DNA of 64,000 nucleotides from Pseudopedobacter saltans DSM 12145 (GTDB lineage Bacteria; Bacteroidota; Bacteroidia; Sphingobacteriales; Sphingobacteriaceae): contig NC_015177.1 of the NCBI RefSeq assembly GCF_000190735.1, positions 4,216,001-4,280,000 of the forward strand, read 5' to 3'. A program made the translations under genes and the position numbers. The notes under the pieces are model-generated. The model made no database searches. It was not told the DNA's origin and saw only the letters and a program-made list of their open reading frames with translations. This document shows, one piece after another, positions 1-64,000 of the stretch (position 1 is its first letter; every line of letters starts with the position of its first letter).

Positions 1-1545
1 TACGGTATTTCATTTATCGATGAAAATCAGGCCAAAGCAAATTTAGCCCGTGAAATAAAAGATTTTGATGTAGCTAGGGTGCAGAACAAAGGGAAAGAGG
101 TTTGGAATGAAAGCTTAGGGAAAATTACGGTTAGCGGGAACTCCGAATCAGATAAACACGTTTTCTACACTTCACTATACAGAACTTTTGAGCGTCCGGT
201 AAATATTTCGGAAGACGGAAGATACTTTAGCGGTTTTGACGGGGAAGTGCATAAAGATGGCGGCCGCCCTTTTTATACAGACGATTGGATCTGGGATTCG
301 TACAGAGCCCATCATCCGTTAAACGTATTGATAGACGGGAAGAAAGAAGGCGATATACTGAATTCCTTTGTCAGGATGTCCGAACAGATGGACAATTTTT
401 GGCTGCCAACTTTTCCTGAGATCAATGGAGATAGCAGAAGGATGAATTCCAATCATGGTGTAGCCTCTTTGCTGGATGCTTATGAAAAGGGAATAAGAAC
501 CTTTGATTTTGAAAAAGCGTATCAGGCAGCTAAAGGCGCTTTGACAGAAAAAACATTGGCTCCATGGTCTGCAATGCCAGCCGGAAAGCTGGATGAATTC
601 TTTAAAGGGAAAGGATATATCCCTGCTTTGTATCCAGGGGAAAAGGAAACAATCCCGGAGGTGCATCATTTCGAAAAGAGACAGCCAGTAGCTGTTACCT
701 TGGGTACCTCCTATGATTTATGGTGTTTGGCACAAATGGCCAGAATACTTGGACATCAGGAAGATTATCAGCTATTTATGAAGCAGTCTTTTAACTATCG
801 CAATCTCTTTAACGAAAATACCAGGTTCTTTCACCCTAAAGATGACAAAGGGAATTTTATCGAACCTTTCGATTATGTCCGTTCCGGAGGGCAGGGAGCA
901 AGGGAATATTACGGAGAAAACAACGCCTGGATATACAGGTGGGATGTACAGCATAATATTGAAGACCTGATTAGACTGATGGGGGGGAAAGAACAGTTTG
1001 TGAAATACCTTGATGATATGTTCAACCAGCCTTTAGGCGATTCTAAATTTAGTTTTTATGCACAATTGCCGGACCATACAGGCAATGTAGGCCAGTTTTC
1101 CATGGCCAATGAGCCCTCTTTGCATATCCCATACCTGTATAACTATGCAGACCAGCCGTGGAAAACGCAAAAAAGAATCAGAACACTTATCCATCAATGG
1201 TTTAGGAACGATTTAATGGGCGTTCCGGGAGATGAGGACGGAGGGGGGCTTTCTTCTTTTGTGGTATTCTCCCAGTTAGGATTCTATCCTGTGACACCGG
1301 GAATTCCCGTTTATACAATAGGAAGCCCTTTCTTTGAAAAATCGGTAATTAAACTGACTGGAGGAAAGGAGTTCACGGTTATCGCGAATGGTGTTTCTAA
1401 TACAAATAAGTACATACAATCGGCCCGGCTTAATGGAAAAGTTCTGAATAAAACCTGGTTTGCACAGCATGATATCGCAAACGGAGGACTTCTAGAATTA
1501 GAAATGGGACCATTGCCCAATAAGGCCTGGGGTATTGAAAAGTAG
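1..1545 (+). CDS. GH92 alpha-mannosidase, C-terminal part (5' end outside window)
   Basis: Exo-acting, calcium-dependent alpha-mannosidase family; members trim mannose from N-glycans, yeast mannan or mannosyl phosphodiesters, usually in the periplasm or on the surface. The frame is open from base 1, so the start lies upstream and about 514 codons are visible. Family marks seen: WDSYRAHHPL near the visible start, ENNAWIYRW, NEPSLHIPYLYNY, and the C-terminal GDEDGGG followed by GFYPVTPG. From memory, the family motif EGNxWQY carries the general acid. Here it reads ENNAWIY with Glu kept, which favours an ordinary mannosidase over the phosphodiester type, where I recall Gln. The usual GNDDCGQ is GDEDGGG here, an uncommon form. 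It sits just upstream of a sugar kinase and permease and 3 kb from a phosphatase-rich SusCD locus, which suggests mannose-containing glycans as substrate. Family assignment is firm; linkage specificity is not visible. Confidence 0.93.
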   Translation, partial: YGISFIDENQAKANLAREIKDFDVARVQNKGKEVWNESLGKITVSGNSESDKHVFYTSLYRTFERPVNISEDGRYFSGFDGEVHKDGGRPFYTDDWIWDSYRAHHPLNVLIDGKKEGDILNSFVRMSEQMDNFWLPTFPEINGDSRRMNSNHGVASLLDAYEKGIRTFDFEKAYQAAKGALTEKTLAPWSAMPAGKLDEFFKGKGYIPALYPGEKETIPEVHHFEKRQPVAVTLGTSYDLWCLAQMARILGHQEDYQLFMKQSFNYRNLFNENTRFFHPKDDKGNFIEPFDYVRSGGQGAREYYGENNAWIYRWDVQHNIEDLIRLMGGKEQFVKYLDDMFNQPLGDSKFSFYAQLPDHTGNVGQFSMANEPSLHIPYLYNYADQPWKTQKRIRTLIHQWFRNDLMGVPGDEDGGGLSSFVVFSQLGFYPVTPGIPVYTIGSPFFEKSVIKLTGGKEFTVIANGVSNTNKYIQSARLNGKVLNKTWFAQHDIANGGLLELEMGPLPNKAWGIEK

Positions 1546-1631
1546 ATAATCAGGAATATTTAGTCATATTTCTATCTGATAGATAAAAGACTTATTTACA
1601 ATAATAAATATTCATGAGGGTTGGAAGATAG

Positions 1632-1692
1632 ACGGCGAATCTTGTCGAAGACATCCCTTGATTCTTAGGAAGAGAGGGGATCGCCGTTTTTT
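1632..1692 (+). terminator. Rho-independent terminator after the GH92 gene
   Basis: ACGGCGA at 1632-1638 pairs with TCGCCGT at 1681-1687, directly followed by a T run to 1692. Inside, ATCCC and GGGAT can form a second helix. It separates the GH92 transcript from the kinase and permease genes. Confidence 0.65.
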
Positions 1693-1699
1693 AATACCC

Positions 1700-1730
1700 G
1701 ATAACGCGTTTGCCTGATAACGTGTTCAGG
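1700..1730. promoter_or_regulatory. Candidate operator upstream of the sugar kinase
   Basis: Two direct copies of GATAACG[C/T]GTT start at 1700 and 1716. The second lies inside CCTGATAACGTGTTCAGG (1713-1730), an imperfect palindrome with arms CCTGA/TCAGG and a central CG, a layout common for LacI-type sites. It lies 25 bases before the kinase ATG. No regulator gene is next to it, so the binding protein is unknown. Confidence 0.3.
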
Positions 1731-1754
1731 ACAATACATAAATGGCAATTAAAT

Positions 1755-2633
1755 ATGAATAATATAGTAGCGGGAGTAGATATCGGAGGCTCCCACATTA
1801 CCGTGGCCCTGGTGAATTTGGATACTTTGGAGATAATTGATAAAAGTCTTATCAGAGAAAGGGTTGACTCGGCTGCTGTTGCGGAAGAAATTATTATAGC
1901 ATGGTGTAGTGCAATAGCTAAATCGTTTAATACCTGCCCACAGAGCGAAAAAAAATTAGGTATAGCAATGCCGGGTCCGTTCGACTATGAAAATGGCATA
2001 AGCTATATCAAAGACCTGCACAAATATGATTCACTGTACGGTCTTAATGTAAAGGAGTTGATTGCCTACCATCTGGATATCCCAAAAGAAAATATTCGGT
2101 TAAACAATGATGCTGCTTGTTTTCTTCAGGGCGAAATATATAAAGGTAGTCTTGAAGGTTGTTCAGTAGCGGTTGGACTAACCCTAGGTACGGGTTTGGG
2201 ATCGGCCTATATGAAATCTGGGGAGTCTTTCGATGCTAATCTGTGGTGTACCCCGTATAAAGGAGATATTATTGAAGAATGTATATCCTCCCGCTGGTTT
2301 GTCAGACAATTCCAGCAAAGGGCAGGTAAATCTGTAAAAGACGTAAAGGAAATTGTAGAGAAATACCCTGATCATGAGATTACGAAGGAACTGTTTGAAG
2401 AGTTTAGTGACAATCTTGCTTCATTTTTAGCATATTTTATTCAAAAAGAACAGGGAGAGGTAGTGGTTCTTGGCGGGAATATTTCGAAAGCCAAAGATTT
2501 CTTTATTGATAATATAAAACAAAAACTATATGAATCGGTTGGGAAAGTTATTCCTATTTACCTTTCTGTTCTTGGAGAAAGAGCCGCTTTAATAGGAGGA
2601 GCCGCACAGTTCCATACCTTAAAGCAATTATAA
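1755..2633 (+). CDS. ROK-family sugar kinase (glucokinase/mannokinase-like)
   Basis: Cytoplasmic ATP-dependent hexose kinase of the ROK family, 292 residues from this start. The N-terminal phosphate-binding motif GVDIGGSH, the catalytic stretch NNDAAC with its Asp, and a glycine-rich LTLGTGLGS are present. I chose ATG 1755, not the in-frame ATG at 1710, because ROK proteins begin a few residues before the GVDIGG motif and the extra 15 residues look unlike protein. The zinc site usual in ROK proteins (CxCGxxGC) is absent; the region reads CTPYKGDIIEEC. The gene ends 18 bases before a sugar permease, so the pair probably imports and phosphorylates one sugar, perhaps mannose released by the adjacent GH92 enzyme. 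Substrate cannot be read from sequence. Confidence 0.85.
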   Translation: MNNIVAGVDIGGSHITVALVNLDTLEIIDKSLIRERVDSAAVAEEIIIAWCSAIAKSFNTCPQSEKKLGIAMPGPFDYENGISYIKDLHKYDSLYGLNVKELIAYHLDIPKENIRLNNDAACFLQGEIYKGSLEGCSVAVGLTLGTGLGSAYMKSGESFDANLWCTPYKGDIIEECISSRWFVRQFQQRAGKSVKDVKEIVEKYPDHEITKELFEEFSDNLASFLAYFIQKEQGEVVVLGGNISKAKDFFIDNIKQKLYESVGKVIPIYLSVLGERAALIGGAAQFHTLKQL

Positions 2634-2651
2634 ACATAACTAATTATATAC

Positions 2652-4265
2652 ATGGGAAACCTAAATCAAACTAACAAGACATATGCTTCTGCACTGTATA
2701 CCCTGGTAACGGTATTTTTTTTCTGGGGTTTTGTAGCGGCTTCGAATGGCATTTTTATTCCGTTCTGTAAAGCACATTTCGATTTAACACAATTTGAATC
2801 TCAGTTGATCGACTTTACATTTTATGGAGGATACTTTATAGGATCACTGATCCTTTATTTTGCCTCGCAATTATTAAAGGTAGATATACTGAATAAAATA
2901 GGATTTAAGAACGGGATTATTTACGGGCTTGTGATATCGGCAATAGGTTCCATAGCAATGGTTCCCTCGGTAAACATAGGCTCTTTTGGATTGATCCTGA
3001 CTTCATTTTTTATTATCGCATTGGGTTTTTCATTACAGCAGATAGCTGCAAATCCCTTCGCGGTAGCGCTGGGTACACCAGAAACCGGTGCCGACAGGTT
3101 AAATCTAGCAGGCGGGGTAAACAACTTTGGTTCCCTTTTAGGGCCGATTATAGTGAGTATAGTGCTGTTTGGGACTGCGGCTGGGGCAGAAGCGGCACAA
3201 GTGGAGATAACGGCAATAAACTCTTTGTATTATATCCTAACGGGATTGTTTATAGCTGTCGCTATCTTCTTTTCAGTATCAAAACTGCCGGATGTACGAA
3301 GTAACGAAACAGTAGAAGCCAGCCCTAGAACAAATACACCTTTATTGGTGATGTTACTGGCTTTTATATTGATTTTAGCTGCCCATCCACTGGAATCGCT
3401 GACAGGGATATCCGCCTCTTTATATGTTTATTTTTCATTAGTTATTATTGTGTTAACATTATTCCTAAGTTTCTCTGCATCGAAAAAGAATCCCGAAGGA
3501 TGGGGAGCCATGAAATACCCGCAATTAATGCTGGGTATGCTAGCTATCTTTACCTATGTAGGTGTAGAAGTGAGTATTCAGAGTAATTTTGGAGCTTTGT
3601 TGCATACCCCCGAGTTCGGCTCCTATCCGGAAGCGACTATTGCGCCATTTATTTCTCTCTATTGGGGGAGCTTAATGATAGGCAGGTGGACAGGTGCTGT
3701 CTCGGTATTTAATATCAGCAAAACTGCAAAAAGAATTCTTACGGTAATTGTTCCTTTTGTAGCATTTGGAGTTATTTTGGTATCCAACCATATCACGGGT
3801 ACCAATATAGATATGATGTATCCTTATGCAATATGTGTGGCTATTATGATTTTAGGCTTCTTTTACAGCCAGGAAAAGCCGGCTAGAACATTGGCTACGT
3901 TCTCCGTCCTTGGAGTTGTTGCAATGGTTATCGGACTTTTATCAAGCGGGGATCTTGCTATATATGCATTCATTAGCGGAGGCTTGTGCTGCTCTATTAT
4001 GTGGCCCAGTATATTCTCCTTATCTGTTACCGGTTTAGGTAAGTATACCGGTCAGGGATCTTCATTCCTGATTATGATGATTTTGGGAGGCGCTATAATC
4101 CCACCGGTACAGGGAATATTTGCAGATAACAGCGGAATCCATAAATCATATTTTATCCCGGTTATCTGTTTTATTTATCTGCTGTTCTTTGCCTGGAAGG
4201 TAAGCAAGGAGTTGAAAAAACAGGGATTTGACGTTAGCGAAATCCAGACAGAAGGAGAACATTAA
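2652..4265 (+). CDS. MFS sugar permease, FucP/GluP-like
   Basis: Inner-membrane proton-coupled sugar importer of the FHS group of the major facilitator superfamily. The protein has 537 residues and about twelve hydrophobic segments. The first helix reads [19 protein letters not shown], close to the conserved start of fucose and glucose/galactose permeases, and the mid-region has [12 protein letters not shown] and [15 protein letters not shown], both typical of GluP/FucP. It is longer than FucP (about 440), mainly through an extended central loop plus extra hydrophobic segments around residues 225-290. It follows the ROK kinase by 18 bases and is the last gene of that short operon. The transported sugar is probably a hexose; mannose is an inference from context. 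Confidence 0.88.
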
Positions 4266-4407
4266 CATTAAACTTTATTTTTCATCTATTTTAACGAAGA
4301 AATTAATCAGGCTTTCGAGGATTTATACTATCTGGTATCAGTACCAATATGTAGAAAAACTGAAGCCTGGTAGATTATCTCACCCGCAGAGAGGACTAAG
4401 AACACGC

Positions 4408-4456
4408 AAAGAGCACAAAGCAAAGCCTTAGTGCTCTTTACGAAAGCCTTTGCTTT
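4408..4456. repeat. Interleaved inverted repeats (A-B-A'-B' order)
   Basis: AAAGAGCAC (4408-4416) pairs with GTGCTCTTT (4431-4439), and AAAGCAAAG (4417-4425) pairs with CTTTGCTTT (4448-4456). All four arms are perfect 9-mers and the two helices interleave. The text resembles dispersed Bacteroidota intergenic repeats built from GCAAAG/GTGCTCTTTGC words. Confidence 0.6.
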
Positions 4457-4715
4457 CTTTACGGTTTTTAAAATATATTTCGACTCACCTATACAAAAGT
4501 TCCTGTCGGTACTAGATTTAACAACTTTGCTTTTCCAAAGGGTTCTTGTTTTTTTAGATAGACCGGGAAAAATCATCTATCCTTTCAGAAATGATGTGGA
4601 GTCTTTATGCTTAGGTCTTTTTCTGCTATGTGAAGGAATTTCTCTCCGTTATAGTGAAGATGAGCGGTACTCCTGCGCTTCGATTTTTTCTAAAAAGTGC
4701 CTTTAAAGTTTAAAA

Positions 4716-4737
4716 TTAATCTTTTATTAATCTTTTA
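4716..4737 (+). promoter_or_regulatory. PHO-box-like direct repeats upstream of the first SusC
   Basis: Two perfect head-to-tail copies of TTAATCTTTTA sit at 4716-4726 and 4727-4737. The 11-bp period (7-bp word plus 4-bp spacer) is that of PhoB and PhoP boxes in other bacteria. The same element, with three copies, precedes the second SusC. It lies 169 bases before the SusC ATG. The role is inferred from this arrangement and from the phosphatase genes downstream. Confidence 0.5.
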
Positions 4738-4906
4738 TTAGACCCCCTTGTGTACACTTGCCGAAGCAAATTAATAGAACAATTATGTTTTTATATTGTA
4801 CCAGGGGCCCTTGTCATCCTGACGGACTAACCAAATTGTACCGGCATAATTTAATGCCTTATACAACTGTCAATTTTTATTTAAATAACTCCAAGAATAG
4901 AATTAT

Positions 4907-7900
4907 ATGAAAATAATTAAATACTTATTAATAATAATAGGTTTGCATCCATTCTATTTGAATGCGCAGCAAAATGTTATTAGCGGTAAAGTCATCGATT
5001 CTTCTGATGGTTCGCCTCTTCCAGGGGTGAGCGTTCTTGTTAAAACCGAGAACGGACAAAAGTCGGGGACCATGACAAATACTGAAGGCAATTATACTAT
5101 CCAGGTATCGGCAAATGCTATTGCTCTGGTCTTCAGATCCGTTGGAATGCAAGATGCAGTAGAGAAAATTAATGGAAGAAAAACAATTAACGTACAATTA
5201 TTCCCTCAGGATACCAAACTATCGGAAGTGGTTGTTACTGCTTTGGGCATAGAAAGAGAAGTTAAGTCGTTAAGCTATAGTACTCAGGGAATAGATGTTG
5301 ACGCGATGAACGAAACTAAGAGTACAAACATTTTGAATTCTTTGTCGGGTAAAATTGCAGGTGTACAAATTGTTCCTCCTGGACTTAATACAGGATCTGC
5401 CCGTATAGTAATCAGAGGAAACAGTTCACTTACAGGTAATAATCAGCCGTTATTCGTTGTGGATGGGATGCCGATAGATAATACCGCTGGTGACGGAAAT
5501 ATCGATTACGGAAATAATGCTGCAGACATAAATTACGAAGATGTTGAAAGCATAGAAGTACTAAAAGGCCCAAATGCATCAGCTTTATATGGATCCAGGG
5601 CAGCTAATGGCGTAATTTTAGTTACTACAAAAAAAGGAACACCCAAGTTTAAAGTATCATTAAACTCTAGTTTGATGTTGCAAAGCCTTACAGAGTTCCC
5701 CGAATACCAAAATGCTTATGGGGTAGGTACTTCCTTCTATATCGACAATAAAAATTCTATACCGCAGGCTATTAACAATTACCGAAGCTGGGGATCTCCA
5801 ATGCTGGGACAGCCTTATGTGGCTCTAAATGGAGAGATTAAACCATATCTGCCGCAACCGAACAATGTAAAAGATTTTTATTCTAAAGCCTCTTTACTTA
5901 CCAATGCCTTGGCAGTGGAAGGCGGAACACCCGGGAATACGTATCGCTTTGCATACACCAATTATAAAGGTACAAGCGTGGTTGATGGGTTTAATTTGAA
6001 CGGAAAGCATTCCGCGGATTTACGCCTGCAAAATACTTTTTCTAAGATAGTTAAAGTCGATAGTAAGATAAGCTTTATTCGAAATATAGTGGAGAATAGA
6101 CAATATTCAAATTCGAATGGGCGAAATCCGACAAATCTATATACCCATATGGCAAGAAGTACCGACCTCGCTGAACTTATGCCTTACAAAGATGCTGAAA
6201 CCGGAAAAGAAATCGGGACACACCGGAATTTCAGTAATCCTTACTGGGTAATCAATGAAAATCCAAATAAGGATACAAAAGATAGAGTAATTGCTTCAAT
6301 CAATCCGTCTATGAATATTAATAAATGGCTGGATTTCAAGGGGCGTTTAGGAGCAGATGTTTATGTGTGGGATGGGTTTGAGTTTAATAATGCAGGTTCA
6401 ATCGTCGCTAGTAACCCGGATGGTTATATGAGAACCTTTAATACCAAACAACAAAACATCAACCTTGAAGGTATTCTTACAGCAAAAAGAAAGATGAGTG
6501 AGTTTTCGATATTGGCTAACTTGGGCGCGAGTAGTTTTAGTTCGAATTATGAAAAAAGAGAACAACGTATCAGTTCACTTCTTCAACCTGGCCTAATAAA
6601 TATTTCAAATGCAAAGGAGTTTCCTACGGTATCTCAGGATATTCGCAAGAAGAAGCTCAATTCAGTATTCGGATCCCTATCTGTTGGATATAAAGGCTAT
6701 GCTTATATAGATGTTACTGGAAGAAACGATTGGTCTTCGACTCTTCCTGAAGGTAACAACTCTTATTTCTATCCTTCAATTGGAGGAACTGTTATAGTAA
6801 GTGATCTGCTTGGTCTGAAAAGCGGCTTTTTAAGTTTCGCTAAATTGAGAGGATCTTATGCTGTTGTAGGTAACGATACAGATCCTTATCGCTTAGCCCA
6901 GGCTTATACTTTTAATGGCTTTTTCAATGGTGCTCCAATAGCTTCCTTAGGAACTACCATGAATAACCCTGATTTAAAGCCAGAGCGCACAGCTTCGTAT
7001 GAAATGGGAGTAGATTTACGGTTTTTTAATAATCGTCTGACATTTGATGGAACTTACTATAATGCGGCAACTACCAATCAGATTGTTTCTGCACAGTTAC
7101 CTGCTTCCAGTGGTTATCAGCGCCGTTTGTATAATGCCGGTAAAATAAAAAACTGGGGTTTTGAAGCAACAGCAAGTGCTAAAATCATTAATTCAAAGAA
7201 CTTCTCCTGGACAAGTCAAATCAATTATTCAAAAAATAACTCCGAGGTTGTTGAACTGATTGATGGAATAGACCGCTTTCAATTGAACAATTATTCCAGT
7301 TATTTATATGTATATGCCGAGGTGGGTAAACCTTATGCTTATCTGCGAGGCTTAGGTGTGGCCAGAGATGCGCAAGGTCATATGCTGCTCGAAGACGGAG
7401 GATCGTTGTTGGTAAAAGATAATGATATGGCTTTTGGAACAGCAACACCCGATTGGCTTGGGGGAGTGTATAACACTTTCAGATACAAACGTTTCGACCT
7501 GGGCTTGCTGTTTGATTTCAAGATGGGCGGAATAATGTATTCTCGGAGTATATCTGCTATGTTAACTAACGGAGTTTTAGCGGAAACGCTGTATGGAAGG
7601 GATGACTATTATCGTAATACAGTTATATGGGGCGAAAGCGGAAGTGAACTAAGTGGTGGCGCTAAGTGGGATGCTTACTTTGCGGATGGAACAAAGAACG
7701 ATAAATTTGTTACTCCTCAAAACTATGAATATGCCCGTCCTAATTACGCTGAATTTGTAATCTATGATGCTTCTTACATTAAATTGAGGGAAATAGCACT
7801 CGGATACAATTTACCTGCATCCATTTTGAAAAAAACTCCAATTAAGAGTGCGAGATTCTCTTTATCAGGTCGTAATCTTGCGATTTTATACAGAAAAACA

Positions 7901-8014
7901 CCTCTGGGACTTGATCCGGAAGCCACGTCAACATCAGGCAATGGACAGGGAATTGAAAATGGAGCACTTCCGCCAAATGCTATATACGGTTTAAACATCA
8001 GACTTACATTTTAA
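4907..8014 (+). CDS. SusC/RagA-family TonB-dependent outer-membrane transporter (cassette 1)
   Basis: Outer-membrane active importer that works with a SusD lid protein and TonB energy. The 1035 residues comprise a signal peptide (1-20, ending LNAQ), a carboxypeptidase-regulatory-like domain (about 22-100, with GKVIDSSDGSPLPGV), the SusC signature before the plug (VVTALGIEREVKSLSY), the plug (about 115-240, with VEVLKGPNASALYGSRAANG in near-standard form) and a C-terminal barrel. It starts the first cassette and is followed by SusD after 11 bases. It is clearly paralogous to the SusC at 14808 along its whole length. No ECF sigma or anti-sigma gene is adjacent, and no N-terminal secretin/STN domain is visible, so it is not of the FecA/FecR-signalling type. 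The cargo is inferred to be a phosphorylated glycan. Confidence 0.94.
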   Translation: MKIIKYLLIIIGLHPFYLNAQQNVISGKVIDSSDGSPLPGVSVLVKTENGQKSGTMTNTEGNYTIQVSANAIALVFRSVGMQDAVEKINGRKTINVQLFPQDTKLSEVVVTALGIEREVKSLSYSTQGIDVDAMNETKSTNILNSLSGKIAGVQIVPPGLNTGSARIVIRGNSSLTGNNQPLFVVDGMPIDNTAGDGNIDYGNNAADINYEDVESIEVLKGPNASALYGSRAANGVILVTTKKGTPKFKVSLNSSLMLQSLTEFPEYQNAYGVGTSFYIDNKNSIPQAINNYRSWGSPMLGQPYVALNGEIKPYLPQPNNVKDFYSKASLLTNALAVEGGTPGNTYRFAYTNYKGTSVVDGFNLNGKHSADLRLQNTFSKIVKVDSKISFIRNIVENRQYSNSNGRNPTNLYTHMARSTDLAELMPYKDAETGKEIGTHRNFSNPYWVINENPNKDTKDRVIASINPSMNINKWLDFKGRLGADVYVWDGFEFNNAGSIVASNPDGYMRTFNTKQQNINLEGILTAKRKMSEFSILANLGASSFSSNYEKREQRISSLLQPGLINISNAKEFPTVSQDIRKKKLNSVFGSLSVGYKGYAYIDVTGRNDWSSTLPEGNNSYFYPSIGGTVIVSDLLGLKSGFLSFAKLRGSYAVVGNDTDPYRLAQAYTFNGFFNGAPIASLGTTMNNPDLKPERTASYEMGVDLRFFNNRLTFDGTYYNAATTNQIVSAQLPASSGYQRRLYNAGKIKNWGFEATASAKIINSKNFSWTSQINYSKNNSEVVELIDGIDRFQLNNYSSYLYVYAEVGKPYAYLRGLGVARDAQGHMLLEDGGSLLVKDNDMAFGTATPDWLGGVYNTFRYKRFDLGLLFDFKMGGIMYSRSISAMLTNGVLAETLYGRDDYYRNTVIWGESGSELSGGAKWDAYFADGTKNDKFVTPQNYEYARPNYAEFVIYDASYIKLREIALGYNLPASILKKTPIKSARFSLSGRNLAILYRKTPLGLDPEATSTSGNGQGIENGALPPNAIYGLNIRLTF

Positions 8015-8025
8015 CGAGCATTATT

Positions 8026-9627
8026 ATGAAATCAAACCTTTTATTTTTGTATATATGTGTATTAGGACTATTTTCCTGTACGAAAGACTTTAAGGAAATA
8101 AATACAGATCCTAATCGTCCCGTAAAAGTAGAACCTGATTTTCTTTTTACGACCTCCATTTTTGAAACAATGAATCTGTATGGAGGTAATATGAATCGTG
8201 TTGTTTTCTTTAACTATACACAACACTATTCAGGTTTTCAGGGTTCATTTCAACGTTACACCTATAGTCATAGTGAAAATACTGCCTACTGGGTGGATAC
8301 GTACATTAAAAGTCTTCAACCGGTACATCAAATCGAGCAGAATTTTAAAGATAATCCCGCATATAAAAATCGTGTTGCGATAGCGCGTATCTGGAAAAAT
8401 TATATTCTATCTAATGCCGTTTCTATTTGGGGAAGTATTCCTACTGATGGAGCATTAAACGGGGATCCCAGCATTCCTTATACTAAGGAACAGGATGTCT
8501 ATTACAAACTTCTGGACGACCTGAAAATACTATCAGAATCAATTGATTTATCAGGAGATACTTTTTCTGCTGCTGCTGATAAAGTTTATGGTGGCGATCT
8601 GCTGAAATGGAAAAAATTTGCTAATACCTTACGTTTAAGGATTGCTTTGAGAATATCAAATGAGGCGCCTAACGGAGATCCTGAAACTGCTAAAAGGGTA
8701 GTACAGGAAATTTCCCGGAATGAAGATGCTATTATTAAAACGCAGAATGAAACCGCCGCAGCAAATTGGGGTACCACAAGTGATACCTGGAGTCCTTTAT
8801 ATGATCGGGTAGTTTACAATTATACAGCCAATAAAGCAACTATTCCTGTCCTTTGCGAATCGTTGGTATATCACACGTTGCCTTACGGAGATCCGCGTAT
8901 CGGTATTTATGCGCAGCGTGCCACCCAAGGACCAAAAAAAGGCGAATACTTTGGACAAAATATTTCTTATGGTGGTGGAAGTACCTTCTCGGGAGGTTTG
9001 GAAAACCCACATAGCGGTTTAAAGCAAGATGACTATTCGTATATCGGAGAACGTTTTCTTAAGCCGGATGCTGAGTATGTTTTTTTGTCTTATGCAGAAG
9101 CATGCTTTTTGAAGGCAGAGGCGGCGCTTAAAGGTTGGTGGGGAACTTCAAACGCAGCAGGGTACTATTACGAAGGTATAGATGCGTCTTTTAATCGCTA
9201 CGGCCTTTCATCAGCACAGGCAAACACCTATAAAAATACCCCGGGAATTAAGTGGGGAACCGCTTCTGATACGGTAGGTCGACAGGCTCAGTTTAAAGAC
9301 TGGTTAAGAATATGTTCCAGTTATGTGCCTGCAGGCGATTTTTCCAGACAGATAACAATGCAGCACTGGTTAGCTATACCTATGCAGGGAGTGGATGCCT
9401 GGGCTTTAATAAGACGGACCAGAGTGTTGGAATTTCAACCTCAATTTGCAACCTATGACGGTGACTATGCATATCTGCCAGATCGTATCCTTTACCCGAT
9501 TGATGAATATCAAACCAACAGAGCTGAAGTGGAAAAAGCAGTTTCATGGTTAAGCGGACCTGATGATTTGTTTACTAAGTTATGGTTTGCGCTCCCACTT
9601 AAGAAAAATCCTTATCTGCCACATTAA
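8026..9627 (+). CDS. SusD/RagB-like surface lipoprotein (cassette 1)
   Basis: Surface glycan-binding lid that pairs with the preceding SusC. The 533-residue protein starts with a lipoprotein signal whose lipobox is LFSCTKD (Cys at about 18). It has the SusD-like_2 pattern of helical TPR-like segments: INTDPNRP near the N terminus, NRVAIARIWKNYI, LLKWKKFANTLRLRIALRIS in the middle, and ACFLKAEAALKGW near residue 360. It lies 11 bases after SusC and 10 bases before the GH-like lipoprotein, so the three are almost certainly one operon. Ligand is not evident from sequence. Confidence 0.92.
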   Translation: MKSNLLFLYICVLGLFSCTKDFKEINTDPNRPVKVEPDFLFTTSIFETMNLYGGNMNRVVFFNYTQHYSGFQGSFQRYTYSHSENTAYWVDTYIKSLQPVHQIEQNFKDNPAYKNRVAIARIWKNYILSNAVSIWGSIPTDGALNGDPSIPYTKEQDVYYKLLDDLKILSESIDLSGDTFSAAADKVYGGDLLKWKKFANTLRLRIALRISNEAPNGDPETAKRVVQEISRNEDAIIKTQNETAAANWGTTSDTWSPLYDRVVYNYTANKATIPVLCESLVYHTLPYGDPRIGIYAQRATQGPKKGEYFGQNISYGGGSTFSGGLENPHSGLKQDDYSYIGERFLKPDAEYVFLSYAEACFLKAEAALKGWWGTSNAAGYYYEGIDASFNRYGLSSAQANTYKNTPGIKWGTASDTVGRQAQFKDWLRICSSYVPAGDFSRQITMQHWLAIPMQGVDAWALIRRTRVLEFQPQFATYDGDYAYLPDRILYPIDEYQTNRAEVEKAVSWLSGPDDLFTKLWFALPLKKNPYLPH

Positions 9628-9637
9628 TATTAACAAA

Positions 9638-10693
9638 ATGAAAATTAGACAAATAATATATGTTTTAATGCTGGTTGTATTAACTGCATCATGTAAAAAG
9701 GAAAATCAATATTTGCCACCTGATTTCAATTACGAAATTGAGCCGGTGGTGATTACAGAGGATGTGATAACCGGAGCTTATTACTCAAATTATACCGCAT
9801 CTGATTGGGCTAAGAAGTATACTTATGCCCCGGCATTGGGCGAATATAGTGCTTTAGATGCGAGTATTATGGAACAGCACCGTAAATGGGCTGACGATGC
9901 CCGGCTGGACTTCTTTGTTTTTACCTGGAATGGTACTTCAGGAAATGCGCAGCTTAATAGTTTTATCAATGGAAGGAACAGCAAAGTGAAAATGGTAATT
10001 AATTACAGTACTGCCCATTTATCTGTGTCAAATACATCACCGTTGACCGGGGCTAAATTAACCACTATGATTAACGAGTTTAAAAGCTTGGCAAATACAC
10101 ATTTTAATCAAGATTACTATTATAAGATTAATGGCCAGCCCGTAGTTGGAATCAGTCCTCTGAATCTTTCTTCGAGTGCGGCAAACAGTATAGATTATGG
10201 TACTGTAATACCTGCGCTAAAAGCCGCCATGAAAGAAGTCGGTGTAGACCTTTATATTATTGGAGAAATTACCTCGGGTTGGTTACCTCCTCAGCGTTAT
10301 AAACCTGCAGTGAAATCCATGGATGCGGTAGTATTGAAAGATTGGTCTACCGATGTATATGATCGTTTTGTGTTTTTTCCCTCATTCAGCGATATGAACT
10401 GGAAAAACTGGACCGATTCTACCAAAGTGTGGAATGTTGATTTTGTACCCTGTATATTTCCGGGATATAACGATAAGGTAATGACTCCCACAAGTAAAAA
10501 ATACGATTTGAATCCTGATGTAGCGTTTTATTCAAAGTATAGCAATGTAGCTAAACGGAATTTGGGAGCAAAAAGAATTGTATTGATAAATTCCTGGAAT
10601 AATTTCCAAACAGGTACAGCCATAGAACCTACCAAGGAAAATGGTTTGGTATTCCTGGAAACCACAAGAAAAGAGTTTAAAGTTAATCATTAA
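9638..10693 (+). CDS. GH71/GH99-like (WbsX-like) TIM-barrel lipoprotein, cassette 1
   Basis: 351 residues, probably a surface or periplasmic glycan-active enzyme. ATG 9638 is chosen because it begins a good lipoprotein signal (lipobox LTASCKK, Cys about 19); the longer frame starts inside the SusD gene. After a short linker, TGAYYSNY resembles the GxYY start of GH71/GH99/WbsX barrels. Later blocks include INGQPVVGI, FVPCIFPGYND and the C-terminal INSWNNFQTGTAIEP, which aligns with WbsX-type NAWNEWxEGxxLEP. The Glu of that last motif is Asn here. GH99 enzymes known from Bacteroidota act on alpha-mannans, which fits the GH92 nearby. It is a paralog of the gene at 19581. Catalytic activity is unproven. 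Confidence 0.7.
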   Translation: MKIRQIIYVLMLVVLTASCKKENQYLPPDFNYEIEPVVITEDVITGAYYSNYTASDWAKKYTYAPALGEYSALDASIMEQHRKWADDARLDFFVFTWNGTSGNAQLNSFINGRNSKVKMVINYSTAHLSVSNTSPLTGAKLTTMINEFKSLANTHFNQDYYYKINGQPVVGISPLNLSSSAANSIDYGTVIPALKAAMKEVGVDLYIIGEITSGWLPPQRYKPAVKSMDAVVLKDWSTDVYDRFVFFPSFSDMNWKNWTDSTKVWNVDFVPCIFPGYNDKVMTPTSKKYDLNPDVAFYSKYSNVAKRNLGAKRIVLINSWNNFQTGTAIEPTKENGLVFLETTRKEFKVNH

Positions 10694-10718
10694 GACAAAA
10701 CGATATAAACCAAATAGT

Positions 10719-11858
10719 ATGTCTAACGAATTAAACAGAAGAAAATTTATAGCTTCGATGGGGGCTTTGGCGGTGGCTTTACCCTTAGGAACTTCAGCTT
10801 TCGATTTTATTCCAAGTAAAGGTAATGGTTTCAATTTTGTCTTATTGGGCGATCTCCATTACGATAAGCTGGAACATCACGATATGGATTATGTGAAATT
10901 AAAATATCCGAATGATATAACACAAATAGAAAACTATTCACGTATCACCAGAGAGAACCTTCCGCTTTTATTAGAAGTTGCTAAAGAAAAAGCTAAACAG
11001 TTGAATGTTGATTTTTGGTTGCAGTTGGGTGATTTTGTAGAAGGGCTTTGCGGTTCTGAACAATTGGCTACAAAGCAGGTAACAGAATTTATAGCTCTGG
11101 TAAAAGAGCAAGAGCTAAAAAGGCCTTTCTTTGTGATTAAAGGTAATCACGATGTAACGGGAGAAGGAGCAAATGAGATGTATAATGAAACGGTATTGCC
11201 GTGGCAAAGTAAAGAATTGAAAACAGCGGTGAATACTGCTAATGCTACATTTGTTCATAAAAAAGCCCGATTTATATTTTTCGATTGTTACCGTTTAAAA
11301 GAAAGTATGATCTGGTTAAAAAGGGTATTGGCTGAACATAAGGAAGATTTACTGTTTTTTTCTGTTCACGCGCCAATCATACCATTTGATGCAAGATCTA
11401 ATTGGCATGTCTTCGGTAAGCCCGGACAAGAAAAAGAAAGAGAAGAATTAGTGAACTTATTGGGGAAACACAGAGCGATTGTACTTTGCGGACATTTGCA
11501 TAAAACCTCGGTACTGACCCGGACTACACCCGAAGGAAGCCTTATTCAGGTATGTGTTGGTAGTGTTATTCCGTCACCAGATGCACCTGTTAAAAATCAT
11601 TTAAAAGGAGTAGAATCCTATAATGCTGATTTGGTCAATTTAGAACCTCGTTTTTCTCCAACAACACTTAGCGAGCGTAAAGTAAACCTGGAAAACGAAA
11701 AGCCTTTCATCAAACATTATGAATATGCAGATTTCTGTGGTTATGCAAATGTAATGATATCCGCAAAAAATGATGTAGATATTGTTATATACAAAAATGT
11801 AGACAAAACACCATGGACTACGGTAAGACTAACCGACTTACCTGGTGCTACCATATAA
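10719..11858 (+). CDS. Calcineurin-like metallophosphoesterase with a Tat-type signal (cassette 1)
   Basis: Predicted exported phosphomono- or diesterase of the calcineurin-like fold, with two bound metals. The 379 residues start at ATG 10719, which gives the twin-arginine signal NRRKF followed by a hydrophobic stretch; a longer in-frame start lies inside the preceding gene and would bury this signal. Metal-ligand motifs occur in order: GDLHYD (44-49), QLGDFVEG, KGNHDVTG, SVHAP and CGHLHKTS. It starts 25 bases after the GH-like gene and is paralogous to the phosphoesterase at 13530, which instead has a Sec-type signal. Context suggests it removes phosphate from the imported glycan. Exact substrate unknown. 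Confidence 0.88.
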   Translation: MSNELNRRKFIASMGALAVALPLGTSAFDFIPSKGNGFNFVLLGDLHYDKLEHHDMDYVKLKYPNDITQIENYSRITRENLPLLLEVAKEKAKQLNVDFWLQLGDFVEGLCGSEQLATKQVTEFIALVKEQELKRPFFVIKGNHDVTGEGANEMYNETVLPWQSKELKTAVNTANATFVHKKARFIFFDCYRLKESMIWLKRVLAEHKEDLLFFSVHAPIIPFDARSNWHVFGKPGQEKEREELVNLLGKHRAIVLCGHLHKTSVLTRTTPEGSLIQVCVGSVIPSPDAPVKNHLKGVESYNADLVNLEPRFSPTTLSERKVNLENEKPFIKHYEYADFCGYANVMISAKNDVDIVIYKNVDKTPWTTVRLTDLPGATI

Positions 11859-11870
11859 TTTTTATAAACA

Positions 11871-11897
11871 TTCCGTAGGATTAAAACTCCTACGGAA
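11871..11897 (+). other. Intercistronic hairpin between two phosphoesterase genes
   Basis: TTCCGTAGGA (11871-11880) and TCCTACGGAA (11888-11897) form a perfect 10-bp stem with a 7-base loop. No T run follows, so it looks more like an mRNA-processing or attenuating hairpin than a full terminator. Confidence 0.5.
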
Positions 11898-11917
11898 ATC
11901 AATTAAAACCCATTCGC

Positions 11918-13504
11918 ATGAAAAAGGCTATAATATTCTTATGGATTCTTTTTTCCCTTTCTGTACAGGTTTATGGCAGTTTGGCTTTAGATGAAATAGG
12001 TGCTAAAGAAGAGAAAAATCCCCAATCACTATTAACTAGAGGTCCTTATTTACAGGCCGCCTCGAGTAATAGTATCGTAATAAGATGGAGAACCAATGTG
12101 TTGGAAAGGGGAGTGGTTCGATATGGAACTTCAGCTGAAAATCTGGAGTTTTCTGTAGAGAATGACTCCATTTCTTTGGAACATATTGTAGCTCTTCATG
12201 AATTAAAACCGGATACCAGATATTACTATTCGATAGGAGGTCTAACACATACACTACAGGGCGATACTGCTAACTATTTTTATACACTGCCTTTAAAAGG
12301 AAGCAAAGGGATTTATCGTATAGGCTTTTTTGGAGATGCAGGAAATAGATCTCAAAATCAAAAAGATATTCGCGATCAGTTTGTAAAGTATCTGGGAAAC
12401 GAATATATGAACGCCTGGATACTACTTGGAGATAACGCTTATGAAAGTGGAACTGATGCAGAATATCAATCTAATTTTTTTGAGATTTTTCAGCAGGAAT
12501 TTTTGAAAAAATACCCGATGTATCCAACCACTGGGAACCATGATTATTTAGATGTAGGGAAGTACAGAGGTAAAAATCAACGGACCCGCGAGGTGGCGTA
12601 TTTTAAAAACTTTACTATGCCTATTAATGGCGAAGCGGGCGGTGTCCCTTCTTATAATCCCTCCTATTTCTCTTTTGATATTGGAAATATACACTTTATA
12701 TCCCTAGACTCTTATTACATAGATGAAAACGGACTGAAGCTTTCTGATACCCTAAGTACACAAGTACAGTGGATGAAAAAGGATCTGGAATATGCGCATA
12801 AGAAACAAGACTGGATTGTTGTTTTCTGGCACCATCCCCCATACTCTATGGGTGGACACAGTTCCGACAAAGAAATTACGATGGTGAAACTTCGCGAAAA
12901 CTTGTTACCTATTGTGGAACGTTATGGCGTTGATTTGATTTTGGGAGGCCACAGTCATAGTTACGAACGTTCAAAATTGATGAAAGGCCATTATGGGTTT
13001 GAAGCTTCTTTCTCAGAAAAATACAATCTGGATAATTCTTCCGGAGCTTTTAATACTGATAACAGGTATAGCCCATATATTAAAGAAAATAGTAATCAGG
13101 GAACAGTATATGTGGTAACAGGTTCGGCAGGCAAACTTGATTCGAATACCCAGCCGTCCTGGCCTCATGATGCAATGCCCTACTCTAACGCCGAAATAGG
13201 AGGTGCCGTGATGGTTGAAGTTAATAATAACCGTTTGGACCTGAAATGGATATGCGCCGATGGAATTATACGGGATCAATTCACAATGTTGAAAAACATA
13301 GATAAAAAAAAGAGTTTAAAATTGAGCGAGGGAAAACAGGCCTCACTAAGAGCATCTTATAACGGCAAATATGTGTGGAATGAATCAGTAAAAGATACAG
13401 GTAAAACTATCAAAGTTCCTACAGTATCAGGTAAAACTTATTATATGGTAAAAGATGAAAATAATCGTGTCAGAGAAGTTTTCGAAGTAGAAGGTATAAA
13501 ATAA
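11918..13504 (+). CDS. Purple acid phosphatase-like secreted metallophosphoesterase with N-terminal FN3-like domain
   Basis: Secreted phosphatase, 528 residues. A signal peptide (about 1-20) is followed by a fibronectin/PAP N-terminal beta-domain (about 40-125, with RGPYLQAASSNSIVIRWRT in the usual place). The metallophosphatase core carries GDAG, LLGDNAY, GNHDY, FWHHPPYS and GGHSHSYERS, matching the purple acid phosphatase set GDxG, GDxxY, GNH[D/E], VxxH and GHxH. About 70 C-terminal residues form an extra small beta-rich domain. It is the second of three phosphoesterases in cassette 1; the 59-base gap before it contains a hairpin, so its expression may be stepped down. Activity on phosphomonoesters is expected from the family. 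Confidence 0.88.
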   Translation: MKKAIIFLWILFSLSVQVYGSLALDEIGAKEEKNPQSLLTRGPYLQAASSNSIVIRWRTNVLERGVVRYGTSAENLEFSVENDSISLEHIVALHELKPDTRYYYSIGGLTHTLQGDTANYFYTLPLKGSKGIYRIGFFGDAGNRSQNQKDIRDQFVKYLGNEYMNAWILLGDNAYESGTDAEYQSNFFEIFQQEFLKKYPMYPTTGNHDYLDVGKYRGKNQRTREVAYFKNFTMPINGEAGGVPSYNPSYFSFDIGNIHFISLDSYYIDENGLKLSDTLSTQVQWMKKDLEYAHKKQDWIVVFWHHPPYSMGGHSSDKEITMVKLRENLLPIVERYGVDLILGGHSHSYERSKLMKGHYGFEASFSEKYNLDNSSGAFNTDNRYSPYIKENSNQGTVYVVTGSAGKLDSNTQPSWPHDAMPYSNAEIGGAVMVEVNNNRLDLKWICADGIIRDQFTMLKNIDKKKSLKLSEGKQASLRASYNGKYVWNESVKDTGKTIKVPTVSGKTYYMVKDENNRVREVFEVEGIK

Positions 13505-13529
13505 AGTATATATAAACTTAAAGAATTAG

Positions 13530-14660
13530 ATGAAAAAGTTACTCTTTATATTCTTTTTTGGGGTTGGCTACTTAACCTTAAAAGCACAAGATGAAAGTTT
13601 TATAGTTCTGGGTGATATGCATTATGATCGTATAGAAGATCACGATCTGGATTACGTAATGACACGTCCTCAGGATTTTCAACAAATATTTAATGAATAT
13701 CCTCAATATACGGCCTTCTATATGCCAAAATTTCTACAAGTAATAAAAAGGCAGTCGGAGGTGCTAACGCCTAAAGTAAAGGCGGTGGTACAGCTGGGCG
13801 ATTTAGTAGAAGGAGTTTCTGGCAACGCACATTTAGCCAGACAAATGAACCGTGGAGCTGTTGACTTACTATATTCTGTGAATCTTTCTGTACCATGGGT
13901 TTTAGCGAAGGGAAATCATGATGTTAGTAACAGCCCCGGACAACCAGAAGCATGGCAGGAAGTTATTCGACCTTTTATAGAAGGGCAAATAGGTAAGCTA
14001 ATTGGGCATGGAATGTATACTTATAGGATAAGTGAGCAGACAGAATTTTTTGTGCTTGATCAGTTCTTCAGTAAAGATAGAAATGTGCCTGAAATAGATA
14101 TGGTTACTTTCTTAGAAAAGGAGCTGGCAGCATCGAAAGCGAAATATAAATTTTTAATCACTCATCAGCCCGTCATTCCGGTTACACATAGGTGTTGGCA
14201 TTTGCTAAGTGGAATCCGCCGTCCGGTGGAGGATAGCAAACTTAGAGAACGCTTTTTAAATCTACTTGCCAGGCATAAAGTCATCGTGTTGGCCGGTCAT
14301 CTTCACGAGTATTCCGTATTAAGTAGAAAGACAGCTTCCGGAAATATTGTTCAGGTAATGATAAATAGTGTAAACCGCAGTCTCGAGCCACCTAAACCAA
14401 AAAACTTAACTACAGAATACAAAGGTGAACAATGGGTTACTGAAAAAGCCGATTGGCAACCTGATAATAAGTTAGTGAGGTATAAACTTCTGGAAGAGGA
14501 AAGAAAGAATGTACTTAAATTTTCTCGCGCCGATCTGCCCGGGTACGGCGTAATAGCTATTTCAGGAGTGAATGGAGAGGTAAAGCTTAATTACTATAAT
14601 GGTTTATCAGAAAGTCCATTTGAAACAATTAACCTTACAGAACTACAAAAACTAAAATAA
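13530..14660 (+). CDS. Calcineurin-like metallophosphoesterase, Sec-exported (cassette 1)
   Basis: Predicted periplasmic or secreted phosphoesterase of 376 residues. A Sec signal (about 1-19, ending LKAQ) is followed directly by the fold. The motifs are GDMHYDRIEDHD (from residue 28), QLGDLVEGV, KGNHDVS, THQPVIP and AGHLHEYSVL. The first motif and its surroundings closely match GDLHYDKLEHHD of the gene at 10719, so the two arose by duplication and then took different export routes. It ends cassette 1; 147 bases separate it from the next SusC and hold a second set of PHO-box-like repeats. Substrate unknown. Confidence 0.87.
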   Translation: MKKLLFIFFFGVGYLTLKAQDESFIVLGDMHYDRIEDHDLDYVMTRPQDFQQIFNEYPQYTAFYMPKFLQVIKRQSEVLTPKVKAVVQLGDLVEGVSGNAHLARQMNRGAVDLLYSVNLSVPWVLAKGNHDVSNSPGQPEAWQEVIRPFIEGQIGKLIGHGMYTYRISEQTEFFVLDQFFSKDRNVPEIDMVTFLEKELAASKAKYKFLITHQPVIPVTHRCWHLLSGIRRPVEDSKLRERFLNLLARHKVIVLAGHLHEYSVLSRKTASGNIVQVMINSVNRSLEPPKPKNLTTEYKGEQWVTEKADWQPDNKLVRYKLLEEERKNVLKFSRADLPGYGVIAISGVNGEVKLNYYNGLSESPFETINLTELQKLK

Positions 14661-14723
14661 AGACTGCGGTCAATAGCAGATATGGTACATGAATTTTAAA
14701 AAAAAACATAATTCGGGTAGCTA

Positions 14724-14756
14724 TTAATCTTTTATTAATCTTTCATTAAACTGTTA
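14724..14756 (+). promoter_or_regulatory. PHO-box-like direct repeats upstream of the second SusC
   Basis: Three contiguous 11-bp units: TTAATCTTTTA (14724-14734), TTAATCTTTCA (14735-14745) and TTAAACTGTTA (14746-14756). A 26-base stretch (14723-14748) matches 4715-4740 with one difference. TAGAATTG at 14761-14768 is a -7-like element one base off TAnnTTTG, and the SusC ATG is 51 bases downstream of the repeats. The spacing fits an activator of the PhoB class; the binding protein is inferred. Confidence 0.52.
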
Positions 14757-14807
14757 AGCTTAGAATTGTGCTATTAATAGCAATAAGCTATAACCAAATA
14801 TGTAAAT

Positions 14808-17800
14808 ATGAAAATAATCAATTACTTAACCATCTTGTTGTGGCTTATTCCATTCTATTTAAGTGCGCAGCAAATTACCGTTAGTGGTATAGTAACCGAT
14901 GGATCTGACGGATCTCCTTTACCTGGTGTGAATGTGTTTATTAATACTAAAGAAGGCAAAAAAGGCGGTACAATAACTAACTTAAGCGGTAGTTACACGT
15001 TAAAAGTTCCGGCCAATGCCACGGAATTGGTCTTTAGTTTTATGGGGATGAGTACTGTTACAGAACAAATCAACGGTCGTTTGGTGATTAATGTTGGTAT
15101 GTCTTCTGAGAGTACAGAGTTACAGAGCGTCGCGGTTACCGCATTAGGTATTAAAAGAGAAACCAAAGCTTTGAGTTATTCCCGGCAGGGTATGGATATT
15201 TCTACACTGACTGAAGCGCCGTCTACCAATATTATGTCCTCTTTATCAGGTCGACTGGCTGGTGTACAGATAACTCCCCCGTCAACTAATACTGGTTCGG
15301 CCCGTGTTGTGATTCGTGGAAATAATTCGATTACAGGAAATAACCAGCCACTTTTTGTAATCGATGGTATACCGGTAGATAACGAAACCGGAGATGCCAA
15401 AGTAACTACTTCAGGAAATAATAACCTTGATTACGGAAATATAGCTGCCAATATCAATCCGGAAGATGTAGAGAGCATCGAAGTTTTAAAAGGGCCTAAC
15501 GCCGCTGCATTATATGGGTCCAGAGCGGCAAATGGGGCAATATTAATTACTACTAAGCGATCTTCGGGAGTTAAGTTTAAAGTTTCTTTTAATTCTAATT
15601 CTACTTTTCAACGTATTTCAGAATATCCGGAATACCAGGATATGTTTGGAGCAGGTAATAGTTTTAAACTAGAGGGATCTGGCTCAACAAATAATCCCGA
15701 GCGTATACCAGACCTTGGAGTTTTTTACAGAAGCTGGGGTGCTCCCATGCTGGGGCAGCCAGTTATCAGTATAAATGGAAAGCCAAAACAATACGTAGCT
15801 CAGCCAAATAATGTTCAGGATTTTTATCAAACGGCAGCCATGCTAACAAACTCACTGGCTATAGAAGGAGGGAACACCGAAAATAATTATAGGTTTTCAT
15901 ATACTAATTACTCGGGAGGGAGTGTTGTAGCAGGCATTAATGACAATAGAAGGCACAATGCCAATATCCGTGTCCTTAACAAATTTAATAGATGGTTGGA
16001 TATGGATTCCAAAGTTACTTTTATCAGGAATAAAGTTACCAACAGGCAGTATATGAACGGAAGTACTAAAAATCCAGTTTATCAATATGCCTTTATGGTA
16101 CGTGATGATCAGCTTTCAGAGTTCAGTGAGTATAAAAATATTTATGGTAATGAAATAAATACACATCGTGAATTCTTAAATCCATATTGGGCCATACATG
16201 AAAATCCAAATCAGGATACAAAAAATCAACTGCTTGGCGCTTTTAACGTAAACGCCAAAATTAATAACTGGCTTAAAGTTAATGCCAAATTGGGAACGGA
16301 GATGTATTGGCTAAATGGTTATACTTTTAACAATAAAGGAGCTCAAAGTAATCCTAATGGAAGTATGAGTACCATGAATAATACACTGCAAAGTACCAAT
16401 GCAGATGTAATTTTATTTGCTAATAATAGCTTTGGCAAATTATCCGTTAACTCATTTATTGGAGCTGGTCGTTTTCAAACCATAGTCGGTAAAAATAGCC
16501 AGAGTATCAATTCTTTGATTCAACCAGGCTTAATTAATTTGTCGAATTCTGGTGAATTTCCGGTCGTTAGCCAATTTAATTCGGATAAAATAATTTATTC
16601 AGTATATGGTTCCACGTCATGGGGATATAATGGATATCTGTATTTAGATGTAACGGCAAGAAATGACTGGTCATCTACGTTACCAGTTGGTAACAACTCT
16701 TATTTTTATCCGTCTGTTGGAGGATCTTTTGTGTTTACGGACGCTTTTAAAGGGATTCCTAAGAGCATTCTGTCATTTGGAAAAATCCGAGCATCGTATG
16801 CAGTCGTAGGAAATGATACCAGTCCTTACCAGATAGTGCCAACTTATACATTTGACGGTATTTATAACAGTCAGGCTTATGCGTCTTTATCATCTACTTT
16901 TTTTAATCCTGGTCTGAAGCCGGAAAAAACAGGTTCTGTAGAATATGGTTTAGATTTGCGGTTTTTGAAAGATCGTATCACTTTTGGAGCCACTCACTAC
17001 AGAACTTCCACCACAAACCAGATTGTAACCGCTCAGATTACACCGGCAAGTGGTTATACCCGTCGCTATTATAATGCAGGGGAGATTCAAAACTGGGGAA
17101 CAGAGATTGTTTTGTCGGGAAGCCCGATAAAGACCAGAAATTTTTCGTGGAATATCTTAACCAATTATGCTAAAAATAATTCCAAAGTAAAAAGCCTTGT
17201 AGAAGGAGTAAATAGCTTTCAATTGAATTCATGGTTTGGCCGATTGTTGGTATTTGCAGAAGTTGATCAGCCTTATGGGGTTATCAGAGGTGCAGGATGG
17301 AAGCGCGATGATATGGGGCGCAAACTGGTGTCTGAAAGTGGACTTCCTATAGCCGATCCTAATATTGTTTTAGGTAATGCGCTGCCCGACTGGACTGGAG
17401 GAATAAGCAACTCTTTACAGTATAAAAGATTTAACCTGAATTTCCTGATAGATATTCGAAAAGGTGGGCGTTTCTATTCAGGTACCTACAGACGTTCGTA
17501 CATTTCAGGGGCACTTGCCAGCACATTAGAGGGAAGAGAAGATTATTATCTGCATAGTTATATCTATGGAGAGTCTGCAGCCAGTTTAACGGGAGGCTTT
17601 ATTTTTAAGGATGCTTACTTCGAAGATGGTACACCTAATAATAAATATATCTCAACGCAATCTAATGGTTTTTCAAATATTGACGAAATGCAAATGTTTG
17701 ATGCTTCGTTTGTTAAGCTACGAGAAGTCGTTTTAGGATATAACCTTCCTGCTAAAGTTTTAAAGAAAACCTTCATTTCAAACGCCCGAATATCCTTATC

Positions 17801-17948
17801 CGGAAGAAATCTGTGGACTATTCATAAAAATGCTCCCAAAGGAATTGATCCGGAAGCCAGTGTGACCTCGGGTAACGGGCAGGGAATAGAATATGGTTCG
17901 TTACCTCCATCTTCGACATATGGAGTAGACTTAAGGTTAACCTTTTAA
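14808..17948 (+). CDS. SusC/RagA-family TonB-dependent outer-membrane transporter (cassette 2)
   Basis: Outer-membrane active importer of 1046 residues and paralog of the SusC at 4907. Signal peptide 1-20 (ending LSAQ), carboxypeptidase-regulatory-like domain (about 22-100), plug (about 115-250, with VESIEVLKGPNAAALYGSR) and a long barrel ending in LRLTF. The two SusC proteins share blocks along the whole length, such as ARNDWSSTLP and GNDTxPY, while surface-loop regions differ, so they probably bind related but not identical ligands. It has its own upstream repeat element and starts an operon with SusD and two glycoside hydrolase-like genes. No sigma/anti-sigma partner nearby. Confidence 0.94.
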   Translation: MKIINYLTILLWLIPFYLSAQQITVSGIVTDGSDGSPLPGVNVFINTKEGKKGGTITNLSGSYTLKVPANATELVFSFMGMSTVTEQINGRLVINVGMSSESTELQSVAVTALGIKRETKALSYSRQGMDISTLTEAPSTNIMSSLSGRLAGVQITPPSTNTGSARVVIRGNNSITGNNQPLFVIDGIPVDNETGDAKVTTSGNNNLDYGNIAANINPEDVESIEVLKGPNAAALYGSRAANGAILITTKRSSGVKFKVSFNSNSTFQRISEYPEYQDMFGAGNSFKLEGSGSTNNPERIPDLGVFYRSWGAPMLGQPVISINGKPKQYVAQPNNVQDFYQTAAMLTNSLAIEGGNTENNYRFSYTNYSGGSVVAGINDNRRHNANIRVLNKFNRWLDMDSKVTFIRNKVTNRQYMNGSTKNPVYQYAFMVRDDQLSEFSEYKNIYGNEINTHREFLNPYWAIHENPNQDTKNQLLGAFNVNAKINNWLKVNAKLGTEMYWLNGYTFNNKGAQSNPNGSMSTMNNTLQSTNADVILFANNSFGKLSVNSFIGAGRFQTIVGKNSQSINSLIQPGLINLSNSGEFPVVSQFNSDKIIYSVYGSTSWGYNGYLYLDVTARNDWSSTLPVGNNSYFYPSVGGSFVFTDAFKGIPKSILSFGKIRASYAVVGNDTSPYQIVPTYTFDGIYNSQAYASLSSTFFNPGLKPEKTGSVEYGLDLRFLKDRITFGATHYRTSTTNQIVTAQITPASGYTRRYYNAGEIQNWGTEIVLSGSPIKTRNFSWNILTNYAKNNSKVKSLVEGVNSFQLNSWFGRLLVFAEVDQPYGVIRGAGWKRDDMGRKLVSESGLPIADPNIVLGNALPDWTGGISNSLQYKRFNLNFLIDIRKGGRFYSGTYRRSYISGALASTLEGREDYYLHSYIYGESAASLTGGFIFKDAYFEDGTPNNKYISTQSNGFSNIDEMQMFDASFVKLREVVLGYNLPAKVLKKTFISNARISLSGRNLWTIHKNAPKGIDPEASVTSGNGQGIEYGSLPPSSTYGVDLRLTF

Positions 17949-17958
17949 TTGAAAAAGC

Positions 17959-19569
17959 ATGAAAAATACATATATAAAATTACTGTTTTTATTGTTTACG
18001 CTGTCGTTTACCTCTTGTCAGAAAGAACTCGAAACGACTAATATCAATCCAAATAATCCTAACAGTGTAGATCCGGAATATTTACTAAATACTTCGGTAC
18101 TTAAGACAATAAATTTATTCGGCGGAGATATGCGCCGCGTGACTTTGTCGCACTATTCTAATTACGTATCCGTAGGGGGCGGACAGCTGCAGCGTTACTA
18201 TACCTTTGCCAGTACAGTAAACAGTTATTGGCAAACCTTATATGTTTCTTGCCTGCAACCAGTTCATCAAATACAATTAAATTATGCGGATAATCCGTCT
18301 TACAAGAACCGGGTAGCCATAGCCAGAATTTTTGAATCGTATATATATGCAAACATAGTTGCTATATGGGGGAGCGTTCCAAAAACTAATGCTTTAACTG
18401 GAGAGGTATACATCTCTTATGATAAAGAAGAAGATATTTATTTAAACCTTTTGAATGATTTAAAAGAAGCAGCAAATGCTATTGATCTTAAAGGGGATAT
18501 CTATCCGGCAAATGCAGACCCTATATTTGCGGGTAATCTGCTGAAATGGAAAAAGTTTGCCAATACTTTGCGCCTGCGTATCGCATTGCAAATTTCGAAT
18601 GCTTCTTCTGGTAAAGCAGCAGAAATTGTTGGGGATGTTTTATCTAATGAGGTTAATACTATAAGTTCTGCTGATGAAACAGCAAATGCATTTTGGGGGG
18701 CAACTTCAGATACCTGGAGCTTCTTATATAATTATAATGTGGTAGAGGCACAGGCGAATGCAGCAAACCTGAATGTTATAGGAGAGTCGTTGATACAGCA
18801 TATGTTGCCTTATAATGATCCTCGTTTACCAGTATATGCAAAACCAGCTAAACAAGGTCCTTTTGTTGGGCAATATGCAGGGCAACCCAAGGCATCACAG
18901 CTACCAAAGGGAGTGAGCCTTCCTAATGGAAACCCACATTCATCATTAGCGCCTGCAGATTATTCTCAGATAGGAGATTATTTCCTTAAATCCAATGCAG
19001 AGTACGTGTTTTTATCTTTTGAGGAAGCATGCTTTCTAAAAGCAGAAGCTGCTTTAAAAGGGTGGGGAGGAGCTAAGACAGCCGAACAATATTATAATGA
19101 AGGGGTTACGGCTTCAATGAAAAAATATGGCATCGCTCAGCAGGCTATTAATAACTATTTGGCTCAACCAGGAATTAAATGGAATTCTGCTGTAGATACT
19201 ACCGGTAGAGGACCCGAATTTCAAGATTTCTTAGGTATTACTACCAGTGCTATTCTTCAGCCGGATCCTTTTCGACAAATTGTGATGCAAACCTGGTTAG
19301 CCGGTTTTTACAATGCAATGGACGCCTGGACATTGATCAGAAGAACACAGATTTTAGAGTTCCCCCCACATTTTAATCCAGATGGTGGTGAAGGGGGGAC
19401 AGTAGGGTATGCTTATATCCCACAGAGATTAAACTATCCGCCAAACGAATATCAGGTTAATAAGGCTGCGGTAAACAGTGCCTTATCCTGGTTAAATGGT
19501 CCCGATGAATTGAAAACGAAACTATGGTTCGCTTTGCCCGTGAAAAGAAATCCTGCTTTACCACAATAA
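17959..19569 (+). CDS. SusD/RagB-like surface lipoprotein (cassette 2)
   Basis: Ligand-capturing lid for the preceding SusC, 536 residues. The lipobox is FTSCQKE (Cys about 20). SusD-like_2 features match the cassette 1 SusD: NINPNNPNSVDPEYL, KNRVAIARIFESYI, LLKWKKFANTLRLRIALQIS and EEACFLKAEAALKGWGG. It lies 10 bases after SusC and 11 bases before the next gene. Differences from its paralog concentrate in loops, such as the region before residue 330, in line with a shift in ligand. Confidence 0.92.
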   Translation: MKNTYIKLLFLLFTLSFTSCQKELETTNINPNNPNSVDPEYLLNTSVLKTINLFGGDMRRVTLSHYSNYVSVGGGQLQRYYTFASTVNSYWQTLYVSCLQPVHQIQLNYADNPSYKNRVAIARIFESYIYANIVAIWGSVPKTNALTGEVYISYDKEEDIYLNLLNDLKEAANAIDLKGDIYPANADPIFAGNLLKWKKFANTLRLRIALQISNASSGKAAEIVGDVLSNEVNTISSADETANAFWGATSDTWSFLYNYNVVEAQANAANLNVIGESLIQHMLPYNDPRLPVYAKPAKQGPFVGQYAGQPKASQLPKGVSLPNGNPHSSLAPADYSQIGDYFLKSNAEYVFLSFEEACFLKAEAALKGWGGAKTAEQYYNEGVTASMKKYGIAQQAINNYLAQPGIKWNSAVDTTGRGPEFQDFLGITTSAILQPDPFRQIVMQTWLAGFYNAMDAWTLIRRTQILEFPPHFNPDGGEGGTVGYAYIPQRLNYPPNEYQVNKAAVNSALSWLNGPDELKTKLWFALPVKRNPALPQ

Positions 19570-19580
19570 TTGAGATAAAA

Positions 19581-20648
19581 ATGAAAAAGATCTTATATAT
19601 ATTATGCCTTGCCGGATTCATTGTATCCTGCAAAAAAGACCCTCAACTAATCGACAAAGAAAAGTATGTATATGACATTCCGCCGGTTAGATTAAGCACA
19701 AACGCTATTGTTGGCACTTATTATTTTAACTATAGCAGTTCCGACTGGAATAAAGTTCATTCAGATACCTCTTTAGTGGTTCCTGCCGGTGGAAAATCAT
19801 ACAATGCAGTAACCGATGCTACTGTATTTCCCAAACAATTGGCCTGGGCCGATGAAGCAGGTGTGGACTACATGATCTTTAAATGGAATGCTTCGGCTAC
19901 AGATAATTCATTGCTAAATGCATTTGCCACAAGGCGTACTACACAAAATGTTAAAATGGTAATTGGTTATAATACTGCTCATCTAAGTGCAACCAATGCA
20001 TCGCCTTTAACAGGAGCAAAATTACAAACGATGATTACCGAATTTAAATCCTTAATAACACAACATATTAGCAAGGAGTACTATTATAATATAGCCGGAC
20101 GTCCTGTGATTTTAATTACGCCTTTAAATTTATCGTCGTCTGCGTTAACAAGTATTGATTATAAGGTGGTTATGGAAGCCTTGCGGGCAGAATTGAAAAC
20201 CATCGGTGTTAACCCGTTCTTTATTGGAGAACTGGCTACGGGATGGACAGCTCCGGCTAATTTTAGTGCCGATGCCTTGGCTTCAATGGACGCTATTGTG
20301 GTTTCTAACTGGAACACTGCAGATTTTGATAGATGGTGGGCGTTTTACAGCTTTGTTGACCTGAACTGGCAAAACTGGAAAGCATCTTTAGATAAACTTA
20401 ATGTAGAGTTTGTTCCTTGCATATTTCCGGGTTATAATGAACCCAGTGCTGCAACACAACGAATTATAGACAGAACAGAAAAGAACTATGTGGATTATGC
20501 CAATGTCGCTAAACGCAATATGGGAGTAAATCAAATGGTGATTATTAACTCTTGGAATGATTTTTCTAAAGGGACTGCACTTGAGCCATCAAAAAAGTAT
20601 AATAAGCAATTTCTTGAGCTCACAAAAAGAGAGTTTAAAGTTAATTAG
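19581..20648 (+). CDS. GH71/GH99-like (WbsX-like) TIM-barrel lipoprotein, cassette 2
   Basis: 355 residues, paralog of the gene at 9638. Start ATG 19581 gives a lipoprotein signal (FIVSCKKD, Cys about 16); the longer frame begins inside the SusD gene. Shared blocks include IVGTYYFNY near the barrel start, IAGRPVILI, VPCIFPGYNE and the final INSWNDFSKGTALEP. The last motif has Asp where WbsX-like proteins have Glu, so an acidic residue is kept here, unlike the cassette 1 copy with Asn. Probably a surface or periplasmic glycan-processing enzyme or glycan-binding relative. Function remains inferred. Confidence 0.7.
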   Translation: MKKILYILCLAGFIVSCKKDPQLIDKEKYVYDIPPVRLSTNAIVGTYYFNYSSSDWNKVHSDTSLVVPAGGKSYNAVTDATVFPKQLAWADEAGVDYMIFKWNASATDNSLLNAFATRRTTQNVKMVIGYNTAHLSATNASPLTGAKLQTMITEFKSLITQHISKEYYYNIAGRPVILITPLNLSSSALTSIDYKVVMEALRAELKTIGVNPFFIGELATGWTAPANFSADALASMDAIVVSNWNTADFDRWWAFYSFVDLNWQNWKASLDKLNVEFVPCIFPGYNEPSAATQRIIDRTEKNYVDYANVAKRNMGVNQMVIINSWNDFSKGTALEPSKKYNKQFLELTKREFKVN

Positions 20649-20699
20649 ATTATGAATTTATGTGTAGTCGTTGGTTTTTCCGATACTAAAAATTGAATT

Positions 20700-21977
20700 A
20701 TGAAGAAGACATTTAATCATTTACTGGTCCTCACCTTTTTTGTGTTGATTTTTAATGAGCTAAGCGCTCAGAAAATATCAACTCCCAAAAATAAATGGAA
20801 GCATATGTCCTACAATGGACTCGTTATGGTAGGGTATCAGGGGTGGTTTAACGCAGAAGGCGACGGCGCAGATAGAGGATGGAATCATTATCAGGGAAAA
20901 AATAACAGATTCGAGCCCGGGAACTGTAGTATTGATATGTGGCCGGATATTGCAGAATACCCTGTAAAATATAAAACTTCCTTTGTCCATGCCGATGGAA
21001 CACCGGCTTATGTATTCAGTTCCTATGATGAAAGTACCGTCGATTTACACTATAAATGGATGCAACGATACAGTATAGACGGTGCCTTTTTACAACGGTT
21101 TGTAACCACTTTAAAAGATCCGAAGGGAGCTAATCACTATAAAAAATTGCTAGGATCCGTTTTAAATTCAGCAAGAAAATACGATAGGGCTGTATCCATT
21201 ATGTACGACTTGTCGGGTATGCAAAAGGAAGATTATAAAATGGTAATCGAAGACTGGAAAAGGATTATTGACGAATACAGGCTGAATAAGAAAGAAGCTT
21301 ATGAGAATTATCTGTTTCATAATAATAAGCCTTTGGTTGCAATATGGGGAGTTGGTTTTAACGACAATCGGAAGTATGGATTATCAGAAGTGAACAAGCT
21401 AATAGATTTTTTTAAAAATGATCCGATATACGGCGGATGTTCAATATTGTTAGGTGTCCCTACATGGTGGCGCGAATTGAAATACGATACAGAAACTGAT
21501 CCATATCTGCACACTTTGATAAAAAGGGTAGATATTATTCATCCGTGGTTTGTAGGAAGGTATAACGAAGAAACTTATCCCGATTTCAACGAACGCATAA
21601 AAAAAGATATTGTCTGGAGTAAGGCAAATAACATAGACTATGTTCCTGTCGTTTTTCCCGGTTTTAGCTGGAAAAATATGCGTCCCGACGATCCATTTAA
21701 TGCCATACCCAGAAATGGAGGCAATTTTTTCTGGAAACAGCTGGCAGGGGCTATAGAAGCGGGAGCTAGTATGATCTATGTGGCGATGTTTGATGAAATT
21801 GATGAGGCAACAGCCATCTTTAAAGTGGCCAAAGATGTTCCGGTAGGTTTGTCCCGCTTTGTACCTTACGAAAAAGAGGAACCTTCAGATCACTATATGT
21901 GGCTAACCGGTCAGGCAGGAGGAATGCTGAAAAAGGAAATTCCCTTCCAAAAAAACATGCCTTATCGAACTTATTAA
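20700..21977 (+). CDS. Secreted GH71/GH99-like glycoside hydrolase
   Basis: 425 residues with a Sec signal (about 1-23, ending LSAQ) and a single TIM-barrel domain of the GH71/GH99-like group often annotated as xylosidase/arabinosidase. Motifs: GLVMVGYQGWFNAEGDG at the barrel start, AFLQRFVTTL, IMYDLSGM, VVFPGFSWKNM, and AMFDEIDEATAIF near residue 365, whose Asp/Glu cluster is typical of the family. Characterised Bacteroidota GH99 enzymes are endo-alpha-1,2-mannosidases or mannanases, so an endo-acting role on a mannan-like glycan is plausible but not shown. It is a more distant relative of the lipoproteins at 9638 and 19581. It follows the latter by 51 bases and precedes PafA by 176 bases. 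Confidence 0.8.
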   Translation: MKKTFNHLLVLTFFVLIFNELSAQKISTPKNKWKHMSYNGLVMVGYQGWFNAEGDGADRGWNHYQGKNNRFEPGNCSIDMWPDIAEYPVKYKTSFVHADGTPAYVFSSYDESTVDLHYKWMQRYSIDGAFLQRFVTTLKDPKGANHYKKLLGSVLNSARKYDRAVSIMYDLSGMQKEDYKMVIEDWKRIIDEYRLNKKEAYENYLFHNNKPLVAIWGVGFNDNRKYGLSEVNKLIDFFKNDPIYGGCSILLGVPTWWRELKYDTETDPYLHTLIKRVDIIHPWFVGRYNEETYPDFNERIKKDIVWSKANNIDYVPVVFPGFSWKNMRPDDPFNAIPRNGGNFFWKQLAGAIEAGASMIYVAMFDEIDEATAIFKVAKDVPVGLSRFVPYEKEEPSDHYMWLTGQAGGMLKKEIPFQKNMPYRTY

Positions 21978-22153
21978 TCAAAAATTTATATAAGTCTAAA
22001 TTCAAAATTAAAAAGTCAAAAAAGCATAAACCTTTATTTACAATCAGAACAGGATGTTCTTGTATGATCACAAATCAAACTCTATAATAACCAAACAATA
22101 GCACATAGATATATCGACATGTTTATGTTGCTTATAAATAATATTAAGAAAAC

Positions 22154-23803
22154 ATGAGAAAGAAACTTAACATCTCCGTAATTGCTATCATGCTGCTGTT
22201 AGTCAGCCAATTCACATTTGCTCAAAAAAAGGGTCAGAATGAACTGCCCAGACCAAAGCTTGTAGTGGGGATAGTCGTAGACCAAATGCGCTGGGATTAT
22301 CTGTATAGATACTACGATAGATATCAAAATGATGGCTTTAAGCGTATGTTGAATGAAGGATTTACCTGTGAAAATACATTTATTGATTATGTTCCTACCG
22401 TTACGGGTATTGGCCATAGTTCGGTTTACACAGGAACCGTCCCTGCGGTACATGGTATCGCCGGAAATGATTTTATTATTAGGGCAACCGGTGAAACGAT
22501 GTATTGTGCTGGAGACGATAAAGTAGAGACAGTAGGGAGCTCTTCAAAAGCTGGAAAAATGTCGCCACGGAACCTATTGTCTACAACCATTGGAGATGAA
22601 TTAAAATTAGCCACTAATTTCAGATCTAAAGTTATTGGCATTGCTTTGAAAGACCGCGGAGCAATTTTGCCGGTAGGCCATGCTGCCGATGCAGCATATT
22701 GGTTTGATTCATCTACAGGTGGGTGGATAACCAGTACTTATTACATGAATCAACTTCCGGAATGGGTAAAAAAGTTCAATAGCCAAAAGTTACCGGAAAA
22801 ATATTTGAAACAGGATTGGAATACGCTTTATGATATTAAAACCTACGTTCAGAGTACAGCAGATAATACACCTTATGAAGGGCTGTTTGATGGTCAGGAA
22901 GCACCGGTATTTCCAATAAAGACGTCTCATATGTTTAAAAAAGATTTGGGAATACTTCGTACTACTCCTTTTGGAAATACATTTACTCTGGATATGGCTA
23001 AAACAACAATAGAAAATGAGAAATTAGGTCAGGGGAGTGTAACCGATATGCTGGCTGTAAGTCTTTCGTCTACTGATTATATTGGACACAAATTTGGAGT
23101 AAATGCCATAGAAATAGAAGATACTTACCTGAGACTGGATAAAGATCTGGCTGATTTCTTTAAATTCTTAGATCAAAAGATTGGAAAGGGAGAATATACC
23201 GTTTTCCTTACTGCGGACCATGGAGCAGCACACAATATAAAGTTCAGTGTAGATAATAAGTTGTTATCGTCAAACTGGTCTGCCAGTAAGGTTCAAAGAG
23301 AAATGAATAAGAGACTAGAGGAGACTTTTAAAGTAAAAGATTTGGTATTGAGTATAAAGAACTCGCAGGTTCATTTTAATTACACTATTCTAAATGGAAA
23401 TAAGCTTGATGAAGATGAGGTACGTAAGGTATGTACAAACTATCTTAAAACGCAGCCAGAAATTGCTTTTGTTATTGATCTGAATAAAATTGGAGACGCT
23501 GCTGTTCCGGAAGAAATAAAGAAAAGAGTTGTTAATGGGTATAATCAACATCGTTCAGGAGGAATTCAAATTGTTCTAAATCCGGCTGTTTTTTCAAGTG
23601 GCAGCTCAGGAACTTCGCATAGTGCATGGAATCCATATGATTCACACATTCCTTTAGTGTGGATGGGTTGGGGAATTGAAAAAGGTCGTACCAATAAACA
23701 AACACATATGACTGATATAGCTCCAACAGTTTCGGCATTATTACGTATTCAAATGCCGAATGGCTCTATAGGTCATCCTATAGAAGAAGTAATGAAAAAA
23801 TAA
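22154..23803 (+). CDS. pafA: PafA-type alkaline phosphatase (type I phosphodiesterase/NPP superfamily)
   Basis: Secreted zinc-dependent phosphomonoesterase of 549 residues, the length of the Elizabethkingia enzyme. Signal peptide about 1-23 (ending TFAQ). Metal and active-site residues line up: Asp43 in GIVVDQMRWDY, nucleophile Thr84 in PTVTGIGHSSVYTG, Asn105 in GNDF, and Lys166 and Arg168 in ALKDRG. These correspond to T79, N100, K162 and R164 of PafA as I recall them. Later come STDYIGHKFG, TADHGAA and GTSHSAWNPYDSH. PafA enzymes of plant-associated Bacteroidota are reported to work even at high phosphate. It lies in cassette 2 after a GH99-like gene; no 11-bp PHO-like repeat is seen directly before it. 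Confidence 0.9.
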   Translation: MRKKLNISVIAIMLLLVSQFTFAQKKGQNELPRPKLVVGIVVDQMRWDYLYRYYDRYQNDGFKRMLNEGFTCENTFIDYVPTVTGIGHSSVYTGTVPAVHGIAGNDFIIRATGETMYCAGDDKVETVGSSSKAGKMSPRNLLSTTIGDELKLATNFRSKVIGIALKDRGAILPVGHAADAAYWFDSSTGGWITSTYYMNQLPEWVKKFNSQKLPEKYLKQDWNTLYDIKTYVQSTADNTPYEGLFDGQEAPVFPIKTSHMFKKDLGILRTTPFGNTFTLDMAKTTIENEKLGQGSVTDMLAVSLSSTDYIGHKFGVNAIEIEDTYLRLDKDLADFFKFLDQKIGKGEYTVFLTADHGAAHNIKFSVDNKLLSSNWSASKVQREMNKRLEETFKVKDLVLSIKNSQVHFNYTILNGNKLDEDEVRKVCTNYLKTQPEIAFVIDLNKIGDAAVPEEIKKRVVNGYNQHRSGGIQIVLNPAVFSSGSSGTSHSAWNPYDSHIPLVWMGWGIEKGRTNKQTHMTDIAPTVSALLRIQMPNGSIGHPIEEVMKK

Positions 23804-23846
23804 TTGTTAAAGGCTTGTAGCTATTTGATACTGGCCATCGATCTTC

Positions 23847-23890
23847 AGAGAAGAAAGGCAATCGTAGAGAATCTTTTCTTCTCTTTAATT
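23847..23890 (+). terminator. Hairpin downstream of pafA
   Basis: AGAGAAGAAA (23847-23856) and TTTCTTCTCT (23875-23884) are perfect 10-bp arms with an 18-base loop, followed by an AT-rich TTAATTT tail. It probably ends or attenuates the cassette 2 transcript before the last phosphoesterase gene. Confidence 0.5.
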
Positions 23891-23905
23891 TAAAATTTTT
23901 ATATT

Positions 23906-25156
23906 ATGAAATTTCTACTTTCATTCATTATACTACTTTCTACGTTTTGGCTATCCGAACTGCAGGCACAAGGTGTACATTTGAGTTGGTATAGCAATGA
24001 TGAAAAAAATAATACATCAAATAGTATTGCAGTTACCTGGATGGGGAATACATCGAATGAGAGTATCTATTATGGGACCGATAGTAGTAAATTGAAGAAT
24101 AAAGCACCTTTGGAAATTAAGTATTCCAATGAATTGGGGCTATATACTTTTAAGAGTAAAATACAAAAGCTAAAGCCTGATACCTATTATTTCTATAGAA
24201 TTGGAACAAGCCTTGCCCAAAATCCGGTTTATCATTTTAAAACGGCGCCCAAGGTAGGTACAGCGAAAAAGGTGGTGGTTGGTATATGGGGCGATACTCA
24301 GGATAATAAAGGCAATTTTAATTTTGTACAGACTGATTCTATCCTGGGCCAGATGGCGAAATATCCACTTCATTTCACACTTCATATGGGAGATATTGTA
24401 GAGAATGGATCCGTTATAAAAAGCTGGAAGAAATTTTTCGACGTTTCCCAGCCAATAAACGCAAATTTTCCATTTATGCCGGTTACAGGTAACCATGATG
24501 TAATCAATGATAGTAATAATGCAGATTTTCAAAAGCCATTTCCGGTCTTTTACGATCTTTTTAATCTTCCAGAAAATCAGCTAAACTATTCATTTGATTA
24601 TGGCAATACGCATTTTGTTGCGGTTAATTCGGGAGTAGCACAAAAAGCCTCTCTGGAAGGAAAAGTACTTTTCGGTGTAAATTCAAAAGAATACAATTGG
24701 CTGGAAGCTGATCTGGCGAAAGCCCGAAAAAATAAAAATATAAAGTGGGTTGTGGTTTTCTGTCATTATCCGGTATATGCTTATGGAGTAAGCTTAGTAA
24801 CAGGCTGGCAGGAAAACCTTAAACTTCTATTGGATAAATATAAAGTTGATTTGTGCCTGTCAGGACATAGACATGTTTATGAAAGGCATAAAGCAATACG
24901 AGGCGCGGACATTTTCGAATCGATGGATATAAACGTTTATGATAATCCTAAAGGTACTGTTTATATTACCAATGGCTCAGCAGGAGGATCTCTTCAGGGG
25001 ATTGGTGGTAGCAAGTCTTCTACCATACTATTTACCCCCTCAGAAAGGATTTATACCTATGCTGTTATGGAGTTAGATGGAAATGAGATCAAATATGAAG
25101 TATTTGATAAAGACAATAGGAAAATAGACTACTTTAAGATTGTTAAAAGTAAATAA
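23906..25156 (+). CDS. Secreted purple acid phosphatase-like metallophosphoesterase
   Basis: 416 residues: signal peptide about 1-21 (ending LQAQ), an FN3-like beta-domain (about 25-112, with SIAVTWMGN), then a metallophosphatase core with GIWGDTQ, LHMGDIVENG, VTGNHDV, VFCHYPVYAYG and LSGHRHVYERH. It resembles the PAP-like protein at 11918 but lacks its C-terminal extension. A hairpin lies between it and pafA, so it may be only partly co-transcribed. It is the last gene of the phosphatase-rich region; the next gene is on the other strand. Expected to hydrolyse phosphate esters outside the cytoplasm. Confidence 0.87.
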   Translation: MKFLLSFIILLSTFWLSELQAQGVHLSWYSNDEKNNTSNSIAVTWMGNTSNESIYYGTDSSKLKNKAPLEIKYSNELGLYTFKSKIQKLKPDTYYFYRIGTSLAQNPVYHFKTAPKVGTAKKVVVGIWGDTQDNKGNFNFVQTDSILGQMAKYPLHFTLHMGDIVENGSVIKSWKKFFDVSQPINANFPFMPVTGNHDVINDSNNADFQKPFPVFYDLFNLPENQLNYSFDYGNTHFVAVNSGVAQKASLEGKVLFGVNSKEYNWLEADLAKARKNKNIKWVVVFCHYPVYAYGVSLVTGWQENLKLLLDKYKVDLCLSGHRHVYERHKAIRGADIFESMDINVYDNPKGTVYITNGSAGGSLQGIGGSKSSTILFTPSERIYTYAVMELDGNEIKYEVFDKDNRKIDYFKIVKSK

Positions 25157-25198
25157 TGTTATGGCGATTTAATCGTCATAACATTATTTAATGTCTGG

Positions 25199-26314
25199 TT
25201 AATACTCAAAATCCTCTAAATCTCTTTTAGCCCTTCTCTCGATAAAAGTTTTTCTTTTTGAAGTTTCGGTATCATTCAATGTGCCCTGGATATCATCCGT
25301 CACCATAATTTCGTGATCTTTATTTCTTTCGCTCTTGTAAATCGCTATCGATTCTTCATGTTCAAGTGCAATATCATAAGGGCCTTTATCAGACATTAAT
25401 TTCACAAATACCGGTAAACATTCTAAAAGGATAAATAAGAAGGAAATGAAAGAAATAGCCAGGTAAGTATCTACATCCCGTGTACCGTCCGGATTAAATG
25501 AAAGCTGACCCAAAGCATAGTTTCTGTCCGCAAAACCGGCTACATTCGCCAGGCTATCCAATTCTCTTTCATTAAATAAACGGGTACTGTTAAGGCCTTC
25601 AAGTTCCTTGCGCCTGTTTACTAAATCTTCCGAAGACTGCAGTTGTCCTCTTACTTGTTGCAGCCGCTGTTCCTTTTGGTCAATGATACTCTGTTTCTGC
25701 TTGGCATACGTTCCAAATCCGATGACTCCGCTGGTTTGATTTGTTTTGTCGCCAAAGACTTCCTGGTTCAATATATATCTCGATCTGTTGATGTCTTTTT
25801 CCAAAGAATCTTTTTCCGTCTTCAACTCATCAAGTTTTTTAAGTTCTAGCTGATATTTGTTAGAAAAAGCCTTGTTTAATGTATCAATTTTATCCCTTTG
25901 TCCATTCAGATAACTTGTTTTAAGCTTTTGTCTGATTTCCTTATCGAAAATTTTTAATTCCAAAGGTCTGGAGATTACAATACCAATCATGATAGCAAGT
26001 AGAATCCGGGGAAGTGCCTGCATAATCTGATGATTGCTAGACCCCGTTTTCTTTATGCTTGCAACAATATACCTATCCATATTGAATATGGCGAGTCCCC
26101 ACAACAAGCCGAAAACTATTGCAAAAATCGGAGCGGCGGTATTTCCGGCGAAGACAAAATACATGGCATATCCACCAGACAAACTGGCAAACAATGCCGT
26201 GAAGAAAATTGTGGCGCCAATACCTATAAATTTATTATGTTCTGTGGGATATTTTTTGAGTAGTTCTACATGAGCTCCGGAGCAGAACCAAAAAAAGTCA
26301 GTTATTTTTTTCAT
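25199..26314 (-). CDS. DUF4407 membrane protein with coiled-coil loop
   Basis: 371-residue inner-membrane protein of unknown function, common in Bacteroidota and some other phyla. FWFCSGAHVELLKKYPTEHNK at the N terminus (20 or so residues) and LWGLAIFNMDRYIVASIKK are typical of the family. Hydrophobic segments lie at about 30-60, 70-85 and 100-120; a long charged helical region (about 130-260, rich in Lys/Glu/Leu heptads) follows; then one more membrane segment (about 285-305) and a charged tail. It is divergent from purD and convergent with the phosphoesterase gene, so it is probably monocistronic. No role can be assigned. Confidence 0.8.
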   Translation of the reverse strand: MKKITDFFWFCSGAHVELLKKYPTEHNKFIGIGATIFFTALFASLSGGYAMYFVFAGNTAAPIFAIVFGLLWGLAIFNMDRYIVASIKKTGSSNHQIMQALPRILLAIMIGIVISRPLELKIFDKEIRQKLKTSYLNGQRDKIDTLNKAFSNKYQLELKKLDELKTEKDSLEKDINRSRYILNQEVFGDKTNQTSGVIGFGTYAKQKQSIIDQKEQRLQQVRGQLQSSEDLVNRRKELEGLNSTRLFNERELDSLANVAGFADRNYALGQLSFNPDGTRDVDTYLAISFISFLFILLECLPVFVKLMSDKGPYDIALEHEESIAIYKSERNKDHEIMVTDDIQGTLNDTETSKRKTFIERRAKRDLEDFEY

Positions 26315-26633
26315 TTACACCCTTATGTCAATAATTGTTCCACAATGAGACTTTAGATATAAATAGATAGTTACAAATTAATATTATTTCTAACGCCCGA
26401 TTTCGGATTTTGAATTAATCGATTTCTTAGGAAAAAGAACGCTCAAATAGTACTTAAAGTATAGACGCAAATTATCATTTGATAGAATGCCTTATCTGTT
26501 TAAAATCATAACATTAGGTTGACAAAGCAATCGTTAAATATGCCTGTTTTGCCATTGGAATTTACGAAAGACAAATATATATCCAACAACTAATAAACTT
26601 CCATATATTGTAAGGATATAGTATTTTTGGCGA
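26315..26633. other. Divergent intergenic region between the DUF4407 gene and purD
   Basis: 319 bases with promoters expected in both directions. The only clear element is the -7 of purD at 26622-26629. No convincing element for the reverse-strand gene, no repeat and no small gene were found. Confidence 0.6.
26622..26629 (+). promoter_or_regulatory. -7 promoter element of purD, only four bases before the ATG
   Basis: TATTTTTG is a perfect match to the Bacteroidota -7 consensus TAnnTTTG. The purD ATG begins at 26634, so transcription would start at or next to the start codon. No TTTG is seen at the usual -33 distance. Confidence 0.5.
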
Positions 26634-27908
26634 ATGAATATCCTTATCCTTGGTTCAGGCGGAAGAGAAAGCACTTTTTCCTGGAAAATTGCTCAAAGCC
26701 CATTGTGTACAAAATTGTTCATTGCACCTGGTAATGCGGGTACAAAACAATACGGAGAAAACGTCAACATAAAAGTATCAGATTTTGAGGCAATCAAAAG
26801 TCTTGTTCTTAAAGAAAATATAGAATTGGTAATCGTAGGTCCGGAAGAACCTTTGGTAAAAGGCATTCATGATTTTTTCCTGGCAGATGCTGATCTGAAA
26901 AACATTCCGGTAATTGGCCCTAAACAAGATGGTGCGCAATTAGAAGGAAGTAAAGATTTTTCGAAACAGTTTATGCAAAGACATGGAGTTCCTACAGCGG
27001 CTTCAAGAACCTTTACTAAGGATACTTTGGAAGAAGGACTGGCCTATCTGGAAACACAATCTTTACCTATTGTGCTAAAAGCAGATGGATTGGCTGCCGG
27101 AAAAGGTGTTTTAATCTGCACAACATTAGAAGAAGCTAAGACCGAACTGAAGCTGATGTTAGCAGATGCGAAATTTGGCGAAGCAAGTTCTAAAGTTGTA
27201 ATTGAACAGTTTCTGAAAGGAATTGAATTATCTGTCTTTGTACTTACCGACGGTAAAGATTTTATCATCTTACCAGAAGCAAAAGATTACAAGAGAATAG
27301 GCGAGGGCGACACAGGTTTGAATACAGGCGGTATGGGGTCTGTTTCTCCAGTTCCTTTTGCAGACGAAGCCTTCTTACAGAAAGTAAAAGATCAGGTAGT
27401 TATTCCAACAGTAGAAGGACTTAAAAAAGATAATATTGATTACAGAGGCTTTATCTTTATCGGTTTAATGAACGATAATGGAATTCCATATGTAATTGAA
27501 TACAACTGTAGAATGGGCGATCCGGAAACGGAAAGTGTTTTCTTAAGAATAGAGAGCGACGTAGTAGAGATGTTTCAGGCGGTAGCCAAACAACAGATTG
27601 CCGGTTATGAGTTAAAAGTATCTCCAAAAACGGCAGCTACGGTTGTGGTTGTATCAGCAGGTTATCCGGGAGATTATATCAAAGGTAAGGAAATAACAGG
27701 TACAGAAAACGTAGAAGATTCAATGGTTTTTCACGCGGGAACAGAGGCAGACGGAGATGTGATTAAGACCAACGGAGGTCGTGTGTTAACCGTAAGTACA
27801 TTGCAGAATGATATCTTCACAGCTTTGCAACAAGCAACAGCTGATGCAGGAAGGATTTATTTTGACGGTGCTACTTTTAGAAAAGATATAGGGTTCGATT
27901 TGATTTAA
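26634..27908 (+). CDS. purD: Phosphoribosylamine--glycine ligase (GAR synthetase)
   Basis: Cytoplasmic enzyme of de novo purine synthesis joining phosphoribosylamine and glycine with ATP. 424 residues is the normal length. The start MNILILGSGGRE is the standard PurD N terminus, which fixes the start codon. ATP-grasp features: FMQRHGVPTA, KADGLAAGKGV, GLNTGGMGSVSP, EYNCRMGDPETE and the C-terminal NGGRVLTV. It stands alone between a divergent gene and a hairpin terminator. Its transcript may be leaderless. Confidence 0.97.
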   Translation: MNILILGSGGRESTFSWKIAQSPLCTKLFIAPGNAGTKQYGENVNIKVSDFEAIKSLVLKENIELVIVGPEEPLVKGIHDFFLADADLKNIPVIGPKQDGAQLEGSKDFSKQFMQRHGVPTAASRTFTKDTLEEGLAYLETQSLPIVLKADGLAAGKGVLICTTLEEAKTELKLMLADAKFGEASSKVVIEQFLKGIELSVFVLTDGKDFIILPEAKDYKRIGEGDTGLNTGGMGSVSPVPFADEAFLQKVKDQVVIPTVEGLKKDNIDYRGFIFIGLMNDNGIPYVIEYNCRMGDPETESVFLRIESDVVEMFQAVAKQQIAGYELKVSPKTAATVVVVSAGYPGDYIKGKEITGTENVEDSMVFHAGTEADGDVIKTNGGRVLTVSTLQNDIFTALQQATADAGRIYFDGATFRKDIGFDLI

Positions 27909-27956
27909 ACTACAGGATAAAAATATTTTTATTGATTGCTAAAATCAATAAATTGC

Positions 27957-27985
27957 AAGGCCTTAGCGAATTACGTTAGGGCCTT
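27957..27985 (+). terminator. Hairpin after purD
   Basis: AAGGCCTTAGC (27957-27967) pairs with GTTAGGGCCTT (27975-27985) when G-U pairs are allowed: an 11-bp stem with a 7-base loop. The tail is only moderately T-rich. Confidence 0.55.
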
Positions 27986-28014
27986 ACTGTTTATATCGTT
28001 TGTGTGGATTTGAT

Positions 28015-28569
28015 ATGCGCCGTTTAATTATTTTATTTTTGGGAATAGTGTTCTGTTCATGTGCTTCAAAAAAGTCGCATTTTGAATGGATAAAGGCTGC
28101 AGATTTTCCACGTCCGGTGACACAAAATGAATCATCCATACAAATCCAAAATCCGAAACAGGTAGAGCTTGTTGTTTATTTAAAAGAGAAACAGCACAAT
28201 ATATATAATGCAAATTCGGATAGCTTTTTTCTTGCACATGGTATTTTGGACACTGTAAAATCTAAAAGCCATTCAAAAAATTATAAGGGATATGATAAGG
28301 GGGAGCAAATCTATATCTATAATGATAGTGATATAGAAGAAGCCCGGTTAAATAGCGCACTTAAGCAATTTGAAAAAAATATTGTTACGAAAGATAATCA
28401 AAGTCTTGAAATCGATACAGATAAAGAAGAAGTATCAGTAACAGGAGAACAAAATTTATTTGATGGTTTGACAGAACAATTCTTGTTCTTAGGAAGTATC
28501 GGTTTGCTTGTACTTTCTTTATTCGTCTGGATGTTTTTTAATAGGAAATCAAAGAAAAATACCAACTGA
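28015..28569 (+). CDS. Unrecognised small envelope protein with C-terminal membrane helix
   Basis: 184 residues from ATG 28015; the earlier TTG at 28000 adds five residues before a good signal and is less likely. The N terminus is hydrophobic and ends in VFCSCASKK, so it may be a lipoprotein. A polar middle follows, then one membrane helix near residues 152-173 (FLGSIGLLVLSLFVWMFF) and a Lys/Asn-rich tail. I do not recognise a family. It stands alone between purD and the broken toxin-antitoxin pair. Confidence 0.6.
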   Translation: MRRLIILFLGIVFCSCASKKSHFEWIKAADFPRPVTQNESSIQIQNPKQVELVVYLKEKQHNIYNANSDSFFLAHGILDTVKSKSHSKNYKGYDKGEQIYIYNDSDIEEARLNSALKQFEKNIVTKDNQSLEIDTDKEEVSVTGEQNLFDGLTEQFLFLGSIGLLVLSLFVWMFFNRKSKKNTN

Positions 28570-28698
28570 AATCAGATATAGAAAAGTTAGTGACATTTGA
28601 ATAAACTATTTAAAAAGGAGGGGATGGTGTTATTAAGACAAAGTCTTTGATAACTATACTTCTTTATACATTGCTTGTGAGATAGAACAAAACAGATC

Positions 28699-28916
28699 AT
28701 GATTGACGGATATTTAGAACTTTTGGAAAACTTAAGTCCGAGCAACAAGCTGGACCTTATTTCCAGATTGACAAACTCTGTAAAATCTGATTTGAAAAAG
28801 AAAAAAACTCTTTCAAAAAAGCTTATGGTGCTTTTGAATCAGAAAAAAGTGCCGAAGAGATTATAGAAGAGATTCGGAGTAGCAGAAGTTTCAACCGACA
28901 AATAGAATCGTTTTGA
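28699..28916 (+). pseudogene. Frameshifted VapB-like antitoxin
   Basis: From ATG 28699 the frame reads MIDGYLELLENLSPSNKLDL and runs to KKKK, then goes off into an unlikely tail and stops at about 28864. Another frame resumes at about 28797 and reads AYGAFESEKSAEEIIEEI and RSSRSFNRQIESF, ending at 28916. Together they spell the N- and C-terminal halves of a roughly 70-residue Bacteroidota antitoxin. A one-base loss in the A-rich tract (28795-28807) would explain it. The C-terminal frame ends overlapping the toxin start, as in intact modules. A sequencing error in the A run is the alternative. Confidence 0.7.
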
Positions 28917-29205
28917 AAGAATACCTGATAGATACGAACATTGCAATTTTCTATATGAAAGGTAAGAATCCAGGTCTTGAAAGAAAACTTCAAAGTTTAT
29001 CTTCCGAGAATTGCTTTATATCTGAAATAACGTTAGCAGAACTTAAATTCGGGGTCGAGAAAAGTGAAGGACCAGAAAAAAACAGAAAGGTATTAGAGAA
29101 CTTTCTTACCGGGGTTCAGATACTTCCTATTTTTCATTCACTAGATAGATATGCCAAAAAAAAGCGAGGATAGCAAATATAGAACTCGAAGATTGGACTA
29201 AATAG
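28913..29205 (+). pseudogene. Truncated VapC-like PIN-domain toxin
   Basis: Starts with TTG overlapping the antitoxin stop (TTGA). The frame gives KEYLIDTNIAIFYMKG, ISEITLAELKFGVEKS and RKVLENFLTGVQILPIFHSL, which is the first two thirds of a VapC PIN RNase with the first Asp (DTN) and the Glu of LAELKFG. After RYAKKK the frame stops at 29173. In another frame the text continues as ARIANIELEDWTK and stops at 29205, like a VapC C terminus. The segment with the remaining active-site Asp residues (usually DxxIAA-like plus TNN, roughly 40 residues) is missing. So there is an internal deletion and a frameshift; the RNase should be dead. Confidence 0.72.
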
Positions 29206-29242
29206 AATCTAACAGAGGATTTCTAGTTAGATTCTATTTAGT
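29197..29242. terminator. Long perfect hairpin at the end of the toxin remnant
   Basis: ACTAAATAGAATCTAAC (29197-29213) and GTTAGATTCTATTTAGT (29226-29242) form a perfect 17-bp stem with a 12-base loop. It overlaps the old toxin stop codon and lies between converging genes, so it may work as a terminator for both. Confidence 0.6.
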
Positions 29243-29291
29243 ATCTTAATCCAATAACAGACTCCCTAAATCTGTGTGTAAGTAAGCTACA

Positions 29292-30404
29292 TCATTTCAG
29301 AACTTCCTTCAACTTCTCTTCCAAAGCCAGCCCACGTAAATTTTTCGCAATGATTTTACCATCTTTATCCAATAGATAATTTTTAGGAATAGCATCTATG
29401 CCATATTCCATAGCTATTTTTTGTGTAGTATCCAGCAGTTGAGCCCACAAAAGGCCATCTGTTTTAATAGCCTTTTTCCAGGCATCCGCACTTTGATCTA
29501 TAGATACACCTAAAATAGTGAAGCCTTTATCCTTGTATTTTTCATAAGCGCTCACTAAATGTGGGTTTTCCTGCCTGCAAGGCATACACCATGATGCCCA
29601 AAAATCTACCAGTACATACTGCCCTTTAAAAGATGATAGTTTAAGGGAGATACCTTCTGGAGTTTTCTCTTCGAAATCCTTTGCCAGGACACCAATACCG
29701 GTTACTTTACCCTGATCCAGACGCTGCTTTACCATCTTTCCGAAGATATTCGATTTTAAGTTTTCAGCAAGGGAATTATATAAACCTTCTATCTCCGGAA
29801 CGTTCATTTCATCATTCGCCAACTCACTATTCAGATAATAGAGACTTATAAAAGATGATGGATTGCCGGAAACAAATTTTTTAATAATATCTTGTCTTTC
29901 TCCCATTAAGGTCGCATAACGTTTCTGAAAAGAAAGTAGAACATCCTGATCTGCTTTTTTTGCGTCAGACAGGCTAGCGAATTCTTTATTCAAAGATTCC
30001 AATTTCGTATTGATAAGCTTTGTATTCTCTTCAAAAGCCTTATTCTCGTCCAAAATCTTCAGGCCTTTCACAGTAGCTTTAGCAATCGAATCTTTAGCCT
30101 GTAATGTAGCCTGTCCCGGTTCTATAAAAAAACGGTATATATCTTTAGCTCCCTGATTCTTTAATGAATTTCCTGTATGGTCCAGAAGTAATATCGCAAT
30201 ACTGGGTTTGTCTAATTGAATATCGATATGAAACTGCCCATTGTTTATAACAGCCGAGTCTATTTTCTCGCCCTGATCTTCCAGATGAACCAAATAAATT
30301 TTTTTGTTATTGTTTTTTGTATCGAGCTGGCCTTTCAGGCTAAATTTATCCTGGGCAAAAAGTAAGCTGGGGCTTAATAAAAGTGCTAAAAGTAATTTCT
30401 TCAT
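29292..30404 (-). CDS. TlpA-like thioredoxin-fold protein with N-terminal DUF4369-like domain
   Basis: Periplasmic thiol-disulphide oxidoreductase, 370 residues. Signal peptide about 1-18 (ending LLFAQ), a beta-rich DUF4369-type domain (about 20-125), a helical linker (about 130-230), then a TlpA/AhpC-type thioredoxin domain from about 240 with VDFWASWCMPC (Cys273 and Cys276) and the cis-proline loop DAIPKNYLLD. The start lies 3 bases after the stop of the arginase-family gene, so the two are translated from one mRNA. Bacteroidota carry many such proteins; the partner is not known. Possible roles are disulphide reduction or cytochrome maturation. Confidence 0.88.
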   Translation of the reverse strand: MKKLLLALLLSPSLLFAQDKFSLKGQLDTKNNNKKIYLVHLEDQGEKIDSAVINNGQFHIDIQLDKPSIAILLLDHTGNSLKNQGAKDIYRFFIEPGQATLQAKDSIAKATVKGLKILDENKAFEENTKLINTKLESLNKEFASLSDAKKADQDVLLSFQKRYATLMGERQDIIKKFVSGNPSSFISLYYLNSELANDEMNVPEIEGLYNSLAENLKSNIFGKMVKQRLDQGKVTGIGVLAKDFEEKTPEGISLKLSSFKGQYVLVDFWASWCMPCRQENPHLVSAYEKYKDKGFTILGVSIDQSADAWKKAIKTDGLLWAQLLDTTQKIAMEYGIDAIPKNYLLDKDGKIIAKNLRGLALEEKLKEVLK

Positions 30405-30407
30405 TCT

Positions 30408-31592
30408 TTAAATCAATTTTTGATAGGTTCTCCACCACAAATCAGGCATTTCTCCACTAACGGCCAATTTGTAGTCTTCGTATAAACATGGAATAAAATG
30501 AAAACGTTCGTTTTTCGAACCGGCAGAAGGATAAGGAACCTGCATCCACCACCGGTCTGTTTTTTTGCTCTTTACAAAAATAAGTTCATGTTCATTATTT
30601 TGCAGCGGTGTTTTATACACAATATAATCCGATTTGGGATTCATAGGAACATCCCTCTTTCGGTTATAAAAACCATCCAGAAAGCACCAGACCATTTGGG
30701 CTAAAAGCATGGCAGTTTGTCCGTTCTGATCACAGGCCGGGTTAAATTCGTAAAAACCAATCGAACTTAACTTATCGCTATATCCCGCATAACGGCAAAT
30801 TTGGCAAGCTTCTTCACCATAAAACCCATTCGGAGTCGCATTCATATTTGCCACAGCATCGGCCGAACGGATACTGCTGATATCGAAGCTGATCATATCT
30901 GCGTTTCTGATAGTTGGTTCCGCTAAATATATGGCACCACTAACCTCGCCCAGTCTTTTAGTATCAAAAAGTAATTTATCCATTACCCTTAAACTATCCT
31001 GACTAACAAAATAAGTTTGATATCCCAGATTACTGAAGTTAAAAAGATAGTTAGGTTGGTGCAGGAATATATGGTTTAAATAAGAATCCGAATCCGTATG
31101 ATTATTGCTCTCATCATAAATCTCATTCATGTCGAAATGAGAATCTACAACCAGTAAATCTACCTTTTGTTCCAGAGCCTCGTAGCCAAGATATTGACCA
31201 TAAGTTATATCCTGACTCCCGCCAATGATAATCGGTAATATATTTTGTTTAATTAACTCAGTAACAACGCTCTTTACGGCAATATAGGTGTCAGATAGCT
31301 GTTCTCCCGGTAAAATATTTCCAAGATCTGCAACTTTAGATTTAAAAACGCCTTCATGTAAAGCGTATAATTTCTCCCGCACATAGTCAGGAGCAAGTGC
31401 GCATCCATTATTGTTTACACTACCTCTGTCGTCTGCAACACCTATTATGGCTATGTCAAATTCCTCCGAAGAAAGGTCTGGGAAATCATCCACATAAGCT
31501 TTTATTTTTGATCCTAAATGACTGTTGATATAGCCATTTTTTGGACTTATTTTTTCTATTCGGATAGGAGTAAAAAAATCTGCTAAAGACAT
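30408..31592 (-). CDS. Arginase/formimidoylglutamase-family protein with altered metal site
   Basis: 394-residue cytoplasmic protein of the ureohydrolase fold. Canonical manganese ligands appear as GGxH, DAHxD and SxDxD. Here they read IIGGSQD (His to Gln), VDSHFDMNE (both Asp and His kept), and ISFDISSIRSAD (first Asp kept, second replaced by Ser). Two of six ligands are therefore changed. EFNPACD near residue 283 matches the EVNPxxD region, with Glu kept. Many Bacteroidota proteins of this type are annotated as formimidoylglutamase. No other his-degradation gene is nearby. It is the first gene of an operon with the TlpA-like protein. It could be a hydrolase with a different metal site or an inactive relative. 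Confidence 0.82.
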   Translation of the reverse strand: MSLADFFTPIRIEKISPKNGYINSHLGSKIKAYVDDFPDLSSEEFDIAIIGVADDRGSVNNNGCALAPDYVREKLYALHEGVFKSKVADLGNILPGEQLSDTYIAVKSVVTELIKQNILPIIIGGSQDITYGQYLGYEALEQKVDLLVVDSHFDMNEIYDESNNHTDSDSYLNHIFLHQPNYLFNFSNLGYQTYFVSQDSLRVMDKLLFDTKRLGEVSGAIYLAEPTIRNADMISFDISSIRSADAVANMNATPNGFYGEEACQICRYAGYSDKLSSIGFYEFNPACDQNGQTAMLLAQMVWCFLDGFYNRKRDVPMNPKSDYIVYKTPLQNNEHELIFVKSKKTDRWWMQVPYPSAGSKNERFHFIPCLYEDYKLAVSGEMPDLWWRTYQKLI

Positions 31593-31610
31593 TTTTGTTC
31601 AGTCTAAGTT

Positions 31611-31618
31611 CAAAAGTA
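31611..31618 (-). promoter_or_regulatory. -7 promoter element of the arginase-family/TlpA operon
   Basis: On the reverse strand TACTTTTG fits TAnnTTTG exactly and lies 18 bases before the ATG. No clear -33 TTTG at the standard distance. Confidence 0.45.
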
Positions 31619-31784
31619 AAAAATCAAAACCGAGTTTTTTAAATAGGATAAAGCATATCCAAATAGGAATCCTCTTTTTTCAATTTTATCAAATATCCGA
31701 TTTTTATCTAAAATAGCTACCGAATGTAAAACTTGTTATGAAATTTTAACTAATTACGTTACTTTGTCGGTAAAATAGAGGTTT

Positions 31785-32750
31785 ATGATTTTGATTACCG
31801 GTGCAACAGGCTTTTTAGGAGCAGAACTTGCCCGCCAGTTGGTGGAGGCAGGACATCAGGTAAGGTGTACGAAAAGAGAAAATTCCACCATTCCGAAAAT
31901 TTTGCTTTCCTATAAAAGTGAAATAGAATGGGTTAATGCTGATGTATTAGATCTCTCGGATTTAGAAGATGCTTTTTCAGGAGTTACACAAGTGTATCAT
32001 TGTGCGGCAAAAGTTTCTTTCGATCAGAAAGATGAAAAGCAAATGAACACCACCAATGTTGAAGGTACTGCAAATATTGTAAATCTTTGTTTGGATTTTG
32101 GAGCCAGATTGGTACATGTTAGTTCCGTTGCTGCTATAGGAAACCCAAAGGCAAATGAACCGGTAACCGAAAGAAACTTTTGGGATGCTTATGATAAAAA
32201 TGGAAGATATGCCATTTCCAAATACCAAAGCGAAATGGAGGTGTGGCGGGGCATAGAAGAAGGGTTAAGCGCTGTTATTGTGAACCCTTCTGTTATTATA
32301 GGTGAGCATGTTGGCGAAAATGGAAGCGGACAGCTTTTTGAATTGGTAGCCAAAGGCTTAAAATATTATACAAAAGGAAACATAGGTTTGGTTGATGTGC
32401 AGGATGTAGCAACTATCATGGTTAAATTAATGGAAAGCAATATCGAAAACGAACGGTTTATTTTGAACGCCGAAAACTATTCGTACGAACGTCTTTTTAA
32501 AGAAATTGCAAAATCCTATAGCGTAAATACTGATCTAAAACCTATTGCTCGATGGAAACTTAATCTGGCAGTTAGACTAAGCTTAATCGCTAAACTATTT
32601 GTAGGTAATATTAAAGGCTTAACTCAGGATGTTGTTGCCGCTGCTTTCAACCAGACACTTTATTCCAGTGATAAAGTAAAGGAAACATTGCAAGTACAGT
32701 TTTTACCGCTTGCCGAAAGTATAGAAAGAACGGCTAAAGGCATTTCCTAA
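31785..32750 (+). CDS. NAD(P)-dependent epimerase/dehydratase (extended SDR)
   Basis: Cytoplasmic oxidoreductase or epimerase, 321 residues. The Rossmann motif GATGFLG is at residues 6-12, then CAAKV, VEGTANIVNLC, VHVSSVAAIG and the catalytic YAISK. The C-terminal domain is short and lacks marks of a defined sugar nucleotide epimerase; the overall pattern is like dihydroflavonol 4-reductase/3-beta-HSD-type members. TTACTTTG at 31759-31766 is a near -7 element. It is a single gene, divergent from the arginase-family operon. Substrate unknown. Confidence 0.85.
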   Translation: MILITGATGFLGAELARQLVEAGHQVRCTKRENSTIPKILLSYKSEIEWVNADVLDLSDLEDAFSGVTQVYHCAAKVSFDQKDEKQMNTTNVEGTANIVNLCLDFGARLVHVSSVAAIGNPKANEPVTERNFWDAYDKNGRYAISKYQSEMEVWRGIEEGLSAVIVNPSVIIGEHVGENGSGQLFELVAKGLKYYTKGNIGLVDVQDVATIMVKLMESNIENERFILNAENYSYERLFKEIAKSYSVNTDLKPIARWKLNLAVRLSLIAKLFVGNIKGLTQDVVAAAFNQTLYSSDKVKETLQVQFLPLAESIERTAKGIS

Positions 32751-32950
32751 ACGTTTGTACGTTATACCTGGATTAATAAGAATTGAAAAATGGATAACAT
32801 TAGTTTTTCTGTTGATCTTTGTTTATTTGTGTAGTAATGTAGTGTCCTTTGAGTATTCATTTTGATTGCAGCTTATTTCTTTTTAAATTCGTTTTTCCTC
32901 CAATAAATAACACCCTGTTTTATATTATCTATCACCTTCAATCAACTAAA

Positions 32951-33000
32951 AAGTCCATGAAACTCCGCTAAAGTCCGTGAAAGTCTGTAAAACTCCGTTC
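32951..33000. repeat. Five imperfect tandem 10-bp units
   Basis: Units AAGTCCATGA, AACTCCGCTA, AAGTCCGTGA, AAGTCTGTAA and AACTCCGTTC follow each other without gaps; the consensus is AA[G/C]TCCGTGA. Confidence 0.7.
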
Positions 33001-33103
33001 ATGCTTCGAGACTGATTGCACAATGATGGCAGCCTGGTTCGTACCAGCTTCGATAACACTTCGATATTTGTTTTAGAATTGTTCGGAAAAATAGCCTTTT
33101 TCC

Positions 33104-33141
33104 CGAAGCGGTCTCGAAGGCGACTCGAAGAAAGCCCGAAG
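33104..33141. repeat. Four CGAAG words phased at 11 bp
   Basis: CGAAG begins at 33104, 33115, 33126 and 33137. The six intervening bases differ (CGGTCT, GCGACT, AAAGCC), so only the word and its helical phase are kept. Confidence 0.6.
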
Positions 33142-33281
33142 AATGTAGCTGTTTATCTGCCACCTGTTTCAGTTAAAGCATAACCAGAAGGCCCGTCTTT
33201 ATTATTTGTTGTCCGAGTCTTTAGAACTAAATCAATTTTAAAGTGTTGTAGTAAAAGTATTCATTTATTAAATAAAACGAA

Positions 33282-34325
33282 ATGAGATTATTTGTACTAT
33301 TGACTACGGCGGCTTTAAGTTTTAGTGCTTTACTGCAATCGAAGGCTTGCACCCGAGTAGTTTATAAAGGTCCGGATGGTACTTTTATAACTGCCAGATC
33401 TATGGATTGGAAAGATGAGATAGCAGCTAATTTATGGGCTTTACCCAAAGGAATAGTAAGAAATGGAGAAGTAGGGCCACAATCTGTTACATGGAAATCG
33501 AAGTATGGAAGTGTTGTGAGTACTGCATGGGATATTGCGACTGTAGATGGAATTAATGAAAAAGGCTTGGTTGCTAATGTTCTTTGGCTGGTAGAATCGG
33601 AGTACCCTAAGTTTGATCCGAAGGGGAATAAAAAGGGCATAACGATTTCTGCCTGGGCACAATATGTGCTGGATAATTTTGCTACGGTAAAAGAGGCGGT
33701 AAATTATTTGCGAGACGAACCTTTTGTAATTGTCAGCGATTATATTCCGGGAACGCAGAAATATACAACTTTGCATCTTTCAATATCAGATGCTACCGGA
33801 GACAATGCGATTTTTGAATATATAAATGGAAAACTGGTGGTGCATCATAGCGCTTCTTATGCCGTTATGACGAATTCTCCAATTTTTGAGGAGCAACTGG
33901 CTTTAAATAAATATTGGGAAGGTATCCCCGGAACAGTTATGCTACCCGGAACAAACAGGGCGGCGGACAGGTTTGTAAGAGCATCGTATTATATTAACGC
34001 GATACCCCAAACGGCGGATCAACGCGTTGCTGTGGCCAGCGTATTTAGTGTAATCAGAAATTGTTCTGTTCCTTTTGGAATTTCATCGCCAACAGAACCG
34101 AATATTTCATCTACACGCTGGAGGTCGGTTTCTGACCAGAAAAATCTTGTTTATTACTTTGAAACCGCATTAACTCCAAATACTTTTTGGGTTGATGTAA
34201 AGGGATTTGACTTAAGTGAAAAAGGTAAAGTGATGAAGCTTGATTTGTCGAATAACGCGACATACAATGGGAAGTCAAACCAACATTTTAAAGAAGCAAA
34301 GCCATTTAAATTCTTAGGTATATAA
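33282..34325 (+). CDS. Choloylglycine hydrolase/penicillin V acylase-family linear amide hydrolase
   Basis: Ntn-hydrolase of 347 residues that cleaves linear C-N amide bonds, as in bile salt hydrolases, penicillin V acylases and acyl-homoserine lactone acylases. A signal peptide (1-22, ending QSKA) is followed directly by Cys23, which would become the N-terminal nucleophile after cleavage (CTRVVY). ARSMDW matches the conserved RxxDW after the first strand. NEKGLVANVLWL, SIS..DAxG-like and AVMTNSPxFEEQL blocks fit the family. Exported location suits a role outside the cytoplasm. Monocistronic, flanked by repeats. The natural substrate cannot be read from sequence; bile salts are unlikely for a free-living organism. 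Confidence 0.85.
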   Translation: MRLFVLLTTAALSFSALLQSKACTRVVYKGPDGTFITARSMDWKDEIAANLWALPKGIVRNGEVGPQSVTWKSKYGSVVSTAWDIATVDGINEKGLVANVLWLVESEYPKFDPKGNKKGITISAWAQYVLDNFATVKEAVNYLRDEPFVIVSDYIPGTQKYTTLHLSISDATGDNAIFEYINGKLVVHHSASYAVMTNSPIFEEQLALNKYWEGIPGTVMLPGTNRAADRFVRASYYINAIPQTADQRVAVASVFSVIRNCSVPFGISSPTEPNISSTRWRSVSDQKNLVYYFETALTPNTFWVDVKGFDLSEKGKVMKLDLSNNATYNGKSNQHFKEAKPFKFLGI

Positions 34326-34347
34326 TTGTTGATTCCGTTTTGGGCGA

Positions 34348-34368
34348 CCCGCCGGCCAGACAGGCGGG
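34348..34368. repeat. GC-rich short palindrome
   Basis: CCCGCC (34348-34353) and GGCGGG (34363-34368) flank GGCCAGACA. Its base content is far above the AT-rich surroundings, which suggests a dispersed repeat element. Confidence 0.5.
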
Positions 34369-34501
34369 AATTGATGTGATTAACAAATTTCATCCCCTGG
34401 TGAATACCTGATACTTCACCTGTCCAACTCATTAAATTCTAATTTCTTCGCTATTATTAAATCATTTTATGCAACTTTGGGCTTAAAAATTTTTTCAGGT
34501 T

Positions 34502-35797
34502 TTGAATCAGTACTTTATTATAGATTTCGACAGTACTTTCACACAAGTGGAAGCATTAGACGAGTTAGCGAGAATCTCGTTGAAAAATCATCCCGACAGA
34601 GAAGATATCTACAAAAAAATCGAAGATTTAACCAACCAGGCAATGGAAGGTAAACTATCTTTCTCGCAAAGCTTAGAGGGCCGCGTGAAGTTGTTACAAG
34701 CTAATAAAAATCATTTAAAAGAGCTGGTTAAGCATTTAAAGACAAAGGTTTCGAGTTCGTTTTCCAGAAATAAAAAATTCTTCAAAGAGCATTCTGATGA
34801 GGTTTTAATTGTGTCTGGAGGGTTCAAGGAGTTTATTACTCCCGTAGTGACGCCTTACGGAATTAAAAAGGAAAATATCTATGCAAATACTTTTGTGTTT
34901 GATGAAAAGGGACAGATAATAGGTTACGACAGATCAAATCCACTCTCGGAAGAAGGAGGAAAAGTAAAACTTCTTCAAAATAATTTAAAATTAGAAGGGG
35001 ATATATACGGGATAGGTGATGGTTATTCTGATTTTCAATTGAAGGAATCGGGATTAATTAAGAAGTTTTTTGCATATACGGAAAATATAGAACGTAAAAC
35101 TGTTGCGGAAAGAGCAGACCATGTTACCCCAAGTTTTGATGAGTTTCTGTACATCAACCAACTGCCACGTGCTATCTCTTATCCTAAGAACAGAATTTTG
35201 TGTCTTTTGGTTGGTGATGTTCCTCAAAAAGCAATAGATTTCCTGAAAGCGGACGGTTTTTCTATTAGACATAAGGAGACTTTTGAAGAGAAATACGTGA
35301 AGGATGTGGGTATGTTGCTTTTAGCTGATGGGGAAAGTGTGTCGGATGAAACATTGAGCAGAGCAGAGAAACTTAAAACGATTGGTTATTTTGGTAAAGC
35401 GGAAGGTAAAATCAATTACGATATATGTGCCGAAAAAGGCATCGTAGTATTCGAAAGTGCAAAATCGGCTGGTGAGAATAAGAAAATAGTAGCCAAACGG
35501 GTTGCGGATTTTGTTAATACCGGAACGACCTATAAAAGTTCGAATTTTCCGAATTTGCAATTGCCAAAAATGGATGGCGCACACCGGTTAATTCATATTC
35601 ATAAAAACGTACCGGGCGTAATGTCGGAGATTACAAAAGTGTTTGCCAAGCATCATATCAATATTGTGAGTCAGTTTTTAATGACTACATCGAGGATTGG
35701 TTATGTGATTACCGATATCAATACGCAATATGATAAATCGGTTATAAAAGAGCTTAAAGCGGTAGAAAATACGATTAAGTTTAGGATTTTATATTAA
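34502..35797 (+). CDS. serB: Phosphoserine phosphatase fused to a SerA-like segment and ACT domain
   Basis: 431 residues. Residues about 1-215 are a HAD phosphatase of the SerB type: IIDFDSTFTQ (Asp8 and Asp10), LIVSGGF, a Lys in EEGGKVKLL and GIGDGYSD. Residues about 225-345 resemble the first, substrate-binding part of D-3-phosphoglycerate dehydrogenase (LKTIGYFG, CAEKGIVVFES), with the NAD-binding Rossmann domain missing. Residues about 345-431 resemble the SerA end: FVNTGTTYKSSNFPNLQLP, then an ACT domain with HRLIHIHKNVPGVMSEI. The start is TTG at 34502; an in-frame stop lies 18 bases upstream and the HAD motif begins at residue 6, so no other start is available. It should make serine from phosphoserine, and the ACT part may sense serine. 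Confidence 0.85.
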   Translation: MNQYFIIDFDSTFTQVEALDELARISLKNHPDREDIYKKIEDLTNQAMEGKLSFSQSLEGRVKLLQANKNHLKELVKHLKTKVSSSFSRNKKFFKEHSDEVLIVSGGFKEFITPVVTPYGIKKENIYANTFVFDEKGQIIGYDRSNPLSEEGGKVKLLQNNLKLEGDIYGIGDGYSDFQLKESGLIKKFFAYTENIERKTVAERADHVTPSFDEFLYINQLPRAISYPKNRILCLLVGDVPQKAIDFLKADGFSIRHKETFEEKYVKDVGMLLLADGESVSDETLSRAEKLKTIGYFGKAEGKINYDICAEKGIVVFESAKSAGENKKIVAKRVADFVNTGTTYKSSNFPNLQLPKMDGAHRLIHIHKNVPGVMSEITKVFAKHHINIVSQFLMTTSRIGYVITDINTQYDKSVIKELKAVENTIKFRILY

Positions 35798-35812
35798 TTT
35801 CTGTAATTTGAG

Positions 35813-35847
35813 AAGGGCATTTTAAATATTTAAAATGCCCTTTTTTT
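35813..35847 (+). terminator. Rho-independent terminator after serB
   Basis: AAGGGCATTTTAAAT and its exact reverse complement form a perfect 30-bp palindrome (35813-35842), followed by a run of T to 35847. Confidence 0.85.
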
Positions 35848-35864
35848 ATTAACGCATAACGACC

Positions 35865-36527
35865 ATGAACCAGGAACAACAAGAATTATTACCCGTTTTA
35901 ACAGCCGAAGAGCAAAGGGTTTTAGGATGTCTTATAGAAAAAAGCAGGACTACTCCGGATTATTATCCAATGACTTTAAACTCCTTAACTGCTGCCTGTA
36001 ATCAAAAATCGTCCAGAAAGCCGGTAGTAGATTATGATGAGGAAACGGTTGTTTTGGCGCTGGATTCTTTAAAAAAGAAAAAACTTATTTCTACAGTTAC
36101 CGGTGGAGGAAGCAGGGTAGTAAAATATAAACACAATTTTGCTATTCATTTTCCGGTGGTACCGTCAGATCTGGCTATTTTGTGTTTGTTGTTATTAAGA
36201 GGACCTCAAACTCCTGGCGAGATTAATACAAATTCCGGCAGACTTTACGAGTTTGAATCTATTGAAGAGGTTGTAGAAAATTTGGAGAGATTATCTTCGG
36301 GAGATATGCCATATGTAGTTCAGTTGTCAAAGAGACCGGGACAAAAAGAAGCCAGGTATGCACACCTTCTTGGCGGTGAAATTGATATAGATGATGAAGA
36401 TATTTTTCCGGAAGAACCAGCTAGACGGAATGTAGGCGAGTTGGAGCAAAGACTTTCTGTGGTAGAGCAAGAATTGGCCGAACTAAAAGATGCTTTTAAC
36501 AAGCTAATGAAGGAATTAATGGGTTGA
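35865..36527 (+). CDS. yceH: YceH family protein (DUF480)
   Basis: 220 residues, usual length for the family. Conserved start LTAEEQRVLGCLIEKSRTTP, then YYPMTLNSLTAACNQKSSR and LLLLRGPQTPGEI, which form two winged-helix-like domains. The last 30 residues form a coiled-coil (LEQRLSVVEQELAELKDAF). Function is not established; it is thought to bind DNA or act as a regulator. It lies between two perfect palindromic terminators, so it is transcribed alone. Confidence 0.9.
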   Translation: MNQEQQELLPVLTAEEQRVLGCLIEKSRTTPDYYPMTLNSLTAACNQKSSRKPVVDYDEETVVLALDSLKKKKLISTVTGGGSRVVKYKHNFAIHFPVVPSDLAILCLLLLRGPQTPGEINTNSGRLYEFESIEEVVENLERLSSGDMPYVVQLSKRPGQKEARYAHLLGGEIDIDDEDIFPEEPARRNVGELEQRLSVVEQELAELKDAFNKLMKELMG

Positions 36528-36903
36528 GAACGTATTTTAATAAAAATGCTTACGGCAGGAGATGATCATTCTAATCCCATTACAATGGTAACAAGTTGTT
36601 CGTTTTTTGTTATTCTTGATGCACTACTTTTAAATAAGGTCTCATTTTATAAAATGAGACCTTTTCTATAATTACTCATTTTATTTTTGCCAGAGGAATC
36701 TTAATAATGTAAGATAGATTCCTGTTTGACATTACTTGCCTGTTTGATGGGCTGGCATAAATGTCTTTGTGAAGGTGCAGCTTGTATTTTTAGTTTTTAA
36801 TTTTGACTTTAGACTTTATATAGTACATATATTATCGATTTTAAACCATTTTCTTTGTTATTGTACGTAATAAAAGTGCTTTGTTGTTGTAAATTAAGTT
36901 TTT
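36528..36903. other. Intergenic interval with terminator
   Basis: 376 bases. It holds the palindromic terminator at 36636-36663 and otherwise AT-rich sequence leading to the AraC-type gene. No small gene, repeat or clear -7 element seen. Confidence 0.6.
36636..36667 (+). terminator. Rho-independent terminator after yceH
   Basis: AAGGTCTCATTTTA and its reverse complement make a perfect 28-bp palindrome (36636-36663), followed by TTCTAT. Confidence 0.75.
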
Positions 36904-37899
36904 ATGAAGCTTGACCTATTCAACGCTGAGACGGAAAAAGTTTGGAAAAGTATTTCAGGAAATGCGCCAAACGATCTGCTGCAATTGGAAATTGAATTGT
37001 ATAAGAAACTGCTTGTCTATTTTCAAATAGGGGAGAGCTGTTATTTTATTTTTAATTTTCAGAATTTGTGTTTTGACTATGTAAGTGAAGATGTCGAAAC
37101 TTTGCTTGGATACAGGGCGGAAGAAGTAACTTCTACATTTCTGTTGGAAAACATACATGCAGAGGACAGAGGATGGTTTTTAGCCTGTCAAGACCATGCT
37201 ACACAATTCTCGACTACTTTACCTCTGGATAAAAAGATGAAGTATAAAGTGCAATACGATTTCAGGTTAAAGAAAAGAAATGGGAAATATGCCAAGTTAA
37301 TGCTTCAATCTGTTGTGGTTCATGTAGACAATGAAGGCGGAATCATCAGAACTTTGGTTGTTTTAACTGATATATCACACATTAAAAAATATGGCAGGCC
37401 GAGTATTTCTTATATAGGAATGGACCGGGAACCGTCCTATATGGAAGTTGATATTAAACATCCTTATTTAGACGATAAATATCTTTTTCCAAAAAATACG
37501 AAACAACTGGAAAACAAAGAGTGGGAAAAGTACGGAACATCGTCATTATCGCAAACTAAAATAGAGGAATATTGCACCAGGATTGAGAAGGGTTTTACAG
37601 AAGAACAGTGGTTTTTAGATGCCGGGCTAAGTTTGAAAGTGCTTTCTGAAAAGAGTAATATTCCTATGCATTATATTTCGCAGATTATTAATCAGCGATT
37701 TGGTAAGAACTTTTCGAATTATGTAAACCTGTATCGTATTGAAACGCTGAAACAAAAGCTGTTGGACCCAGCGCAACATCATATCACAATAGAAGGTCTG
37801 GCTTATATGAGCGGCTTCAATTCAAAGGCGTCTTTTCAGCGTATGTTCAAAAGGCATACTGGTATGTCGCCGAAAGAATATCGTAATAAATCTAAATAA
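36904..37899 (+). CDS. PAS domain-containing AraC-family transcriptional regulator
   Basis: 331 residues, cytoplasmic. A PAS fold spans about 35-160 (NLCFDYVSEDVETLLGY, IHAEDR, VQYDFRLKKRNG, VVLTDISHIKK), the PAS_3 pattern. The C-terminal 100 residues hold the two AraC helix-turn-helix motifs (LSEKSNIPMHYISQIINQRF and YMSGFNSKASFQRMFKR) and the family end HTGMSPKEYR. No membrane segment, so a diffusible or redox signal is likely sensed directly. Targets unknown; the three exported proteins downstream are candidates. Confidence 0.88.
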   Translation: MKLDLFNAETEKVWKSISGNAPNDLLQLEIELYKKLLVYFQIGESCYFIFNFQNLCFDYVSEDVETLLGYRAEEVTSTFLLENIHAEDRGWFLACQDHATQFSTTLPLDKKMKYKVQYDFRLKKRNGKYAKLMLQSVVVHVDNEGGIIRTLVVLTDISHIKKYGRPSISYIGMDREPSYMEVDIKHPYLDDKYLFPKNTKQLENKEWEKYGTSSLSQTKIEEYCTRIEKGFTEEQWFLDAGLSLKVLSEKSNIPMHYISQIINQRFGKNFSNYVNLYRIETLKQKLLDPAQHHITIEGLAYMSGFNSKASFQRMFKRHTGMSPKEYRNKSK

Positions 37900-38339
37900 A
37901 ATACTACTTAAGTGTAATTGAAAAAGAAGAGGCATCTCTTTTCATTTGTTTAATTAAAAGTCATTGCCACAAAGTACGGGGAGATAGATATTCTTCTTAA
38001 GAACCCGGTGCCTTTGCGGTTTTTTAAATATAATGAAAAGGTGGAGCCTCTAGCTGTAGTGTTTATAACGTTCGTTTTTTCTTTATGTAAGAAAGGGAAA
38101 CACGAAGAACAGGATAAAATACCATAGTCCTTCAGGGTATTTTTAAACAAGGGCTATCACCAAGTCCCATACTCTTTTTCTGTTTATCACCTAAGTTTTG
38201 TGTACGCGAAGGAAAAGAAAAAAATTAAGTCCCACTTTACGAAGTGAGACTTTTAAGGGGTGAGGCTATTCTATTTTTGACTAAAATCTTTACACACCAT
38301 GTAAACCAAAAAAAAATAACCATTAAATGTAGAATAAAG
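37900..38339. other. Hairpin-rich non-coding interval
   Basis: 440 bases. Contents: a weak terminator-like hairpin AAGAG/CTCTT near 37927-37940; a stretch CCTTTGCGGTTTTTT near 38010-38025 of the kind seen in dispersed Bacteroidota repeats; arms AAAATACC (38116-38123) and GGTATTTT (38136-38143); and an 11-bp stem with one mismatch, AAGTCCCACTT/AAGTGAGACTT, at 38227-38252 followed by TT. I see no gene. Confidence 0.55.
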
Positions 38340-38819
38340 ATGAAAAGTAAACTATTAATCCGTATTGGTACGATGCTTATTGCTTTAGTAGCATCGATGC
38401 AATTTGTAAATGCACAAATTTATGCAAGTAGTCAGGCAGATCCTTTCCAGTTTTCGAATGGAGCAACTGAATGGTCAGATCCGGTATCTTTTACACTTAC
38501 CTCGAAAAAGTTTAAAGATAAAGGCTTAGAGGCGGTACCGTTGGAGTTTAGGATAAAAGTAAAGAAAAAGTTATTGCTTGCCTGTCATTTCACGGTAGAG
38601 GTGAAGAATCTGTCGGATAAACAAGGTATTTATTTCGAAGCGCGTAACGATTATACAGATGCTACAAATAAATATATATATCATAAAGTAAAGCTTAAGC
38701 CGGGTGCCACACAAACTTTTGATATTATTTATGCCGACCTGAAATGTAAGATTAAAAGTAAAGAGGATTGTCCTAACTGCGGTTGGAACTTTACTTATGT
38801 TGAAGTGAAGCCTTATTAA
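38340..38819 (+). CDS. Unrecognised small secreted protein
   Basis: 159 residues from ATG 38340, which begins a good signal peptide (ending FVNAQ, about residue 26); the longer open frame upstream crosses hairpin sequence. The mature part is Lys-rich and beta-strand-like (PLEFRIKVKKKLLLACHF, KVKLKPGATQTFDIIYADL) and ends with CKIKSKEDCPNCGW, which has three Cys. No family recognised. First of three exported proteins spaced by about 30 bases each. Confidence 0.6.
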   Translation: MKSKLLIRIGTMLIALVASMQFVNAQIYASSQADPFQFSNGATEWSDPVSFTLTSKKFKDKGLEAVPLEFRIKVKKKLLLACHFTVEVKNLSDKQGIYFEARNDYTDATNKYIYHKVKLKPGATQTFDIIYADLKCKIKSKEDCPNCGWNFTYVEVKPY

Positions 38820-38851
38820 TCCGATGTTTCAATTTATTGTTATTCGTTAAT

Positions 38852-39493
38852 ATGAAGAAAATAATACTGATTGTGATTGTTTGCAATCTTGTTGCCGTAG
38901 CGTCATACGTAAATGCTCAGGATAAAAAAAATGAACGCAGACTGACATTTGGAGAATGGGCGGCATTTTACAGTAACGGTTCTACGCAGGATAATATAGG
39001 GAATACGGGTAAAACGTCGCCATCCGGCAGTACCGTTGGATTGATTGCCTATTGGAATGTGCCTTATGAAAGTTTTGAAGATAAGGATTTTGTACTTGGG
39101 TGGAATGCAAATTTTGCCGGAGGCTGGAATTTAACCAAATCGCGAGCGGGAAGATATGATCTGGATATTGGGTTTTGGTCAAGCAAACTTATTAAAAAGG
39201 ACATCGAAGTTGGGGTACAGTATTCTTTTTTGGGGATTTACTGCTATCAGGATATGGCTTTCTTTGGAAGCAGTGCACAAGCCGCAGTACGTGTTACTGA
39301 TTTCCAGGTTACCTACAGTAGGGAAGGCGAAGGTGTCTTCATTGGCTGGGCAAGTCCAAAAAACAAAAATATGTATGCAAATTCTATCGGGGCGAAATAT
39401 TTCTTTGGTAAAAACCTGTTTTTGGGTGGCAGATTTACCAAATATCCATTTAATAAGGAATATGCTATTGTTGCCGGATTAACCGGTTTTTAA
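38852..39493 (+). CDS. Unrecognised secreted protein, probably a small outer-membrane barrel
   Basis: 213 residues from ATG 38852 (signal peptide ends VNAQ at about 23; the upstream TTG at 38837 is less likely). The mature part has alternating polar/aromatic strands (VGLIAYWNVPY, LGWNANFAGGWNL, VGVQYSFLGIYC, FLGGRFTKYPF) and ends with Phe, as outer-membrane barrels do. No family recognised. It lies between two other exported proteins. Confidence 0.6.
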   Translation: MKKIILIVIVCNLVAVASYVNAQDKKNERRLTFGEWAAFYSNGSTQDNIGNTGKTSPSGSTVGLIAYWNVPYESFEDKDFVLGWNANFAGGWNLTKSRAGRYDLDIGFWSSKLIKKDIEVGVQYSFLGIYCYQDMAFFGSSAQAAVRVTDFQVTYSREGEGVFIGWASPKNKNMYANSIGAKYFFGKNLFLGGRFTKYPFNKEYAIVAGLTGF

Positions 39494-39523
39494 TTATTCA
39501 TTCTAACACTAAAAAAGTAAATC

Positions 39524-40246
39524 ATGAAAAAAATTTTATACGGCGTTTTAGTTGGTGCTATGCTACTGACATCATGTAAAAAAAGCAGTAATCATAAAGA
39601 GGATCCTTATACCTGTACAACTTGTACGCAAACTCCGGAAGGAAAAGCAGCTAACGACAATAGCAGTAAAGGTATTTATAAAGGAGTTATTATAGGTTCG
39701 AGTGGTACCATAAAATTTGATATCGCAAATACCAGCAGCAATTCAATTACAGCTACCATGGTTATAGATGGTAAAACGGTTACACTTACAACAACAACCG
39801 CATGGAATGCTGGGCAACTTTATGTAGCACCTTTTAAAGGTACGCTGAACGGACAAGAGGTAACTATCAACTTTTCTGTAGGCGCAAGTGGTTCGGGAGC
39901 CACAATTACCTCGGCCACTATTCCCGGACATGCCAATGCGATATTCAGCATAGCAAAAGAAACATCAACGGCTTTGGTGAGGTGTTTTGAAGGAACTTAC
40001 GAGACTTCTAACAATGAAAAAGGAACTTTTAACATTATTGTGTCGACCTTACTAAAGGGATGGACAGGAAAAGCAAGGGAAAACGGTTCGCAGTCATCAT
40101 CAGATATATCTGGAACATACGTGAACAATACTTTGATAGATGAATCCGGAGCAACAATAGCTCCAATAGACGGTGACGAATTTTCCGGCTCTTTTAAAAA
40201 TAGTAAGAACGTTACCATTACTGTAAAGGGAAAAAGAACATTGTAA
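39524..40246 (+). CDS. Unrecognised lipoprotein
   Basis: 240 residues with a clear lipoprotein signal (LLTSCKKS, Cys about 19), then CTTCTQTPEGKA, giving two close cysteines, and a Ser/Thr/Gly-rich beta region made of two similar halves: GIYKGVIIGSSGTIKFDIA (about 50) and GTYETSNNEKGTFNIIVS (about 155). The second half ends in GDEFSGSF. It is the last of the three exported proteins. No family recognised. Confidence 0.65.
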   Translation: MKKILYGVLVGAMLLTSCKKSSNHKEDPYTCTTCTQTPEGKAANDNSSKGIYKGVIIGSSGTIKFDIANTSSNSITATMVIDGKTVTLTTTTAWNAGQLYVAPFKGTLNGQEVTINFSVGASGSGATITSATIPGHANAIFSIAKETSTALVRCFEGTYETSNNEKGTFNIIVSTLLKGWTGKARENGSQSSSDISGTYVNNTLIDESGATIAPIDGDEFSGSFKNSKNVTITVKGKRTL

Positions 40247-40408
40247 GGGTTTTTGATTGTAAAAGGGATAGTTTATGGTTGAATTGGTTTATTAGTAAAT
40301 TAGTTGAAGTGTGGGCAGATATTTAATGGCTTTTGCACATTAGCTTATTTGGAATTGATTTAATGTGAAAAAATGCTTGTTTGTGCATTTTTAATCTGTT
40401 AAATATTG

Positions 40409-40416
40409 TATTTTTG
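40409..40416 (+). promoter_or_regulatory. -7 promoter element of ilvE
   Basis: TATTTTTG fits TAnnTTTG exactly, 26 bases before the ATG. A TTTG at 40380-40383 is upstream with a 25-base spacer, longer than the usual 19-21. Confidence 0.5.
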
Positions 40417-40442
40417 TAGCTATATTCTTGAATAATAGGCCC

Positions 40443-41504
40443 ATGTTAGAGACGCTTGAAATTAAGACCAAGCAAACGGAAAATTCTCGTTTGTCTTCTG
40501 TAGATTTTGAAAATTTATCATTTGGAAAGTATTTTTCTGATCATATGTTAGTCGCTGACTACGCGAATGGCAAATGGCAGACCTGTGAAATAGTTCCTTA
40601 TGGTAACTTTAGTTTAGATCCCGCGACTTCTGTATTACACTACGGACAGTCAATTTTTGAAGGGATTAAAGCTTATAAATTTGCAGATGGAACGGTCAGT
40701 ATTTTCAGACCCGATAAAAACTGGGAAAGGTTTAATAAATCTGCCGTAAGGTTAGAAATGCCTGAGGTACCTGAGGAGATTTTTTTAGATGGTTTAAAAA
40801 AATTATTGGATTTAGATAGGGGCTGGGTACCAGGTGCAGATGGAACATCTTTATATATCAGACCATTTATGTTTGCAACCGAGGTGGCATTAGGGGTTCA
40901 TCCTTCTGTTTCTTACAAATTTGTGATCATGACAGGTCCGGTAGGCGCTTATTATAGCAAGCCCTTAAAATTGAAGGTGGAAACTCATTACACAAGAGCG
41001 GCAGAAGGTGGTGTTGGGTTCTCTAAAAACGCAGGAAATTATGCTTTGTCTTTATACCCTACCAAAATAGCTAATGACGAAGGTTTCGACCAGTTAATGT
41101 GGACTGATGCAAAGGAACATAAATATATTGAAGAGGCAGGAACAGCAAACCTCGTGTTCAGAATAGGCGATACTATAATTACTCCCCATGGCGACACTAT
41201 CTTACATGGTGTTACCCGCAGAACAATTATGGAATTGGCTGAACATTTCGGATATAAAGCGGAACAAAGAAAAGTTTCTGTTCAGGAGCTGATTGACGGT
41301 ATTGAAAATGGAACTGTATTGGAAGCTTTTGCAGCAGGTACTGCAGCAACGATTACTCCAATTTCTACTATTGGATACGAAGGTAAATTATATGAGCTTC
41401 CTCCGGTAGCAGGAAGAGAGTTTTCTGAGAAAGTTTTAACTTATCTAAATGATCTGCGCTACGGAAGAATTGCAGATGAATTTGGATGGAACTTTCTGGT
41501 GTAA
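40443..41504 (+). CDS. ilvE: Branched-chain amino acid aminotransferase
   Basis: PLP enzyme of the fold-IV class making or degrading Val, Leu and Ile; 353 residues. Motifs: LHYGQSIFEGIKAY, LYIRPFMFA, the PLP lysine in GFSKNAGNYALSL, EEAGTANLVF and AAGTAATITPI. Start ATG 40443 is preferred over TTG 40428 because it lies after the -7 element at normal distance and matches family starts. Single gene, ended by a strong terminator. Confidence 0.94.
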   Translation: MLETLEIKTKQTENSRLSSVDFENLSFGKYFSDHMLVADYANGKWQTCEIVPYGNFSLDPATSVLHYGQSIFEGIKAYKFADGTVSIFRPDKNWERFNKSAVRLEMPEVPEEIFLDGLKKLLDLDRGWVPGADGTSLYIRPFMFATEVALGVHPSVSYKFVIMTGPVGAYYSKPLKLKVETHYTRAAEGGVGFSKNAGNYALSLYPTKIANDEGFDQLMWTDAKEHKYIEEAGTANLVFRIGDTIITPHGDTILHGVTRRTIMELAEHFGYKAEQRKVSVQELIDGIENGTVLEAFAAGTAATITPISTIGYEGKLYELPPVAGREFSEKVLTYLNDLRYGRIADEFGWNFLV

Positions 41505-41527
41505 TTTTAAAATTTTAATTGCTATAT

Positions 41528-41561
41528 AAAGAGAGGCTACAAAAATAGCCTCTCTTTTTTT
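41528..41561 (+). terminator. Rho-independent terminator after ilvE
   Basis: AAAGAGAGGCTA (41528-41539) and TAGCCTCTCTTT (41546-41557) form a perfect 12-bp stem with a 6-base loop, then T residues. Confidence 0.85.
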
Positions 41562-41666
41562 ATGGAATTGTCTTCCTAAATCTAAATTAATAAACGGGTC
41601 CAACAGCCACGTTAATCAGCCTAAAAAGGGTGCTAATACTTTTCGGACATTTCCCTATATTAAAAT

Positions 41667-42974
41667 TTACTTTTTCTTAGGTGCCTCATCCAAGGCCCGG
41701 TTTACTAAAGTTTCGAACTTTGAGTAAAATTCCTTCTTATGAATAGCTGGATATACTTGTGTCATTAGAATTGCAATAGATTTTCTTTCCGGATCTATCC
41801 AAAACATAGTGTTGAATGCGCCGGCCCAGCTCAATTTTCCGACTTTGGCATTATTTTTCACTCCGTCAGGCATAGCTATTTCAAGCCCTAATCCAAACTT
41901 ATTCGCTTTTCCAACAATCAGGTTTCCTATCTGATTTACGGTCATGGTATCAATTGTTTCTGGTTTAAGGATAGTTTTTCCGGCGTAGCTCCCCTTGTTT
42001 AATAGCATCTGAATAAATTTTGCATAATCATCAATATTAGAAACCAGGCCTGATCCTCCCGAAAGGTAAGTCTTGGCGCCTGCAATAGGGAAGTTAATGC
42101 TGTTTTTACCTTGTACTGGTTCTGTTCTTATTAATCTTCCTTCTTTTGTTTCGCTATACATTGTAGCAAGTCTTCTTGTCTTTTGGGGAGGTAAGAAGAA
42201 ATGGGTATCATTCATTCCCAATGGTTCAAAAATCTTTTTAATGAGCACAGAGTCTAAAGGTTTCCCCGAAGCAACTTCGATAACTCTTCCTAAAACGTCG
42301 GTATTTAAACCATAATAGAATTTCGAATCAGGTTGTACTCCTAAAGGCAAACTTCCAAGCTTTTGCATGACAGAATCAAGTACTAGTTTTTGGGTAGTTG
42401 CTAAATCGGGAATATTGTTTTTTTCGTAAATCATTTTTAACCGTTTATCGGCAAAGCCATAACCTATACCTGAGGTGTGGGTAAACAGGTTTCTGATAGT
42501 AATTTCTTTGTTTGCCGGTACCGTTGTATAGCTTGTGTCTGATTCGTTAAAAGAGTCTAAAACCTGGGCATTTTTGAATTGAGGAATGTATTTAGAAACG
42601 GGGTCGTCTAATTTTAATTTTCCTTCTTCTACCAATTGCAGGGCGGCAACAGAAACAATAGGCTTTGTCATGGAAGCAATACGGAATAAGTCTCCGGGGA
42701 ACATTAACGCTTTGTTTTCCCGGTCTTTAAAACCAAAGCCTTTATAATAAACCACTTGTCCTTCTTTTGCTACCAAAGCTGTGGCTCCCGCTGTCCAGTT
42801 ATTTATTAATGCAGATCCCAATAAGCTGTCTATGCTATGGAGGTTATCTTCTTTTATTCCTAATTTTTTTAGGTTACTTGCTACTACTAATTTGTTGTTT
42901 ATTTTTTCTGAGCAAGAGCTTATTAAAGCTGCTGAGCAAAATAACAATAGTGTTTTTGCGAGTTTTGTTGCCAT
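41667..42974 (-). CDS. Beta-lactamase-family serine hydrolase (class C-like), lipoprotein
   Basis: 435 residues of the serine beta-lactamase/penicillin-binding-protein-like fold. Lipoprotein signal with LISSCSEK (Cys about 21). Active-site motifs: SxxK in RIASMTKP, YxN-like YYGLN, and a C-terminal LSWAGAFNTMFW in place of the usual KTG. Such proteins are often esterases or peptidases rather than beta-lactamases. Its ATG follows the stop of the AsmA-like gene by one base, so the two are translationally coupled. Confidence 0.87.
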   Translation of the reverse strand: MATKLAKTLLLFCSAALISSCSEKINNKLVVASNLKKLGIKEDNLHSIDSLLGSALINNWTAGATALVAKEGQVVYYKGFGFKDRENKALMFPGDLFRIASMTKPIVSVAALQLVEEGKLKLDDPVSKYIPQFKNAQVLDSFNESDTSYTTVPANKEITIRNLFTHTSGIGYGFADKRLKMIYEKNNIPDLATTQKLVLDSVMQKLGSLPLGVQPDSKFYYGLNTDVLGRVIEVASGKPLDSVLIKKIFEPLGMNDTHFFLPPQKTRRLATMYSETKEGRLIRTEPVQGKNSINFPIAGAKTYLSGGSGLVSNIDDYAKFIQMLLNKGSYAGKTILKPETIDTMTVNQIGNLIVGKANKFGLGLEIAMPDGVKNNAKVGKLSWAGAFNTMFWIDPERKSIAILMTQVYPAIHKKEFYSKFETLVNRALDEAPKKK

Positions 42975-42975
42975 A

Positions 42976-44766
42976 TCAGTTTGAATCTTCTTTTAATTTT
43001 TTTCGTCTTAATTTTCTTTCTTCTCTTCGTTTTTGGATTTCCTTGAATTTTTCTGCGGTGGCTTTTATTTCCCCTTCTTTTTCTTTTGTAATCCCGATGG
43101 TTTCTTTAAAACCCAAAAATATAACTTTCCACATCACGTTGAAAAATGATGCATCAGAAGGTCGGCTATAATAGGGATGAGACACTCTTGGTTCCTCGTT
43201 ATTTGCTGGGTTTGATTCTTTAATGACCAAAGCATTGGCTAAAAAAGAAAGAAGGCCCATTTTTTTGAAGTTTTCATTTTCTGAATCCTTTTTCATCAAA
43301 TGTACCCGTAGTCCATCATAAAGAATTTTGACCGTACCATTGGCACCGGCAGTATTCCCATTTACAGAAAATGCCAGATTACTGATTTTTCCCGCGGCGA
43401 AGGAAACTTTTGCCAGAGCTTTTGAGATAGGGTTTAATGCATGCAATTCGAGGTTTTTAAGATTTCCTTCGTAAGAAAAGGCCGCATTCGGATCAATCAT
43501 ATCGAATTTAATATGAATGTTAAGATCTGCTTGCCCAAGAAAAGCTGTTTTTAAATAGGCATTAATGTAGCGTTGTTTGCTTAAGGCAGAAGAGTCATTG
43601 GTAACGCGAAGGACATTTCCCCTGAGGTTATTAAACTTTACAATGCCTTTGGAATTTGTGTTAGCCATATACTCGGAATACTTAATGTCAGTTCCTTTTA
43701 TTGAAACAGTATCCATATATACCGACCAGTTCACTCTTTTCAAAGCGACATGTGGATAGTTTATTGCTTTGTCTATTAATTTTTTAGGCTTGCTCCGGTT
43801 TAGAAAAATGGCGATTTCCCCCTCATTAAGTGTAAGCTTGCTGGCATAAATAGTTCTGTAATCTATTAAAGCAGGAAAATCAATTTTCTCAAGCATTATA
43901 CTGTCAAATCTAATTGAATAGCGTTCATGTTGTCTTTCGAAAAAACTGGCGAATTGCATTTCTCCATATCTGGGCTCCAATTTAAAGCCTTCTACTGTCA
44001 CATTTTTCTTTATGGTAGAAACATTTAGTTTAGCGATTTTTACAAAGTACAATGAATCTGCAGTGGGGTAATTGAAATCGTTTAACACAACATTTATATC
44101 CTTTGAGTGAAAGATTCTGGTAGAATCGAATTGGGAAATGGAGTCAATCAGAATGTCAGTAACGTTGATACTTACCCGATTTATTTTTGTGATTTCTGGC
44201 TTCTGTAAAGATTGGTCTATATAAGTAAACTCAATCTCATTTAATTTTAGATTTTCCAGTTTCGCCGATTTTAGCGTGTTTTTAATTTTTTCGTAGGTAG
44301 TTCTGTTGTCTATTCGTTTATTAAGCTTGTTTCGTAATCTGGTATAGGTTATAATGAGTTCGGGCTCTAATATTCTGATTTCCTTAACATCCAAATATCG
44401 TTTTAAATAGACTTTTAAGGGTTTAATATTTTTAATAGTGAGCTCTTTAATCTTTAAATTGAAGATGTTTTCAGGAGCGATTCCTTTTTTTATCATACCT
44501 CGATAAACATTGGAATCTGCTTTTATTTCCAACTTTTTAAAATAAACACTGCCAGTAAAAAGATTCAGGCTGATATCTGCAAATTTCACCTGGTATAAGT
44601 TGTCAGATACTTCAAGAACAGTGTTCTGAATAGTTTTTGTAAGAATCGGTTTCCATCTGATGGCGATGATTATTCCACTACATACAATAATAAATGTAAC
44701 AATAGCCAGAACTATTGCAAATAGCTTAAGTTTATGTTTTTTCTTCGGACTATCAGATTTAATCAT
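42976..44766 (-). CDS. AsmA-like inner-membrane-anchored envelope protein
   Basis: 596 residues. A Lys-rich N terminus precedes one membrane helix (about 17-37), after which almost the whole protein is beta-strand repeats in the periplasm (KFADISLNLFTGSVYFKKLE, YMDTVSIKGTDIKYS, GNLKNLELHALNP), as in the AsmA/TamB/DUF748 lipid-transport group. The last 40 residues are strongly charged (EKEGEIKATAEKFKEIQKRR, then RRKKLKED). A role in moving or organising envelope lipids is inferred from the fold. It is first in a two-gene operon with the serine hydrolase and divergent from miaB. Confidence 0.7.
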   Translation of the reverse strand: MIKSDSPKKKHKLKLFAIVLAIVTFIIVCSGIIIAIRWKPILTKTIQNTVLEVSDNLYQVKFADISLNLFTGSVYFKKLEIKADSNVYRGMIKKGIAPENIFNLKIKELTIKNIKPLKVYLKRYLDVKEIRILEPELIITYTRLRNKLNKRIDNRTTYEKIKNTLKSAKLENLKLNEIEFTYIDQSLQKPEITKINRVSINVTDILIDSISQFDSTRIFHSKDINVVLNDFNYPTADSLYFVKIAKLNVSTIKKNVTVEGFKLEPRYGEMQFASFFERQHERYSIRFDSIMLEKIDFPALIDYRTIYASKLTLNEGEIAIFLNRSKPKKLIDKAINYPHVALKRVNWSVYMDTVSIKGTDIKYSEYMANTNSKGIVKFNNLRGNVLRVTNDSSALSKQRYINAYLKTAFLGQADLNIHIKFDMIDPNAAFSYEGNLKNLELHALNPISKALAKVSFAAGKISNLAFSVNGNTAGANGTVKILYDGLRVHLMKKDSENENFKKMGLLSFLANALVIKESNPANNEEPRVSHPYYSRPSDASFFNVMWKVIFLGFKETIGITKEKEGEIKATAEKFKEIQKRREERKLRRKKLKEDSN

Positions 44767-44867
44767 TCAATATAAATATATAAATAAAATGATGTTCAAT
44801 TATCCGGCCGTAATATTATTGTATAAAATAATTGGCTGACAAACTGTCATTTTAAGGAGGAAAAGGT

Positions 44868-44875
44868 TATCTTTG
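44868..44875 (+). promoter_or_regulatory. -7 promoter element of miaB
   Basis: TATCTTTG fits TAnnTTTG exactly, 17 bases before the ATG. It is followed by a short leader with no evident hairpin. Confidence 0.55.
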
Positions 44876-44892
44876 TATCCCAAATTATTAAG

Positions 44893-46314
44893 ATGTTAGA
44901 TTTAAATATTCCGTCTAAAGAACACGACGAAAGCAGGCAAGGAGAAGCTTTGGTTTTAGAATCATCTAAATCCAATACAGGAAGAAAGCTTTATGTAGAA
45001 AGTTACGGTTGTCAGATGAATTTTTCTGATAGTGAGATTGTTGCGTCTATTCTTTCCGATGCCGGATTTGTAACTACATCAGATTATAAAGAAGCTGACG
45101 TAGTGTTTATCAATACCTGTTCTATTCGTGAGAATGCGGAAATTCGGGTTAGAAACAGGCTTAAAGAATTTGGCGCATCGAAGGTTAGAAAACCTGATAT
45201 GCTGATTGGTGTATTAGGATGTATGGCAGAGCGATTAAAGTCAAAATTTCTTGAAGAAGAGAAGATTGTTGATTTGGTAGTTGGTCCGGATGCTTACCGT
45301 GATTTGCCAAACCTTATAGGTAAAGTTGATGAGGGAAATAAAGCGGTAAACGTATTGCTTTCAAGAGAGGAAACTTATGCTGATATTAATCCCGTAAGAT
45401 TAAATTCTAACGGAATTACTGCATTTATTTCTATCATGAGAGGTTGTGATAATATGTGCTCTTTCTGTGTGGTTCCGTTTACAAGGGGAAGAGAAAGAAG
45501 TCGTGATCCGCATTCTATTATAAAAGAAGCTCAGGACTTATTTAATGCAGGATATAGAGAAGTTACACTTCTTGGTCAAAATGTTGATTCGTATAAATGG
45601 AAAGCAAGCGATGAGGAAAATGCAGAAAGTGTAAATTTCGCACAGCTTTTAGAAAAAGTAGCTCTGGTTCATCCTGATTTAAGAGTGAGATTTTCTACAT
45701 CTCATCCTAAGGATATTACAGATGATGTACTTTATACCATGGCTAAATACGAAAATATCTGTAAGTACATTCATCTTCCGGTTCAATCGGGAAATTCCAG
45801 AGTTCTGGAAGTGATGAACAGGACTTATGATAGGGAATGGTATATGGAAAAAATCAATGCTATCAGAAGAATACTGCCAGAATGTGCAATTTCAACAGAT
45901 ATTATAACTGGTTTCTGTACAGAAACTGAGGAAGAACATCAGGAAACTTTAAGTATGCAGGAGTTTGTTAAGTATGACTTTGCATATATGTTTTCTTATT
46001 CCGAAAGACCGGGTACACCTGCTGCAAAGAAATTTACAGATGATGTGCCGGAGGCTGTTAAAAAAAGAAGATTGGAAGAAGTAATTGCGCTTCAGCAAAC
46101 GCATGGCTATTACAGATTGCAACAGCACATAGGAAAAGTAGAGAAGGTATTGATAGAAGGTTTTTCCAGAAAATCTAAAGAAGACTATTGCGGAAGAAAC
46201 GACCAGAACTGTATGGTTGTGTTCCCAGTTTCTGATGCTTATAAACCAGGACAATACGTAAATGTATTAATTGAAAGAGCAACAAGTGCTACGTTAATAG
46301 GTAAAGTTGTTTAA
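44893..46314 (+). CDS. miaB: tRNA-2-methylthio-N6-dimethylallyladenosine synthase
   Basis: Radical-SAM methylthiotransferase modifying A37 of tRNAs; 473 residues. Three N-terminal Fe-S cysteines are Cys40 (ESYGCQMN), Cys76 ([10 protein letters not shown]) and Cys110 ([10 protein letters not shown]). The radical-SAM CxxxCxxC is at Cys185, Cys189 and Cys192 ([10 protein letters not shown]). The motifs GQNVDSY, HLPVQSG and a C-terminal TRAM domain (about 405-473) follow. The first 30 residues are a Bacteroidota-type extension. It is followed by a repeat-rich 111-base gap and the sigma-54-type activator. Confidence 0.96.
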
Positions 46315-46319
46315 TCAGA

Positions 46320-46419
46320 TAGATGTGAGACAATAGATGTGAGGTTTGAGTTGTATTGAGACATAGGTATATAGTCTCAAGTCTAATATCTCACATCTCA
46401 AATCTCATCTCAATACTCA
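46320..46419. repeat. Repeated AGATGTGAG words and their inverse between miaB and the activator gene
   Basis: The left part has AGATGTGAGA and AGATGTGAGG followed by TTTGAG and TATTGAGA. The right part has TCTCACATCTCAAATCTCATC and CTCAATACTCAT, in which the same words appear reversed and complemented, so the interval can fold into a long imperfect stem around GGTATATAG. There is no T run after it. Confidence 0.6.
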
Positions 46420-46425
46420 TAAGAA

Positions 46426-47676
46426 ATGGATGTACAGGATATAAAACAAAGGTTCGGTATTATAGGTAACTCAGTGCTTTTAAACAGAGCTATCGATATT
46501 GCCAGACAAGTCGCTCCTACAGATATTACAGTTTTAATTACGGGAGAAAGTGGGTCGGGTAAGGAAGTGTTTTCCCATATAATCCATCAATTGAGCGCTC
46601 GTAAACACGGGCCGTTTATTGCTGTTAACTGCGGTGCTATTCCCGAAGGGACTATAGATTCTGAGCTTTTTGGTCACGAAAAAGGTTCATTTACAGGAGC
46701 ACATGAGGCCAGAAAAGGTTATTTTGAAGTGGTAAATGGCGGAACGATTTTTTTGGATGAAGTTGGGGAATTACCTTTAGGAACTCAGGCCAGATTACTT
46801 CGTGTATTGGAATCGGGGGAATATATCCGTGTGGGATCTTCTAAAGTGCAAAAGACAAACGTAAGAGTAGTAGCGGCTACCAATGTTGATATGTACGGCG
46901 CTGTAAAGGCGGGGAAATTTAGAGAAGATCTTTATTACCGTTTAAATACAGTGCCTTTGAAAATACCGCCACTAAGAGAAAGAAAAGAAGATATTTATCT
47001 TTTGTTCAGGAAATTTGTGGCAGATTTTACAGATAAGTACCGTTCGCCTAACGTAGCTCTTTCTCCTGATGCTATAGAAGTGCTTTCTAACTACTCCTGG
47101 CCTGGAAACGTTAGACAGTTGAAAAATATTGCCGAACAAATATCTGTTTTGGAAAAGGAGAGATACATTACAGGGCAAACTTTGTTACATTATATCCCAG
47201 CCGAAAACATGACCAGTTCGTTGCCAATGATGATTGGTTCTTCGAAAAAAGAGGATTTTTCGGAAAGAGACCTTTTATATAAAGTTCTTTTTGATATGAA
47301 AAAGGATATGGTAGAGCTGAAAAAATTGGTAGCTGATATCATTAAAAATGGAGGTAACACTTCGACTTTTGCTGAGAATAATCCACATATTTTGAATACG
47401 TTATACGACGATGGAGATATTCAGATGCGTGTGCCGGAAAGTAATAATGCTTCTTTAACTATCCAGCCAGCAGTGCCTGCAAGAAATGAAAATTATAGGA
47501 TTGATGACACAGAAGCAGAAGAAATAGAAGAATCTTTGTCTTTGATTGACAAAGAAGCTGATATGATAAAAAAGGCATTAAAGAAACATAAAGGAAAAAG
47601 AAAATCTGCTGCTGAAGAATTAGGTATATCAGAACGTACACTTTACAGGAAGATTAAAGAACTAAACCTTAACTGA
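46426..47676 (+). CDS. Sigma-54-type AAA+ transcriptional activator without receiver domain
   Basis: 416 residues. The AAA+ domain begins almost at the N terminus: Walker A GESGSGKE (40-47), the sigma-54 contact loop GSFTGA (87-92, usually GAFTGA), Walker B TIFLDE (107-112), [15 protein letters not shown], a sensor region with LYYRLN, and [10 protein letters not shown] variable acidic linker leads to a Fis-type helix-turn-helix (about 375-416, [20 protein letters not shown]). No receiver, GAF or PAS domain is present, so it may be always on or controlled by a partner. It overlaps the LptE-like gene by one base (ATGA), which ties it to an envelope operon. Such activator-lptE-secG order looks conserved in Bacteroidota. 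Confidence 0.9.
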
Positions 47677-48188
47677 TGAAAAAGAAGTTCATTTTATATT
47701 TACTACTACCTTTTCTTTTTATTGTAAAAGGTTGCGGAATATATTCCTTTACCGGAGGTTCGATATCTGCGGGAATGAAAACAGTTTCGGTTTCTTTATT
47801 TGAAAATGTCGCTCCGCTGGTAGTTCCCACGTTAAGCCAATCTTTCACAGAGGCCTTGAAAGAACGTATAAGAAACCAAACATCTTTAAGTTTTATAAGA
47901 ACAGATGGAGATGCTAATTTCGAAGGTAAAATTACCGCTTATAATGTCCAGCCGGTTTCTATTCAGGGAGGGAATATTCCAACTGCGGCTCAGAACAGAT
48001 TGTCTATTACCGTTCAGGTTAAGTATGTAAATGCTATTGAGCCAGATAAAAGTTTTGATCAAAGTTTTACCAGGTATAAAGATTTTTCGTCGACAACACC
48101 TTTTGCAAGTGTAGAACAGTCTTTAATAAAAGATATCAATACACAGTTAACCGAAGACATTTACAACAGAGCTTTTGCTAATTGGTAG
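47676..48188 (+). CDS. lptE: LptE-like lipopolysaccharide-assembly lipoprotein
   Basis: 170 residues. Lipobox FIVKGCGIYSF (Cys20), then the short beta-alpha pattern of the LPS-assembly lipoprotein family: GYSFTGGSIS-like start, VSVSLFENVAPLVVPTLSQS, LKERIRNQTSLSF and a C-terminal helix ending RAFANW. In other bacteria LptE is the plug of the LptD outer-membrane LPS channel. The start overlaps the stop of the activator gene. Exact orthology is inferred from family pattern and from its place next to secG. Confidence 0.8.
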   Translation: MKKKFILYLLLPFLFIVKGCGIYSFTGGSISAGMKTVSVSLFENVAPLVVPTLSQSFTEALKERIRNQTSLSFIRTDGDANFEGKITAYNVQPVSIQGGNIPTAAQNRLSITVQVKYVNAIEPDKSFDQSFTRYKDFSSTTPFASVEQSLIKDINTQLTEDIYNRAFANW

Positions 48189-48222
48189 TGTTTTATTAAT
48201 TTCACAAGTCAGAATATTAAGA

Positions 48223-49329
48223 GTGCAGAAAGAAGAGCAAAAAAATATAGAGGAATCGACTTTAAAAGGCTTTTTCGATTTACAGAACCTGTCCGAAAAA
48301 GATCTTGAGGATATAGTTGCCTTAAAGGAAACATATCCTTATTGTCATGCCTTTTATCTTTTAGCGGCGAAAAGTTCGGTGGGGAGCTCGTCTTATGATA
48401 GGTATCTGGCAGAAGCAGCGGCAAATGTTCCGTCCAGAAATGTACTGTATGATCTCATCCATCAGCCAGAAAGATTTGCATATGCTGGAGATCTGGATGA
48501 GTCCATTGAATTGGAGGAGGAAGAAGTCTATGAAGAAATTACACCGCATTTAGAACCAGAAATTTCTAGTGTTGCAGAAGAAATACAAATCTCCGAGGAA
48601 GAAATTGAAATAGAGGCGTTTGGAGATCATACAACAAGTGGAGAGGAGAAGGTTGAGGTAGAAATTGATAACCTTTTAGAAGAATCGACTGTTCAGGGAG
48701 CTCCGTATATAGAAACCATTGGCGACGAATTTTTAAAGGAAGGGGATCAAGTCGTTAAGAAGATTGAAGAAGAGTCCGATTCAAGTTCAGAAAACTTACC
48801 TGCAATTAAAGAGCAAGGGAATATATTTCGATATCATGAGGAAAGATTACCTTATACTTTTCTGTGGTGGTTAAACAAGACAAGAAAGCAATACGAGAAT
48901 ATCAGGCCTTATGCGGATTATTATTTGGATAACCCCGCTCCCGAAAACTCTTCTCCAAAAGATGCGTTGGAACATCAGATTGTCGAAAATATATTCCATA
49001 TCACTTCTGTTGATGAAGTTGAAAACAATAAACAGACGGTGCCATTCGATTTTATGATAAATAAGCAACATCATATTATCGAAAGATTTATAAAAGAAGA
49101 ACCTCATATTACTGCTCCAAGAGCAGATAAAATTGATACAGAAAATAAAGCAAAGCGAAGTTCGGAAGACAATAATGAATTAGTTTCCGAAACGCTGGCC
49201 CGAGTATATGTTGAACAAATGCTTTATCACAAGGCCTTAGATATTTACAAAAAATTAAGTTTGAAATATCCGGAAAAAAACGCTTACTTTGCCAGCCAAA
49301 TAAAATATTTAGAATTAAAGGTTAATTAA
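48223..49329 (+). CDS. Unrecognised acidic protein with TPR-like C terminus
   Basis: About 368 residues if it starts at GTG 48223; the open frame extends upstream to TTG 48175 inside lptE, but GTG gives MQKEEQKNIEES, a more natural start, and no ATG is available. The N-terminal part (about 10-100) is helical, with LKETYPYCHAFYLLAAKSS. The middle is highly acidic with few hydrophobic residues. The end (SETLARVYVEQMLYHKALDI, YKKLSLKYPEKNAYFASQI) looks like one TPR helix pair. It lies between lptE and secG in the same direction, so it is probably part of the operon. Function unknown. Confidence 0.65.
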   Translation: MQKEEQKNIEESTLKGFFDLQNLSEKDLEDIVALKETYPYCHAFYLLAAKSSVGSSSYDRYLAEAAANVPSRNVLYDLIHQPERFAYAGDLDESIELEEEEVYEEITPHLEPEISSVAEEIQISEEEIEIEAFGDHTTSGEEKVEVEIDNLLEESTVQGAPYIETIGDEFLKEGDQVVKKIEEESDSSSENLPAIKEQGNIFRYHEERLPYTFLWWLNKTRKQYENIRPYADYYLDNPAPENSSPKDALEHQIVENIFHITSVDEVENNKQTVPFDFMINKQHHIIERFIKEEPHITAPRADKIDTENKAKRSSEDNNELVSETLARVYVEQMLYHKALDIYKKLSLKYPEKNAYFASQIKYLELKVN

Positions 49330-49335
49330 AGATAT

Positions 49336-49683
49336 ATGACAACTTTTTTGATTATTTTGGCGATTGTTATCGCTATCCTGTTGGTACTTATCGTGTTGGT
49401 GCAAAACCCAAAAGGCGGAGGTTTGACTTCTGGTTTTTCATCATCAAACAATATTATGGGCGTACAAAGAACCGGCGACTTTTTGGAAAAAGGTAGTTGG
49501 GGTTTGGCTATCGCGTTATTTGTAATTGCTGTGTTAATCAATGTTACGGCTACTACTTCTACAGGCGGTAGTGTGAACCCATCAAAATCAAGGATTCAGG
49601 AACAAATAGACAAAACTGCACTTCCTTCATCATTGCCTGCAATGCCACAAAGTGGAGATAAAGCAGATACTACTAAGAAATAA
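49336..49683 (+). CDS. secG: Preprotein translocase subunit SecG
   Basis: 115-residue inner-membrane protein of the SecYEG channel. Two membrane helices (about 4-22 and 55-75) flank the family signature LIVLVQNPKGGGLTSGFSSS. The C-terminal tail is Ser/Pro/Lys-rich and longer than in E. coli, common in Bacteroidota. It starts 6 bases after the preceding gene and is followed by a strong terminator. Confidence 0.93.
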   Translation: MTTFLIILAIVIAILLVLIVLVQNPKGGGLTSGFSSSNNIMGVQRTGDFLEKGSWGLAIALFVIAVLINVTATTSTGGSVNPSKSRIQEQIDKTALPSSLPAMPQSGDKADTTKK

Positions 49684-49705
49684 TTTAGTGTAAAATATAA
49701 TTTGT

Positions 49706-49733
49706 AAGCCACCTATATAGGGTGGCTTTTTTG
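49706..49733 (+). terminator. Rho-independent terminator after secG
   Basis: AAGCCACC (49706-49713) and GGTGGCTT (49721-49728) form an 8-bp stem with a 7-base loop, followed by TTTTT. Confidence 0.85.
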
Positions 49734-50000
49734 TTTTTAGCACTTTCGTAATTTCTGACTATATTGTCAGAAATTTTTAAATCTTCATCATCAAAGGATA
49801 TGATTTTATGCAATAATCAAAGAAATTCGCTTGTCAGATTTTTAACTTAAACTCTGTCAAGCTGGCACCGAATTTTTTGAAAATATTGTTTTATTGACAT
49901 CGTTTGGTGAAAAACTGTCAGAAATAGCGTTTGGCATATTCTGTGATAAGAAAAGGTAGAAAAATAAATAAACTCAAAAACTTAAAAAATAAATATAATT
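49734..50000 (+). promoter_or_regulatory. groESL control region: inverted repeat, GTCAGA boxes and sigma-54-like element
   Basis: AATTTCTGAC (49750-49759) and GTCAGAAATT (49766-49775) form a perfect 10-bp inverted repeat with a 6-base spacer. GTCAGA recurs at 49833-49838 and GTCAGAAAT at 49917-49925; CTGTCA is also at 49854-49859. TTTGGCATATTCTGTGA at 49930-49946 has TGGCA, then GG-N10-GA, close to sigma-54 GG-N10-GC. An alternative reading of the same place is a housekeeping promoter: TTTG at 49903-49906 and TAGCGTTTG at 49925-49933, one base too long. The interval holds no gene. Confidence 0.45.
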
Positions 50001-50288
50001 ATGGCGTTAAACATTAGACCTATCGCAGGTACAGGAAACAGAGTTATTGTTGAGCCTGCTGCAGCGGAAGAAAAAACAGCTTCAGGTATTTATATCCCGG
50101 ATACCGCAAAAGAAAAACCTTCTAAAGGAGTTGTAGTTTCAGTTTCTGAACAAGATGCTGATGCGAAAAAACCTTCAGTAAAAGTAGGAGACATAGTTAT
50201 TTATGGAAAGTATTCTGGTACCGAGTTTTCTTACGAGGGTAAAGATTACTTAATCATGAGCGAAAAAGACATTTACGCGGTATTATAA
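50001..50288 (+). CDS. groES: Co-chaperonin GroES
   Basis: 95 residues, normal length. Heptameric lid of the GroEL chaperonin. Motifs: RPIAGTGNRVIVEP at the start, EEKTASGIYIPDTAKEKP (mobile loop), KVGDIVIYGKYSGTEF and the terminal MSEKDIYAVL. It is followed 132 bases later by groEL, with no terminator between. Confidence 0.97.
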   Translation: MALNIRPIAGTGNRVIVEPAAAEEKTASGIYIPDTAKEKPSKGVVVSVSEQDADAKKPSVKVGDIVIYGKYSGTEFSYEGKDYLIMSEKDIYAVL

Positions 50289-50414
50289 ATAAGTATGAGG
50301 TAAGAGGCGCATTTAACGATGTCCTTTGATTAAAAAAAAATAAAAATATAAAGTAAAAAGGGTGTAAGAGAGCTTTAAAAGCTTGATTCCTTTATTTTAA
50401 ACTCAATACTATAA

Positions 50415-52058
<1,644 letters not shown>

Positions 52059-52101
52059 TGTTGTAAAGCTCAATGCGGTAGGCTAAAAGCTTAAAGCGAT
52101 A

Positions 52102-52146
52102 AAAAAACGCTGACAGAAACTTAAGTTTTTGTCAGCGTTTTTTTAT
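52102..52146 (+). terminator. Rho-independent terminator after groEL
   Basis: AAACGCTGACA (52105-52115) pairs with TGTCAGCGTTT (52130-52140), with inner AAAC/GTTT pairing, then a run of T. The A run before it makes it work in both directions. Confidence 0.85.
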
Positions 52147-52206
52147 ATTACCAATGTGATATAGTTAAAATATAGGTGTTAAAGCCTGTTTCCCTTTGCA
52201 GTTAAA

Positions 52207-53826
52207 TTAATATCCAATTGCTTTTAAGGCTTGTTTGCCCAGCCTTTCTTCCAGTTGCGTTAAATACAAACTGGTAGGATTCACACGAATGTTAGGAGAG
52301 TCGAAGATGCCTTCCGGCAGATACGGACCATCACTATTAAACGGCCTTCGTAGCGGAGTGCTTTTTCCTTTACTACCAATTACCCAATTGTAAGTGCCAG
52401 GTGGAATTTGGTTGACATAGCTATCTGCATTGCAGTTCCATGCTACCGACCAGGCTGTTCCCCAACCGTGTCCCGAGCCCATGCTTCCTCTGTTTTTGAA
52501 ATCGATTCCACCGTTTGGTACGTTGCAATTGTCAAGCAGCATGCCTGTACTCCAGCGTTGGTGGCCTTCAATGCGGCCATTGCCGGTAAAATTGCAATTT
52601 AGAAATACAATGGGGCCAGTTTGTCCTGCACCCAGCGCTACGAACCATATATTATCGCCTTCAACAGAGCAACGATCCAGTAGAATTTGCCCGGCATTGG
52701 GAGCGAATTCTGCGGGCTTTGACGAGCCTTCATGTTTCGCTTTACGAACAACAGCAACACGTTGAACGGTAATTCTCCGACCGTTTGTGCCTACGCTTTC
52801 CATCGTTTCGAGCAGGTCAAGGTCTTTCAGCCAGCAATCTTCTCCATTTAATCTTACGGCGTAATAAAGAGCTGCAGTGTGATTTACGGCTTGCGGAGGG
52901 CATATTATGCGTAGGTTTTCCAGTCCCGCTTGTTTTAGTCTTTTGTTATTATTTGCCAGTACCATTACGGTTTCATCATTGGTGTATTCTGCATCGTAAG
53001 AATCTACCAACGGTACGTCTAGACTGATTTTATTTCCGTTGATAGCTGCAATGCGGCGTTCTGTACTTAACATTGAACCCGCTTTCATCCAGGTTTGGGG
53101 TTTGCCATCACGTACCAAATCATCCATCTGCATAAATTTAACCCATTTTTCAGTTACAGGTTTTTTGATTTCAATATTATCTCCGACTTTAAATCCAGAA
53201 GTATTTTCTACATTGAAACTGACACTCCCTCCCGGGATATATTTATCGGTTATCTTTGTAGAGATTACACTTTTAGTATTTTCTCCCGAACGGTTTCCGC
53301 CGCGCTGATTGGGCATATTTGATAGAATTACTGCAGTATGTTTTTCTCCATACATGGAGATTATACTTCCTGTAGCTGATTTTCCACTTCCACGAAGTAC
53401 TACGCCGTCCGTCATTATCCTTATAGGTTGCGAGCATGGATAGGTCCCTGATTCAAGTAAAACGGCTCCCCGAAAACCGTTTTTATCTAAAGGCATAGCA
53501 GATACTTTATCAATGGCCGCCTGGATTAAATTAGTACAGTCAGCATCTGCAACCAGAGGTTTTACAGTAACTTTTACCGCGACATCTGGTAGAGCTACTC
53601 CACCACCCATATATCCGGCATGAGAGAAATCTATAATCTGATCACCTTTTGGCGTTTTTTTATACACTAACTTACCATTGGGGCCCGGATAAACCCATTC
53701 GCTTTTGCCGGGTTTCTTTTCTTTTTTGATATCTCCTCCCCATGCGAGAAAATTTGTACATAAAAGAGAGAGTATGAAAATCGCTTTTACTTGTCTAATT
53801 TTTGAATTATTAAATGTCATTGGCAT
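52207..53826 (-). CDS. Secreted right-handed beta-helix protein (pectate lyase-like superfamily)
   Basis: 539 residues. Signal peptide about 1-30 (ending FLAWGG). DCTNLIQAAIDKV and GAVLLESGTYPCSQPIRI resemble the N-terminal cap of the pectate-lyase-3/GH28-like beta-helix proteins, then VVLRGSG and many short beta-coils follow (LLDRCSVEGDNIWFVALG, IVFLNCNFTGNGRIEG, LLDNCNVPNGGIDF). The aromatic, Gly-rich stretch around GSGHGWGTAWSVAWNC is unusual. Most likely a polysaccharide lyase or hydrolase; I cannot assign a numbered family. It stands alone, divergent from mgtC and convergent with groEL. Confidence 0.75.
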   Translation of the reverse strand: MPMTFNNSKIRQVKAIFILSLLCTNFLAWGGDIKKEKKPGKSEWVYPGPNGKLVYKKTPKGDQIIDFSHAGYMGGGVALPDVAVKVTVKPLVADADCTNLIQAAIDKVSAMPLDKNGFRGAVLLESGTYPCSQPIRIMTDGVVLRGSGKSATGSIISMYGEKHTAVILSNMPNQRGGNRSGENTKSVISTKITDKYIPGGSVSFNVENTSGFKVGDNIEIKKPVTEKWVKFMQMDDLVRDGKPQTWMKAGSMLSTERRIAAINGNKISLDVPLVDSYDAEYTNDETVMVLANNNKRLKQAGLENLRIICPPQAVNHTAALYYAVRLNGEDCWLKDLDLLETMESVGTNGRRITVQRVAVVRKAKHEGSSKPAEFAPNAGQILLDRCSVEGDNIWFVALGAGQTGPIVFLNCNFTGNGRIEGHQRWSTGMLLDNCNVPNGGIDFKNRGSMGSGHGWGTAWSVAWNCNADSYVNQIPPGTYNWVIGSKGKSTPLRRPFNSDGPYLPEGIFDSPNIRVNPTSLYLTQLEERLGKQALKAIGY

Positions 53827-53920
53827 TTGTGTTTTGTTGTAAAGTCAGGGTATAAGCTACAATTCCATAGCTAAGTAACTAATTTACTGAATGAGATTGG
53901 GACGACGCTATTGAAAAATA

Positions 53921-53948
53921 GCAAAGTAGTAAACTATGTTAACTTTGC
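53921..53948. promoter_or_regulatory. Candidate divergent promoter/operator between the beta-helix gene and mgtC
   Basis: TAACTTTG at 53940-53947 fits TAnnTTTG on the forward strand. GCAAAGT (53921-53927) and ACTTTGC (53942-53948) make a 7-bp inverted repeat around it. The forward leader to mgtC would be about 110 bases. No -33 element at the right distance. Confidence 0.3.
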
Positions 53949-54062
53949 CAGAGATTTTGCTCTTTTGTTTTGGAAAAAGTCCGGGAAAATTTAAAATAAT
54001 TATATCTGGCTTTTTTGAGTTAAATTCAAACATAAAAATTAATTAGCTTATTCATAAGAGGT

Positions 54063-54725
54063 ATGAACTTAGATCAATTTATAGACAATTCACATTTCTT
54101 AACCCAATCGGAGGTTAACAAATTTTTGTGGTCTACTTTATTGTGTGGCGTTATTGGAGCCGAAAGAGAATTTAGAAACAAGCAAGCAGGATTAAAAACC
54201 ATGATCATGATTGGTCTTGGTTCGACCCTGATTACGATTCTTTCTGTTAAAATTGGGGTTAATAGCCATGATCGGATTGCTGCTAATATTGTTACCGGTA
54301 TAGGCTTTTTGGGTGCAGGCGTTATTTTTAAAGATGAAAACAGAGTTTCTGGGCTAACTACTGCATGCGTAATATGGATTGTTTCTGCTTTAGGAATGTC
54401 AGTTGGTGCCGGATATATTGAGCAGGCAATAGGTGTTACTCTTGTCGCTCTACTATCTCTCTTATTTTTTCCGGTAGTAGAAGAATTTTTTGAAAGGAGA
54501 TATACAATGCGTGTATATAAGATTGTAAAAAAGTATGATGGGGAACGATTGGATATCTATGAAGAATCGTTAAAGAAATATAAATTAAAGATAAAAAGAG
54601 GTGGACAGCGTCTGGCCAATGGAATTATTTCGGGTACCTGGATTGCTATAGGTAGCCCGAAAAATCATGATTTTTTTGTTGAGACTATGCTTCAGGATGA
54701 AAATATCCTGGAGTTTGATTTTTAA
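54063..54725 (+). CDS. MgtC/SapB-family membrane protein
   Basis: 220 residues. Four to five hydrophobic segments in the first 150 residues with the family marks GAEREFRNKQAGLKTM, GIGFLGAGVIFKD and GLTTACVIWIVSALGM, then a soluble C-terminal part (about 150-220). MgtC proteins act in magnesium limitation and, in pathogens, on ATP synthase or phosphate balance; the function in free-living Bacteroidota is not settled. Monocistronic. Confidence 0.9.
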   Translation: MNLDQFIDNSHFLTQSEVNKFLWSTLLCGVIGAEREFRNKQAGLKTMIMIGLGSTLITILSVKIGVNSHDRIAANIVTGIGFLGAGVIFKDENRVSGLTTACVIWIVSALGMSVGAGYIEQAIGVTLVALLSLLFFPVVEEFFERRYTMRVYKIVKKYDGERLDIYEESLKKYKLKIKRGGQRLANGIISGTWIAIGSPKNHDFFVETMLQDENILEFDF

Positions 54726-54882
54726 ATTTCCGACATCCCGATAGATTTTATAGCTTCTGAACTACAATGTAAATTAAAAATAAAGGAAGTGTACCACGTT
54801 TGGGCTAACGGAATTATTAGAGCAATTTTTTGGTAGCGAATATGCTAAGAGACAAACAACTCTTGGTGTTTGATTTTTGCTG

Positions 54883-55974
54883 CTATTTCATCCTTTCTGC
54901 CAGATAGAGGTATGCTTCGGGTTGATGATGTGTCATGAATTTTTCTTTGTTGTCGGGGTATTTTACAGTATAATCTCCTGTCTCGGGCAAAACAATAGTT
55001 GTCCCGGTACGAACGTAATTGCTGGTTTTAAAATAAATTGGTGCTTCAAATTCAGGAAGATATTTATGTACATATCCGGCTATCTTTTTTCCCAGGTATT
55101 TCTGATAATTGCGTTGCGTTTTTCTAGCCGGTCGGTCTAATTTGTTATAGAAATATCTTAAAGCAAGATTTTTGGGGAATGACTGTTTTTTTATACTTTC
55201 CTTGAAAAATGCGAAAGGGTTTACATTATTAAAATCGTCGACCGTTTGAACGGTTAATGCCATTTCCGGAACCCAGTCTCTAGCATTGATGACATTGAAG
55301 GCCCATCCGCCAGCTGTCATGAGTTCATAATCATAAGCAAAAAATAAATTTCCGGGTTTAGGAGCAGCGCTGCAATAGGTTTTAAATCTGATATCTGTAG
55401 GAATGGTTCCTCTCTTTTGTAAATTATATAAATACGCAGTAATCAGGTAAGAGATAGCTCCACCCTGACTATGTCCCGTAATTAAAAAGTCCTTAATCCC
55501 GTCCTTATAACAAGAATCTATTTTAGGGACAAGATCCTGCATAATGAAAGCTGTAGAAACTAACCAGCCTGTATGTATTGCTGCCTTGGGGTTTTGTGCC
55601 AATTCGTAGTCAAAGTGATTCGTTTTTGATAGATTCAATGTCCCTTTAGCAGGGATGGATGCTGCATAAAAATTAGCTAACCAGCTTTCTGTTTTTGCGG
55701 TAGAACCGCGAACGCTGATTACACCGATATTGTCGGTATTTTTCCAAAGTTCCCATACATTATCGAGGCCCATTACCGGAGAACGGTATAACATGGTGTA
55801 ATTTTCAGGAAACGGGATATGTTTAACGACTGCGGGATCGCTGTTCTTGGCTGTTAATTTTAGTAATGCTATGTATTCTTTTTTATCGAAACCAGGAATT
55901 AGTTTTTGAGCAAATGAAAATTGCGTTAATTGCAATAAGAATGCTAGAGTAATAGTTTTGTAAATAGTTTTCAT
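54883..55974 (-). CDS. Secreted class 3 lipase-like alpha/beta hydrolase
   Basis: 363 residues. Signal peptide about 1-22 (ending FSFAQ). The nucleophile elbow GHSQGGAISY (Ser at about residue 170) and the preceding VSVRGSTAKTESWLANF fit the lipase_3 family; a later NARDWVPEM and a catalytic His region are less clear. Probably hydrolyses lipids or other esters outside the cytoplasm. Single gene, convergent with mgtC. Confidence 0.85.
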   Translation of the reverse strand: MKTIYKTITLAFLLQLTQFSFAQKLIPGFDKKEYIALLKLTAKNSDPAVVKHIPFPENYTMLYRSPVMGLDNVWELWKNTDNIGVISVRGSTAKTESWLANFYAASIPAKGTLNLSKTNHFDYELAQNPKAAIHTGWLVSTAFIMQDLVPKIDSCYKDGIKDFLITGHSQGGAISYLITAYLYNLQKRGTIPTDIRFKTYCSAAPKPGNLFFAYDYELMTAGGWAFNVINARDWVPEMALTVQTVDDFNNVNPFAFFKESIKKQSFPKNLALRYFYNKLDRPARKTQRNYQKYLGKKIAGYVHKYLPEFEAPIYFKTSNYVRTGTTIVLPETGDYTVKYPDNKEKFMTHHQPEAYLYLAERMK

Positions 55975-56167
55975 AGTAGAAGGTTTAAAATATAAGTATG
56001 ACAGAATTTAGGGCTAAATCATTGTTTTTGCAATGTATATTTCGTCCGGGGTATTCTGTCGTTTACCTGCATATTTCTACTAATGAAAATACGTAATATT
56101 TTTTGTTTTTATATTATTGATTGATGATGCTTTTGAAGCTTGAGCAGAAGATAAACACCTATTGATT

Positions 56168-56878
56168 TTAACTATATTGAATCTGCATTCCAAACAAGCT
56201 GGCAATATGCTTCTTTAATGTCTCTTTAACGTCCTCCAGATCGACCTCTTTTCCTAATTCACGTTTCATAGATGTAACGTCTTTATCATCTATTCCGCAA
56301 GGGACGATATTTCCAAAATAAGAAAGATCGGTATTGACATTAAATGCAAAACCATGCATAGTTACCCAGCGGCTACATCGGACACCCATGGCGCAAATCT
56401 TTCTGGCTTTTTCGTTGTCTGCATCAATCCAGACACCGGTATATCCTTCATATCGTCCTGCTTCTATGGCATAATCTTTTAATGTTAAAATAATAGCCTC
56501 TTCTAAGGTTCTGAGATACAAGTGGATGTCAGTAAAAAAATTGTCCAAATCGAGGATAGGGTAACCCACAATTTGTCCGGGACCGTGATAGGTTATGTCT
56601 CCGCCTCGGTTTATTTTGTAATAAGTGGCGTGTTTTTCTTGTAAGCCGTCCTCGTCTAACAGTAAATTTTCCGGCTTGCCGCTCTTGCCCAAGGTATAAA
56701 CATGCGGATGCTCTGTAAATATTAAGAAATTGGATGTTTCTTTAGCTGTTTCGGGAAAGTTTCTGTTTTCAGTTTTAATGGCGACAGTTTTATAAAAGAC
56801 ATCTTCTTGTCTGGCCCAGGCCTCTTCATAATCCGTTAATCCCCAATCTTCAAAAATGACTATCTTATTCTGTTGCAT
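56168..56878 (-). CDS. lipB: Octanoyltransferase (lipoate biosynthesis)
   Basis: 236 residues. Moves octanoyl groups from acyl carrier protein to lipoyl domains. Motifs: HPHVYTLGKSG, RGGDITYHGPGQIVGYP and a catalytic Cys in IVPCGI with Lys in EKARKICAMGVR. The start is fixed by the -7 element four bases upstream and by length. Lipoyl synthase is not in the window. Confidence 0.95.
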   Translation of the reverse strand: MQQNKIVIFEDWGLTDYEEAWARQEDVFYKTVAIKTENRNFPETAKETSNFLIFTEHPHVYTLGKSGKPENLLLDEDGLQEKHATYYKINRGGDITYHGPGQIVGYPILDLDNFFTDIHLYLRTLEEAIILTLKDYAIEAGRYEGYTGVWIDADNEKARKICAMGVRCSRWVTMHGFAFNVNTDLSYFGNIVPCGIDDKDVTSMKRELGKEVDLEDVKETLKKHIASLFGMQIQYS

Positions 56879-56882
56879 GATG

Positions 56883-56890
56883 CAAATTTA
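56883..56890 (-). promoter_or_regulatory. -7 promoter element of lipB, four bases before the ATG
   Basis: On the reverse strand TAAATTTG fits TAnnTTTG exactly, with four bases (56879-56882) before the ATG. This is the same spacing as at purD and suggests a leaderless or nearly leaderless mRNA. Confidence 0.5.
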
Positions 56891-56996
56891 AGCTTTTAAG
56901 TCTGAAGTTCGAAGACAGAAAAGTCTGGTTGTTTGAGAGGACGATAAGCTTGAAGATACCAATGACCAATTTAATAAAGGGATCATTTAAATTAAG

Positions 56997-57638
56997 CTAA
57001 TCTCCCTTTACATAGCCTAACATGTAATTCCCAAATTTGCGATAATTGACCCGGAATTCCCTGTTTCCACCTTCCTTGCTTATGCTGGCTTGTATTGAGC
57101 CATTCGCCTGAAAGATAAAGGGATTTAAATGAATATTGTCTTTAAAAGATGTTTCCTTTTTTCCGTTCAGTTTATAAAGGGCTTCTTTTGCGCACCAGCA
57201 AGCGTAAAGATGTTCCAGATTATGTTTTTTTTCTATAAAAGCGAGTTCGGTATCACTGAGGAATTTATGTTTTACACGGTCTATCTTTTCCTTAATAATT
57301 TCGATATCTATTCCTACTTCTTTTTCCAACGAAATCATAACAGCAGCGTAGTCATACGAATGGCTGAGAGATATTTTATGTGGGAGATTTAATAGGATCG
57401 GTTTCCCATTTTCGTCGGGTTGGCAATCTATATACTCTTCGGTAGAGAGCATCTTACGAAGTAATACTCTGGTTGCCAGCCAGTGTAGATTCCGCTTTTC
57501 TCCCTGCAAAGATCTTAATACGGAAAGCTCATGTGCTTTTAGCTGAAGTTTTTTTTCTAAATATTCGGCGCTTTCTTCAATTTTCCATAAACCTATAAAG
57601 GTTTGAGGAGAAACTTCTTCTAAATGGATTAGCGGCAT
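56997..57638 (-). CDS. 4'-phosphopantetheinyl transferase (Sfp/AcpS superfamily)
   Basis: 213 residues. Attaches the phosphopantetheine arm of CoA to carrier proteins. The motifs are GIDIEIIKEKIDRV (magnesium-binding Asp and Glu), FLSDTELAF and the catalytic WCAKEALYKLNGK. LHWLATRVLLRKML near the N terminus fits the Sfp-type N-terminal half. Its length lies between AcpS and Sfp. It is separated from lipB by a 118-base gap. The carrier target is unknown; no polyketide or peptide synthase is near. Confidence 0.88.
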   Translation of the reverse strand: MPLIHLEEVSPQTFIGLWKIEESAEYLEKKLQLKAHELSVLRSLQGEKRNLHWLATRVLLRKMLSTEEYIDCQPDENGKPILLNLPHKISLSHSYDYAAVMISLEKEVGIDIEIIKEKIDRVKHKFLSDTELAFIEKKHNLEHLYACWCAKEALYKLNGKKETSFKDNIHLNPFIFQANGSIQASISKEGGNREFRVNYRKFGNYMLGYVKGD

Positions 57639-57709
57639 TTTATAAATTTAATTAATTACAAAACTATTTTAAATTAATCATATTTTAGAGAATAAAATCA
57701 AGAGACACA

Positions 57710-58246
57710 ATGATTCTTTCCGATAAGAGGATACTGCAAGAAATAGAAGAGGGCTCAATCATTATAGAACCGTTTAAAAGGGAATGTTTAGGGACAAATT
57801 CCTATGATGTACATTTAGGGAAATATCTGGCGGTATATAAAGACAGGGTATTAGATGCTAAAAAACACAACGAAATAGAACATTTTGAAATCCCTAAAGA
57901 AGGTTATGTTTTGCATCCGGGTACTTTGTATCTTGGAGTCACATTAGAATATACAGAAACGCATAGACATGTGCCTTTTTTGGAAGGTAAATCCAGTACA
58001 GGAAGACTAGGGATTGATATTCATGCTACGGCAGGAAAAGGCGATGTAGGATTTTGTAATACCTGGACTTTAGAAATATCCGTGGCTCAACCGGTTCGTG
58101 TTTATACAGGAATGCCTATTGGTCAACTTATTTATTTTGTTGTTGAAGGAGACATAGAAACATTTTATGCTACAAAAAGCAATGCCAAATACAATAACAA
58201 GACAACAAGACCGGTAGAAAGTATGATGTGGAAAAATCGCTTTTAA
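57710..58246 (+). CDS. dcd: dCTP deaminase
   Basis: 178 residues, slightly shorter than the E. coli enzyme. Deaminates dCTP to dUTP for thymidylate synthesis. Motifs: CLGTNSYDVHLGKYLAVY, EGKSSTGRLGIDIHATAG and the catalytic Glu in GFCNTWTLEIS. A strong terminator follows. Confidence 0.94.
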   Translation: MILSDKRILQEIEEGSIIIEPFKRECLGTNSYDVHLGKYLAVYKDRVLDAKKHNEIEHFEIPKEGYVLHPGTLYLGVTLEYTETHRHVPFLEGKSSTGRLGIDIHATAGKGDVGFCNTWTLEISVAQPVRVYTGMPIGQLIYFVVEGDIETFYATKSNAKYNNKTTRPVESMMWKNRF

Positions 58247-58252
58247 TACAGT

Positions 58253-58279
58253 AAACCTCTTTTATAAAGAGGTTTTTTT
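58253..58279 (+). terminator. Rho-independent terminator after dcd
   Basis: AAACCTCTTT (58253-58262) and AAAGAGGTTT (58266-58275) form a 10-bp stem with a 3-base loop, followed by T residues. Confidence 0.85.
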
Positions 58280-58322
58280 ATTCGATAGAATTATAAAATT
58301 ATAAACAGAAAATCACATAATC

Positions 58323-61019
58323 ATGAAAAACCTTACCTATGCAGCACTTTGTTTTTTAGTTTGCTCTTTATTAGGTTTTATACCAGGCGTAAGTTCCCTG
58401 CAGACTCTGGTAGATTCGTTTGAAAAATATAACGGTAAATACATTCAGGAAAAAGTTTATCTACATACGGATAAGCCTTATTACGCCAGTGGAGACGAAA
58501 TTTGGTTTAAGGCTTATGTGCTAAACTCTAAAGATTTGAGTTTTTCGCCACAAAGTAATCTGCTGTATGCCGAGTTATTAGATCAGAAAAATCAGGTAAA
58601 AAAAAGGATTAGGATTCCGCTAACAGTAGGTACGGGCTGGGGGAATTTTACATTGCCGGATACTCTGAAAGAAGGTAACTACCGGATACGGGCATACACC
58701 AATTGGATGAGAAACTTTGATACTGATTATTATTACGATCATATCTTTAAAGTTGGGGATATTCGAACAAATCAAACCATTGTGGAAACCCATTATGCAT
58801 TTACACCTTCTGGAAATCAGGAACAGGTTGTTGCAACCATCAACTATAAAAATATTGAGGGAAATCCATATGCAAACAGAGAAGTTGCTTATAAGATTGA
58901 GTTGGATGGTAAAGACGCTTTTAGAGGGAAGGTAACAACGGATGCACAGGGGAATGCGCAAATTAAGTTCAGTCAGCCAATGTCAAGTCAGAAAACGGGT
59001 ATGATAACAACTTCGTTGAAGGTAACGGACAGGGCTGTTGTTGATAAAGTTATTCCGGTAACTCATACATCCAGTGAGTACAGTTTGCAATTTTTTCCTG
59101 AAGGGGGAGATTTGGTAGAGGGATTGAGGTCCCGAGTAGGGTTTAAAATTTTAAAGTCGGATGGTTTAGGTGCTGATATAAAAGGACATATTGAAGATGA
59201 TTCAGGAAATCCTGTTGCGCTTGTAAATCCAAAATATAAAGGGATTGGCAGTTTTTATCTTAGCCCTGAAATGGGTAAAAAGTATTTTGGTGTACTTAAA
59301 TTTCAGGACGGGAGTGAACGTAAATATCCATTGCCCGAATCTAAAAAAGAAGGAATTATTTTGAGTTTGTCGCAAAGGGCTGAAGTAGATAGTGTAGTAT
59401 TAAGAGTAATGGCGAATAATCCGTTTATTTCGAATAACCTGGGAAAAGATCTTAATCTTGTAGCGCAATCTTCAGGGAATTTGATCTATTCTGCAAAAGC
59501 CAAACTGTCCGATCAGGGAGGGTTTCTGGTAAAGTTTTCACTGAAAGATTTTCCATTGGGAATTTCTCAGGTTACTTTATTCAATGAATTGATGCAGCCT
59601 TTAGCCGAACGCCTGTTCTTTGTAAATAAGGACAATTACCTGAAAATGGCAACCTCGGGGTTGAAAGGAACATACCGCCCCAGAGAGAAAGTGAGTGTTT
59701 CTTTAAATACCAAAGATCCGAAAGCAGAGAATGTTGTAGGTTCATATTCTGTTGCAGTAATTGACGAGACTAAAGTTCCGGTTATTGAAGAGGAGGAAAA
59801 TACAATTCTTTCAGAATTACTATTAAACTCCGATTTAAGGGGAAATATTGAAAATCCTAATTATTACTTCGTAAACCAGGACGCAACTAAGTTAGAGCAA
59901 CTTGATAATTTGTTATTGACACAAGGTTGGCGGAGATTTAAATGGACAGATGTTTTGAACCAAAGCTGGCCAAATCTAAAATACAAACCAGAACATACGC
60001 TGGCTTTAAGGGGACAAGTGAAAAATAATAAAAAAGTTGTTCCAAATGCTTCTATTATAGCTTTCGGAGGAAAGAACCTTTCTATTATTCAAGCGACAGC
60101 AAATGAAAATGGAGAATTTGTAATTGATAGCCTGTTCTTTCCGGACAGTACCAAATTCGTAATTCAGGCGAGATCTGAAAAAGGGAAAAAATTTGTGGAG
60201 ATAGAAATGGAAGATGATATAAGAGACCAGGTTATCCCGAAAATAAAGCAAAACGATTTATCGGTTAATATCAGTTCGTCTATGTTGGCTTATTTGAAGA
60301 GCAGTAAAACACAGTATGAGGAATTGTTAAAGTACGGTATGGTAGACAGAACTATTATGCTGGAAGAAGTAAAAGTGATAGAAAAGAAAAAAGAACTTGA
60401 AAACTCATCTAATTTAAATGGCCCGGGAAATGCCGATATGATTATTGGAGCGAAAGATTTGGAAAATGCGCCTACTATGGAATTTGCATTACAGGGAAAA
60501 GTCGCGGGACTTATCTTCCAGAATGGTGAAGCTTATTTTATGCGAAATATGGGCAATCCGGTGCAAATTATCCTGGATGGAATGTATGTAGAACCAGATA
60601 TGTTGAATGCTATAAATCCAAACGATGTAGAGAGCGTAGAAATCCTAAAAAATATCAGTTATACCGCTATTTATGGTTCACGTGGATCAGGAGGTGTTAT
60701 TGTTATCAATACTAAACGAGGTGGAGGTGGCGGTTTCTCTAATAGCTATTCTCCGGGTATAATTTCTTATATGCCAATTGGTTTATTTGTTGCAAAGGAA
60801 TTTTATTCGCCTAATTATGATAAGCCGGAAGGTATCACAAGCATGAGAGATTACCGAAGTACAATTTACTGGAATCCAAGAGTAATAACCGATTCTGTAG
60901 GAAATGCAAAATTCTCATTCTTTAATGCTGACGGGCAGGGGAAATACAGGATAGTGATAGAGGGAACGGATTTGAAAGGACATATTGGAAGGAAGGTGAT
61001 ACATTATAATGTGAATTAG
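58323..61019 (+). CDS. MG2-domain protein with TonB-receptor plug but no barrel
   Basis: 898 residues. Signal peptide about 1-22. EKVYLHTDKPYYASGDEIWF (about 45) is the alpha-2-macroglobulin MG2-like start common in Bacteroidota; more beta-domains follow, and a carboxypeptidase-regulatory-like segment lies near 560-620 (LRGQVKNNKKVVPNASII). A plug domain spans about 700-800: GAKDLENAPTMEFALQGKVA, IILDGMYVEP and VESVEILKN ending YGSRGSGGVIVI. Only about 100 residues follow, far too few for a 22-strand barrel. It may be a periplasmic or surface protein that imitates or presents a plug. It ends 2 bases before the enoyl-CoA isomerase gene. Confidence 0.8.
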   Translation: MKNLTYAALCFLVCSLLGFIPGVSSLQTLVDSFEKYNGKYIQEKVYLHTDKPYYASGDEIWFKAYVLNSKDLSFSPQSNLLYAELLDQKNQVKKRIRIPLTVGTGWGNFTLPDTLKEGNYRIRAYTNWMRNFDTDYYYDHIFKVGDIRTNQTIVETHYAFTPSGNQEQVVATINYKNIEGNPYANREVAYKIELDGKDAFRGKVTTDAQGNAQIKFSQPMSSQKTGMITTSLKVTDRAVVDKVIPVTHTSSEYSLQFFPEGGDLVEGLRSRVGFKILKSDGLGADIKGHIEDDSGNPVALVNPKYKGIGSFYLSPEMGKKYFGVLKFQDGSERKYPLPESKKEGIILSLSQRAEVDSVVLRVMANNPFISNNLGKDLNLVAQSSGNLIYSAKAKLSDQGGFLVKFSLKDFPLGISQVTLFNELMQPLAERLFFVNKDNYLKMATSGLKGTYRPREKVSVSLNTKDPKAENVVGSYSVAVIDETKVPVIEEEENTILSELLLNSDLRGNIENPNYYFVNQDATKLEQLDNLLLTQGWRRFKWTDVLNQSWPNLKYKPEHTLALRGQVKNNKKVVPNASIIAFGGKNLSIIQATANENGEFVIDSLFFPDSTKFVIQARSEKGKKFVEIEMEDDIRDQVIPKIKQNDLSVNISSSMLAYLKSSKTQYEELLKYGMVDRTIMLEEVKVIEKKKELENSSNLNGPGNADMIIGAKDLENAPTMEFALQGKVAGLIFQNGEAYFMRNMGNPVQIILDGMYVEPDMLNAINPNDVESVEILKNISYTAIYGSRGSGGVIVINTKRGGGGGFSNSYSPGIISYMPIGLFVAKEFYSPNYDKPEGITSMRDYRSTIYWNPRVITDSVGNAKFSFFNADGQGKYRIVIEGTDLKGHIGRKVIHYNVN

Positions 61020-61021
61020 TT

Positions 61022-61786
61022 ATGAATACATTAAAAGTAACTATTAGAGAAAAAGTCGCGATTATAGCATTAGACAGAGGATCATCTAATGCTATAAATC
61101 GGGAAATGGTAAATGAGCTGAAGACCATGATTGGTAATATCCAGCAGGACCAAAATATTGGCGGTGTTATTTTAACCGGTAAAAATGGCTTTTTTACTGC
61201 CGGATTGGATTTGATAGAACTTTACGATTATGATGAAACTGAAATTGAATCTTTTTGGATTGATTTTCTGGAGTTGGTAAAAATTTTAACAGCTTTTCAA
61301 AAACCTATGATTGCGGCGATTAGTGGGCATAGTCCTGCCGGCGGTTGTGTATTGTCTTTATGCTGCGATTATAGAATAATGTCAGAAGGTAACTATATTA
61401 TTGGTTTGAACGAAGTTCCGGTAGGAATTATTGTTCCCGATAGTATCTTCGAACTTTATGCATTTTGGATTGGCAAAGGCAAAGCCTACCAAAGTATTTT
61501 AGAAGGTAAACTATTTACGGTTGAAGAAGCTAAACAAATTGGATTAATTGATGCCTCAGCAAATATCGATTCCTTAATGACAGCAGCAGAAAAGAAAATA
61601 CAGGAATATTTGCAGTATGATTATACCACGTGGCAGCAAAGTAAATCGAATCTAAGAAAAAGTCTTATCAAAAAAGTCTCTGAAGATCAATCTGAAACCT
61701 TGAGGAAAGTTTTGGAGCAATGGTGGTCACCAAGAACAAGGTTGATTATCAAAACCATTATTGATAATCTTAAAGCGAAAAAGTAA
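61022..61786 (+). CDS. Enoyl-CoA hydratase/isomerase family, likely delta3,delta2-enoyl-CoA isomerase
   Basis: 254 residues of the crotonase fold. GFFTAGLDLIELYDYD and ISGHSPAGGCVLSLCCDYRI form the oxyanion pocket. GLNEVPVGIIVP closely matches the mitochondrial isomerase ECI1 motif and holds the catalytic Glu. The adjacent dienoyl-CoA reductase supports a role in oxidation of unsaturated fatty acids. It starts 2 bases after the MG2-plug gene. Confidence 0.85.
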   Translation: MNTLKVTIREKVAIIALDRGSSNAINREMVNELKTMIGNIQQDQNIGGVILTGKNGFFTAGLDLIELYDYDETEIESFWIDFLELVKILTAFQKPMIAAISGHSPAGGCVLSLCCDYRIMSEGNYIIGLNEVPVGIIVPDSIFELYAFWIGKGKAYQSILEGKLFTVEEAKQIGLIDASANIDSLMTAAEKKIQEYLQYDYTTWQQSKSNLRKSLIKKVSEDQSETLRKVLEQWWSPRTRLIIKTIIDNLKAKK

Positions 61787-61829
61787 ACAAATAAAACAGC
61801 ATGACGTTGTTTGAAAAATACGAATTGAT

Positions 61830-62705
61830 ATGAAAGCTAATCAGCCAATGTTAAGGGACAATGCTCTAAAAGGTAAAACTTATGTTGTTACTGGTGGCGG
61901 CACAGGTTTAGGGAAATCTATGACGACTAGTTTGTTGCAACTTGGAGCAAATGTTGTTATTACATCCCGAAAATATGATGTGCTGGAAAATACTGCTCAT
62001 GAACTGGCGGAATCAACCGGGTCGGCTGTGCTTCCGATTGCTTGCGATATAAGGGATTACGAACAGGTTGAGCTGATGTTGCAAGCTGGTTTGGATAAGT
62101 TTGGCAGAATAGATGGCTTATTGAATAATGCTGCAGGTAACTTTATTTCTCCTACTGAGAGACTTTCGTCGAATGCTTTTAGTACAGTAATTGATATTGT
62201 TTTAAAGGGGACGGCTAATTGTACTCTGGCTTTTGGAAAGCACTGGATAAAGGAGAAACAACCCGCTTCGGTTTTGAATATTGTTACAACTTATGCTTTC
62301 ACCGGTTCGGGATATGTAGTACCTTCCGCTTGTGCCAAAGGAGGCGTTTTGGCTATGACCAGATCTTTGGCTGCTGAATGGGGTAAATATCAAATCAGGA
62401 CCAATGCGATTGCTCCGGGGCCATTTCCTACCAAAGGAGCGTGGGATCGTTTGCTACCGGGAGATTTGGCTCAAAAATTTGATTTTAAAAATCGGGTTCC
62501 TTTAAAAAGAGTAGGAGAGCACCAGGAACTGGCAAATTTAGCCGCTTATTTACTCTCCGATTATTCGGGATATATCAATGGAGAAGTTATTACAATTGAC
62601 GGAGGAGAGTGGCTGCAGGGAGCTGGTCAGTTAAATGGTCTGGAGATAATTCCCGACAATATGTGGGATCAATTGGAGCAAATGATTAGAAATAAAAATA
62701 AATAA
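61830..62705 (+). CDS. SDR oxidoreductase, 2,4-dienoyl-CoA reductase type
   Basis: 291 residues. The cofactor motif TGGGTGLGKSM is at about 21-31. NNAAGNFISPTERLS, the stretch FTGSGYVVPSACAKGG and SLAAEWGKY match mitochondrial 2,4-dienoyl-CoA reductase (DECR1) unusually well, including the absence of the classic YxxxK in favour of a Ser/Ala/Cys-Ala-Lys motif. The C-terminal 30 residues extend beyond a plain SDR. Together with the isomerase 43 bases upstream it forms the auxiliary pair for beta-oxidation of unsaturated acyl-CoA. Confidence 0.87.
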   Translation: MKANQPMLRDNALKGKTYVVTGGGTGLGKSMTTSLLQLGANVVITSRKYDVLENTAHELAESTGSAVLPIACDIRDYEQVELMLQAGLDKFGRIDGLLNNAAGNFISPTERLSSNAFSTVIDIVLKGTANCTLAFGKHWIKEKQPASVLNIVTTYAFTGSGYVVPSACAKGGVLAMTRSLAAEWGKYQIRTNAIAPGPFPTKGAWDRLLPGDLAQKFDFKNRVPLKRVGEHQELANLAAYLLSDYSGYINGEVITIDGGEWLQGAGQLNGLEIIPDNMWDQLEQMIRNKNK

Positions 62706-62716
62706 AAAACTCTCTG

Positions 62717-64000
62717 TTACATTTTTAAAAGTGAGTTGATTTTTTCTTCCGCATATTTTATCTGTTCTTCCGTTTGGGCCTTAATTCCCAAAGTGACTTT
62801 TGGAAGCTCTTCTTTCTTGTAGATAATAAAAGTATCTAAAAGGCCAACAACGTATTTATCTATTCCGTAATTTTTGTTTTGTATGCCTATTTTGTAAAGC
62901 TCATCAATACTTTCTTTTACCGTTTTTGTGTCTGTTTGCTTAGCAAGCATAACAACGTAGTCCTGTATCATTATAATCTTCTCATTAAGAGAAGCGTCCC
63001 TGAAAGATTTTTGTACGTAATAAAAGTCGTTAGTATCACCGTTGCTGGCATAAATGGAAACTATAGCTGATGTTAATGAACCTTCGGCATCTTTTTCCAG
63101 TTTTCGGGCATTCTCCAGCGCAAGATTAAAATTAAGCGCTGTAAGCGCAGAGAGTGCAGCGGATTGGATTGCGTAAGAATTTTCGTTAAGAGCAGAAACA
63201 AAGAGTTTGGTGAAGTTTTTATCTCTGGTTCGGGCAAGAACGTCAATTGCGGCGGTTCTTACAAGATTTTTAGGATCTTCCTCGGCTAGCTTCTTTAAAG
63301 TATTAATAGCAAATCCCCGATGTGATGTCTTTTGTAAGTTTAAAGATTCAATTGCCTTTATTCTAATTCTATAGGAAGGATCTTGTAAAGCATTTTGTAT
63401 GATTTGGGTTGACTTTTTGTCTGTTAAATTTGCCATTGCGGCCTCCAGAGCTTCTAATCTATCCAGGTAAAGAGGGGCATTTTTCTGCTGAAATGCATAT
63501 TCTTCCATAGATTTATGATCTGTTTTTTTTGCCAATAGAACTTTTTCCGCATCTACGTTAACCAGATCGGGCTTCCTGTCAAGTTTAAAAGTTAGTGTGT
63601 CTATCGATTTAGTAAGAGTAGTAGCCAGTCTTTCAACCTGATTATTGCTGTAAATATCTATTTTAACAGGAAGCGTATATATCTTGTTGCTTTGCAGCTG
63701 TTTTACGAAAACGTATTGTGTTTTGTTCTTTTCATTCCATTGATATTTAATGTCTAATTCCGGGTGGCCATTTCCAAAAAACCACTGGTTAAAGAACCAA
63801 CTCATATCACGGCCCGTAACCTCTTCAATCGCCAGGCGAAATTGATGGGCTTCACCAGTTTTAAACGCATTTTGTTTGAGAAAAAGATGCAACGATTTGA
63901 AGAAGGCTTCTTCTCCAATGTAGCTTCTCAATAAATTTAATATCCTTCCACCTTTTTGGTAAGACACCAAATCGAACATATCTTCCTTATCCCTATAGTA
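62717..64000 (-). CDS. M1-family aminopeptidase, C-terminal part (5' end outside window)
   Basis: The reverse-strand frame is open to base 64000; about 427 codons are visible. YYRDKEDMFD then YQKGGRILNLLR is the stretch that follows the HExxH zinc site in M1 peptidases, so the active site lies outside the window. WFFNQWFFGNGHPELDI is the typical strand after it. From about residue 170 on, HEAT-like helical repeats follow (LEALEAAMANL, IKAIESLNLQ, VRTAAIDVLA, IQSAALSALTAL). Convergent with the dienoyl-CoA reductase with an 11-base gap. The partner end cannot be described. Confidence 0.9.
   Translation of the reverse strand, partial: YYRDKEDMFDLVSYQKGGRILNLLRSYIGEEAFFKSLHLFLKQNAFKTGEAHQFRLAIEEVTGRDMSWFFNQWFFGNGHPELDIKYQWNEKNKTQYVFVKQLQSNKIYTLPVKIDIYSNNQVERLATTLTKSIDTLTFKLDRKPDLVNVDAEKVLLAKKTDHKSMEEYAFQQKNAPLYLDRLEALEAAMANLTDKKSTQIIQNALQDPSYRIRIKAIESLNLQKTSHRGFAINTLKKLAEEDPKNLVRTAAIDVLARTRDKNFTKLFVSALNENSYAIQSAALSALTALNFNLALENARKLEKDAEGSLTSAIVSIYASNGDTNDFYYVQKSFRDASLNEKIIMIQDYVVMLAKQTDTKTVKESIDELYKIGIQNKNYGIDKYVVGLLDTFIIYKKEELPKVTLGIKAQTEEQIKYAEEKINSLLKM

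Follow-up and report, generated by a model that had tools for sequence, protein, structure and literature searches.

A Phosphatase-Rich SusCD Locus of Pseudopedobacter saltans with GH92- and GH99-Type Proteins, a Candidate System for Phosphorylated Glycans

The locus lies at the start of the analysed window, a stretch of 64,000 nucleotides from Pseudopedobacter saltans DSM 12145, and includes two SusC/SusD pairs, three GH99-like proteins, a GH92 gene, an ROK-family kinase, an MFS permease, and five exported phosphatases, all encoded in a single direction over approximately 26 kb (Table 1). Every gene named in the first-pass annotation of this DNA, which had listed this same complement, is borne out by Pfam and NCBIfam. 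The GH92 gene begins 711 bp upstream of the window start (full ORF, L004:15290-17545; 751 aa). Rfam, searched at gathering thresholds, has no match within the window. The locus combines the adjacent susC- and susD-like genes and CAZymes that mark a PUL with the co-location of SusCD and phosphatases that marks the Pus clusters; it is not a CAZyme-free cluster of the kind described for PUSI and PUSII, as GH92 and GH99-type genes are present.

Table 1. Features of the locus, in window positions.
Feature	Position	Strand	Evidence
GH92 alpha-mannosidase, C-terminal 514 of 751 residues in window	1..1545	+	PF07971 1.5e-154
ROK-family sugar kinase	1755..2633	+	PF00480 1.3e-19
MFS sugar permease (GluP/FucP-like)	2652..4265	+	TIGR01272 3.8e-57
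Triple 11-bp direct repeat (TTAAT at 11-bp spacing), in 641-bp gap before SusC1	4715..4742	.	
SusC1, TonB-dependent outer-membrane transporter, cassette A	4907..8014	+	TIGR04056 9.6e-186
SusD1 lipoprotein (SusD-like_2), cassette A	8026..9627	+	PF12771 3.2e-64; lipobox
G99a, GH99-related lipoprotein without both catalytic Glu, cassette A	9641..10693	+	5ngw OpGH99A
MPP1, calcineurin-like metallophosphatase, twin-arginine signal	10719..11858	+	
PAP1, purple-acid-phosphatase-like, signal peptide	11918..13504	+	PF16656 + PF00149 (PAP-N + Metallophos)
MPP2, calcineurin-like metallophosphatase, signal peptide	13530..14660	+	PF00149 4.1e-11
Triple 11-bp repeat before SusC2	14723..14750	.	sole exact match in genome
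SusC2, cassette B	14808..17948	+	Plug + CarbopepD_reg_2 (Pfam)
SusD2 (SusD-like_2), cassette B	17959..19569	+	PF12771 1e-72
G99b, GH99-related lipoprotein without both catalytic Glu	19581..20648	+	motif NSWNDFSKG
G99c, exported GH99-type protein with both catalytic Glu (FDEIDEA)	20700..21977	+	alignment; Foldseek
PafA phosphomonoesterase, signal peptide	22154..23803	+	NF042991 1.5e-242; 5tj3 4.9e-189
PAP2, purple-acid-phosphatase-like, signal peptide	23906..25156	+	PF00149 4.2e-18 + PF16656

Each SusCD pair is followed by a GH99-related lipoprotein, G99a or G99b, whose likely starts are set by a lipobox matched by regular expression. Cassette-A and cassette-B SusC proteins are 49–52% identical among the homologue rows compared. 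The nearest solved structure to G99a is OpGH99A (5ngw; 6.6e-23, or 3.1e-38 with a profile), which we take to originate from the sulphated-mannan PUL of Ochrovirga pacifica. Measured against the GH99 Glu pair (E333/E336 of BxGH99, as identified by PDB titles), G99a aligns NSWNNFQTG with SFNEWHEG, and both residues are absent in all 18 G99a/b-type rows from the closest related loci (tier 1, below); none of 43 G99 rows carries the two together, and a few tier-2 rows keep one. G99a and G99b are probably non-catalytic surface glycan binders.

G99c, on model and alignment, has both the catalytic Glu pair and the fold of GH99: E366 and E369 are invariant in 16/16 aligned sequences, and Foldseek ranks 1–36 are all GH99 enzymes, at 16–20% identity to the solved ones in fold alignments. 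It is predicted to be an endo-alpha-mannosidase/mannanase, a probable assignment. Three GH99-like enzymes had been proposed at first; three GH99-related proteins are indeed present, and structure-based assignment upholds G99c, but G99a and G99b are without the catalytic residues. The GH92 protein, closest to PDB entry 6f8z (2.9e-92), retains in alignment the acid-Glu and Asp-containing GDED motif columns, presumably the catalytic residues, and may be a lipoprotein, to judge from a lipobox-like GMAC.

Among the phosphatases, MPP2 is a paralog of MPP1 (31% in alignment), both with metal-site motifs retained, and PafA passes the curated equivalog score (NF042991; 806 bits, cut-off 650). These phosphatase families have broad specificity. 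The genome encodes a second PafA outside this locus. The kinase, for which we chose the start at 1755 (the ORF listing gives 1710, TTG), scores far below the cut-offs of the NCBIfam sugar-kinase models, and the permease scores 194.1 bits with TIGR01272, under the cut-off of 202.55.

The SusCD-G99 cassette is rare: it was found in at least 11 genomes and one contig fragment, giving 12 tier-1 loci, with all genome counts being lower bounds from searches that scored the best 5, 7, 9, 10, or 14 candidates per genome and, in search A1, took up matches of E 1e-20 or better. It recurs in other genera and families, which indicates that the cassette is not a chance association; a Pedobacter (L007) is among the carriers of the double cassette. 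An MPP-family metallophosphatase is encoded in 12/12 tier-1 loci, while HMMs for MPP, PAP, and PafA matched none of 25 loci containing more distant G99 proteins (tiers 2 and 3). Because these HMMs were built from tier-1 members, the 0/25 is the informative half of the contrast; Pfam scans of 18 tier-2/3 locus proteins also named no phosphatase. Across 201 genomes of the family, MPP was found in two, both with the locus, and in none of the other 199 (E 1e-30 or better, best nine or fewer candidates scored in each). The tier-1 G99 proteins form one clade (support 100/100) in which cassettes A and B are old sister groups. As the tier-1 loci are of single origin, the presence of MPP in all of them counts as a single inherited association rather than 12 separate ones.

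The tier-2/3 loci encode GH92 in 14/25 cases by HMM, and the proteins scanned include GH2, GH3, GH43, and esterases, so their substrates are glycans. Within tier 1, GH92 is found in 5/12 loci and G99c in 6/12; G759, G783, and G784 contain SusCD, G99, and phosphatases, with neither GH92 nor G99c in the stretches read. The conserved core is thus SusCD, a binder, and a phosphatase, not a mannosidase.

The triple 11-bp repeat is found upstream of GH92, SusC1, and SusC2. Allowing a single mismatch, the genome contains 10 such sites, of which three belong to this locus. In the window alone, at up to two mismatches, there are six matches against 2.34 expected, a number reached in 3/100 shuffles. With a score of at least 13/15, it precedes SusC in 18/25 of the phosphatase-free tier-2/3 loci and in 7/17 tier-1 upstream stretches (25/42 overall), compared to 0, 1, 6, and 0 of 42 for control spacings of 9, 10, 12, and 13 bp. 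Of the comparisons across loci, one used simple shuffles over 510-bp stretches and the other dinucleotide shuffles over 300 bp; some individual p-values are weak (0.055–0.095). REG, a putative membrane-anchored regulator, lies upstream and may activate units starting at GH92, SusC1, and SusC2 by binding the repeats. Its HMM matches 7/12 tier-1 and 23/25 tier-2/3 loci. Several loci speak against a clean pairing of REG with the repeat. G869 encodes REG (33%) but lacks the repeat, and L064-L066 have REG (28–29%) with a 12-bp spacing in place of the 11-bp repeat; in L073 and L077 REG is present and the repeat falls under the score threshold, and SusC2 of G541 and of G628 is not preceded by a repeat. 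A winged helix may be read from the letters of the C-terminal part of REG. Assignment as a SARP-type activator was rejected, as in Pfam this part matches only BTAD at E 0.054, under the cut-off.

The 7+4 geometry of the repeats would suit a PhoB-type box. However, we provisionally reject a PHO regulon, as the repeat is common before SusC in phosphatase-free loci and its seven other genome sites have no evident phosphate gene, judged from ORF starts. The occurrence of the repeat in those loci suggests instead a putative local regulator of glycan type, and the sequence data lend no support to induction by low phosphate.

Several known systems resemble this locus in part. Yeast alpha-mannan PULs of Bacteroides combine GH92 and GH99 families and include a phosphatase; the P. 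saltans locus shares these families but has two tandem cassettes and five phosphatases and, in Pfam scans, no GH76 or GH125. A further analogy is with a PUL of marine Flavobacteriia (Polaribacter) for diatom C6-sulphated alpha-1,3-mannan, a version of which is carried by O. pacifica; it encodes GH92, a GH99-related endo-enzyme (GH195), and two ester-removing sulphatases (PMC13063451). The present locus would resemble this system in its GH92, GH99-related, and ester-removing enzymes, with phosphatases in place of sulphatases.

Based on the phosphatases (12/12 in the clade, 0/25 in its relatives), GH92, G99c with its catalytic residues, the ROK kinase, and the permease, the best fit is a PUL that acts on a phosphorylated glycan, probably with alpha-mannose among its sugars, and that would yield both sugar and phosphate; we hold this reading with slightly better than even confidence. 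Further support is provided by the retained active-site motifs of G99c, GH92, MPP1, and MPP2 and the curated PafA score, and by the growth of wild-type Flavobacterium johnsoniae with glucose-, mannose-, or fructose-6-phosphate as its only source of carbon and phosphorus, at which a pafA mutant failed (PMC8812569). Mannose is proposed solely from GH92/GH99 and the analogy with the sulphated-mannan PUL. Counting against the reading are the patchy presence of GH92 and G99c in tier 1, the lack of GH76 and GH125, the shared ancestry of the tier-1 loci, and the broad specificity of the phosphatase families. Uptake of phosphorylated mannan-type glycans had been put forward from the start and is supported in part.

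In the proposed pathway, SusD1, SusD2, G99a, and G99b would bind the phosphoglycan at the surface and SusC1 and SusC2 would import fragments, the two cassettes perhaps serving different sizes or substitution states. MPP1, MPP2, PAP1, PAP2, and PafA would then remove phosphate in the periplasm, G99c and GH92 would cut the alpha-mannose chain, and the hexose would enter metabolism via the permease and kinase.

Since GH92 and G99c are so unevenly present in tier 1, scavenging is a serious rival, if an unlikely one: the SusCDs may import small organophosphates or sugar phosphates from which the phosphatases free Pi, with the glycosidases accessory. The F. johnsoniae PusCD clusters likewise couple SusCD to phosphatases and phosphodiesterases and are induced by Pi depletion (PMC8115612), and the three loci seen with neither glycosidase fit this model. 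The same source places a FecR-like gene in PUSII and a MauG-like gene in its low-Pi table; tier-1 locus G608 has an ECF sigma/FecR pair (Pfam) and a MauG-like gene, and G759, G783, and G784 have candidate pairs by length and position only. However, that paper contrasts PUSI and PUSII, described without CAZymes, with CAZyme-holding PULs, and PusD1 is pf07980/pf14322 rather than SusD-like_2 (PMC8115612). The repeat upstream of so many phosphatase-free loci, the concentration of its genome sites here, and the lack of a Pi transporter in the cluster (Pfam scans) also argue against scavenging. Distinctly less probable are phosphoglycans of glycolipids or anchors (GPI anchors, glycosyl inositol phosphoryl ceramides, phosphatidylinositol mannosides), which would require phosphodiester cleavage along with an alpha-mannosidase. 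That an ordinary alpha-mannan PUL has unrelated phosphatase genes as accidental neighbors is very improbable, and the comparative data largely refute it. In its favor, PafA is widespread among Bacteroidetes (PMC8115612 and PMC8812569) and PafA and PAP2 follow larger gaps (176 and 102 bp), but MPP1, PAP1, and MPP2 lie within cassette A at gaps of 25–59 bp, and MPP is kept throughout tier 1 and was not detected in the other 199 family genomes searched.

Returning to the phosphoglycan PUL, the cluster appears to be a rare yet conserved one that imports phosphate-bearing sugar chains, removes the phosphate, and uses the sugar. More tentatively, and with a good deal of doubt, these loci could form the first PUL clade dedicated to phosphoglycans. 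It would mirror the sulphated-mannan PUL, with phosphatases replacing sulphatases, a dead GH99 binding phospho-mannan, and a membrane kelch-type regulator, of a class undescribed for PULs, acting on triple 11-bp repeats. In the open-licence literature we recognized no phosphatase-rich GH92/GH99 PUL or phosphomannan-degrading system as this combination. Phosphorylated polysaccharides such as yeast phosphomannans contain carbon and phosphorus together. Testing the phosphoglycan reading would take only a handful of proteins and substrates of a class already known; if it is correct, a conserved gene set for phosphoglycans would link the literatures on carbon PULs and phosphate scavenging and would provide a sequence marker for phosphoglycan turnover.

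The locus reads as a variant of a polysaccharide-utilisation locus (PUL) in a single-contig genome of 4.64 Mb (window at 4,216,001-4,280,000). Its genes run in one direction: REG (a putative membrane-anchored regulator), GH92, ROK kinase, MFS permease, SusC1, SusD1, G99a, MPP1, PAP1 and MPP2, followed by SusC2, SusD2, G99b, G99c, PafA and PAP2, which ends at 25,156. Genes within the two SusC-SusD-G99 cassettes are 10-59 bp apart. The inventory of the first-pass annotation, including its count of five phosphatases, is correct. A second PafA gene lies outside the locus (G000:C1:111701-113323), so the PafA of the locus is an extra copy. Among the papers listed when the open-licence literature was searched for phosphatase-rich GH92/GH99 PULs and phosphomannan-degrading systems, we recognised none with this gene combination.

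Features of the locus and occurrence of relatives in the 12 tier-1 loci (best-family counts at 38% identity or more)
Feature	Coordinates	Larger 5' gap (bp)	Tier-1 loci	Remark
REG, regulator-like gene	L004:12130-14706			first of directional series
GH92		583	5/12	
ROK		209		
SusC1		641		
MPP1-type			11/12	
MPP2-type			6/12	
SusC2		147		
G99c			6/12	
PafA		176	5/12	
PAP2		102	9/12	
Both cassettes together			6/12	
DUF4407 gene (opposite strand) and purD-like gene				beyond PAP2

Three proteins had been described as GH99-like, and they fall into two kinds. G99c keeps the glutamate pair (E366 and E369 invariant in 16/16 relatives) and models as a GH99 enzyme (pLDDT 82); fold-search ranks 1-36 are GH99 enzymes (target-normalised TM 0.67-0.80), followed by 5ngw and then a GH71-type glucanase. 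G99a and G99b, by contrast, lie directly 3' of SusD, contain a lipobox (regular expression) and lack both glutamates, the NEWHEG of GH99 enzymes being replaced by NNFQTG and NDFSKG. Both residues are absent in 18/18 tier-1 rows of the group alignment and together present in 0/43 rows of the whole group, with one retained in a few tier-2 rows. Family variants in PDB titles include E333Q/E336Q (BxGH99) and E404Q (MANEA), and the aligned MANEA E404Q chain carries Q at the first glutamate of the pair. The top solved match of G99a is 5ngw (OpGH99A; 6.6e-23, or 3.1e-38 using a G99a+G99b profile), which we take to be the protein of Robb et al. 2017, by its title reportedly a GH99-related protein lacking catalytic machinery. 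G99a and G99b probably bind glycan at the cell surface. The same genome encodes a full-length WbsX-type GH99-like protein (G000:C1:2698860-2699924; L001, L068), whose neighbours read like glycosyltransferases, judging from ORF starts.

Related loci came from one genome-collection scan (seven loci) and from searching genomes with a profile of the G99 proteins. In the window's family, Sphingobacteriaceae, close matches (E below 1e-130) were found in 6/399 genomes, the window's own among them, and in 0/17 other listed genomes of its genus, a sporadic presence that suggests horizontal transfer. Three other families gave 3/294, 1/204 and 1/140, each count including the genome by which the family was chosen, and a phylum-wide draw at 1e-20 gave 1/395, the window's own. 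The close-match genomes and a short Cytophagales contig (L006) supply the 12 tier-1 loci; the 25 other loci passing a cut-off of E 1e-20, with values from 1e-27 to 1e-62, form tiers 2 and 3.

HMMs for the MPP metallophosphatases matched 12/12 tier-1 loci (stretches of uneven length, 4.5-54 kb), where the genes lie inside or adjoin the cassettes. MPP, PAP and PafA HMMs, built from tier-1 members and defining the phosphatase families surveyed, each matched 0/25 tier-2/3 loci, all examined as 20-kb stretches. As tier 1 is a single clade (support 100/100), its G99-phosphatase link represents one inherited association. An MPP search of 201 genomes of the window's family, a draw that evidently left out the family's other four tier-1 genomes, gave two matches, both locus carriers. 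One tier-1 locus encodes a MauG-like di-haem peroxidase between its G99c and PAP1 relatives (L049:945-2768; G608); a MauG-like gene is included in the Flavobacterium johnsoniae low-phosphate table (PMC8115612). Tier-2 loci encode a DUF7133-cytochrome c protein (L057:5837-8059), a ThuA protein (L058:5325-6062) and a GH2 protein whose match to 3-keto-disaccharide hydrolase stays below threshold (L064:10757-14401), a hint that some of the phosphatase-free relatives process sugars oxidatively.

The start of REG is signal-like; kelch-like repeats and one more hydrophobic stretch (near 554-572) follow, and its tail has no confident family match. The REG HMM matches 7/12 tier-1 and 23/25 tier-2/3 loci. 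A triple TTAAT with 11-bp spacing lies 5' of GH92, SusC1 and SusC2, three of the ten sites (11 matches, at most one mismatch) in the 4.64 Mb; SusC2 has the sole exact match, and a reversed-pattern control gave three matches. The repeat is absent 5' of tier-1 SusC genes adjoining sigma-like and FecR-like genes (G759, G783, G784 and SusC1 of G608; neighbours Pfam-checked in G608 only), and also from G869, G801 and G785; the SusC of L005 bears an STN domain. The pairing of REG and repeat, to which several loci are exceptions, reads as putative substrate sensing, judged from sequence. Among L053-L066 and L072-L081, most PULs have a REG-related kelch-repeat putative membrane regulator, often together with triple 11-bp repeats 5' of SusC. 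A literature search for kelch/SARP regulators of PULs found nothing related; this is possibly an undescribed PUL regulator class. With 12-bp spacing, triple repeats score 15, 15, 14 and 15 upstream of SusC in L064, L065, L066 and L077, three of which have the most divergent REG (28-29%).

A role in using sugar phosphates or scavenging phosphate, for which the nearest known systems are the F. johnsoniae phosphate utilisation (Pus) clusters (PMC8115612), is less likely than the favoured reading and yet a real rival, because the phosphatases are better conserved across tier 1 than GH92 and G99c. A GPI/GIPC-type substrate is less likely still. The favoured reading, at little better than even confidence, is a phosphorylated-glycan PUL, its mannose part resting on GH92, G99c and the parallel with a sulphated-mannan PUL (PMC13063451). 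Periplasmic phosphate removal, its proposed third step, would fit F. johnsoniae, whose growth on sugar 6-phosphates, mannose 6-phosphate included, needs PafA (PMC8812569).
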